Shown: positions 1 to 36,354 of the stretch, piece by piece | How positions within the stretch are numbered: the stretch's first letter is position 1 | Layout of the letters: each line of letters opens with the position of its first letter | Source of the DNA: Clostridia bacterium | Lineage (GTDB): Bacteria > Bacillota > Clostridia > Christensenellales > Aristaeellaceae | Assembly (NCBI GenBank): GCA_030526225.1 | Contig: JAUNDF010000004.1 | Coordinates: forward strand, 1 to 36,354 | Length of the DNA stretch: 36,354 nt | Direction of reading: 5' to 3' | Translations under genes and position numbers: made by a program | Notes under the pieces: model-generated | The model's database searches: none | What the model was told of the DNA's origin: nothing | Seen by the model: the letters and a program-made list of their open reading frames with translations, nothing else

Positions 1-1146
1 GTTGGTCCAGTTGTGGGAGGTGCAGGCCACATGCTTCACGCCCTGTGCCACCTCCATGCGGAGCATTTCAAGGGCCATGGGCAGGTTGGCTGCGCCGTCA
101 TCCACGCCGGGCACGACGTGGCAGTGCATGTCAACAATTTTGTGCTCCGCCGGCTTCTTCCGTCCGGTGGTCACATCATGGGTGATGGCTTTGCCCAGAG
201 AAGCGGCAAAGGCATCGCAGTAGCTGTTGAGCAGCTCCACATTCAGCAGGCCCTTTTCCCATGCGGCGGGAATGGATTCCTTGCCGTACAGGCAGCCCGC
301 CAGACCGCCGGCCACCGCGGCCACGGTATCCGTATCGTCACCAAGGTTCACGGCTTTGAGGACACATTCCTCGTAGGAGGCGGTGTTCATCAGGCACCAG
401 AGGGCGGCCTCAAGGGTATTGACCACATAGCCGCTGCTGGGAATGTCATCCTCGGGCAGGGCGGCAAAATTATCCTCATTCAGACGCTTGTAGTACTTCA
501 GCTCCTTGGCAAAGGCAGGCTTTTGGTTGTAGTACTCAAAAGCCTTGGCGATGGCGCCGCGGATATCTTTGCCGCCGGAGAGAATCTCCTGCAGGACATG
601 GGCATAGATGCCGCAGCCCACCAGAGAGCGGGGATTGCTGTGGGTCAGGCTGGAGGTGTTGTGGATGATGGTCATCTGCTCTTCCTGACTGAGGTTATCG
701 CCGTAGAAGGCATAGATAACCGCCGGCAGGATGCGCATCAGGGAGCCGTTGCCGTTGTCATACTCGCCGCTGCCGCCGCAAGTCATGGCCACACTGCCGT
801 TTTCAAAGCGGTGCAGGGCCTTGCGGGTGGCAATGCCGATGTCAAAGGTCACGCCGGTGGCGGTGTAATCGGCACGGTTCTGCCAGAGGACAAAGCGGCG
901 CATCATATCGTCATAATCCAGACCGCGGCTCATGCTGTCCATGGTGGCCAGCACCATGCTGGTATCATCCGACCAGGTGCCGGCGGGCATGTGGTAGGTT
1001 CCGTCTCTGCGGTAGCCGGTCACCGGATTGCGGCGCAGCTCCTCGCGGCTGCAGAATTCCACCGGCACGCCCATGGCATCGCCCACGGCGGCGCCCAGCA
1101 CACCGGCCAGAACCTGTTGTTCCATCACTGCACGATCATGTACCAT
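1..1146 (-). CDS. ADP-ribosylglycohydrolase fused to a PHP-family phosphatase domain (3' end outside window)
   Basis: Residues 1 to about 320 are an ADP-ribosylglycohydrolase (DraG/ARH fold), which removes ADP-ribose from proteins or small molecules. Its Mg-binding motifs are all visible: GDAMGVPVEF near the N-terminus, GTWSDDTSM, GNGSLMRILP, LTHSNP and GDDTDTVAA. After a short linker (TGRKKPAEH) the same frame continues into IVDMHCHVVPGVDDGA (HxH at residues 341 and 343), the metal-binding start of a CpsB/YwqE-type PHP phosphatase, and then runs off the left edge; 382 codons are visible. ATG 1146 is chosen because GGAGG lies 10 nt upstream and a TAG lies directly before it; ATG 1125 has no such site. 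The domain assignments are firm; the substrate and the purpose of the fusion are unknown. A second, separate YwqE-like gene lies at 36089-35367. Confidence 0.88.
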   Translation of the reverse strand, partial: MVHDRAVMEQQVLAGVLGAAVGDAMGVPVEFCSREELRRNPVTGYRRDGTYHMPAGTWSDDTSMVLATMDSMSRGLDYDDMMRRFVLWQNRADYTATGVTFDIGIATRKALHRFENGSVAMTCGGSGEYDNGNGSLMRILPAVIYAFYGDNLSQEEQMTIIHNTSSLTHSNPRSLVGCGIYAHVLQEILSGGKDIRGAIAKAFEYYNQKPAFAKELKYYKRLNEDNFAALPEDDIPSSGYVVNTLEAALWCLMNTASYEECVLKAVNLGDDTDTVAAVAGGLAGCLYGKESIPAAWEKGLLNVELLNSYCDAFAASLGKAITHDVTTGRKKPAEHKIVDMHCHVVPGVDDGAANLPMALEMLRMEVAQGVKHVACTSHNWTN

Positions 1147-1280
1147 CTATTTTCTGCCTCCATTAATCCCAGTTCCTCTATGGACCACACGGAAATCATG
1201 CGTCAAGAATGTTAATAATGGTTAATTCGATGCCAATACCAAGAAATCCTTGTTCAAATTTACTTATATCGGCAATAAGA

Positions 1281-1322
1281 TGAAAAAATAAACTCCGGGG
1301 GGATGATTGCCATCCCGCCCGG
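1281..1322 (-). terminator. Rho-independent terminator after the phosphofructokinase gene
   Basis: On the minus strand a GC-rich hairpin (CCGGGCGGGATG, loop GCAAT, CATCCCCCCGG, one bulge) is followed by TTTATTTTTT. It lies 6 nt past the stop of the phosphofructokinase gene and separates it from the ADP-ribosylglycohydrolase gene. The rest of the 1147-1328 gap holds only the AT-rich leader of that gene; a weak TTGACG is the only promoter-like element I see. Confidence 0.85.
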
Positions 1323-1328
1323 CAAAAT

Positions 1329-2495
1329 TTACTTTCTCAGGTCCATCAACTTAGGCAGCGGTTCACCCAGCAGGGGGCGCACCCAGTCCTTGAAGGCCTC
1401 GGTCACGCCGTTGCCTGCCTCGTTGATGAAGTGATCGGGCATCTTAGCCTCGGTCATCATCACCTCCCGGATATCCACCAGGAAGGTCTCGCTGCTGTAG
1501 GGTTCGTTTCCGGTGCGGCGGATGGCCACCATCTTGGCGGTCTCCCCTGCCACGGCGGCATCCACAGCCGCACGGCCGCAGGCCTCGGCCTCGTCACGGT
1601 CCACGCTGCTCTGCCATGCAATGGATGCACGGCCCAGCAGACCGGGCTTTTCACTGCGGGCCTTGTAGCCCAGCTTGCGGATAATCAGGTTGGCCAAATG
1701 GGCGGATACATCCCCGAAATAGGTAGCGCGGCCCACCTTGAAGATGGGCTCCACAATGGGGGTGCCGTCTGCATCGTGCAGGCCCTCGCTGGCCACCACC
1801 ACGCCGCAGCCCTTGGTGTCGATGAGGTGCTTGACATCGGCCAGGAACTGTTCCTCGTCAAAGGCGCGCTCGGGCAGATAAATCAGGTCGGGGCCGGTAC
1901 CGTAGCTGTCCTCGGCCAAAGCGGAGGCGGCGGTCACCCAGCCGGCGTTGCGGCCCAGTGCCTCCACCACCACAATGTGGATGGGCAGACCTGCCACATC
2001 ACAGCAGATTTCGCCGATACTGCCGGCCATGTAGCGGGCCGCGCTGGCAAAGCCGGGGGCGTGGTCGGTCACGGCAAGGTCGTTATCCATGGTCTTGGGA
2101 ATGCCGATGACACGGATTTCCGTACCGGCGGCGGCGCAGTGCTGCTGCAGCTTGCCGCAGGTATCCATGGTGCCGTTGCCGCCGTTCATCAGCACATATT
2201 TGATTTCGTGCTTCTGCAGGATGGGAATCATGGCCTCGTATTCCGGAGCCTCCAAAGCATCACGGCTGGTGCCGATGGCGGAGGAGGGGCTGTGCAGGAG
2301 ACCCGTCAGCTCCGCGTCGGAAAGGTCGGTCACATCGCGAAGCCGGTCCTTCAGCAGACCGCCGGTGCCGCCGATGGCCACAAACACGCGGTCCACCTCG
2401 CTGGACGCCTGTGCCTGACGGATGGCGCCGTACAGGGAAGCATTGATGACGGCAGTGGGGCCGCCGCCGTGGATGATAATCAGGTTGCGTTGCAT
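1329..2495 (-). CDS. pfkA: 6-phosphofructokinase, PfkA superfamily (ATP or PPi donor uncertain)
   Basis: Phosphorylates fructose 6-phosphate to fructose 1,6-bisphosphate in glycolysis. The protein has 388 residues. Visible motifs are the N-terminal phosphate loop HGGGPTAVINA, GGNGTMDT (residues 105-112) and GIPKTMDND (131-139), with the catalytic base as Asp137. Lys134 replaces the Gly124 of ATP-type E. coli PfkA, a PPi-enzyme trait. The position equal to E. coli Gly104 is Gly108, whereas many Firmicute PPi enzymes have Asp there (GGNDS). The donor therefore cannot be assigned from sequence. The start is ATG 2495 with AAGGAGG 8 nt upstream. It is the last gene of the long minus-strand run, 48 nt after the TauE-like gene, and supplies the step between the isomerase and aldolase encoded in the same run. 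Stop TAA. Confidence 0.88.
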   Translation of the reverse strand: MQRNLIIIHGGGPTAVINASLYGAIRQAQASSEVDRVFVAIGGTGGLLKDRLRDVTDLSDAELTGLLHSPSSAIGTSRDALEAPEYEAMIPILQKHEIKYVLMNGGNGTMDTCGKLQQHCAAAGTEIRVIGIPKTMDNDLAVTDHAPGFASAARYMAGSIGEICCDVAGLPIHIVVVEALGRNAGWVTAASALAEDSYGTGPDLIYLPERAFDEEQFLADVKHLIDTKGCGVVVASEGLHDADGTPIVEPIFKVGRATYFGDVSAHLANLIIRKLGYKARSEKPGLLGRASIAWQSSVDRDEAEACGRAAVDAAVAGETAKMVAIRRTGNEPYSSETFLVDIREVMMTEAKMPDHFINEAGNGVTEAFKDWVRPLLGEPLPKLMDLRK

Positions 2496-2543
2496 TCAGG
2501 TGGCCTCCTTGATTGTGTGATGGAATCGGGTGCGCGCTCCCGC

Positions 2544-3326
2544 TTATGCCAGCATCCGTACCGCATTGTAAATGCAGATGCCGAAGATGACCACCAGCAG
2601 GCCGATGAACAGCTTGTCGGTGAGGGCAGCGGAGAGCTTTTTGTGCAGTCTGGCGGACAGGAAGCCGCCCAGCGCGCCGGCAATGACCATGCCGGCCAAA
2701 ATCAGCCAGTCAAACTGCGGCACGGAGCCTGTTGACAGGGACAGAATCAGGCTGGCAATCTGGCTGAGGAGGATGATGAGGATGGAGTTGACCGCGGCCT
2801 TCTTCGTATCCATGCTGAAGAAGTAATACAGTACCGCCAGATTCATGGGGCCGCCGCCGATGCCAAGGAAGGACGAGCAAATGCCCAGCACAAGGCCGAT
2901 GACAACGGGCATCACCCAGCCGCCGATATCCTTCGTTTTGATGCGGGATTTGTTTAAGACATACAGCAGTGTGCCCAGCACCATGATGCCCAGCACAATG
3001 GCCTGCACCGCGCCCACGGTGTTATCCGCATTCACAGCCTTTTTCAGCGCGGAAAACATCAGCTTGCCGGCCACGCCGCCCACCGCCGCACCAATGCCCA
3101 GGGGGATGGAACGGGGCGCATCCAGCTCGTTGCTCCTGCGGTTTTTCCACACGTTGATGCAGGCCATGGCCAGCACCGTCAGGCCGGAAAGGAAGGATAC
3201 GGTGGATACGGACATGATGCCCGTGGCATCCAGCAGGGGCTTGATGACAACACCGCCCCCGATGCCGCAGATGCCGCCGATGGTGGAGGCGATAAAGCAC
3301 ACGGCAAATACAAATGCAATGGTCAT
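2544..3326 (-). CDS. TauE/SafE family anion exporter (probable sulfite/sulfonate/organic acid exporter)
   Basis: An integral membrane protein of 260 residues with about eight hydrophobic segments and the family's twofold internal repeat: GICGIGGGVVIKP near the N-terminus and SSFLGIGGGPMN in the second half. TauE/SafE proteins export sulfite, sulfoacetate and other small anions; the substrate here is unknown. The reading frame is open further upstream, but ATG 3326 is preferred because AAAGGAG lies 8 nt before it. It follows the LarA-like gene by 77 nt and precedes phosphofructokinase, so it may export an acidic end product of the pathway (inference). Stop TAA. Confidence 0.85.
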   Translation of the reverse strand: MTIAFVFAVCFIASTIGGICGIGGGVVIKPLLDATGIMSVSTVSFLSGLTVLAMACINVWKNRRSNELDAPRSIPLGIGAAVGGVAGKLMFSALKKAVNADNTVGAVQAIVLGIMVLGTLLYVLNKSRIKTKDIGGWVMPVVIGLVLGICSSFLGIGGGPMNLAVLYYFFSMDTKKAAVNSILIILLSQIASLILSLSTGSVPQFDWLILAGMVIAGALGGFLSARLHKKLSAALTDKLFIGLLVVIFGICIYNAVRMLA

Positions 3327-3403
3327 AAGGGTTGCTCCTTTGCAAAAGGAATGAAGGGAGAAAGGCGGGAGCCGCATACGGGCCCCCGCCTGTTATTCAG
3401 CAA

Positions 3404-4900
3404 TCAGCCGCCGCAGGGATGTGCGGGGGCATCGTCGCGGTAGTGGCTGTTCTCGGCCGGATCCTTCATGCACAGGTGCACGGCGGCGGTGGTGAAGGTC
3501 TTGGGCAGGGCAAGGATGTTGGGGTTCTGACCCACAAACTTGCGCTTGGCATCCTCAATGGCCTCCTCGATGGTGGCACGGGTCTTCAGTCCCATGCCGC
3601 GGGCAATGCCGGGCTCACGGGCGCCGATGATGTAGATGGCGCTGGTGTGCTCCTCGGCCAGATGACCGCAGGACATCATGGAGAAGCCGTGGAAGGGATG
3701 GAAGGCGTTGGCGAAGCGGTACTTGCGGATGTACTCCTCGTTGGTACCGAAGTATTCGCCGTAGCGGTTCATGTCCGGCAGGGTCTGCATGTAGTCATGC
3801 TGGAACATGTCGTACAGCTCCTTCAGGTAGGGCCAGCGCTCCTCGTGGAACCAGCCGTCGCAGATGGAGGGCACAATGAACACGCAGTGGTCGCTGAGCA
3901 CCCGCTTGTGGCGGATGACCTGTGCGGACAGCGCCTGCATCATCTGGATGGGATTGGTACCCATGCCATTGCCGTAGTGGAAGTTGGTGGGCATGCCGAA
4001 AACAACAATGTCATACTTCTTGTCGGCCCAGTGCACATAGGTGCGCTTGTCAGCCTCGGCCCATGCGATGGGCTGCATTTCCTTGGCATAGCCGCTGTGG
4101 ATGGCGATCTGACGGGACTTGGTATCCAGCACGGCATCGCAGCAGAAGAACTTCTTGCCCATCTTTTCTTCCATCAGCATGCCCTGACGGTTGAACTTGT
4201 CGCGCATCAGACTGTTGGTGGATACAGGGACGAAGTCCTCCCGGTGCATAACCTGGGGCACATGGTGTGCGGCGATGGAGCGCCAGTGGGAAATGCCGGT
4301 GGCGCAGTGCTTGTAGCCGCCGGAATAGCCGCCGTAGGGGTTGCCCTGGGTATGGCCGATGAGGATGGCCACGTCGGCATCATACACGTACTTGTTCATG
4401 ATGACATGGTCGCCCTGATCGGTGTAGCCGATATCCACCAGATGGTCATAGTCCTCGGAATCATGACTGGTAATCTGGCCGGTGGGATAGAACTCACTGA
4501 ACAGCTGGTCGCCCAGAATGGTCTTCATTTCCGGCACGGTGGCGCGGGGATGCAGACCGTTGGAGAACAGCAGCAGGATGTCTTCCTTGCGCACACCCAC
4601 GGAATACAGCTCATCCAGACAGCAGCGGATGGACACCTTGCGGTGGCTGGTGGGCTGGTTGCCGCCCTTGACGATATCAGGGATGACGATGACCACCTTG
4701 TCACCGGCCTTGGCCAGCTTGGTCAGGGTTGGCATGCCGATGGGGTTGCGGATGGATTCCATCGTAGCGGCGTACAGGCTGTCCCAGTCCTGGGGCAGGC
4801 ACTCGGGATCCGGCACAGTTTCGCCGGGGATAAACACATCGGTATTGTCGGGCAGGTTGGCAGACATAAAGCCATTGCCGTATTCAAAATCAAGCTTCAT
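3404..4900 (-). CDS. LarA-like nickel-pincer racemase/epimerase family protein (DUF2088)
   Basis: Resembles lactate racemase LarA, which inverts 2-hydroxy acids using a nickel-pincer nucleotide bound to a lysine. Visible family features are NGLHPRAT (His117, matching LarA His108), GGYSGGYKH with Lys197 matching the cofactor-binding Lys184, and His213, 16 residues later, matching His200. The residue aligned with catalytic His174 appears to be Asn187 (motif TQGNPYGG instead of EPH), so the reaction may differ from lactate racemisation. At 498 residues it is longer than typical LarA (about 425). The larB, larC and larE cofactor genes are not in the window. The start has AAGGAGG 7 nt upstream. 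Its place in a sugar-phosphate operon suggests a sugar acid or other hydroxy acid substrate (inference). Stop TGA. Confidence 0.78.
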   Translation of the reverse strand: MKLDFEYGNGFMSANLPDNTDVFIPGETVPDPECLPQDWDSLYAATMESIRNPIGMPTLTKLAKAGDKVVIVIPDIVKGGNQPTSHRKVSIRCCLDELYSVGVRKEDILLLFSNGLHPRATVPEMKTILGDQLFSEFYPTGQITSHDSEDYDHLVDIGYTDQGDHVIMNKYVYDADVAILIGHTQGNPYGGYSGGYKHCATGISHWRSIAAHHVPQVMHREDFVPVSTNSLMRDKFNRQGMLMEEKMGKKFFCCDAVLDTKSRQIAIHSGYAKEMQPIAWAEADKRTYVHWADKKYDIVVFGMPTNFHYGNGMGTNPIQMMQALSAQVIRHKRVLSDHCVFIVPSICDGWFHEERWPYLKELYDMFQHDYMQTLPDMNRYGEYFGTNEEYIRKYRFANAFHPFHGFSMMSCGHLAEEHTSAIYIIGAREPGIARGMGLKTRATIEEAIEDAKRKFVGQNPNILALPKTFTTAAVHLCMKDPAENSHYRDDAPAHPCGG

Positions 4901-4945
4901 GGGGTTCCTCCTTGTTGTTGATGGTGATGGATGCCTTCCCGCAAA

Positions 4946-5116
4946 ACCTCATCCGTCACGGCGCAGGCGCCGCGACACCTTCCCCAAAGGGGAAGGCAAG
5001 ATTTGCTCTTCATCGACCTTTATCCGTCGTCTATTGTCGTCTTCCCCTCTGGGGGCCACTTCGTGGCGTTAAACGCCGCAATGCGGCTGGATTCGCGAAG
5101 CGAAGACGGATGAGGT
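4946..5116 (+). repeat. MITE-like intergenic repeat with 12-bp terminal inverted repeats
   Basis: The element is bounded by ACCTCATCCGTC (4946-4957) and its exact inverse complement GACGGATGAGGT (5105-5116). Inside are a perfect hairpin CCTTCCCC-AAA-GGGGAAGG (4978-4996) and a GC palindrome GGCGCAGGCGCC. It has no coding capacity and fills most of the 262-nt gap between the triose-phosphate isomerase and LarA-like genes. I infer a small non-autonomous mobile element like those scattered through gut Clostridia. Its hairpins could change expression of the downstream operon half. Confidence 0.8.
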
Positions 5117-5162
5117 CTCCGTGAGGTTCATGCCGCAGAACAGGATGTTCCATCAATAAAAC

Positions 5163-6002
5163 TTATTTTGCGTTCTCCATATAAATCCGGATGATTTCCA
5201 GATATTCTTCGGGATAGAAGCCAATCTCGCCGGTGAAGCGGGTCAGGGCGATGAGGCCGCCGTCGATTTCCTTGATGGAGGCCAGCATGGCGGCGTTGTC
5301 CTTCTTCAGGCCGCCGCCGTAAACCACGGGCATGCCGTTGGTCTTTTCCTTGATGAAGGCGGCAATAGGGGCAATCACATCCGCTCCGGGAGGGGTCTTG
5401 CCGGGGCCGATGGCCCAGATAGGCTCGTAGGCGATGATGACCTTGCCGGTGTCAACGCCCTCCAGACCCACAGACAGCTGCTCGGCCAGCACAGCCTGCC
5501 AGTTGTCGCGCTCCTCGGCCTTTTCGCCGATGCAGTAGGTCACGGTCATGCCCTGGGCAATGGCGCACTTGATTTCCTTGTTGAGCAGGCGGTTGACGGC
5601 GGCGGTATCGGTGACACCGGCCTCCTGCAGCACACCCAGCTTGTCAGCGCGCTCCTCGCAGTGGCCGATGATGGTGCTGGTCACGCCCAGTGCCTTCATG
5701 GCGGCGGCAGGGCGGTTGGTGGTGTAGGCACCGAAGTTGACACCGGGGGCCACATCGCCGCGGTATACGCTCTGGCAGCCCACCTCCACCATGGAGCCTT
5801 CACCGGCTGCGGCAACCGCGCCGATGACATGGGCTTCGGGGAAGTACATGGGGAACCGGGCAGCGCCGCGGTAGTTTTCCAGCTCGGCCTTAACGCCGCT
5901 GATGATGGTATCGGCCCACACATCGCCCTTGGCAATGCGGTTTACGCCGCCCATTTCGGCAGGCACGTCAAAGCGCTTCAGGTTCAGGCACAGGTGCTTC
6001 AT
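5163..6002 (-). CDS. tpiA: Triose-phosphate isomerase family protein, divergent
   Basis: A TIM-barrel isomerase of 279 residues that interconverts dihydroxyacetone phosphate and glyceraldehyde 3-phosphate. The catalytic set is present: Lys9 in LNLKRFD, His114 in GHCEERAD (usually GHSERR) and Glu193 in AYEPIWAIGPGK, with the phosphate loop VVYGGGLKKDN near the C-terminus. The N-terminal motif and GAYTTNRPA differ from housekeeping TpiA (GNWKMN, GAFTGE). It may be a pathway-specific paralogue; related proteins isomerise erythrulose phosphates. It starts 3 nt after the aldolase stop, with AGGAGG overlapping the aldolase end, so translation is probably coupled. Stop TAA. Confidence 0.87.
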   Translation of the reverse strand: MKHLCLNLKRFDVPAEMGGVNRIAKGDVWADTIISGVKAELENYRGAARFPMYFPEAHVIGAVAAAGEGSMVEVGCQSVYRGDVAPGVNFGAYTTNRPAAAMKALGVTSTIIGHCEERADKLGVLQEAGVTDTAAVNRLLNKEIKCAIAQGMTVTYCIGEKAEERDNWQAVLAEQLSVGLEGVDTGKVIIAYEPIWAIGPGKTPPGADVIAPIAAFIKEKTNGMPVVYGGGLKKDNAAMLASIKEIDGGLIALTRFTGEIGFYPEEYLEIIRIYMENAK

Positions 6003-6005
6003 GGC

Positions 6006-7160
6006 TTAAATGCCCTCCTTCTTGTAGCGGTCAGCCATCTGCTCCAGGGTGACAGGCTCGATGAGATCGCTCTTGCGATAGCTGCCGAACTGCACCAGCA
6101 GGGGCGCGATGGACTCAATCACGCCGTTCTTCATGCAGTCAACCACCTTGGCCACATCCGCATCGGGGACATCGCCCAGGGTGATGGTGGGCATGATGGC
6201 CTGCAGATAGTTGCGGGGGTCGAAGTTCTTGGGGTTGGCGCGCATGGTCTTCCAGATGGCACCGATGGAGGCGCTCTCCTGCAGCTCGGGATTGTTCAGG
6301 AACAGCTCCATCAGGTTGCGGGTGCAGGCCAGACGGATGTCGGTATCCACGTTGATTTTGTTGATGCCGCACTTGGCCACATCCACCAGCTGGGCCACGT
6401 CAATGCCGTAGGCGTTTTCCAGCTGACCGCCCATGGCGTTAATCTGCCGGACATATTCCTGAGGCACGGTGGAAGAGCCGTGGCTGACCAGGAAGCCGTT
6501 CACGCCCTCGTGCATCATGCATTCCTTGGTGGCGATGGCAATCTCGCGGCGGATTTTGGTGTCCTTGCCCTTGCTGGCGCCGTGGCAGGTGCCGTAGCTG
6601 ATGGCCAAAGCATCGCAGCCGGTCTTCTTGAAGAAATCAACAGCCTGCATGGGATTGGTGTAGGTGCTGGTGGCAGAGAACACGTGATCCTCCACACCGG
6701 CCAGCACGCCCAGCTCGCCCTCTACGGATACGCCGTAGGGATGGGCCAGCTTCACGGCCTCGCGGGTCAGGGCCACGTTGTCCTCGTAGGACAGGGAGGA
6801 GCCGTCAATCATCACGGAGGTGTAGCCGCCGTCGATGCAGGCCTTGACGGATTCCAGGGTCTTGCCGTGGTCCAGATGCAGTGCCACGGGAATGGGGCTG
6901 TCGGCGCCGTACTTCTTCACCGCATCGCCGATGCGCTTGGCGCCCACCTTCTTCGTTTCCAGATCGCCGTGCATAAAGTCCTCGGCACCGCCCATGTAGG
7001 CGTTGGATGCCTCGGCACCCTGCAGGATGGCACCGGAGCGCAGCAGCTCGTGAATCTGGATGGCGGCTTCAATCTGGCCGACGCTGTTCATGTTGAAGGC
7101 GGCTTGGCCGTAGCCGTGTTTGTCGGCGGCTTCCAGGATGGCTCTCATAGGTACAAGCAT
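6006..7160 (-). CDS. fba: Class II fructose-bisphosphate (ketose-bisphosphate) aldolase
   Basis: A zinc-dependent aldolase that splits fructose 1,6-bisphosphate or a related ketose bisphosphate into two triose units. Motifs seen: HLDHGK with the catalytic Asp and zinc His, VEGELG, a zinc His in GTCHGASKGKD, LVSHGSS, and the phosphate-binding GINKINVDTD. At 384 residues it is longer than FbaA/GatY enzymes of about 285 residues and carries a C-terminal extension. ATG 7160 is preceded by CGGAGG. It sits between nagA and the triose-phosphate isomerase gene, so the cleavage products pass directly to the next gene product. Stop TAA. Confidence 0.92.
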   Translation of the reverse strand: MLVPMRAILEAADKHGYGQAAFNMNSVGQIEAAIQIHELLRSGAILQGAEASNAYMGGAEDFMHGDLETKKVGAKRIGDAVKKYGADSPIPVALHLDHGKTLESVKACIDGGYTSVMIDGSSLSYEDNVALTREAVKLAHPYGVSVEGELGVLAGVEDHVFSATSTYTNPMQAVDFFKKTGCDALAISYGTCHGASKGKDTKIRREIAIATKECMMHEGVNGFLVSHGSSTVPQEYVRQINAMGGQLENAYGIDVAQLVDVAKCGINKINVDTDIRLACTRNLMELFLNNPELQESASIGAIWKTMRANPKNFDPRNYLQAIMPTITLGDVPDADVAKVVDCMKNGVIESIAPLLVQFGSYRKSDLIEPVTLEQMADRYKKEGI

Positions 7161-7222
7161 GTTTTGTTCCTCCGTTCGGTTTTTCGTTTTCTCTATGTTG
7201 ACTTGGCAGGTATCGCAATTGT

Positions 7223-8368
7223 TCAGCCCTGATAGACAGGCTCACCGCCCACAATGGCGGCACGGACGGACAAGGCATCATCCAGCAGGGCCACATCGGC
7301 ATCGTAGCCCAATCGGATGTACCCCTTGCGGTCATCCAGCCGCAGGGCAGCTGCCGGGTTTTCCGTCAGCAGGGGCAGCACCCTTTCAAGGGGCCGGCCG
7401 GTAAACTGTATCAGGTTGCGCAGGGCCTGACAGGCGGTCAGGGTGGAACCGGCCCGGACACCGGTGGTTGCCAGCCTGGCATCGCCATCCTCCACCACCA
7501 CATCATTCACGCCCAGCTTGTAGCTGCCATCGGGCAGTCCCGCGGCCATGATGCTGTCGGTAACGGCCATGACCTTGTCCCAGCCCTTGCACTTAAGCAG
7601 CATGCGCACCGTGCCGGGGTGGAGATGGCGGCCGTCGCAGATGGCCTCGCACCAGCAGTCGCTCTCCAGCGCCGCACCCATGATGGCCGGCTGATGCTGA
7701 TGGAACAGCCGCATGGCGTTGAAGGTGTGGGTGGTGCACCGTGCACCGGCATGGATGGCCTCCCACGCCGTATCGTAATCCGCGCCGCTGTGACCGATGG
7801 CAACCACCACATCCGAAGCGATGTCGCGGATCATGTCAACAACGCCGCTGACCTCGGGGGATACGGTGATGTAGCGCACCACGCCGGGGTATTTCTCCAG
7901 CCAGCGCCGCACCAATTTGGCATCGCCCTTTTTCAGCAGGTACTCCGGCATGGCGCCCTTGTACTCGCTTGCCAGAAAGGGACCCTCAAGGTGCGCACCC
8001 AGCAGCTGTGCGCCGCGGCCCTTGTCCTGCATCACGGTCTGCACATCCCCAAGGCAGCCCTCGGTGACTTCATCCGTGTCGGTGAGGATGCTGGCATGCC
8101 ATGCGGTAGTGCCCTGGCTGGCGAAGAATGCGGCAATCTTCCGCAGTCCCTCTGTGCCGGCGGCGTTTACATCCACACCGGCGGCACCGTGGGTATGGGC
8201 ATCGATGAACCCGGGCACCACCTTCATGCCGGCGGCATCAAGCACAGGGACATCCGTGTGCTCCGGCTTTGTGCCGATGGCGGCGATTTTGCCGTTTTCA
8301 CACAGCACATCCGCCGGGCGGAAAGCGCCGTCCGTGTACACCGAGCCGCCGCAAATCCATAAGCTCAT
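7223..8368 (-). CDS. nagA: N-acetylglucosamine-6-phosphate deacetylase
   Basis: Deacetylates GlcNAc-6-P to GlcN-6-P, the substrate of the adjacent nagB product. It is an amidohydrolase-fold protein of 381 residues. Metal and substrate motifs are in order: FIDAHTHGAAGVD (HxH), HLEGPFL, GHSGAD, TTHTFNAM, CDGRHLHPG and VTDSIMAAGLPDG with the catalytic Asp. An in-frame ATG at 8383 overlaps the nagB stop, but ATG 8368 is preferred because GGGGAG lies 6 nt before it. The genes are almost contiguous with nagB, as in a classical amino-sugar operon. Stop TGA. Confidence 0.94.
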   Translation of the reverse strand: MSLWICGGSVYTDGAFRPADVLCENGKIAAIGTKPEHTDVPVLDAAGMKVVPGFIDAHTHGAAGVDVNAAGTEGLRKIAAFFASQGTTAWHASILTDTDEVTEGCLGDVQTVMQDKGRGAQLLGAHLEGPFLASEYKGAMPEYLLKKGDAKLVRRWLEKYPGVVRYITVSPEVSGVVDMIRDIASDVVVAIGHSGADYDTAWEAIHAGARCTTHTFNAMRLFHQHQPAIMGAALESDCWCEAICDGRHLHPGTVRMLLKCKGWDKVMAVTDSIMAAGLPDGSYKLGVNDVVVEDGDARLATTGVRAGSTLTACQALRNLIQFTGRPLERVLPLLTENPAAALRLDDRKGYIRLGYDADVALLDDALSVRAAIVGGEPVYQG

Positions 8369-8382
8369 GTTCTTCTCCCCCA

Positions 8383-9204
8383 TCAGAAGGGCTGCTGGGC
8401 AGCGTTGCTGTTCACCAGCACCATGGCATCGGGGTGACGCTGAATCAGCGTGGCCGGGAAGTGTGCGGAAACCTCGCCGTAGGCGGTCTGGCGGATGACG
8501 GCGCGGTGCCAGTCACGGAACACGCCAAGGCGAATCTTCTTTGCGGACAGAATCTCCGCAATGCCGATGGTCACGCACTTTTTCGGCATGGCATCGATGG
8601 CACCGTTCAGGTCACCGATGGCATTGGCCACACGGGTTTCGCGGCTGATATCCAGCACACGGGTGTGCAGCTGGGCAAACTCATCGGCGGTCAGGTCATC
8701 CTGAGATTCATTGAAGGCCAGATGACCGTTGATGCCGATGCCGCCGAAGGCAATATCCACGCCGCCCTGCTCCGCAATGACCCGCTGAATGTTTTCGGGG
8801 TCATGGGGATCGGGGAAAATGCGCTGATTTTCGGGCATCAGCAGCTCGGGATCGATTTTGCCGTACACATTGCGGTTCATAAAGCCGCGGAAGGACAGCT
8901 TATGGCTCTCAGGAATCCACTCGCCGTCGTCGGTGAGGTATTCATCCATGTTGATGAACCAACAGTTCTTCAGGGAAATGCGGCGTTCGTTGACCAGACG
9001 CACGAAAATAGGATACTGACCCACCGGACCCACGGGGCAGATGAACACCGTGCGGCGGCCGGCGGCATTGTTCTTTTCGATTTCGGCAACCATTTCCAGT
9101 GCCAGCTCGTAAAACACCTCGCCGGAATCGCCCAGCACCTTCAGCGGCACCTTGGCATCCTTGCCCAGGTCACAGGCAGGAATATGGAAGTAATTCAAAT
9201 CCAT
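8383..9204 (-). CDS. nagB: Glucosamine-6-phosphate deaminase family protein
   Basis: Converts GlcN-6-P to fructose 6-phosphate and ammonia, linking amino sugars to glycolysis. It has 273 residues. It carries the NMDEYL segment (catalytic Asp) and GGIGINGHLAFNES, whose His is the ring-opening base; Asn replaces the Asp141 of E. coli NagB, as in some Firmicute enzymes. SRETR fits the phosphate-binding segment. A strong AAGGAGG precedes ATG 9204. It follows the response regulator by 32 nt, and its stop overlaps the region just before nagA. Stop TGA. Confidence 0.9.
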   Translation of the reverse strand: MDLNYFHIPACDLGKDAKVPLKVLGDSGEVFYELALEMVAEIEKNNAAGRRTVFICPVGPVGQYPIFVRLVNERRISLKNCWFINMDEYLTDDGEWIPESHKLSFRGFMNRNVYGKIDPELLMPENQRIFPDPHDPENIQRVIAEQGGVDIAFGGIGINGHLAFNESQDDLTADEFAQLHTRVLDISRETRVANAIGDLNGAIDAMPKKCVTIGIAEILSAKKIRLGVFRDWHRAVIRQTAYGEVSAHFPATLIQRHPDAMVLVNSNAAQQPF

Positions 9205-9236
9205 GTCGGTTCCTCCTTAAAATCTATCTATCAAAA

Positions 9237-9905
9237 TCAGAACAGGTGGTCCACACGCAGGGACCTGACCAGTTCCACGATTTCGCTCGATCGCTTGCAG
9301 TTGAATTTGTGCAGCAGGCTGCGTATCTGCGTTTTGACCGTAGGCATTTCCACACAGCGGATAGCCGCAATCTCCCGCAGCTTGTAACCATCAAGCAGGA
9401 AGCGCACCAGCTGCCGCTCGGCAGGGGTCAGCTGCGCCACCTTGTTGATGAAAAACAGCAGGCTTTGCTCGGAGCGGCGCAGGCGGCTGAACTCCTGCAT
9501 CACCAGCTTCTGCACCCGTGTTTCCAGCAGAGGCTCGCCGTTGTAGGCCGCGCGGATGTGCTCCAGCAGCAGCTCCTCACTGCCGCCCTTGACCAGATAA
9601 TCCACCGCACCGGCACCCATGCTGGTGAGCACCATGTCCTCGGAATCATGGGCGGTAAGGAAAATCACCTTGGCCTCGGGCTTGTCCAAAAGAATCTGCT
9701 CCGTGGCCTCAATGCCCGCCTTGAGGGATTCCATCTCGATATCCATCAGGAATATGTCAAAGTCGGTGGTTTCCGCCAGTGCACAGGCTTCCCGGCCGCT
9801 GCCGGCAAGACCCACCACCTCGATATCCGGCTGGGCGGACAGGGTGTCGCGCAGGTCCTCGCGCAGCAGCTGAAAATCATCGGCAATCATCACCCGAATG
9901 GCCAT
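9237..9905 (-). CDS. LuxR/NarL-type response regulator
   Basis: A DNA-binding response regulator of 222 residues. The receiver domain (1-120) has the acidic pair Asp9/Asp10, phospho-acceptor Asp55 in FLMDIEM, the Thr in FLTAHD and the Lys in YLVKGG. A LuxR-type helix-turn-helix fills residues 155-215, starting QLTPAERQLVRFLLDG. The likely partner is the histidine kinase at 12738-11224, with only the phosphoglucose isomerase gene between them. It probably controls this catabolic run (inference from position). ATG 9905 has AAGGAG 10 nt upstream. Stop TGA. Confidence 0.9.
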   Translation of the reverse strand: MAIRVMIADDFQLLREDLRDTLSAQPDIEVVGLAGSGREACALAETTDFDIFLMDIEMESLKAGIEATEQILLDKPEAKVIFLTAHDSEDMVLTSMGAGAVDYLVKGGSEELLLEHIRAAYNGEPLLETRVQKLVMQEFSRLRRSEQSLLFFINKVAQLTPAERQLVRFLLDGYKLREIAAIRCVEMPTVKTQIRSLLHKFNCKRSSEIVELVRSLRVDHLF

Positions 9906-9970
9906 GATGCATCCTCTCCTTTTACGGGAATTGGAAACCTGACGGGAAATATGCTGCCTCTATTATGCCA

Positions 9971-11203
9971 TTATTTTCCTAAAATGGCAAACATACTCCG
10001 CTTGTACGCTTCCACGCCCTCCTGATCGAAGGGATTGACCCCCAGCAGCTGTCCGGAGACAGCACAGGCAGCCATGAAGGTGTAATACAGCTGCCCGAAG
10101 GCGTATTCGTCACACCGGTCCACGCTGAAGCGGGCGCAGGGCACGCCGCCGGCCTCGTGAGCCTGCAGGGTTGCCGCTTCCGCCGCCTTGTTGATGAAGG
10201 TAAAGTCGCTGCCGTCCAGATAATCAAAGCCGTCCCGGCTTTCCTTGTCCTCCGGCACGGGGACATCGGCACCGTCATCCTTCACGCTGAGGAAGGTTTC
10301 CGCAAGGAACCGCTTGCCGGCCTGCACATACTGACCGATGGAGTGCAGATCCTCGGAATAGATGGCGCAGGCGGGATAGATGCCCTTGCCGTCCTTGCCC
10401 TCGCTTTCGCCGAAGAGCTGTCGCCACCAGCGGCCCAGCCGCTCAAACCGGGGCTCGAAGCTGACGAGCATCTCCACATCAAAGCCGCGCTGCAGCTGAG
10501 CATTGCGCCATGCCGCATAGCGGAAGGCCGCGTTGTCGGGACTGCTGTTGATTTCCTTCTGGGCATCCAGACCGCCCTGCAGATAGGCCCCCACATCCAG
10601 CCCTGCCGCGGCAATGGGCAGAAGACCCACCACGGTAAAGGCGGTGTACCGGCCGCCCACAGGCTTGGGGAAAGGCAGGAACAGGTGGCCGCGCTCAATG
10701 GCCATCTCGTGCAGGCGGCTGCCCTCGGTGCCGGTGAGCACCACGCGGTCGGCCATTTCCTCCTTTGTGTAGCGCTGCTCCATCCAATGGCGCAGCACCC
10801 GGTAATGGGAGCCGGGCTCCAGGGTTTCAAAATTCTTGGCGATGACGTGCATCACCACGCTGTGACCCTCCAGCGCCTTCAGCGTTTTGTTCAGCTCATA
10901 GGCGGACAGGGTGTTGCCGGCCCACACGATGTTCATGCCGCGGCTGCCAAGGGCATCAATCACGCCCCTTGCCGCCTGATTGCTGCCGCCAACGCCCACA
11001 ACCACCAGCGTATCCGCCATGGCGCGCCACTGGGCCGCCTTGTCCAGCACGGCCTGTACATAACCCTCGGTGGCCTTGCGGCAATCCAGCCAGCCCAGCA
11101 CATCCTGATACTGGGGATTGTCAGAAAGACTGCGCCAGCACTCGGCGGCAGGTGCCATCAGCGCCTGCATGCCGTCCACAGGGCCGAAATGTTCAAACTG
11201 CAC
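9971..11203 (-). CDS. pgi: Glucose-6-phosphate isomerase
   Basis: Interconverts glucose 6-phosphate and fructose 6-phosphate. The 410-residue protein has the SIS-fold phosphate site VVGVGGSNQAARG, the family signature VGGRYTAFTVVGLLP, and a C-terminal stretch ending GVNPFDQEGVEAYK with the catalytic Lys at its end. It is somewhat shorter than the usual 450-residue bacterial enzyme. The start is GTG 11203, chosen because AGGAGG lies 8 nt upstream; it is 20 nt after the histidine kinase stop. Placing it inside the two-component pair suggests shared control with the amino-sugar genes. Stop TAA. Confidence 0.92.
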   Translation of the reverse strand: MQFEHFGPVDGMQALMAPAAECWRSLSDNPQYQDVLGWLDCRKATEGYVQAVLDKAAQWRAMADTLVVVGVGGSNQAARGVIDALGSRGMNIVWAGNTLSAYELNKTLKALEGHSVVMHVIAKNFETLEPGSHYRVLRHWMEQRYTKEEMADRVVLTGTEGSRLHEMAIERGHLFLPFPKPVGGRYTAFTVVGLLPIAAAGLDVGAYLQGGLDAQKEINSSPDNAAFRYAAWRNAQLQRGFDVEMLVSFEPRFERLGRWWRQLFGESEGKDGKGIYPACAIYSEDLHSIGQYVQAGKRFLAETFLSVKDDGADVPVPEDKESRDGFDYLDGSDFTFINKAAEAATLQAHEAGGVPCARFSVDRCDEYAFGQLYYTFMAACAVSGQLLGVNPFDQEGVEAYKRSMFAILGK

Positions 11204-11223
11204 GGAAGCTTCCTCCTGTCCGG

Positions 11224-12738
11224 TTAATTTGCTTTGGTGTTCTTTGCTTCATCACAGCGGGGCAGCTGAATGATAAAGGTGGTGCCGCTGCCCAGCCGGG
11301 TTTCAATCCGCAGCACGCCAAGGTGGCTCCGGATAATCTGCCGCACATAGTACAGCCCCATGCCCCAGTTCAGGTTGGTGTTTTTGCTGGAGAAGAAGGG
11401 CTCGTAGATGTGCCGCAGCTGTGCCTTGGGGATGCCGTTGCCGCAATCGGTGATTTCCACCACCGTCCACAGCCGTTCCTGATGGCAGTTGACCACCAGC
11501 GGCGTATCACGACCGGCGCTCTGCTGCGCTTCCCAGCCGTTGAGCAGGATATTGTAAAGTGCCTCGGAAAAATGGTTCCGGTCGCACAGGATATTCGTAT
11601 TCGGCGGGATGGAAAGCTCCACCCGGGCTTCGGGGTATTTTTTCTTCAGCCGCTATAGTGCCAGCGCGCACACATACCACAGGGATATCGGCACCAGCGT
11701 GATGGAATTGGTCCGGATGCCCTTGTACAATTCCTCCATGCGGCTGATCATGTAGGCATTGTTTTGCTCCAGCTGCCGGTGATATTCCCACAGCTGGTTC
11801 ATGTCGGGCTATGGCTGCGCCATCATGGCACCCATGCGCTTGAGCAGCACACGGTTGGCCAGCAGCTGGTTTTTCACCGAGTGCACAAACACGCTGGCAC
11901 CCTTGCTGGCCGCATCAAACTTGCGGCTGATGGCAATTTCGTTCTGGTCGCTGGTGATGGTGTCCTTCATGTATTTCAGCTGGACATAAATCCCGGCGGC
12001 AGTGCAGACCATCACCAGCACAAACACAGCCGTGTAGTTGAACAGACTAAATGACGGGGACAGATACCACAGCCCCTGGGAGGAGCTGATAAATTCGTTG
12101 CGGTAGAACAGATAGACCTGTGCCGGATCCTGGGGCGCATAGAGCATGTACAGCATCATCAGGCTGATGACCGTCACCGCCTGACCGATGAACTTGTGCT
12201 TGTAAAAGGGCATGGTAATATCGCGGTATTCCATGGTCAGCAGCACCAGTGCCGCCACATTCTGGGCGCAGACGGCCATCAGCGAGCCGGTGACCAGCAC
12301 GTTCATCATCCCGCGGCTGCGGGTGATGATGGCCTCAAACACGCCGGGGGCATACACCGTCAGCAGCACCGCCGTAACCAAAGCGGAGATGCCCATCACA
12401 ATCCACCGGCCCGTTTTCTTCAGCCGCTTGCAGTAGTATGCCGCAAGCCCCGTGGCCGCCAGCGGGAACAGGTACCGGCCAATGGCCAGAAGGTAGCCCA
12501 GCTTGTCCAGGGTAAACATCAGGTACTGCAGCTTGACGCGCACGGCATGGGTGCCATACAGCAGCGTTTCCAGCTCTGTGCCGATGCCGCCCTTTTTGGC
12601 GATGTAGATGAGCATAAACATCCAGAACTCCACCAGCGCCGCATTGAGCAGCAGCACCAGCAGCGTTTCCCTGTTGCGGCGGACACAAAAGAGGGCGACA
12701 GCAGACAGCATCAATAATGCAAGCATTATCATGGCCAC
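11224..12738 (-). CDS. Membrane sensor histidine kinase interrupted by two in-frame TAG codons
   Basis: Residues 1-250 form about seven membrane segments. A short helical region carries the phospho-acceptor motif FVHSVKNQLL. The C-terminal half is a HATPase_c domain with HFSEALYNILLNGWEA (N box), DCGNGIP, YEPFFSSKN and WGMGLYYVRQI. The reading frame is continuous over 504 codons apart from TAG at residues 310 and 362. Stopping at the first TAG would remove the whole ATPase domain. No ribosome site precedes an internal start that would restore it, and both halves stay in the same frame. I annotate one gene with TAG read as an amino acid. GTG 12738 follows AAAGGAGG by 9 nt. It probably pairs with the response regulator at 9905-9237. 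If TAG is a true stop here, this is a pseudogene. Ends TAA. Confidence 0.85.
11653..11655 (-). other. In-frame TAG, residue 362 of the sensor kinase
   Basis: Context GCA CTA TAG CGG CTG. It lies between the dimerisation region and the ATPase domain in a helical, polar stretch (ALAL-X-RLKKKYPE). The frame is unchanged on both sides. Confidence 0.85.
11809..11811 (-). other. In-frame TAG, residue 310 of the sensor kinase
   Basis: Context CAG CCA TAG CCC GAC. It lies about 30 residues after the HSVKN phospho-acceptor motif, before NQLWEYHRQLEQ. Everything needed for ATP binding is downstream in the same frame. Confidence 0.85.
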
Positions 12739-12777
12739 TGCTACCGCCCTCCTTTATTTACCCGTTTATGCCCGAAA

Positions 12778-12805
12778 TGCAGCCCGGGTTTAACCCCAGG
12801 CTGCA
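12778..12805 (-). other. Intercistronic hairpin between binding-protein and kinase genes
   Basis: A 28-nt inverted repeat (arms TGCAGCC and GGCTGCA plus an inner GGG/CCC) lies 40 nt after the binding-protein stop. On the minus strand it is followed by ATTTCGGGC, a poor T-run. It is therefore more likely an mRNA-stabilising or partial-termination element, giving more binding protein than downstream regulator, than a full terminator. Read on the plus strand it is followed by TGTTTTTA. Confidence 0.55.
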
Positions 12806-12844
12806 AATGTTTTTATGGGGGATGATTCAGGTTTGCGCCGTTTC

Positions 12845-13819
12845 TTACTTGCCGGCTTCAACCATCACGTCGAACAGCACGTAGTCGGATACGGGAACTT
12901 CCTTCTCCACTGCGCCGGAAGCGATGAAAGCATCCTGCTGTACCTTGTAGTAGCCTTCGATGGTGCCGTCCTGAGCGCCGGTGATGATGGTCTGGCTGTT
13001 GGGCCAGGTGGCGTCGCCGGTCTGGGCCAGAGCGGATTCGAAGTCAGTGCCGCACTGAGCTGCCACCCACTGGGCAACCTGCTCGAAGTTGGCGGGATCG
13101 GAAGCGAAGTCCATGGCCTTGTACAGACCGCGGGTGAACTTCAGCACGGTGTCACGGTTGTTGTCCATGTAGCCGCTGAGCACAATCCAGGAAGCGGGAG
13201 ATACGGACTTGTGAGCGAAGGTGGCGTTGGAGCACAGCTTCACGCAGTCATCACCCAGAGCGGCCATGATGACGCCGGTGTTGGGGGACCAGGCAGCGCA
13301 GGCATCGATGGAGCCGGAGATCATGGCGGTTACCAGAGAGGAAACTTCCATTTCATAGGCTTCGATGTCGTTCATGGTCAGGCCGGCTTCTTCCAGAGCG
13401 TACTGCAGAATCATTTCGGAAGAGGTACCGGAGGAGTAGCCAACCTTCTTGCCCTTCAGGTCAGCATAGGTGGAGATACCGGCAGAGGGGCGAACCAGCA
13501 CAGCGTCGGCGTCGCCGATCTGGCTGAGCATGAAGACCTTGGCGCGGCCGTTGATGCACAGCTTGTGAGCGCCGGGTCCGATGTAGCCCATGTCGATGGA
13601 GCCGGATTCCATAGCAGCGATGATGGTGGGGCCGTCAGCGAATTCAACCAGCTGAACATCCAGACCTTCTTCAGCGAAGTAGCCCTGATTGATGCCGGTC
13701 ACAACGGACCACAGGCTGGCGTAGTTGGGCATGTAAGCGATGGACAGGCTTTCGGCAGATGCCAGGGATACGCCCATCACCATGACCAAAGCGAGAAGCA
13801 GAGCAGCAAACTTTTTCAT
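12845..13819 (-). CDS. ABC transporter substrate-binding protein, SsuA/TauA/NMT1 type
   Basis: The secreted or membrane-anchored solute receptor of the adjacent transporter. A Sec signal peptide (MKKFAALLLALVMVMG, cleavage near LASA-ES) is followed by a periplasmic-binding fold typical of nitrate/sulfonate/taurine/thiamine-precursor receptors: GYFAEEGLDVQLVEF, a GSIDMGYIGPGAH segment, DLKGKKVGYSSGTSS and GSIDACAAWSP. The ligand cannot be read from sequence. The frame is open six codons further, but ATG 13819 has AAGGAGG 8 nt upstream. It is the third gene of the transporter operon (permease, ATPase, receptor). Codon use is strongly biased, fitting high expression. 324 residues, stop TAA. Confidence 0.88.
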   Translation of the reverse strand: MKKFAALLLALVMVMGVSLASAESLSIAYMPNYASLWSVVTGINQGYFAEEGLDVQLVEFADGPTIIAAMESGSIDMGYIGPGAHKLCINGRAKVFMLSQIGDADAVLVRPSAGISTYADLKGKKVGYSSGTSSEMILQYALEEAGLTMNDIEAYEMEVSSLVTAMISGSIDACAAWSPNTGVIMAALGDDCVKLCSNATFAHKSVSPASWIVLSGYMDNNRDTVLKFTRGLYKAMDFASDPANFEQVAQWVAAQCGTDFESALAQTGDATWPNSQTIITGAQDGTIEGYYKVQQDAFIASGAVEKEVPVSDYVLFDVMVEAGK

Positions 13820-13888
13820 GAGGGTGTCCTCCTTCATATTTATTCAAGCGGACTCGCCGCTTAAATTCGTTTTTTCAGGATGCAGAAA

Positions 13889-14701
13889 TTACTTTCTGAC
13901 CTCCAGGTATTCCTGATAGACCTGACCCCAGATGTGGTTCTTCAGTTCCATAAATTCGGGGGTCATCTTGGTTTCCTGGGTACGGGGATAGGGGATGTTG
14001 ATGTCCACAATCTCCTTGATGCGGCCGGGGCGGGCAGACATGATGATGACCTTCTGGGCCAGAATGATGGCCTCATCCACATCGTGGGTGATGAAGAAGC
14101 AGGTCTTGTTGTGCTTTTCCCAGGTCTCCAGCAGCTCGGTCTGCAGCTGGGTGCGGGTCTGGGCATCCAGTGCGCCGAAGGGCTCGTCCATCAGCAGTAC
14201 CTCGGGCTCGGCTGCATAGGCACGGGCGATGGCCACGCGCTGCTTCATGCCGCCGGAAAGCTCCTTGGGGTAGCTGTCGGCAAACTTGGCCAGGTCAACC
14301 ATTTCCAGATACTTCATGGCTTCCTCTTCGGCCTTTTGACCCTTGATGCCGCGCATCTCCAGGGCGAACATAACGTTCTTTTTCACCGTCAGCCAGGGGA
14401 ACAGGGCGTACTGCTGGAACACCACACCGCGGTCGGTGCCGGTGCCGACAACTTCCTTGCCATTGCAGTATACCTTGCCCTCGGTGGGCTCCAGCAGGCC
14501 TGCAATGATGTTGAGCAGCGTGGACTTGCCGCAGCCGGAGGGGCCCACCACGCAGATGAATTCGTTCTCGTGGATATCCAGGTCAACACCGTTGAGGGCA
14601 ATCATTTCACCGTTGCGGGTGTTGTACTTTTTGACAACGTGGTCAATATGAACCTTCACAGGACGGGTGTCCTTGCTCAGATTTCTCTCTTCTCCTGCCA
14701 T
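13889..14701 (-). CDS. ABC transporter ATP-binding protein, SsuB/TauB type
   Basis: Powers the SsuABC-type importer from the cytoplasmic side. It has 270 residues with Walker A GPSGCGKST, Q-loop FQQYALFPW, signature LSGGMKQR, Walker B VLLMDEPFGALD and the switch FFITHDVDEA, all intact. ATG 14701 has AGGAG 9 nt upstream and overlaps the permease end by 25 nt, indicating coupled translation. Stop TAA. Confidence 0.92.
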   Translation of the reverse strand: MAGEERNLSKDTRPVKVHIDHVVKKYNTRNGEMIALNGVDLDIHENEFICVVGPSGCGKSTLLNIIAGLLEPTEGKVYCNGKEVVGTGTDRGVVFQQYALFPWLTVKKNVMFALEMRGIKGQKAEEEAMKYLEMVDLAKFADSYPKELSGGMKQRVAIARAYAAEPEVLLMDEPFGALDAQTRTQLQTELLETWEKHNKTCFFITHDVDEAIILAQKVIIMSARPGRIKEIVDINIPYPRTQETKMTPEFMELKNHIWGQVYQEYLEVRK

Positions 14702-15462
14702 GAGGTCAGTCTCCTCTCCAGATACTTAATCAGCTTTTCAACACAGATGCCGATGATACCGATGAGGATGATGTACATCAGCATGGGGGCGGGTTCAAAG
14801 GAGTTGCTCAAAGAGCGGATGCGCATGCCCAGACCGGCGGTGGCACCGGTGGACTCGGCGGCAATCAGGGTGGTCAGGGCAACGGAGGCGCCCAGACGAA
14901 CAGCGGTCAGGATGAAGGGAGTGGTGGCCGGGAAAATCACGCGGACGAAAATGTCCATGTCCTTGGCACCCAGCACGCGGGCGGCCTTGATCAGGGTTTC
15001 ATCCACGTTGATGACGCCCTGGAAGACCGTGATACACATGGTCAGGAAGCAGGCGATGGTGATGACGATTACCTGAGGACGCATGCCAACGCCGGCGGCG
15101 ATAACAATCAGAGGCACGTAGGCCAGCGGGGGAATGTTGCGGATGAACTGAATCCAGGGCTCAATCACGTAGCGGACGGGCTTGTACCATGCCATCAGGA
15201 AGGCCACAGGCACTGCGATGACAAAGCCCAGAATGTAGCCCAGGGAGACGGAGCGCAGGGAGTAGCCGATGTCCTTGAGCAGCACGCCGCGCTCGAACAT
15301 GGTCTTGATGCTGCCGAACACCTTGGCAGGGTTGGGGAATGCACGGGAGGTTGCGGGGATGATGGAAAGCACCATCCACAGACCAAAGGCGGCGGCCAGG
15401 GAAATCAGCAGCCATGCCCAATGCGGAATCCGGTCGGCTCCGCTTTGTTTCTTCTTATTCAT
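14677..15462 (-). CDS. ABC transporter permease, SsuC/TauC type
   Basis: The membrane channel of the SsuABC-type importer. It has 261 residues with about six hydrophobic segments and the ATPase-contact loop AARVLGAKDMDIFVRVIFP, matching the EAA motif of binding-protein-dependent permeases. It is the first gene of the long minus-strand run, and the -10/-35 at 15603-15631 lie about 140 nt upstream of it. ATG 15462 follows GAGGG by 6 nt. Stop TGA. Confidence 0.9.
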   Translation of the reverse strand: MNKKKQSGADRIPHWAWLLISLAAAFGLWMVLSIIPATSRAFPNPAKVFGSIKTMFERGVLLKDIGYSLRSVSLGYILGFVIAVPVAFLMAWYKPVRYVIEPWIQFIRNIPPLAYVPLIVIAAGVGMRPQVIVITIACFLTMCITVFQGVINVDETLIKAARVLGAKDMDIFVRVIFPATTPFILTAVRLGASVALTTLIAAESTGATAGLGMRIRSLSNSFEPAPMLMYIILIGIIGICVEKLIKYLERRLTSWQEKREI

Positions 15463-15602
15463 TGGCGTCCCTCACTTCAAATAATCCATATAGGATTGAT
15501 GATGGTATCATCATACCCCACCCGGACGCCTTTGGGAAGGTTGATTTTCCTTCATCCCTTTTTGTTATGTTCCCGAAAACCATTCCCTTATGGTCTGCCT
15601 TC

Positions 15603-15631
15603 ATTATACAGAAAGATGGCCGTACATACAA
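15603..15631 (-). promoter_or_regulatory. Sigma-A-type promoter for the transporter/catabolic run
   Basis: Minus strand TTGTAT (15631-15626), 17-nt spacer, TATAAT (15608-15603). It lies upstream of the permease gene and is divergent from the plsY promoter. Confidence 0.65.
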
Positions 15632-15660
15632 TCCGCCAAACCGATTTTCTGTGGCGGATT
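15630..15660. promoter_or_regulatory. Candidate operator: 9-bp perfect inverted repeat between divergent promoters
   Basis: AATCCGCCA (15630-15638), 13-nt gap, TGGCGGATT (15652-15660). The half-site centres are 22 bp apart, about two helical turns. The repeat touches the -35 region of both divergent promoters, as expected for a dimeric regulator's site. The regulator is unknown; the response regulator at 9905-9237 is one candidate. Confidence 0.6.
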
Positions 15661-15670
15661 CGGGCAGATT

Positions 15671-15680
15671 GTGCTATAAT
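15671..15680 (+). promoter_or_regulatory. Extended -10 promoter of plsY
   Basis: TGCTATAAT (TATAAT at 15675-15680) matches the extended TGnTATAAT element. The -35 position (near 15652-15657) is poor and overlaps the inverted repeat. Confidence 0.6.
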
Positions 15681-15751
15681 ATCTGCTCCGCCAAGCCTGC
15701 AGTTTTCCTGCGGCAATGCGGAAAGGGAACCATTCAAAGGAGAATCGGAAA

Positions 15752-16402
15752 TTGATTGCATCGTTGATATACATCGTGTTCAGCTACCTGTGCGGCAGCA
15801 TTCTGTTTGCAAGGGTGGCCATGCTGCTCTTCGGCAAGCAGCACATATTGGCCGACAGCAAGGACAACAACCCCGGCACGGCCAATGCCTTTATGCACGG
15901 CGGATTTTTCCCCGGCGTGTTCACCCTGCTGGGTGATTTGCTCAAGGGCTTTCTGCCGGTGCATCTGCTGATACAATACGGTCCCGCCGAGCCTTCCTTC
16001 CTGATGCTGACGCTGGTGCTGGCGGCCCCGGTGCTGGGCCACGCCTTCCCCGTGTTCTTCCATCTGGAGGGCGGCAAGGGCATCGCCACCACCTTCGGGT
16101 GCCTGCTGGGGCTCCTCCCCTTCTGGCAGCCGCTGCTCTGCTTTGCGTTTTCCTTCATACTGCTCAGCACGGTCATCCGCATTTCACCCCATTTCCAGCG
16201 CACTGCCGCCGCGTATCTGCTGGCCATCACCCTGATGCTGTTCTTCTCTCAGCCCATGCCGGTGATTCTCGGCTTTATGCTGATTGCGCTGGTGGTGTCC
16301 GTCCGGCTGCTGATGAGCAAGGAGCATCGGGAGAAAACGCAGGTCTATCTGCTGTGGTTCAAAATCCTCGGTGAGGATGAGGAAACCCACAAAATCGCAT
16401 AA
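15752..16402 (+). CDS. plsY: Glycerol-3-phosphate acyltransferase PlsY-like
   Basis: An integral membrane enzyme that transfers an acyl group from acyl-phosphate to glycerol 3-phosphate, the first step of phospholipid synthesis. The three family motifs are present in slightly divergent form: CGSILFAR, DNNPGTANAF (usually GNPGATN), and GHAFPVFFHLEGGKGIAT, with GDLLKG between. Five or so hydrophobic helices follow. TTG 15752 is preferred because AAAGGAG lies 9 nt before it and the hydrophobic N-terminus begins there; ATG 15716 has no ribosome site. That gives 216 residues, the usual length. The divergent NNPGTAN motif may mark a paralogue. Stop TAA. Confidence 0.85.
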   Translation: MIASLIYIVFSYLCGSILFARVAMLLFGKQHILADSKDNNPGTANAFMHGGFFPGVFTLLGDLLKGFLPVHLLIQYGPAEPSFLMLTLVLAAPVLGHAFPVFFHLEGGKGIATTFGCLLGLLPFWQPLLCFAFSFILLSTVIRISPHFQRTAAAYLLAITLMLFFSQPMPVILGFMLIALVVSVRLLMSKEHREKTQVYLLWFKILGEDEETHKIA

Positions 16403-16404
16403 GC

Positions 16405-16444
16405 AAAGGGCTGTGAAGCATCAAAAAGCGTTTCACAGCCCTTT
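16405..16444. terminator. Bidirectional terminator between plsY and the DUF218 gene
   Basis: A perfect 13-bp stem, AAAGGGCTGTGAA (16405-16417) with TTCACAGCCCTTT (16432-16444), closes a 14-nt loop. It lies between convergent genes, and A/T runs at both ends let it work in both directions. Confidence 0.88.
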
Positions 16445-16449
16445 ATTAA

Positions 16450-17334
16450 TCAGCTTTCCTTCCCCAGCACCGTTTTCACCAGCAGCAGCGCACAGGAGAA
16501 AAACTCGCGGATGATGTAATGCCCAAGGGTGATTTTGGAGGAGTGCACCGGCAGGCCGTATACCTTCCGGCCCAGCACTCGCTTGGCAATCAGTCCGGCG
16601 CGGAACTGGTGGTAGTCATCCGTCACCAGCGCCACCTTGCTGCCCTCGGGGAGCATGGCCGCGGCATTGCGCAGATTTTGGATGGTGTTGCGGGATTTGT
16701 CCTCCAGCACAATCCGCTCCGGCGCAATCCCCTGAGCCTGCAGCCGGCGGCTGATGCTCTCCGCCTCGCTGATGGCTTCGTTGCTCCCCTGCCCGCCGGA
16801 GGCAATGACCTTTGTTTCAGGGGATGCCTGCAGGTACGCAGCCGCCGCATCACAGCGGATGAACAGCACCTTCGATTCTGACTGGCAGCCCAGCACAATC
16901 AGGTAATCCATCCCGGGCGGGCATTTTTTGTACGCATGCCTTGCAATGATGAACAGCACCGTCAGGAATACCGCAAACACCAGCGCACACACCGCGCCCA
17001 CGGAGAAATACTTCACCGGCGAAACGCGGGTGGCCAGCCCCATCTGGATTACCACATGCATGGCCACACTGCGCAGGAAAAGCACCGTACCAAGAATCGG
17101 CCACAGCTTCATGCCCGGCAGCTTCCACCCGAATTTGAAGCCCAGCAGCAGCCAGTACCCGAAGCACAGCAGGCTGACCACAAAGTAGCCGCCGTTGATT
17201 TTTCTGCGTGAAGCCGCCTGCGCCCATTCCAGCATCTATGGATGAATCGTCCGGCGCAGGCTGCCGTACACCAGCGCCAGCAGAGCCAGCGCCACCGGCA
17301 CCACCACCAGCCAGAGCCACTTTTTCCTTTTCAT
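16450..17334 (-). CDS. DUF218 (YdcF/SanA-like) membrane protein with an in-frame TAG codon
   Basis: A YdcF/SanA-type protein: N-terminal membrane helices, then a Rossmann-like DUF218 domain beginning DYLIVLGCQ, with ASGGQGSNEAISEAESI and LEDKSRNTIQNLRNA as family motifs. Members act in envelope or polysaccharide-related processes of unclear chemistry. The first helix (WLWLVVVPVALALLALVYG) lies before a TAG at residue 33 (17238-17236), and the next helix follows in the same frame. ATG 17235 directly after the TAG has no ribosome site, whereas ATG 17334 has AAAGGA 8 nt upstream. Read through, the protein has 294 residues. A shorter form starting at 17235 cannot be excluded. Stop TGA. Confidence 0.8.
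17236..17238 (-). other. In-frame TAG, residue 33 of the DUF218 protein
   Basis: Context CAT CCA TAG ATG CTG. It lies in the loop after the first membrane helix. Of the six TAGs this is the weakest case, because the rest of the protein could start at the next codon. Confidence 0.7.
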
Positions 17335-17380
17335 CGTTCCATTCCTTTCCGTCCCGTTTGTCATCTTCATGGATGCTTTC

Positions 17381-17389
17381 ATTATACCA
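17381..17389 (-). promoter_or_regulatory. Extended -10 promoter of the DUF218 gene
   Basis: Minus strand TGGTATAAT (TATAAT at 17386-17381), 47 nt upstream of ATG 17334. This supports transcription starting before the short N-terminal segment that precedes the in-frame TAG. Confidence 0.6.
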
Positions 17390-17402
17390 TATCCCGCGGA
17401 TA

Positions 17403-17433
17403 AACAAAACCTCCCCCGGCTGCCCGGAGGAGG
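17403..17433 (-). terminator. Rho-independent terminator after the 17998-17459 gene
   Basis: Minus strand CCTCCTCCGG, loop GCAG, CCGGGGGAGG, then TTTTGTTT. It is 25 nt past the stop. Confidence 0.85.
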
Positions 17434-17458
17434 AATTTGCGTCAAATAAACCGGCTGA

Positions 17459-17998
17459 TTATTCCTTGATGACAACATTCAGGTCCGTGAACAGCTGCAT
17501 GGCCAGTTCACGGTCGGCATCGGTCAGATCGCGGCCGTCGGCATAGCCGTAGTACACATGGAACACATAGCCGTGATAAATGCTGCTGATTTCAAGGCTG
17601 TCATAGCCCTCGCCCATGGTTTCAATCACCACTGCTTCGGTGCCGTGACCGGAGGTCTTGATTTCGTAGTTCTTTTCGTCATCATCCTCAAACAGGGATT
17701 CGGCGAAGGCCTTCTTCTCGTCCTCGGTCAGGTCGTTGAGGCGGGCGGTTTCATCATGCTCGTCATCGGCAGCCACCAGCATCAGCACACTGGGGACATC
17801 GGCATTGTCATCCTTGCCGGCCATGTACACAAACAGCACGCCTTCATCCGTGACATCGGTCAGGGCTTCAAACTGCTCGGGGATGTCCATGGTAAAATCC
17901 ATGCCCTTGTCATATTCCACAATCATCGTTTCGGCACAGGCAGCACCCACGCCCATCAGCATCACAGCCGCCAGAAGCAGCGCAATCAGTTTTTTCAT
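17459..17998 (-). CDS. Small secreted protein of unknown function
   Basis: I do not recognise a family. The 179-residue product has a clear Sec signal peptide (MKKLIALLLAAVMLMGVGAACA), cleaved near CA-ET. The mature part is acidic, with a run of Asp/Glu around DLTEDEKKAFAESLFEDDDEKN and alternating strand-like segments. It ends in a helix containing DADRELAMQLF. The overall look is that of small PsbP/DUF1795-like secreted proteins, but this is only a resemblance. AGGAGG lies 8 nt before ATG 17998. It follows the SH3 gene by 30 nt and probably shares its promoter. Stop TAA. Confidence 0.8.
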   Translation of the reverse strand: MKKLIALLLAAVMLMGVGAACAETMIVEYDKGMDFTMDIPEQFEALTDVTDEGVLFVYMAGKDDNADVPSVLMLVAADDEHDETARLNDLTEDEKKAFAESLFEDDDEKNYEIKTSGHGTEAVVIETMGEGYDSLEISSIYHGYVFHVYYGYADGRDLTDADRELAMQLFTDLNVVIKE

Positions 17999-18028
17999 TG
18001 TTGTATCCTCCTGATGATATAGCTTGAA

Positions 18029-18622
18029 TTAATCCAGTGCGGTGATGTTCTTGCGCAGCAGGAAGCCCACCTTGCCGTCTTCCTTCACGCGGACCTGTGC
18101 CCAGGTCTTGCTCTGGGCCAGCACCTCCAGCTCGGTATCCGCCAGATACAGGCCGGTGTAGGCGGCGTTCTTGTCGGGGAACATGCGCAGGTGCACCAGG
18201 CTGGCGGCACGGTGTGTCTTGACCACGGCATCATAGGGCTCATCCAGCACCTTGATGGCCTTGGCGGCGGTGTTGATTTCCTTGAAGGAATGGCCGCCCT
18301 TTACGGTGCCTTCCTTGCCGGGCTGGGGCACATATGCGCCGGGGTTGGTCTTGCTGAGGAAGCTGGTCTGCACCCAGCCCTTCAGGTTACCGCTTTCCAC
18401 ATAGGCCCAGGTGCGGTTGGCATTGTATTCATACAGCACAACCTCACGGCCATAGGGCAGGTGACCGACGATGTTATCACCCTTGCAGCAATCAGCGCGC
18501 AGATTCAGCGTTCTGCCGTTCCCTGTTTTCACAAAGAAATGCTCGGCAGCACTGGCCATGGGGATGATGCTGGCCATCAGCAGAGCCACCAGACAGGCGA
18601 TGGCAACGATTCTCTTTTTCAC
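18029..18622 (-). CDS. Secreted protein with two bacterial SH3 domains
   Basis: A signal peptide (IVAIACLVALLMASIIPMASA, cleaved before AEHFF) precedes an SH3b domain with TLNLRADCCKGDNIVGHLPYG and WAYVESGNLKGWVQTSFL. A linker and a second SH3-like domain follow (SLVHLRMFPDKNA, TWAQVRVKEDGKVGFL). Such domains usually bind peptidoglycan stem peptides. No catalytic domain is present, so it is probably a wall-binding accessory protein. GTG 18622 is preferred because AGGAGG lies 7 nt upstream; that gives 197 residues. Stop TAA. Confidence 0.85.
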   Translation of the reverse strand: MKKRIVAIACLVALLMASIIPMASAAEHFFVKTGNGRTLNLRADCCKGDNIVGHLPYGREVVLYEYNANRTWAYVESGNLKGWVQTSFLSKTNPGAYVPQPGKEGTVKGGHSFKEINTAAKAIKVLDEPYDAVVKTHRAASLVHLRMFPDKNAAYTGLYLADTELEVLAQSKTWAQVRVKEDGKVGFLLRKNITALD

Positions 18623-18659
18623 AGTGATTCCTCCTTGTACTGCCGCACACACGGCATTG

Positions 18660-18673
18660 TGACAATTTTGTCA
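18660..18673. promoter_or_regulatory. Inverted repeat TGACAA-N2-TTGTCA in the SH3 gene leader
   Basis: A 6-bp perfect inverted repeat with a 2-nt gap, just downstream of the predicted transcription start of the SH3 gene. The position would suit a repressor site. The regulator is unknown. Confidence 0.4.
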
Positions 18674-18686
18674 TTTCTCTATGTTC

Positions 18687-18715
18687 ATCATAGCACCGTT
18701 TGATGTCAAATGCAA
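18687..18715 (-). promoter_or_regulatory. Promoter of the SH3-domain gene
   Basis: Minus strand TTGCAT (18715-18710), 17-nt spacer, TATGAT (18692-18687). It lies in the 310-nt gap 18623-18932, which otherwise holds an AT-rich stretch without genes and the kinase terminator at its far end. Confidence 0.65.
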
Positions 18716-18892
18716 GGGTTACGCGGAAAACGGTTGTTCCTTTGCCTTGTTCATTTTTTGTCTGATTACGGTTGGAATTAATACCGTTTTATACCATTAT
18801 TTTCATCGTTCGGTTACATCTGCGGCAGCGGGTGATGTTTCCCGCCGCTCACCTGTTGATACACCCAAACGGGCAGCAGGGCCGCACGAAAT

Positions 18893-18929
18893 GAAAAAAG
18901 AGACTGCGAATCATCTTCACAGCCTCTTT
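18893..18929 (-). terminator. Rho-independent terminator after the hybrid kinase gene
   Basis: Minus strand AAAGAGGCTG, 13-nt loop, CAGTCTCTTT running into a T-tract. It starts 4 nt past the kinase stop. Confidence 0.87.
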
Positions 18930-18932
18930 CTG

Positions 18933-21485
18933 TTACAGCTTCAGCACGGACAGAATGACTTCCTCCAGCTTCTTCGCATCCACCGGCTTGGCGATGTGAT
19001 CGTTCATACCGGCCTCGAAGGCGGCGCGGCGATCCTCGGCAAAGGCGTTGGCCGTCATGGCCACAACGGGGATGGATGCCTTGGCCGCATCCGGCAGCAG
19101 ACGGATTGAGCGGGTGGCCTTGTAGCCATCCATGTTGGGCATCTGGATATCCATCAGCACAAGGTCATAGGTATAGGCAGGCTCGCTGTCCAGCTTTGCC
19201 ACACAGCGGATGCCATCCTCCACCCAATCCGCGGTGATGCCCATTTCCTCCAGAATGGCCATGGCAATCTCCGCGTTCAGCTCGTTGTCCTCCGCCAGCA
19301 GAATCCGCTTGCCGGCAAGCGCCGCGTGGGATGCTTCGCTGTCCGCTGCGCGGTGGTTGCCGTCGCAGGGGTTTTCATCGGCAATGCGATGCTCCAGCGT
19401 TACGGTAAAGCGTGTTCCCTTGCCGACCTCGCTTTCCACCTCGATGGTGCCCTCCATCAGGTCCACCAGCTTTTTCACAATGGTCATGCCAAGGCCGGTG
19501 CCGCCCACCTTGCCCATGGTGGTGTTCCGCTCCCGGGTGAAGGAATCGAACAGGTGCGGCAGGAATTCCTTGCTCATGCCGATGCCTGTGTCGATGACCT
19601 CGGTGCGGATGCGCACCGTATCCGGCTGAGAGCCCGGCAGCTCTCTGGCGCGGACGGTGATGGTGCCCCCTGCAGGGGTATACTTCACCGCATTGCTGAC
19701 AAGGTTGCAGAAAATCTCCTTGATTTTCGTATCGTCGCACAGCAGATGCTTGTGCTGTATCACAATGTCGGCTGCCAGGGTCACGCCCTTCTTCCGGGCC
19801 TCCTCGGCAAAGACGCCCATCACCTCATCCAGCACGTTTTCGGTGACGGTGTAGTTCATGTCCAGTTCCATCTTGCCCGACTCGATGCGGGCCATATCCA
19901 GCACATTGTTGATGATGGACAGCAGCAGACTGCCCGACTGCTCGATTTTCTGCTGATAATCCAGCAGCTTCGGGTCGGTCAGCTCCTTCTTCATCAGCTT
20001 GTTGTAGCCAAGGATGGCGTTCATGGGGGTGCGCAGATCGTGGCTCATGTTCATCAGAAAATTGGACTTGGCCTCGTTGGCCATTTCCAGCTCGGCCAGC
20101 AAATCCTGATTGACAATGAAGCTCCAGAACTCCTCCTCGCCCTTTTCGTTTACAATCAGGCGGCCGCGGTCCTCCACGTTTTTCCAGCTGCCGTCCTTGC
20201 AGCGGACGCGGTAATGCATGGTGTACATTTCACCCCGTGCCACCGCCTCCATGGCCGCGGGCATGGCTTTTGCCGTATCCTCATGGTTGACGATTCCGGC
20301 CATGCAGCCGCCGGAGACCTCCATCAGCTCCTCGGGAGAATCGTAGCCCAACAGCTGCGCCAGCTGCTCGGATACCTTGATGAAGGTGAACTTTTCGTCA
20401 TTTTTGCCCAGCTTGAAGCCGCCGTGGATGGCCTCGGACACGGTCTTCATCCGCAGCTCCACCACCCGGCGGCGCTCGGCCTCCCGGCGCTGCTCCCGCA
20501 GGACCTCCTCATTGACGTTGTAGTGGTAGCCGCGCAGGACCCAGCCCTTGCCGGGGATTTCCTCGCCATAGCCGCCGCAGCGCACATACTGCTCCCCCAG
20601 CACCGGGTCCAGCCAGAGGTAGGTATTTTCATCGCGGATGCCGCTTTTCATGTTTTCCACCGAGGCCAGCACGCTCTCCAGCGCTTCGGGCTTGACCCGC
20701 GTAAACCATGCGTTGTAGATTTCCGTCTCATCGGTCATGGTATCGGGCAAGCGCAGCAGCTCCCGCATTTTAGGATTGGCCCGCATCCGGGGTGCTTCGC
20801 CATCCAGCAGGGTGATGTTCCACACGCCCATGCTGGCGTTGGCAAAAATATCGTAGGTCTCCTGCAGCTTCCGGTTCGTCTGCTTCACCCGCGCCTCATT
20901 CAGGCAGCCCTTTGCCTTGGTCTGGTACAGGAAGGTATTGAGGATGATGCTGACCAGGGCAAACACGACGGCATCCATCACATCAGTGGAGGCAATCACC
21001 GGCTCCTTGTATTTCACCGCAAGAATACTGAAAACCACCACCGTGGACAGCATCTCGCCCAGCAGCACCGCAGGCCGGTCGTTGAAGACCATGGGCAGGG
21101 CAAGGATGGCCGCGATGTACAAAACCGCCAGCCTGTCCGGTATGCCGATGGTGCCGGTGTAGATGCCCAGAAAATAGAAGGACATGACAAACACCATCGT
21201 CAGGATTTTCTCCCGGCCCACATTCCCCCGCCATCTGCCCCATGCAAGGATGGCCACCGCCAGATTGATGATGCCGATGGCCACGTACAGCACCACATTG
21301 CTGCCCTGCGGCCGGAGCGACATAAACAGGCCGAAGCACAGGCACAGAATGCCGCTGCACAGGGAAATCACCCGAAGGATGGCACTGTTGGGGGCAAGGT
21401 ATGCTTCCTGAATCTCCGCGTATTCTTCCTTTGTCAGCCCTGCGTAGAGCAGGTTGTTTTTGATTTGTTCCATTCTGTCTGTCAT
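18933..21485 (-). CDS. Hybrid sensor histidine kinase with receiver domain
   Basis: A membrane sensor of 850 residues. In order: about six membrane helices (30-190), a PAS-like region (200-340), a second PAS domain ending in a PAC-type segment (about 370-470), HisKA with phospho-acceptor His482 in NMSHDLRTPMN, HATPase_c (NLVSNAVKYTP, DTGIGMS, GGTGLGM), and a receiver domain with Asp779 in VLMDIQMPNMDG. It has no HPt domain; the lone HPt protein at 31634 could be its partner (inference). ATG 21485 is preferred over GTG 21491 because AAGGGAG lies 8 nt before the ATG. Transcribed from its own promoter. Stop TAA. Confidence 0.92.
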   Translation of the reverse strand: MTDRMEQIKNNLLYAGLTKEEYAEIQEAYLAPNSAILRVISLCSGILCLCFGLFMSLRPQGSNVVLYVAIGIINLAVAILAWGRWRGNVGREKILTMVFVMSFYFLGIYTGTIGIPDRLAVLYIAAILALPMVFNDRPAVLLGEMLSTVVVFSILAVKYKEPVIASTDVMDAVVFALVSIILNTFLYQTKAKGCLNEARVKQTNRKLQETYDIFANASMGVWNITLLDGEAPRMRANPKMRELLRLPDTMTDETEIYNAWFTRVKPEALESVLASVENMKSGIRDENTYLWLDPVLGEQYVRCGGYGEEIPGKGWVLRGYHYNVNEEVLREQRREAERRRVVELRMKTVSEAIHGGFKLGKNDEKFTFIKVSEQLAQLLGYDSPEELMEVSGGCMAGIVNHEDTAKAMPAAMEAVARGEMYTMHYRVRCKDGSWKNVEDRGRLIVNEKGEEEFWSFIVNQDLLAELEMANEAKSNFLMNMSHDLRTPMNAILGYNKLMKKELTDPKLLDYQQKIEQSGSLLLSIINNVLDMARIESGKMELDMNYTVTENVLDEVMGVFAEEARKKGVTLAADIVIQHKHLLCDDTKIKEIFCNLVSNAVKYTPAGGTITVRARELPGSQPDTVRIRTEVIDTGIGMSKEFLPHLFDSFTRERNTTMGKVGGTGLGMTIVKKLVDLMEGTIEVESEVGKGTRFTVTLEHRIADENPCDGNHRAADSEASHAALAGKRILLAEDNELNAEIAMAILEEMGITADWVEDGIRCVAKLDSEPAYTYDLVLMDIQMPNMDGYKATRSIRLLPDAAKASIPVVAMTANAFAEDRRAAFEAGMNDHIAKPVDAKKLEEVILSVLKL

Positions 21486-21573
21486 GGTCACGGCTCCCTT
21501 CCGCCGCCGGTGGGAATGCGGCTGAATGATGCATCAGGAATGAATCCTGCGAAGGGTAAACTCTCTTATGGTA

Positions 21574-21602
21574 ATAATACCATACTTTCCCTGTGCATTC
21601 AA
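21574..21602 (-). promoter_or_regulatory. Promoter of the hybrid kinase gene
   Basis: Minus strand TTGAAT (21602-21597), 17-nt spacer ending TGG, TATTAT (21579-21574). It lies about 90 nt upstream of the start codon. Confidence 0.65.
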
Positions 21603-21618
21603 GCCGTGACGGAGGGAC

Positions 21619-21648
21619 AAAAAAAGGAGCAGGCTCTTCACCTGCTCC
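21619..21648 (-). terminator. Rho-independent terminator after the chagasin-like gene
   Basis: Minus strand perfect stem GGAGCAGG, loop TGAAGAG, CCTGCTCC, then seven T. It is 10 nt past the stop. Confidence 0.92.
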
Positions 21649-21658
21649 GGGGGTTGGC

Positions 21659-22717
21659 TTATTCCTCTTCATCCACGGATTCAAAGAATACGAAATTGCA
21701 CTCGCGGCAATCCTCTTCGGCGGCACCGAACCATCCGAACAGATCATCACCGGCCACAAAGAAGCCGTTGGGATCGAGGTTCTTCACGGTTTCGGTCTGG
21801 GTGCCGTCCTCGGCAGTAACCACCTTCTTGGCCACGCAGTTGTCATAGGTCATGGTGCGGTCGGGCTGCATGGTGGCGGTCATGGTCCACACGTTGTCCT
21901 CAAAGGCGGAATCGGCCCAGTGGATTTCAATGTCATAGCGGTTGTCGCCCAGGGGCTTTACATCGGCATAGGCGCGCATGCTGTAGTCATCCAGATAGCG
22001 GCCCTCCGGCAGCTGGATGTCTTCACCGCGGGCCAGATCGCTGACCACATATTCCCATGCCAGGCAGGATACCTGTGCGGGCAGGGACATGGTCATGATG
22101 CCGTTGGTGTATACGGTCACCACATTGCCCAGGATGGGCAGGGGCATTTCTTCGGGCATATGCACCAGCACATCGCCCTGCTGATCGTTGTGGATGAGGG
22201 TGGTATGCTCGGCCTCGTTGTTTTCCACCACAGTGCCATTTACGCGGCAGAACTCGGTGACATTGTCCAGATAGATGTTGTTGTCCGCATCCACGGTGGC
22301 CAGCACATAATACTCAACCTCGCTGCGGCCCTCCCAGGGGCGGGCATAGACGAAGTTCACCAGACTCTGGCCCTCGGCCACAGCCTGCAGGGTGAACTGG
22401 GTCTGACCGCCGGCACCGGTGACGCCTTCGCTGGCAAAATCCGGATTGTACTCGCCGTTTTCATCGGGCAGGATAACGCTTTCGCCGCCGAGGACGAAGG
22501 CCTTCCAGCTGTAGCCGGTGGTGGGGTTGGCATCCAGGGTTACGGTGGCGGTGTCCTTGCAGGCCTCGGCGGGCAGGCTAATCATAGAGGTTTCGTTCTT
22601 CAATACAATAGAGGTTGCGCCGTCGGCACCGCCGATGACGGGATTGTCAACATTTTCGGCTGCGGCACAGGATACAGCCAGCACGGCTGCGGCAGTCATG
22701 GCAAGAATCTTTTTCAT
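21659..22717 (-). CDS. Secreted protein with a chagasin-like (I42) cysteine-protease-inhibitor domain
   Basis: A signal peptide with a possible lipobox (LAVSC) is followed by a domain matching chagasin family inhibitors of papain-like proteases (residues about 40-140). All three inhibitory loops are recognisable: NPTTGYSW, the Gly-rich GVTGAGGQTQF, and YARPWEG. The C-terminal 200 residues are acidic, strand-rich and unassigned. 352 residues, longer than single-domain chagasins of about 110. GGAGG lies 9 nt before ATG 22717. It probably protects the cell from, or restrains, a secreted cysteine protease; no protease gene is nearby. Stop TAA. Confidence 0.78.
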   Translation of the reverse strand: MKKILAMTAAAVLAVSCAAAENVDNPVIGGADGATSIVLKNETSMISLPAEACKDTATVTLDANPTTGYSWKAFVLGGESVILPDENGEYNPDFASEGVTGAGGQTQFTLQAVAEGQSLVNFVYARPWEGRSEVEYYVLATVDADNNIYLDNVTEFCRVNGTVVENNEAEHTTLIHNDQQGDVLVHMPEEMPLPILGNVVTVYTNGIMTMSLPAQVSCLAWEYVVSDLARGEDIQLPEGRYLDDYSMRAYADVKPLGDNRYDIEIHWADSAFEDNVWTMTATMQPDRTMTYDNCVAKKVVTAEDGTQTETVKNLDPNGFFVAGDDLFGWFGAAEEDCRECNFVFFESVDEEE

Positions 22718-22866
22718 AGGTTTATTCCTCCTTCAGGGTGTTTACGCTTATATAACGGCGGGGTGAAAGGTTTTCTTCCCGTATGCGGAAATTTTCTTTT
22801 CCTCGTTGGTTGTTACGCTCTTTTATACAGCTGATGTCAGGGGCAGGGCCGGTAGAAAGAAAAATT

Positions 22867-23544
22867 TTATTTTATCTTCATCGTCCGCAGCAGCTGCTTT
22901 TGTTCATCGGTGATGCGGAAGCTTTCGCAGGCCTTCTGAATGGCCTTGTTGTGGGTCCATCTGTCCAGCCGTTGGTCTGTCAGGTACGGCAAGGCCGCAT
23001 CCCACTGCTTGACCAGCGCCTCGGCAAAGAGCCACGCGGTCATCATGTTCACGTAATATTCCTCCGAACGGAGCGAGGCGGCAAGGTCAAGGAAGCCGGG
23101 GCGGAAATCCTCCTGCAGGTAGTGGCACATCACCATGCGCAGACCGAAGCGGCGGGTGTAGGTTTCCGCCGACTGCATCCACCGCGGCACATGCTCTGCC
23201 AGCTCATCGCGATGCTTTTTGAAGCAGGCAGGGTTCAGGCTGTCATTGACCGCCCAGTTATCAATATAAGGAAGAAACGCCTCCACCTTTTCCACACAAG
23301 CATCGTAATCCTTCATCTGATTGAGCAGCGCCGCATGCAGACTGTTTTCCTCGTGATAGGCGTGGGGCAGCCGGGTCAGGAATTCCTCTGCGGCTTCACT
23401 GCCGATTTCCCGGATGATTTTCTTATACTCCGGCGCGCGCACCCCGATGACCTTCTCACGGGGCGTGGTGGGAATCAGCTTTGCAAGAAAATCACCGTAC
23501 GCCGCATCCTGATGCTGATAAATCACCGCAAGAACATCCGTCAT
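22867..23544 (-). CDS. DNA alkylation repair protein, AlkD-like
   Basis: A HEAT-repeat protein of 225 residues resembling AlkD DNA glycosylases, which remove alkylated purines without flipping the base. Typical segments are GVRAPEYKKIIREIG, YIDNWAVNDSL (with the Trp-Asp region that contacts the lesion), YTRRFGLRMVMCHYL and THNKAIQKACES. AGGAGG lies 6 nt before ATG 23544. It follows the DUF2238 gene by 18 nt and is probably co-transcribed with it. No clear terminator is seen downstream. Stop TAA. Confidence 0.88.
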   Translation of the reverse strand: MTDVLAVIYQHQDAAYGDFLAKLIPTTPREKVIGVRAPEYKKIIREIGSEAAEEFLTRLPHAYHEENSLHAALLNQMKDYDACVEKVEAFLPYIDNWAVNDSLNPACFKKHRDELAEHVPRWMQSAETYTRRFGLRMVMCHYLQEDFRPGFLDLAASLRSEEYYVNMMTAWLFAEALVKQWDAALPYLTDQRLDRWTHNKAIQKACESFRITDEQKQLLRTMKIK

Positions 23545-23562
23545 GGCAAACCTCCTGAAGCA

Positions 23563-24363
23563 TCACGCATTTTGTTCCATTTCCACCTGCGGGATAAACC
23601 GGGAGGCGAATTTGCCCTTCCCCCGGCTGGCCACATAAATATACCCGATGATGGAGAACACCACCGCGCCGATGAAGTTCACGAACAGGTCCTTCATGGT
23701 ATCCGCAATGCCGATATCCAGATAGCCTCCCAGGCCCAGTGACTGCTGGCTGCCGTCGGAGTGAACCACAATCACATCCTGAATGTCATCCACGGCAATC
23801 ACCTTGTTGGAACGCGTTTCATCCAGCTCCACGGTGTACACGGTGTTGACGATGGTGTCCTTCTGCATGTCGGTATGCACCAGCAGGTCACTGCCGAACT
23901 CAAAGAACTCCCACAGCACACCCACGGTCATGGAGAAGCAGAAGGCCACAATGGCCAGAAACAGCGGCGACAGCTTCACGGAAAACCGCTCGCTGCGGTT
24001 GAGCATATCCACCAGCGAAAAACCGATGGCCGCGCAGCAGAAGCCGTTGAGGGTATGGAGGATGGTATCCCAGTTTTCTACCTTAATATAAAAGCTGTTG
24101 ATTTCGCCCAGAATTTCCGCGCAGAAGATGAACAGCAGAATGATGACCTCCATGGTGGAGGGCAGGGTGATTTTCAGCGTCTTCTGCAGGATGCTGGGGA
24201 GAATCATCAGCACCAGTGAAAAGGCACAGAGGAAAACGCTCTCAAACTCGCGGCGGAAAATGCAGCGGACCATGGTCAGAATGACCAGCAGCCGCAAAAC
24301 CACATACACCGCCATGGTGGTTTTGTTGGTATACCATTCCTTTTTCTTCCTTTGATTTTTCAC
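23563..24363 (-). CDS. DUF2238-like membrane protein
   Basis: A polytopic membrane protein of 266 residues with about six helices, resembling YjdF/DUF2238. The family motif WDTILHTLNGF is followed by a helix and LVDMLN, and VGVLWEFFEFGSDL lies in a later helix. A soluble loop rich in Asp and Val lies between the fifth and sixth helices. Function unknown. GTG 24363 is preferred over GTG 24372 because GAGGAG lies 10 nt upstream of the former and only 1 nt from the latter. Stop TGA. Confidence 0.8.
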   Translation of the reverse strand: MKNQRKKKEWYTNKTTMAVYVVLRLLVILTMVRCIFRREFESVFLCAFSLVLMILPSILQKTLKITLPSTMEVIILLFIFCAEILGEINSFYIKVENWDTILHTLNGFCCAAIGFSLVDMLNRSERFSVKLSPLFLAIVAFCFSMTVGVLWEFFEFGSDLLVHTDMQKDTIVNTVYTVELDETRSNKVIAVDDIQDVIVVHSDGSQQSLGLGGYLDIGIADTMKDLFVNFIGAVVFSIIGYIYVASRGKGKFASRFIPQVEMEQNA

Positions 24364-24569
24364 AGCAGGCACACTCCTCGGTTTGTCGTGTATGTCATCC
24401 TCTTTATAAGAGGCGTTCGTTTACGCCGGTATTGTATCGCGCCCGTGTGAAATAAGGATGAATTTTGCTATTTTACCGTGTCTCCTGCAGAAAAAGCAGG
24501 TATTTTCACGTTAAACCCATATTTTTCCATTTCATGTTGCATCTGGTTGAATGTTCGTCATTTTGTATA

Positions 24570-24598
24570 TTGATAATTTGTTCACAATGGGATAGAAT
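24570..24598 (+). promoter_or_regulatory. Promoter of the flavoprotein reductase gene
   Basis: TTGATA (24570-24575), 17-nt spacer, TAGAAT (24593-24598). The surrounding 306-nt gap (24364-24669) is AT-rich. It also contains a small hairpin CCTCTT-TAT-AAGAGG (24401-24415) in the leader of the divergent DUF2238 gene, and no gene. Confidence 0.7.
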
Positions 24599-24669
24599 GT
24601 CAATGTTTTGGCAATCCCCGCCGGAATTGGCCGACGGAGAGCCGCGAAAGATTTGGAGGAATACGCTCT

Positions 24670-26535
24670 ATGAAGAAGTTCCTTTCCCTGCTGCTGTGCG
24701 TAGCCATGCTGATGGGCTGCGCCGGTGCTGTGGCTGAGGGCTGGAACGACGGCACCACCACCGGTACCGCCGCTGGCCTGTTTGGCGACATCACCGTTGA
24801 AGTAACCGTTGAGAACGGTGCCATCACCGCCATCAACCTGGTGAAGACCAACGAGACCGAGAACATCTGGAACACCGCATGGCCCACTGTTGCCGATGCC
24901 ATCATCGCTGCACAGTCTACCGATGTGGACGTTGTTTCCGGCGCTACCTTTGCTTCCAACGGCATCATGAACGCCGTGAAGGTTGCCCTGGGTGAAATCG
25001 AGGGCGAGACCAAGGAAGAAGCTGTTCTGCCCGAGAGCGCTGATGTTGTTATCATCGGCGGCGGCGGCGCAGGTCTGACTGCTGCTGTGACCGCTGCTCA
25101 GGCCGGCTCCTCCGTTGTGCTGGTTGAGAAGATGGGCGCACTGGGCGGCAACACCAAGATTGCCGGCCAGGGCTTCAACGCCGCTGACCCCGCTCGTCAG
25201 GAAAAGATGGAAATGGACTCCGCTCTGGTGGAGACCCTGAAGGCTTACCTGGAGCTGGATCCCGCTGACTTCGGCGACTTCGGCCCCGTGCTGGAGACCG
25301 TGAAGGGCCAGATCAACGATTACCTGGCTTCCGGTGCCACCTACCTGTTCGATACCCCCGAGCTGCACATGCTGCACTGCTACATGGGCGGTACCCGTAC
25401 CGGCCTGAACGGCGAAACCATCTCCCCCGACCTGGCTCTGATTGATGTGTTCGCTCACGGCGCCAACGACTCCCTGACCTGGCTGGAGTCCATCGGCGGT
25501 GCCTGGAACGACACCACCTCCACCATCCTGGGCGCCATGTGGCCCCGCAGCCACGGCCTGGCCAACGGCAATGTCATCGACACCCTGCAGGCTGCCGCTG
25601 AAAAGGAAGGCGTACAGATTTTCGTAAACACCGCTGCCACCGAGCTGGTTGTTGATGACAACGGCGCTGTGACCGGCGTTGTGGTTGAAACCGAAAACGG
25701 CGAAAAGAAGACCATCACCGCCAACAAGGGTGTGGTTCTGGCTTCCGGCGGCTTTGCTGCCAACGCTCCTCTGGTTGTGGAATACAACAACTACTGGCCC
25801 GGCCTGTCTGATACCATGGCTTCCACCAACGCTCATGGCATCACCGGCGACGGCATCCTGATGGCCCGTGAAATCGGCGCCGAGCTGACCGGCATGGGTT
25901 ATGCCCAGCTGATGCCCTCCTCCGCTCCCTCCGATGGCTCTCTGTTCACCGGTATCTGGGGCTCTGCTGAAGGCCAGCTGTTCGTCAACAAGGAAGGCAA
26001 GCGCTATGTCAACGAGTACGCCGAGCGCGACGTGCTGGCAAAGGCTGCCCTGGAGCAGACCGACGGCCTGTTCTTCATCATCTGCGACAACGACGTGGTT
26101 GGCACTGTTGACCCCGCCCGCGTAAAGCAGCTGGAAGAAGGCGGCTATGTTTACACCGCTGATACTCTGGAAGAGCTGGCTGAGAAGATGGGCGTGCCCG
26201 CTGACGTGCTGGTTGAGACCGTGAACACCTACAACCAGTACACCCTGGACAAGCATGACCCCGAGTTCGGCAAGGAGCTGTTCGGCACCACCATCGACGA
26301 AGCTCCCTTCTCCGCTACTCCCCGTTCTCCCTCTCTGCATCACACCATGGGCGGCGTGAAGATTGACACCGACACCCACGTGATCAACACCAATGGCGAG
26401 GTCATCAAGGGCCTGTACGCTGCCGGTGAGGTTTGCGGCGGCATCCATGCCGGCAACCGTCTGGGCGGCAACGCCATGACCGACTTCCTGGTATTCGGCC
26501 GCATCGCCGGTCAGAATGCTGCAGATTGCAAGTAA
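24670..26535 (+). CDS. Extracytoplasmic FMN/FAD reductase, fumarate-reductase (flavocytochrome c) type
   Basis: An exported flavoenzyme of 621 residues. The N-terminus has a signal peptide with a lipobox (LMGC, Cys17). An FMN-binding domain (35-110) ends in DVVSGAT, the ApbE flavinylation motif; Thr93 is the predicted covalent FMN site. A FAD-binding domain starts VVIIGGGGAGLTAA (127-140) and closes with GLYAAGEVCGGIHAGNRLGGN. Arg453 in NEYAERD matches the proton-donating Arg of fumarate reductases, and His558 lies in LHHTMGG. The acceptor could be fumarate, urocanate or another enoate. Codons are strongly biased towards GCT, GTT and CTG, suggesting very high expression. GGAGG lies 10 nt before ATG. 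Stop TAA, then a strong terminator. Confidence 0.9.
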   Translation: MKKFLSLLLCVAMLMGCAGAVAEGWNDGTTTGTAAGLFGDITVEVTVENGAITAINLVKTNETENIWNTAWPTVADAIIAAQSTDVDVVSGATFASNGIMNAVKVALGEIEGETKEEAVLPESADVVIIGGGGAGLTAAVTAAQAGSSVVLVEKMGALGGNTKIAGQGFNAADPARQEKMEMDSALVETLKAYLELDPADFGDFGPVLETVKGQINDYLASGATYLFDTPELHMLHCYMGGTRTGLNGETISPDLALIDVFAHGANDSLTWLESIGGAWNDTTSTILGAMWPRSHGLANGNVIDTLQAAAEKEGVQIFVNTAATELVVDDNGAVTGVVVETENGEKKTITANKGVVLASGGFAANAPLVVEYNNYWPGLSDTMASTNAHGITGDGILMAREIGAELTGMGYAQLMPSSAPSDGSLFTGIWGSAEGQLFVNKEGKRYVNEYAERDVLAKAALEQTDGLFFIICDNDVVGTVDPARVKQLEEGGYVYTADTLEELAEKMGVPADVLVETVNTYNQYTLDKHDPEFGKELFGTTIDEAPFSATPRSPSLHHTMGGVKIDTDTHVINTNGEVIKGLYAAGEVCGGIHAGNRLGGNAMTDFLVFGRIAGQNAADCK

Positions 26536-26554
26536 TCTGAATATCGGTTCTCTC

Positions 26555-26590
26555 AAGGAGGATGTACCGCAAGGTGCATCCTCCTTTTTG
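26555..26590 (+). terminator. Rho-independent terminator after the flavoprotein gene
   Basis: AAGGAGGATGTACC, GCAA tetraloop, GGTGCATCCTCCTT running into a T-tract. It is 19 nt past the stop. Confidence 0.93.
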
Positions 26591-26620
26591 TTCCCTCTGC
26601 GTATTTTCTTTCGCCGCGGG

Positions 26621-26649
26621 TTGTTGTCTGGCAAGGTTTCTGCTATACT
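26621..26649 (+). promoter_or_regulatory. Promoter of the CHASE hybrid kinase gene
   Basis: TTGTTG (26621-26626), 17-nt spacer ending TGC, TATACT (26644-26649). The TGC gives an extended -10. It lies 74 nt before the TTG start. Confidence 0.6.
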
Positions 26650-26722
26650 GTAGGATGGTTATGTATAAATATCGGTTTTCCTTCTATCTTTATACCCTTA
26701 GCCGAAACGGAGGAATTCAGGT

Positions 26723-28810
26723 TTGTTTGAGCAAAAAAGCAGAAGGAAGCCCCTGCTTCTAATTGCCTTTATGCTGCTGTTTGTGCTGGCGGAGCTGTTC
26801 TCCCTCAGTCAGGTGGCGCAGAACAAGGAGGACATGAAGGTCAGGGATGCGGTCATCAATGCCCAGTCCATTGCCAATACCATCCAGCTGACGATTGAAA
26901 ACGCCACCGAGGCTTCCGAAGCGCTGAAGTATTTCTATATTCATGATGAAGAGAAGGCGCTGATGGATTTTCAGTCAATCGCCGGCAGCGTGATGCTGGA
27001 CCACCCCATGATCAGCAGCATGTACATTGCCCCCGACGCGCTGATTGCGGCCGCCTGGCCGGAGGCCGTGGCAGAATCCACCATCGGCTTTGAAATGCTC
27101 AAGGACCCGGCACAGGGCCCCCGGGCACAGTACGCCATCGACACCGGCAAAATCACCATCGCCGGCCCCCACAATCTGGTAGAGGGCGGCATTGGGCTGA
27201 TTATCCGCAACCCCGTGTTTGAAAACGGCGCCTTCAAGGGCTTTACCATCATCATCCTCAACTGGGACAAGGTGGTGGAGAACATCCTTGGGCTCAGCGA
27301 CTTCTCCATGGCCAGCTACCGCTTTGCCGTGTGGAAGGACACCCCCGACGAAACCGCTGTAACCGACAGCGACGGCTTTATCTTCCGCAGCAGCGATGAC
27401 CCCATCGGCCGCCGGGTGGATGTGGAGTTTGAGGTGCCCAACGATGTATGGCACCTGACCATCGAGCCTGTGGACGGCTGGAGCGTATTCCGGGAGATGC
27501 AGGTGTACATCGTCATGTGCGTCATCATCACCCTGGCCATGCTTCTGCTGATAATTTACCTGTACCGCCGCAACGAGGAGATGCGCCGCAAGCAGCTGCA
27601 GAAGGCCGAGGACGAGGCCCGTCAGCGCTACATGGAGCAGCTGCAGGAGGCACTGGACCAGTCCAAGCGGGCAGATGCCGCCAAGACCGTGTTCCTTTCC
27701 CAGCTGAGCCACGACATCCGCACACCGCTCAACGGCATCATCGGCCTGATTGAAATCAACACCCGCCACTCCGATGACCGGGAGCTTGTAGACCGCAACC
27801 GCGGCAAAATCAAGGTAGCAGCCAACCACCTGCTGTCCCTCATCAACGATGTGCTGGAGCTGAGCAAGATGGGTGACGAAAACGTTCAGCTGGTGGATGA
27901 GCCCTTTGATATCCGCGAGCTGGCGGAGGATGTGGTGACCATCACCTCCGTCCGTGCGGTGGACCACGGCATCCGTCTGAAGTATGACCGCGAAATGAAG
28001 GGCATCGCCCACCGATATGTCTACGGCAGCCCCCTGTATGTCCGGCAGATTATGATCAACATTTTCTCCAACGCCATCAAGTACAACAAGCCTGACGGCA
28101 GCATTTACAGCAGCATGGAGGTTGTCCATGAGGATGCGGATTCCATCACCTACCGCTGCACCGTCACCGATACGGGCATCGGCATGAGCGAGGAATTCCT
28201 GACCCGCATGTTCGAGCCCTTCTCCCAGGAGCGCAGCGATGCCCGCAGCGTGTATCAGGGCACCGGCCTTGGCATGTCCATCGTGAAAGCGCTGGTAGAG
28301 AAGATGAACGGCACCGTGGAGGTCAACAGCCGTCTGGGCGAAGGCACCACCTTTGTGGTAACCGTTCCCTTCCGCAAGGCCGCCGCCGGGGATATGCCCC
28401 AAAAGGCCATGACCGACAGCATCAGCCTCACCGGCATGAAGCTGCTGCTGGTGGAGGACAACGAGCTGAACATGGAGATTGCCGAAACCATCCTCACCGA
28501 TGCAGGCGCCATCATCACCAAGGCGTTCAACGGTCAGGAGGCGGTGGAGGCCTTCTCCGCCAATCCTCCCGGCACCTTTGACGGCATCCTGATGGATTTG
28601 ATGATGCCCGTGATGGACGGCTTCCAGGCCACCGCCGCCATCCGCGCCCTGGACCGCGCAGATGCAAAGGACATCCCCATCATCGCCATGACCGCCAACG
28701 CCTTCCAGGAGGATGTGCGCAAGTGCCTTGCCGCCGGCATGGACGGTCACATCGCCAAGCCCCTTGAGGTAGACACCCTGCTGGAAACCATCGCCAGAAT
28801 CGCAAAATAA
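26723..28810 (+). CDS. Hybrid sensor histidine kinase with extracellular CHASE-like domain
   Basis: A 695-residue sensor. A membrane helix (about 11-30) is followed by an extracellular CHASE-like domain (35-265; [18 protein letters not shown] region, then GLIIRNPVF), a second helix (about 262-285) and a coiled coil. Then come HisKA with His330 in [12 protein letters not shown], HATPase_c ([25 protein letters not shown]) and a receiver domain with Asp625 in [11 protein letters not shown]. No HPt domain; the lone HPt protein downstream is a plausible relay partner. TTG 26723 is chosen because CGGAGG lies 9 nt upstream. Its position after the reductase gene suggests it may sense that enzyme's substrate (inference). 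Stop TAA. Confidence 0.9.
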
Positions 28811-28817
28811 ACCTTTC

Positions 28818-28855
28818 CCCCGGACAGGCACATAGCCCGTTCGGGGAAATTTTTA
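28818..28855 (+). terminator. Rho-independent terminator after the CHASE kinase gene
   Basis: CCCCGGAC (28818-28825) pairs with GTTCGGGG (28839-28846), followed by AAATTTTTA. Confidence 0.85.
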
Positions 28856-28910
28856 TCTGTTGACAGATACGCCGCTTTGCCTTCCCACGCTTCTAATTTT
28901 TGTAAAAACC

Positions 28911-28939
28911 TTGACACATCAACGCATCCGATGCAAAAT
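28911..28939 (+). promoter_or_regulatory. Promoter of the ABCG-like transporter operon
   Basis: Consensus TTGACA (28911-28916), 17-nt spacer, CAAAAT (28934-28939), within a run ATATATATG. The leader to ATG 28996 is about 50 nt. Confidence 0.65.
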
Positions 28940-28995
28940 ATATATATGTAACAATTTCTGTGCAGCTTCTGCTCACAACAGAAAGTAACGGGTCT

Positions 28996-30348
28996 ATGTT
29001 TGACATCTGGAAACTCCTGGATTTGCTGGCCGTGCTGCTCTTCGGCAGCAGCGGGCTGTATTGGATTCTGACTTCGTCCATCGAGTATATCGGCTTTTGC
29101 GGTGTGATGAAAAAGTCGGGCCAGCCCTGGTGGTACGGTCTTGTTCCCGCATGGCGCAATTATGCCATCGGCAAGGCCGCCGACTGCGAGGCTGAGGGCC
29201 GCACACTGATGGCCGCGGATATCGTGGTCATGCTGATTTATGCCGTCCGCTACTTCGTCCCCGAAACCAGCACGGCTTCTGTGCTGCTGGCTGTGGCCGC
29301 GCTGCTGGTGTCCATCTATGCCTTTATCCAGTGGCTGCGGGTGTATGCCTCTCTGACGGATGTATTCGGCCGCAAGCACAAGCTCCTGTGCATGTTTCTG
29401 TGGGTCACCTGCCCCCTCATCATGGCGGTGGTCTGGGGCTTCAGCAAGAATTATCAGCCCAAGTGGACCGTGCAGGATTTCCAGAACAAGGTGGATACCT
29501 ACTTCTCCGGCGCCAATGCCGAGGTGCTGTCCGACGGCCTGACCATCAACCTGGAGGACCGCTCCGTCATCGAGCACCTGAAGAAGAAGTACCTCCTGCG
29601 GGACGTGCATATGGCCATCAAGCCCGGCCACATGGTGCTGCTGCTGGGCGGCTCCGGTGCCGGCAAAACCACGCTGATTAACGCCATCACCGGCTACGAA
29701 AAGGCCAACGGCAAAATGATGCTGGGCGGTCAGGATTTGTACCGTGAATACAAGAAGATGCAGTACGATGTGGGCATGGTGCCCCAGCTGGACCTGATGC
29801 GCGGCAACGACACCGTGCGCTCCACCCTGATGGATGCCGCCTCCCTGCGCCTGCCCACCAGCTTTACCAAGGCCGAGCGCAAGGCCCGCGTGGAGCAGGT
29901 GATGGACGAATTCGGCCTGACCAAGCTGGCCGACAACATGGTGGTCAAGCTTTCCGGCGGCCAGCGCAAGCGCCTTTCCATCGCCATGGAGTACATCTCC
30001 AACCCCACGCTGTTCATCCTTGACGAGCCTGACTCCGGTCTGGACGGCGTAATGGCCCGCAAGCTGATGGAAAAGCTCCGCGCCATTGCCAATCAGGGCA
30101 AGATGGTCATCGTCATCACCCACACCCCCGACCGTGTGGTGGACCTGTTTGACGATGTGATTGTTTTGGCCAAGGACGGAACCGGCTCCGGCCGACTGGC
30201 CTTCTTCGGCCCCATTGACAAGGCCCGCACCTTCTTCGAGAGAGACAGCATGGAGCAGATTGTCCGCTCCATCAACAGCGTAAAGGATGGCGGCGAGGGC
30301 CGCGCGGATGAACTGATCAACCGCTTTGCAAAGGAGGCTGCCGTATGA
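28996..30348 (+). CDS. ABCG-like ABC transporter ATPase with N-terminal membrane domain
   Basis: The N-terminal 150 residues carry about four helices of DUF5684-like type (KKSGQPWWYGLVPAWRNYAIG). They are joined to an ABC ATPase of the eye-pigment/ABCG class: Walker A GGSGAGKTTL, signature LSGGQRKRLSIAMEYI, Walker B LFILDEPDSGLDG and HTPDRV. It powers export with the permease encoded next; the two genes overlap by 4 nt (ATGA). ATG 28996 is chosen because the membrane helix begins there; neither it nor GTG 28960 has a good ribosome site, so the start is uncertain. 450 residues, stop TGA. The substrate is unknown. Confidence 0.85.
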   Translation: MFDIWKLLDLLAVLLFGSSGLYWILTSSIEYIGFCGVMKKSGQPWWYGLVPAWRNYAIGKAADCEAEGRTLMAADIVVMLIYAVRYFVPETSTASVLLAVAALLVSIYAFIQWLRVYASLTDVFGRKHKLLCMFLWVTCPLIMAVVWGFSKNYQPKWTVQDFQNKVDTYFSGANAEVLSDGLTINLEDRSVIEHLKKKYLLRDVHMAIKPGHMVLLLGGSGAGKTTLINAITGYEKANGKMMLGGQDLYREYKKMQYDVGMVPQLDLMRGNDTVRSTLMDAASLRLPTSFTKAERKARVEQVMDEFGLTKLADNMVVKLSGGQRKRLSIAMEYISNPTLFILDEPDSGLDGVMARKLMEKLRAIANQGKMVIVITHTPDRVVDLFDDVIVLAKDGTGSGRLAFFGPIDKARTFFERDSMEQIVRSINSVKDGGEGRADELINRFAKEAAV

Positions 30349-31472
30349 CACAGGCACAGACAAAACAGGTCCGGCTTCGCCACCGCAGCCGCACCATGCA
30401 GGTCCCCATCTACCTCGGCAAGCTGCTGAGAAGCTTTATTTACCAGAACGACTGGAAGGTCCTGCCCATGGCCGCCGTCATTGCCGCCATGCTGGCCATG
30501 GTCATCCGCAAGGACTGCTTCGTAACCATGGAGGGCACACTGAAGGGTGCCTTCGGCCTGACCTGCGTGGCCATCTGGAACGGATGCTTCAACTCCATCC
30601 AGTCCATCTGCCGTGAGCGCGCCATCGTCAAGCGCGAGCATCGCTCCGGCATGCACATTACCTCCTACGTGTTCTCCCACATGGTGTATCAGGCGCTGCT
30701 GTGCCTTGGTCAGACCGGCCTGATGCTGTACGTGTTCAAGCTGATGGGCATCCACTATCCCCCGCTGGGTCTGTTCTCCCGGTACTTCGCGGTGGATTTG
30801 TTCATCACCCTGTTCCTGATTACCTACGCCTCCGACATGATTTCCCTGCTGGTGTCCTCCATTGCCCACACCACCACCACCGCCATGACGGTGATGCCCT
30901 TCCTGCTGATTTTCCAGCTGGTCTTCTCCGGCGGCATCTTCTCCCTGCCCGCCTGGACCGCTCCCTTCTCCAGCGTGACCCTTTCCAACTACGGCATCAA
31001 GTGCATCTCTGCCCAGGCTGATTACAACAGCCTGCCCATGGTCAGCGCATGGACCAGCCTTGAAAACATGTCCAACGATTCCATCACCGTAACCGTTACC
31101 GGCGAACAGCTGGTAAAGATGCTGCAGGACGAAGAGCTGCCCTATGTGGGCCAGCTGCGTCAGGCACAGGTGATGCCCGAACTGACCGCCGGTCAGCTGA
31201 TTGACATGCTGGCCGCTTCCCCCGAACTGCAGCCTGCCCTGCAGGAGCCCCGCGATATCACCTTCAAGCTGGCTGATGCATTCAGCTTTGTGGGCAAGGA
31301 AAAGATCAAGGACTTCGTGGAAGCAAAGACCGGTCAGGCCATGGCCAAGGATGCCTACTATCATTCCCGCGGCAACGTGCTTGCCTACTGGATGATTATC
31401 TCCGCCATCGGCCTTGCCTTTGCCCTTGCCTCCGTCATTGTGCTGGAGTTTATCGACAAGGACAAACGATAA
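30345..31472 (+). CDS. ABC-2 type (ABCG-like) transporter permease
   Basis: The membrane partner of the preceding ATPase. It has 375 residues with about six helices and the ABCG-type loop SICRERAIVKREHRSGMH after the second helix, which contacts the ATPase. Between the fifth and last helix is an unusual soluble insert of about 110 residues (31030-31370), probably extracytoplasmic, ending in KDAYYHSRGN. ATG 30345 has AAAGGAGG 7 nt upstream and overlaps the ATPase stop, so the two are coupled. Stop TAA, followed by a terminator. Confidence 0.87.
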   Translation: MTQAQTKQVRLRHRSRTMQVPIYLGKLLRSFIYQNDWKVLPMAAVIAAMLAMVIRKDCFVTMEGTLKGAFGLTCVAIWNGCFNSIQSICRERAIVKREHRSGMHITSYVFSHMVYQALLCLGQTGLMLYVFKLMGIHYPPLGLFSRYFAVDLFITLFLITYASDMISLLVSSIAHTTTTAMTVMPFLLIFQLVFSGGIFSLPAWTAPFSSVTLSNYGIKCISAQADYNSLPMVSAWTSLENMSNDSITVTVTGEQLVKMLQDEELPYVGQLRQAQVMPELTAGQLIDMLAASPELQPALQEPRDITFKLADAFSFVGKEKIKDFVEAKTGQAMAKDAYYHSRGNVLAYWMIISAIGLAFALASVIVLEFIDKDKR

Positions 31473-31491
31473 CCATTGCATCATCCTGCAT

Positions 31492-31527
31492 AACCGCGGT
31501 TTGCAACAGCAGCCGCGGTTTTATTTT
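31492..31527 (+). terminator. Rho-independent terminator after the ABC permease
   Basis: AACCGCGG (31492-31499) pairs with CCGCGGTT (31513-31520), followed by TTATTTT. Confidence 0.88.
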
Positions 31528-31536
31528 GCAGATTGA

Positions 31537-31565
31537 TTGACTTTTTGCCCCATACAACCTATAAT
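31537..31565 (+). promoter_or_regulatory. Promoter of the HPt-cheR operon
   Basis: TTGACT (31537-31542), 17-nt spacer, consensus TATAAT (31560-31565). It is the best promoter match in the window. Confidence 0.8.
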
Positions 31566-31633
31566 ATAGAATGAAATAATGGCTGTTTGTATCCAACAGG
31601 TAACCAAATCATACATAAAGGCAGGTTTATACC

Positions 31634-31993
31634 ATGACTGTACCCGAGCTGTACGTTGCCCTGAACGGCAATTATGATGAAGCAAAATCCCGACTGATGA
31701 ACGACCGGCTGATTGATAAATTCGTGCTGAAGTTCCTTGCCGACCCCACCATGCAGACCCTGCATGATGCCGTGGCTTCCGGCGACATTGAGGAATCCTT
31801 CCGTGCAGCACACACCATGAAGGGCGTGGCAGGCAATCTGGCCTTTACCATGCTGGCCGATGCCGCCCATCAGCTGACCGAGCAGCTGCGCCCCCGCACC
31901 GACAAGGCTGATGATGCCCTGTACGCCGCCGTGGTGCGCGCCTACGAATCCACCATCAGCGCCATCAAAGCCTACGAAGCCCAGAAGGCATAA
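31634..31993 (+). CDS. Stand-alone HPt (histidine phosphotransfer) protein
   Basis: A 119-residue, all-helical phosphorelay carrier. The HPt signature AHTMKGVAGNLAF contains phospho-His60. Such proteins pass phosphate from the receiver of a hybrid kinase to a final response regulator. The two hybrid kinases in the window (21485-18933 and 26723-28810) both end in a receiver and lack HPt, so either could be the donor (inference). AAGGCAGG precedes ATG 31634. The stop TAA is 2 nt before the cheR start. Confidence 0.9.
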   Translation: MTVPELYVALNGNYDEAKSRLMNDRLIDKFVLKFLADPTMQTLHDAVASGDIEESFRAAHTMKGVAGNLAFTMLADAAHQLTEQLRPRTDKADDALYAAVVRAYESTISAIKAYEAQKA

Positions 31994-31995
31994 CG

Positions 31996-32784
31996 GTGAC
32001 TGAAAGCTACGAATCCTTTACCCGGGCGTTTTTTGCCCTGGCAGGCTTTGACCTTGGCTGCTACAAGGAGAACCAGATCAGACGCCGCGTTGATGCACTG
32101 ATGCTGCGAAACGGCTTTTCCGGCTACGGGGAATACCTGCAGCAGCTGAAGACCCATCCGGAGCTGGTGCGCCAGTTTATGGATTACGTCAACATCAATG
32201 TCAGCGAGTTTTTCCGCACCCAGCGCCATTGGGTGCACTTGGATGAACGGGTGCTGCCCGATTTGGTCAAGCGCTTCGGCAGCAGGCTGCGCATCTGGTC
32301 TGCGGGCTGTGCCACGGGCGAGGAGCCCTATTCCATCGCCATGAGCCTGTCCCGGCTGGTGCCGCTGGAGGACATTGCCATCATCGCCACCGATGTGGAT
32401 GAAAATGCGCTTGCCCTCGCTGCCCGGGGTGAATACAGTGCCTCTGCCATGGCCCATGTGCCGCAGGAATTCCGTTCCCGCTTTTTTATCCGCCGGGGGC
32501 ACAGCTATTGTGTCACGCCGGCGCTGCGCAGCTGTGTGACCTTCCGCAGGCAGGATTTGCTTCAGGACAATTATTTCCCCGGCTGTCACCTGATTGTATG
32601 CCGCAACATGCTCATCTATCTGACCGAAACGGCCAAGCAGCGTGTTTTCTGCGGCTTTTACGATGCCCTTGTCCCCCACGGCGCGCTGTTCCTCGGCAAC
32701 GCATAGCAGCTGCCCACCTATCGTGAAATGGGCTTTGAACGCCTTGCCAAAGCCATGTATATCAAGCGGGATTTGGGAAGGTAA
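31996..32784 (+). CDS. cheR: CheR-type protein-glutamate methyltransferase with an in-frame TAG codon
   Basis: An S-adenosylmethionine-dependent methyltransferase of the chemoreceptor-modifying CheR family. The N-terminal helical domain (1-75, ENQIRRRVDALM, NINVSEFFR) is followed by the SAM-binding motif SAGCATGEEPYSIAM (102-116), ATDVDENAL and VCRNMLIYL. The C-terminal strand pair GALFLGNA-X-QLPTYREMGFE is split by TAG at residue 237. It continues in frame to TAA 32782-32784, giving the normal family length (262 residues). CheR proteins have G(S/H)xE(Q/S) here, so X sits at the conserved Glu. GTG 31996 lies 2 nt after the HPt stop with AAGG upstream. No chemoreceptor or CheB gene is present. 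Confidence 0.87.
32704..32706 (+). other. In-frame TAG, residue 237 of CheR
   Basis: Context AAC GCA TAG CAG CTG. It aligns with the nearly invariant Glu of the CheR C-terminal motif (GSTEQ in Firmicutes). This is the best single position for deducing the decoded amino acid. Confidence 0.88.
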
Positions 32785-32785
32785 T

Positions 32786-32816
32786 ACTCCTTCCGGCGAA
32801 GCTGACTGAGGGAGTG
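32786..32816. repeat. Decayed palindromic repeat fragment
   Basis: An imperfect inverted repeat (ACTCCTTC ... GAGGGAGT) just after the cheR stop. The inverse complement contains CTCCCTCAGTCAGCTTCGCC, which looks like part of a dispersed Clostridia intergenic repeat. Only one copy is in the window, so this is tentative. Confidence 0.35.
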
Positions 32817-32856
32817 TGCGTGCAAACACCATCCATCCGAAAAAACCATATAAGCA

Positions 32857-32884
32857 AAGGAGCTGTGAATTTTCACAGCTCCTT
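32857..32884. terminator. Bidirectional terminator between cheR and the CapD-like gene
   Basis: AAGGAGCTGTGAA and TTCACAGCTCCTT form a near-continuous stem between convergent genes, with a T-rich tract on the plus side. Confidence 0.85.
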
Positions 32885-32905
32885 CTTCTATTTTATATCA
32901 GCTCT

Positions 32906-34834
32906 TCACCCCACCGCCCGGTTAACCTCCTCGGGGGTTTTGAAGGTGGGGACCACCTGATGCATCACCTTGCGGACTTGCGCATCATCCGTGATGGCAT
33001 CACGCAGCATGGACAGCTTTTCCTCCAGCTGGGCCATGGTGACGGGCTCTTCCTTCTCGATGAAAATCAGGTCGTTGTCCGTTTTCTCCAGCAAATCGGA
33101 CTTGACCAGCAGCTCCTCGTACAGCTTTTCGCCGGGGCGAAGGCCGGTCTCAATGATTTCAATGCCCTGCACGCCGCTGAGCTGAATCATGTTCCGGGCC
33201 AGATCGTAAATCTTCACCGGCTTGCCCATATCCAGCACAAACAGCTCACCGTTCTGCGCCATGGCACCGCTGACCAGCACCAGCTGGCTGGCCTCGGGGA
33301 TGGTCATAAAGTAGCGGATGATGCGCTTGTCCGTCAGCGTTACAGGGCCGCCGGCGGCAATCTGGCGCTTGAACAGCGGAATCACGCTGCCTGCACTGCC
33401 CAGCACATTGCCGAAGCGGGTAGCGCTGCACTGTACCTTGCCTCTGGTGGAATACGCCTGCATCACCATCTCGCACATGCGCTTGGTGGCACCCATGATG
33501 TTGGTGGGGTTCACCGCCTTGTCGGTGGAAACCATCATAAAGCGGCCGCAGCCGTATTCCTCACACAGCTGGATGACATTCAGCGTGCCGAAGATGTTGT
33601 TCTCCACCGCTTCAATGCAGTTCTTTTCCATCAGCGGCACATGCTTGTGAGCCGCGGCATTGATGCAGATATCGGGGCGGTATTCCTCAAACACCCTTGC
33701 CAGACCCTTCTTGTTGGTAATGGAGACAATCTCCACCCGGATATCCAGCTTGCCCCGGTAGGCAAAGGTCAGGCCCTGCTGCAGGTCATAGGCGCAGTTT
33801 TCGTAGATATCCACCACGATAATCTGCTTGGGGTTCATCTTGGCCAGCTGTCGGCACAGCTCGGAGCCGATGGAGCCGCCGCCGCCGGTAATCAGGATTT
33901 TTTTGCCCTGATAGTAGGCGCGGGTCTTGTCGTCAATCAGTTCCTTCTGCTCCCGCATCAGCAGATCCTCAATGTTGAATTCGCGCAGTTGGCGCTTTCT
34001 GCCGGGGATTTCCATGGCGGGGAAATCGAACACCTTGATGGCAAAGCCGGCCTTTTTGTAGTACTCCACCAGCTCCATCTTTCTCGTGCGGCTCATGGTG
34101 GGGATGGCGAAGACCACCTCCTGAATCTGGTGGCTGCGGAGGGTCTCAAAGGTGGCATCGTTTTCATCCAGCACGGATACGCCGTGGATGTCGCGGCCCA
34201 CCTTTTGGGGATCGTTGTCGATAAAGCAGCGGGGAATGTACTTGGCCTGAGGGTTCTGCCACAGGTCCTCTGCCAGCCCGATGCCCACAGAGCCGGCACC
34301 GATGATGGCAATCTTGATTTTGGAATTGTTGGGGTCGGCCTCGGTGCGCACGCGGCCGCCGGTGAACACCTTCAGCATCAGCCGCATCACCCGGCCCAGC
34401 AAGTCATCCCGGTTGCCGCACTTGTAGGCATAGCGGTACACCATGCGGATGGCCAGCGCGCCCAACAGGTTGATACAGCTGAAGGCCAGAATGCGGACCA
34501 CGGCAATGTGGGGGATTTTGATCAGGTAGCTGAGCATCAGGTACAGCATAAAGGCACAGCCATCAGCCAACAGCATCAGGATGTAGCACTGGATGCCGCC
34601 GTAGCGCCAAATCTGCCGGTAGATGTGCATACCAATGCGCATGCCGAAAATACACACCGCCGCCAGAGCGCTGTGGGTCAGCACGGCGTACATGCTCATT
34701 TTGCCGCCGCCGCGATAGTACACAAACAGCACCATCACCACTGCCGCGAAAATCAGCGCATCAAACAAGCCCAGCGACAGCTTGACGCTGAACTTTTTTC
34801 CTTTTTGCCGTGGACGCTTGGTATTCAAGGGCAT
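32906..34834 (-). CDS. Membrane-bound nucleotide-sugar 4,6-dehydratase, CapD/WbpM-like
   Basis: Makes 4-keto-6-deoxy nucleotide sugars for capsule or glycan synthesis. Four N-terminal helices are followed by a first Rossmann-like domain (IKIAIIGAGSVGIGLAEDL) and the short-chain dehydratase domain: TGGGGSIGSELCRQLAK for NAD binding, VSTDKAVNPTNIMGATKRM with the MxxxK variant of the catalytic pair typical of WbpM/FlaA1, and a C-terminal RPGEKLYEELL. ATG 34834 gives 642 residues. Its AAGGAG is only 3 nt away, so TTG 34828 is an alternative start. The frame opens further upstream but would overlap the VanZ gene. Last gene of the capsule cluster. Stop TGA. Confidence 0.9.
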   Translation of the reverse strand: MPLNTKRPRQKGKKFSVKLSLGLFDALIFAAVVMVLFVYYRGGGKMSMYAVLTHSALAAVCIFGMRIGMHIYRQIWRYGGIQCYILMLLADGCAFMLYLMLSYLIKIPHIAVVRILAFSCINLLGALAIRMVYRYAYKCGNRDDLLGRVMRLMLKVFTGGRVRTEADPNNSKIKIAIIGAGSVGIGLAEDLWQNPQAKYIPRCFIDNDPQKVGRDIHGVSVLDENDATFETLRSHQIQEVVFAIPTMSRTRKMELVEYYKKAGFAIKVFDFPAMEIPGRKRQLREFNIEDLLMREQKELIDDKTRAYYQGKKILITGGGGSIGSELCRQLAKMNPKQIIVVDIYENCAYDLQQGLTFAYRGKLDIRVEIVSITNKKGLARVFEEYRPDICINAAAHKHVPLMEKNCIEAVENNIFGTLNVIQLCEEYGCGRFMMVSTDKAVNPTNIMGATKRMCEMVMQAYSTRGKVQCSATRFGNVLGSAGSVIPLFKRQIAAGGPVTLTDKRIIRYFMTIPEASQLVLVSGAMAQNGELFVLDMGKPVKIYDLARNMIQLSGVQGIEIIETGLRPGEKLYEELLVKSDLLEKTDNDLIFIEKEEPVTMAQLEEKLSMLRDAITDDAQVRKVMHQVVPTFKTPEEVNRAVG

Positions 34835-34856
34835 CCGCTCCTTCCCGAAGGGGAAT

Positions 34857-35360
34857 TTATGGTTGATCCTGCTTCCGCCGCTCCAGACGCTTGTAGAGCA
34901 TATACGCGCCCACACCGATGACGGTGCCGAGGGTGTTGGAAATCAGGTCGTCAATTTCACACAAGCCCAGCTTGCACACCAGCTGCACCGCTTCCGTCAG
35001 GGCAGACAAGGCAAAACCGGAAAGAATCACCAGCCACCACTTCAGCCGCGGAAAGGCGTGGTGCATCAGATAGCCAAGGGGGACATACAGCAGGATGTTG
35101 AGGATAACCTCCTCCCGCAGCTCCGCATCCCCCTGCGCCCACGCCGCGTAGGACCAAAAGGGCGTCAGCTCCATGTGGTGATACATCCGCACCGGCCGTG
35201 ACAGCATGGTCAGATAAATGTTGGCGAACAGGTACACCGCCAGCAAGAGGTAGTTGATAAAGCTGAGCAGCCGCGGATAGCGCCGAAGAAGGTGGGAAAC
35301 CACCGGCAGTGCCAGCACCATGGCCAGCACCACGCCGCTGAAAAAGGTTACCTTATCCAT
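34857..35360 (-). CDS. VanZ-like membrane protein
   Basis: A 167-residue membrane protein with about four helices and the VanZ-family features: ELTPFWSY near the middle, the motif NILLYVPLGYLMHHAFPRLK, ALTEAVQLVCKLGLCEIDDLI and NTLGTVIG. VanZ-like proteins often lie in cell-wall or capsule clusters; their biochemical role is unclear. It starts 6 nt after the phosphatase stop and ends 22 nt before the dehydratase start, so all are co-transcribed. Stop TAA. Confidence 0.88.
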   Translation of the reverse strand: MDKVTFFSGVVLAMVLALPVVSHLLRRYPRLLSFINYLLLAVYLFANIYLTMLSRPVRMYHHMELTPFWSYAAWAQGDAELREEVILNILLYVPLGYLMHHAFPRLKWWLVILSGFALSALTEAVQLVCKLGLCEIDDLISNTLGTVIGVGAYMLYKRLERRKQDQP

Positions 35361-35366
35361 GGCGCG

Positions 35367-36089
35367 TCACCATCCTTGGGCGGCCTGCTCCGCCGGATTG
35401 ATGCAAAGCATCCGCTCCACGTAGGCCCGGGGATAATGCGCCAGCAGCTTCTCCCCTGCTTCCCGCTGGAGGAAGGGTCGCTGGGGCAGCACATGGGCAT
35501 CGGAGGCGATGTAGTCAATCAATTCACCGCGCAGCCAGCGGCGGATGAGCAGCCTGTCCCCCAGCGTCCTTGGCTGGAGGATACTGCGGGCATTGACCTG
35601 CAGCTGCAGGGTTGAAAACCGCGCCTTCAGCTTCTATGCGGCACGAAAGCTGTGCAGACAGCGGTACCGCTCGCCGTGGGCGATGATGGGCTGATAGCCG
35701 GATTCCTCCAGCACCGCCAGCAGCGCTTCCATGTCCTTCATGGGGATGGAGGGCGAAAACTCTGCCAGCACCCGGTTGCTGTCCCCCAGCGTCATCAGCC
35801 GGCGGGAACGGGCATAGGGCACCATGGCAGGTGTGCACAGGATTTCCGCCCCCGGCACCAGCCGGATGGGATAGCCCATGGCACGGCAGTAGTCCTGTGC
35901 CTATGCCAAATGCGCCTGAAACAGCGCCCCGTCAAAGGGCTCCACCCCGGGGACCACATGGGGCGTGGCCATCAGCAGGCCGATACCCTGATGGTAAGCC
36001 GCATCCAGCAGCTGCTGCATATGTGCCCGGTCAGGCGCGCCGTCATCCACACCGTATACAAAGTGGGAATGGATATCCTGCAGCATCAT
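35367..36089 (-). CDS. YwqE/CpsB-like PHP tyrosine-protein phosphatase with two in-frame TAG codons
   Basis: Dephosphorylates the partner BY-kinase in capsule control. The whole family can be followed through 240 codons: metal-binding IHSHFVYGVDDGA, ATPHVVPG, PGAEIL, AHGERYRCL, QLQVNARSIL and IASDAH. TAG interrupts the frame at residues 63 (HLA-X-AQDYC) and 152 (RAA-X-KLKARF), where relatives mostly have polar or Glu residues. Frame and motifs are intact across both. As separate pieces none would have a full active site or a plausible start. ATG 36089 overlaps the BY-kinase TGA (ATGA), so translation is coupled. Either TAG is decoded or the gene is dead; the otherwise perfect frame favours decoding. 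Ends TGA. Confidence 0.87.
35634..35636 (-). other. In-frame TAG, residue 152 of the YwqE-like phosphatase
   Basis: Context GCC GCA TAG AAG CTG. It lies between the AHGERY motif and the LKARF helix, at a position usually polar in CpsB/YwqE proteins. Confidence 0.87.
35901..35903 (-). other. In-frame TAG, residue 63 of the YwqE-like phosphatase
   Basis: Context TTG GCA TAG GCA CAG. It lies in the helix before PGAEIL, where relatives often have Glu (HLEEA). Confidence 0.87.
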
Positions 36090-36354
36090 TTGCGGCCCTT
36101 CTTGCGGCGGTGGTGATGCTCACCCGCACCGGCTGCATAGGCGTAGTAATCGTAATAAGACCTATTGTAGTAGCTCTTGCTCAGGAAGCTGTCGTAATCC
36201 ACCATGGACAGCACCGTGCCCAGCAGCGGACAGCCGGTCTGCTCCAGCTGATTTTTGGCATGGACCAGCTCCCGGCGGGATACGGCGTTGTACTTGATGA
36301 CCAGCACCGTGCCGTCGCAGGATTTGGCAATCTGCGCCGCATCGATGACCAAGC
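36086..36354 (-). CDS. C-terminal end of a bacterial tyrosine kinase (CapB/CpsD/YwqD type), 5' end outside window
   Basis: Only the last 88 codons are visible. They begin in the Walker B region (LVIDAAQIAKSCDGTVLVI), continue through the helix REL-VHAKNQLEQ and LLGTVLSMVD, and end in a tyrosine-rich tail with seven Tyr in SYYNRSYYDYYAY, the autophosphorylation cluster of BY-kinases, then a basic end. It controls capsule polymer length together with the downstream phosphatase, whose start codon overlaps its TGA. Confidence 0.9.
   Translation of the reverse strand, partial: LVIDAAQIAKSCDGTVLVIKYNAVSRRELVHAKNQLEQTGCPLLGTVLSMVDYDSFLSKSYYNRSYYDYYAYAAGAGEHHHRRKKGRK

What the first reader, a model, noticed from the sequence alone, without database searches (positions are those of the whole stretch)
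11224..36089. TAG appears to be a sense codon in this genome
Seen: four conserved genes contain six in-frame TAGs (11809, 11653, 17236, 32704, 35901, 35634) with all family motifs intact on both sides, no frameshift, and no in-frame TAA or TGA. All 31 genes with visible 3' ends stop at TAA (20) or TGA (11). Decay would give a mixture of stops and indels. Known: TAG is reassigned to Gln in some phages and eukaryotes, and to pyrrolysine in some methylamine-using prokaryotes. I know of no established amber-to-sense code in free-living Firmicutes used across ordinary genes. Inference: recoding, or efficient suppression, probably to Gln or Glu.
Basis: partly seen in the sequence, partly recalled or inferred. 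Interest (0 to 1): 0.95.

Follow-up and report, generated by a model that had tools for sequence, protein, structure and literature searches.

The report
Bacterium that reads UAG as glutamate
A bacterium whose relatives were found in animal guts lacks the gene for the protein that normally stops translation at UAG, and it likely reads that former stop signal as the amino acid glutamate throughout its genes.

Summary
All six window TAGs are confirmed. In a 603 kb sample of the parent genome (a 79.8% complete MAG, 2.19 Mb), 67 in-frame TAGs lie in 57 of 465 predicted genes. Genes that would end at TAG under the standard code continue open and coding-like in 37 of 43 cases (5 of 55 in relative G024). 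Of 103 homology-defined gene ends, one was called TAG and proved internal; relatives end at TAG in 20 of 151. A Codetta-style inference recovers 61 of 61 sense codons and assigns TAG to Glu (23 sites; Gln 10 nats worse); several sites are near-invariant Glu in homologues (97/97, 117/119, 120/120). The RF1 gene prfA is missing and its slot is closed: relatives have prmC-prfA-tsaC, here tsaC starts 30 bases after prmC inside a 38 kb contig. The decoding tRNA was not found. No CUA anticodon is assembled, but the assembly also lacks tRNA-Tyr, tRNA-Ile(GAU) and RF2. The assembled tRNA-Glu(CUC) has an unusual 4-bp anticodon stem. Best reading: UAG=Glu after RF1 loss. Eight searches of the held paper library listed no bacterial UAG-to-sense code.

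The parts
11224..12738 (-). Sensor-kinase-like gene (HATPase_c), 504 aa, with two in-frame TAGs
   Evidence: Open with TAG as sense; Pfam PF02518 (residues 386-494) lies downstream of both TAGs
11809..11811 (-). TAG codon, kinase residue; homologue residues E1 T1 N1 of 3
11653..11655 (-). TAG codon, kinase residue; homologue residues E 8 of 8
16450..17478 (-). DUF218 membrane protein gene with one in-frame TAG near the N-terminal transmembrane helix (true start uncertain)
   Evidence: the helix is seen by eye
17236..17238 (-). TAG codon in the DUF218 gene; no homologue column available. An ATG follows directly, so an internal start is conceivable at this one site
31996..32784 (+). cheR, chemotaxis methyltransferase, 262 aa, with one in-frame TAG
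   Evidence: PF01739 (residues 68-243) spans the TAG, and PF03705; the best homologues cover 97-98% of the read-through protein
32704..32706 (+). TAG codon at an invariant Glu of CheR (E 97 of 97)
35367..36089 (-). CpsB/CapC-type polysaccharide-synthesis phosphatase gene, 240 aa, with two in-frame TAGs
   Evidence: PF19567 over residues 4-234; matched in 72 of 150 family genomes
35901..35903 (-). TAG codon; homologue residues E9 Q4 K2 D1 A1 of 17
35634..35636 (-). TAG codon; homologue residues E2 L1 of 3

Best explanation
In this bacterial genome the codon UAG lies inside genes instead of ending them and is likely translated as glutamate: the release-factor-1 gene prfA is missing from its place between prmC and tsaC, and a glutamate tRNA that has not yet been found is predicted to read UAG. 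RF1 is the factor that terminates at UAG. Without it, termination would rest on RF2 at UAA and UGA, the only stops seen at the ends of the genes I could define. TAG would then have accumulated as a rare extra Glu codon (0.62% of GAG+GAA+TAG) in ordinary chromosomal genes and in resident phage-like elements. Shown: in-frame TAGs across the sampled genome, no verified TAG terminators, Glu in the aligned columns, and prfA missing from its slot. Inferred: that the residue is glutamate in the protein, and that RF2 exists. Untested: the tRNA. The most likely decoder is a tRNA-Glu with a CUA anticodon in the unassembled fifth of the genome. The assembled tRNA-Glu(CUC), with its unusual 4-bp anticodon stem, is a less likely candidate.
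For: TAG is sense. 67 TAGs lie in 57 of 465 predicted genes, in 26 of 41 stretches; 64 remain after dropping three upstream of a likely ATG start. Of 55 TAGs with 40 codons on each side, 54 are flanked by coding-like sequence on both sides; the same test gives 42 of 119 for TAA and 16 of 112 for TGA. 37 of 43 TAG 'ends' continue open and coding-like, against 5 of 55 in G024 and 0 of 7 in the loci L201-L204 of near relatives. TAG is not a stop. Homology-defined ends in this genome: TAA 73, TGA 29, TAG 1 of 103; the one TAG lies inside a longer coding frame. Relatives end genes at TAG in 7 of 86 (G024), 3 of 41 (G016), 8 of 17 (G076), 2 of 6 (G021) and 0 of 1 (G020), in all 20 of 151. The meaning is Glu. 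All 61 sense codons are recovered correctly; TAG (23 sites) gives Glu, then Gln -10.0, Asp -13.1, Lys -14.6, Arg -15.9 nats; leave-one-out gives Glu 23 of 23 times. Near-invariant sites: CheR E 97/97 and 117/119; HAMP domain E 120/120; window kinase E 8/8. RF1 is lost. No prfA match; prmC is present with its own in-frame TAG in a 38,163-base contig; tsaC starts 30 bases after the prmC stop; relatives carry prmC-prfA-tsaC, all three seen in that order in 9 of 18 loci. prfA is over the family cut-off in 271 of 308 family genomes and in 6 of 7 genomes reached through the GPI loci that I tested.
Against: No CUA-anticodon tRNA was found: none among the ARAGORN-called tRNAs at the 42 Rfam tRNA places and 0 hits of a tRNA-CUA pattern. 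The MAG is only 79.8% complete, and RF2, which must exist, is also missing, so absences alone are weak. Some TAG columns are not Glu: L118 15168 (R 15 of 27, E 1), L043 7915 (T 57 and S 41 of 126, no E listed), L120 2314 (mixed, K 19, E 14 of 94), L038 5100 (mixed, E 1 of 9), L101 2944 (G3 K1), and single-homologue T (L116), R (L119 7257) and G (L043 1568) sites. Relatives G016 and G076, with poorer coding models, also show coding-like continuation after 11 of 34 and 12 of 22 TAG ends. Only one genome of the genus is held. There is no protein evidence. TAA (2) and TGA (11) sites also pass the alignment filter; five of the TGA sites come from one L050 region that looks like antisense alignment.
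Confidence: 0.9

Rival explanations
1. UAG is reassigned to glutamine, as in code-15 phages, read by a tRNA-Gln(CUA).
For: Gln is the second-best assignment, and UAA and UAG to Gln is the commonest change in eukaryotic nuclear codes (passage of PMC8629427).
Against: 10 nats worse than Glu over 23 sites; leave-one-out never picks Gln. The near-invariant sites are Glu, not Gln: 97/97, 117/119, 120/120. With 23 sites the method names GAG and CAG correctly in 599 of 600 resamplings.
Confidence: 0.04
2. UAG is still a stop, and the genes are pseudogenes or carry sequencing or assembly errors.
For: It is a single metagenome-assembled genome; the sites have no independent read support here.
Against: Decay or error would give TAA, TGA and frameshifts as well. 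TAG-flanking sequence is coding-like on both sides in 54 of 55 sites, far above the TAA and TGA controls. No verified TAG terminator remains, and prfA is missing from its slot. G-to-T damage at GAG would also turn GAA (30 per 1000 codons) into TAA.
Confidence: 0.02
3. UAG is only suppressed: a suppressor tRNA competes with an RF1 that the assembly missed or that moved elsewhere in the genome.
For: About a fifth of the genome is not assembled; RF2 is also missing from the assembly.
Against: The usual prfA place is present and closed, and no verified TAG terminators remain.
Confidence: 0.04
4. UAG encodes pyrrolysine.
For: Pyl is the known natural UAG meaning in some prokaryotes (recalled).
Against: PylS model TIGR02367 gives only two weak hits, 26.7 and 20.3 bits, below the cut-off of 178; 12 of 14 control genomes also ring below the cut-off. 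TAG lies at Glu columns in unrelated gene families.
Confidence: 0.01
5. UAG is read as Glu by the assembled tRNA-Glu(CUC), whose anticodon stem has only four pairs (C27.A43), with no CUA tRNA.
For: ARAGORN draws the first stem pair broken; the four tRNA-Glu(CUC) genes of relatives in my loci have five pairs. 4-bp-stem tRNA-Trp is reported to read near-cognate UGA (PMC13092985, abstract and sections 17 and 19).
Against: That mechanism concerns a third-position C:A mismatch, while here the mismatch would be at codon position 1 (U against C36). 5.6% of bacterial tRNAs have 4-bp stems, and this genome's tRNA-Trp(CCA) has one too, 2 of 37 distinct tRNAs.
Confidence: 0.12

Closest known systems
UGA reassignments in bacteria (UGA=Trp in Mycoplasmatales and some endosymbionts; UGA=Gly in Gracilibacteria/Absconditabacteria; PMC8629427, passages seen)
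   Same: A stop codon becomes sense across ordinary genes, with loss of the release factor that reads it
   Different: A different codon (UAG), a different release factor (RF1), a different amino acid (Glu); the assembly is 2.2 Mb and the sample 56% G+C, not a tiny AT-rich genome
UAG=Glu with UAA=Lys in the ciliate Oligohymenophorea sp. PL0344 (PMC10553269, passages seen)
   Same: UAG means glutamate; in-frame TAGs fall on conserved Glu columns
   Different: A eukaryote; UAA is reassigned too; suppressor tRNA(CUA) genes most similar to tRNA-Glu were found there and not here
UAR=Glu in the trypanosomatid Blastocrithidia nonstop (start of abstract of PMC12153298 seen in search listing)
   Same: UAG read as Glu
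   Different: A eukaryote in which all three stops are reassigned
UAG=Gln phages (code 15; start of abstract of PMC10607447 seen in search listing, the Gln meaning recalled)
   Same: TAG in frame in many genes
   Different: Phage genomes; Gln rather than Glu; their hosts keep RF1 (recalled)
Pyrrolysine-using prokaryotes (recalled)
   Same: UAG has a sense meaning in a prokaryote
   Different: They need pylS and pylT (recalled); no PylS over the cut-off here

Membership tests
Bacterial stop-codon reassignment | The codon lies in conserved columns with one consistent amino acid | tested here: met
   23 TAG sites together give Glu, next best -10 nats; 61 of 61 sense codons correct; about nine of the sites taken singly are not Glu-rich
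Bacterial stop-codon reassignment | The codon is no longer used as a terminator | tested here: met
   1 of 103 homology-defined ends was called TAG and proved internal; five relatives 20 of 151; 27% of the genome sampled
Bacterial stop-codon reassignment | The release factor for that codon is lost or altered | tested here: met
   No prfA match; tsaC follows prmC directly where relatives have prmC-prfA-tsaC
Bacterial stop-codon reassignment | A tRNA gene reads the codon | tested here: inconclusive
   No CUA anticodon in the assembled tRNAs; the assembly also lacks tRNA-Tyr and tRNA-Ile(GAU)
Bacterial stop-codon reassignment | Shared by a clade | tested here: inconclusive
   No other genome of genus g1 appeared; four family relatives sampled keep TAG as a stop and 271 of 308 have prfA over the cut-off
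Bacterial stop-codon reassignment | The residue is seen in protein | not testable with these tools
   No mass spectrometry
UAG=Gln code (code 15) | TAG at Gln columns | tested here: not met
   Glu favoured by 10.0 nats; leave-one-out Glu 23 of 23
Pyrrolysine decoding | PylS over the family cut-off | tested here: not met
   Best hit 26.7 bits against a cut-off of 178.15; about 20% of the genome is unassembled

The most novel reading that the evidence does not exclude
A bacterial chromosome has fully reassigned UAG to glutamate with no dedicated UAG tRNA: after deletion of prfA, its ordinary tRNA-Glu(CUC), loosened by a C27.A43 break at the top of the anticodon stem, reads both GAG and UAG, tolerating a first-position mismatch.
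Probability: 0.12. Interest if true: 0.97.

Novelty: new variant of a known kind. Interest (0 to 1): 0.94.

Why it matters
Natural bacterial stop-codon reassignments reported in the two surveys I looked at all free UGA (PMC8629427 introduction passage; PMC13092985 section 19). A UAG=Glu code in a 2.2 Mb assembly with 56% G+C, from an ordinary Clostridia family, would show that UAG and RF1 can be lost naturally in a bacterium. It happens outside tiny or AT-rich genomes, and to an amino acid that UAG has taken, as far as my searches show, only in eukaryotes. It would be a natural counterpart of the RF1-deleted laboratory E. coli strains. TAG is still a rare codon here, so the lineage may show an early stage of reassignment. 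It also means that genes of this lineage are cut short in public protein sets: two of its proteins are listed ending just before the TAG (P0001, 236 aa; P0124, 421 aa).

Tried and rejected
Gln meaning, pseudogenes or errors, suppression with RF1 present, and pyrrolysine were each tested and rejected (see rivals). A first count of long standard-code ORFs (23 of 169 ending at TAG) and a first coding model trained on them were contaminated by antisense ORFs and gave no TAG signal: 4 of 22 TAG ends had a coding-like downstream stretch, 13 of 63 for TAA and 10 of 69 for TGA. The model was replaced by one trained on homology-supported segments. The same kind of model trained on the relatives G016 and G076 is poor: in G016 11 of 34 and in G076 12 of 22 TAG ends look coding-like downstream, although by homology G076 stops at TAG in 8 of 17.

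Rows dropped before counts: ignores frames under 90 codons or with a weak coding score; one search kept 3,026 of 4,121 alignments, dropping those that overlap a better one in another frame, and left out the masked stretch L129 and the two truncated copies of own proteins (P0001, P0124).

Other relatives without prfA (G020, G021, G076) were looked at as possible sharers of the code. G021 (2 of 6) and G076 (8 of 17) end genes at TAG, so their missing prfA is probably incompleteness. The G020 sample was mostly masked (4 of 6 stretches read N) and says nothing. G222, G224 and G151 (94-97% complete, best prfA E about 4e-82 to 2.5e-89) were not followed up.

Two scans of viral contigs for a Glu-like CUA anticodon arm hit 34 stretches; ARAGORN called no CUA tRNA in any of them. 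The MutY and Y-polymerase matches in the PDB did not inform the TAG columns.
Full report
What was checked. The six TAGs are real and sit in four frames that are open when only TAA and TGA stop: a HATPase_c sensor kinase with two, a DUF218 protein with one, cheR with one, and a CpsB/CapC phosphatase with two. The CpsB-like protein matches 72 of 150 family genomes; among the matches listed, only this genome's copy has stops inside (2 TAG). The window is contig C72 of a metagenome-assembled genome of 2,194,793 bases in 136 contigs, 79.79% complete and 2.04% contaminated. The family is probably Aristaeellaceae (Clostridia): one homologue (P0287, 58% identical) of a kinase of this genome is named so, and the four nearest glucose-6-phosphate isomerase records (75-77% identical) are Clostridia or Clostridiales MAGs, three of them from goat colon or sheep rectum. 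That placement is an inference.

TAG is sense across the genome. I sampled 603,009 bases in 41 stretches including the window, 27% of the assembly. With a codon model trained on homology-supported segments, 465 genes carry 67 in-frame TAGs in 57 genes, spread over 26 of 41 stretches; three TAGs lie upstream of a likely ATG and should be dropped, leaving 64. Of 55 TAGs with 40 codons on each side, 54 have coding-like sequence on both sides; treating TAA or TGA as sense in the same way gives 42 of 119 and 16 of 112. Under the standard code 47 genes would end in TAG; of the 43 that could be scored 37 continue open and coding-like, against 24 of 257 TAA ends and 8 of 146 TGA ends in the same genome and 5 of 55 TAG ends in relative G024. 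In the other relatives the figures are 0 of 7 (L201-L204), 11 of 34 (G016) and 12 of 22 (G076), the last two with poorer models. TAG is used at 0.40 per 1000 codons against 34.2 for GAG, or 0.62% of GAG+GAA+TAG.

TAG is not a terminator. Aligning this genome to ORFs of G024 and G016 gave 173 segments and 51,591 codons, with 19 internal TAGs, 11 TGAs and 6 TAAs. Nine of the TGAs and two of the TAAs lie in L050 11,320-12,478, which looks like antisense alignment. Ends defined by homology were TAA 73, TGA 29 and TAG 1 of 103; the single TAG proved to be internal to a longer coding frame. In relatives TAG ends were 7 of 86 (G024), 3 of 41 (G016), 8 of 17 (G076), 2 of 6 (G021) and 0 of 1 (G020).

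The meaning is glutamate. I collected homologue residues aligned to every codon of the sampled genome, requiring at least five identities in the 16 flanking positions and no gaps, and scored each amino acid by BLOSUM62 conditional probabilities. With 12 TAG sites Glu led Gln by 4.1 nats. With 229 reference loci and 358 homologous proteins there were 23 TAG sites: Glu first, Gln -10.0, Asp -13.1, Lys -14.6, Arg -15.9. All 61 sense codons came out right, leave-one-out gave Glu 23 of 23 times, and 300 resamplings of 23 sites gave E 300 of 300 for GAG, Q 299 for CAG, K 282 for AAG and D 299 for GAC. The strongest sites are the CheR C-terminal Glu at window 32704 (97 of 97), the CheR TEFFR Glu in L039 (117 of 119), the HAMP-domain Glu in L043 (120 of 120), the window kinase site 11655 (8 of 8), a C69 peptidase site (E 17, D 6 of 23) and two sites of a Suv3-like helicase (84 of 105, 71 of 107). 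Against: L118 15168 is mostly Arg (15 of 27), L043 7915 is Thr/Ser (98 of 126), L120 2314 and L038 5100 are mixed, and L101, L116, L119 7257 and L043 1568 are not Glu; these columns are variable or have few homologues. The homologue searches used TAG=E queries, which could bias hit choice slightly; the alignments themselves scored TAG as a stop. In the same analysis 2 TAA and 11 TGA sites passed the filter, five of the TGA in the L050 region.

RF1 is gone. The RF1 model found nothing in this genome, while 271 of 308 family genomes have prfA over the cut-off. RF2 is also missing from this assembly, so absence alone would be weak. In relatives, however, prfA lies between prmC and tsaC: prmC is upstream on the same strand in 15 of 18 loci, and all three genes are seen in that order in 9 of 18; in the rest one partner is beyond the stretch or was not detected, and one (L238) is an RF2 locus. 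In this genome prmC is present on contig C109 at 23238-23987, itself with an in-frame TAG. The contig is 38,163 bases long. prmC ends at a TGA, and tsaC (Sua5/YrdC) begins 30 bases later. That reads as a clean deletion of prfA within one contig.

Decoder. No CUA anticodon is among the assembled tRNAs, and a pattern for a CUA anticodon followed by a T arm has no hit in the whole assembly. The assembled set lacks tRNA-Tyr and tRNA-Ile(GAU), so a tRNA-Glu(CUA) could well be in the missing part; this is my leading prediction. The alternative is the assembled tRNA-Glu(CUC), which has a C27.A43 break and so a 4-bp anticodon stem, while the four found in relatives have five pairs. 4-bp-stem tRNA-Trp reads UGA elsewhere (PMC13092985; abstract and sections 17 and 19 read), but through a third-position mismatch; here the mismatch would be at the first position. 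Pyrrolysine is unlikely: PylS matches are far below the cut-off.

Novelty. The Codetta survey states that the bacterial changes then known reassign UGA (PMC8629427, passages), and the 2026 tRNA survey adds another UGA case (PMC13092985, section 19). UAG=Glu is known in a ciliate, with UAA=Lys (PMC10553269, passages), and UAR=Glu in a trypanosomatid (PMC12153298, start of abstract in listing). Eight searches of the held open-access library listed no paper that I could recognise as a bacterial UAG-to-sense code; the lists are capped. Most subscription papers and bioRxiv preprints are outside that library, so a priority claim would need checking.

Verdict. The evidence narrows it to UAG=Glu with loss of RF1. 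What is not shown is the tRNA and the residue in protein.

Noticed in passing
L044 (G000:C35), e.g. 5198-6358 and 9764-10786: A stretch with 8 TAGs in 11 predicted genes (2.25 per 1000 codons, the highest of the stretches), including a phage-type primase and an integrase: a likely resident mobile element that uses the new codon more heavily than the rest.
   Followed up: partly
L035 (G000:C125) 4834-6156 and 10727-11704: Portal-like and tail-fibre-like genes with in-frame TAG: prophage genes appear adapted to the host's code.
   Followed up: partly
L039 (G000:C12) 472-538: A truncated tRNA copy (30.7 bits) whose anticodon arm matches the intact tRNA-Ala(CGC) of L033; looks like an attachment-site remnant.
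   Followed up: partly
L032 (G000:C45) 15069-15142: The genome's tRNA-Trp(CCA) also has a broken pair in the anticodon stem; UGA is still used as a stop here.
   Followed up: no
genomes G222, G224, G151 of the same family: 94-97% complete, yet the best prfA match is only about 1e-82 to 1e-89; split genes or another RF1 loss.
   Followed up: no
G000:C109:23238-23987: prmC, the methyltransferase that modifies release factors, itself contains an in-frame TAG.
   Followed up: partly
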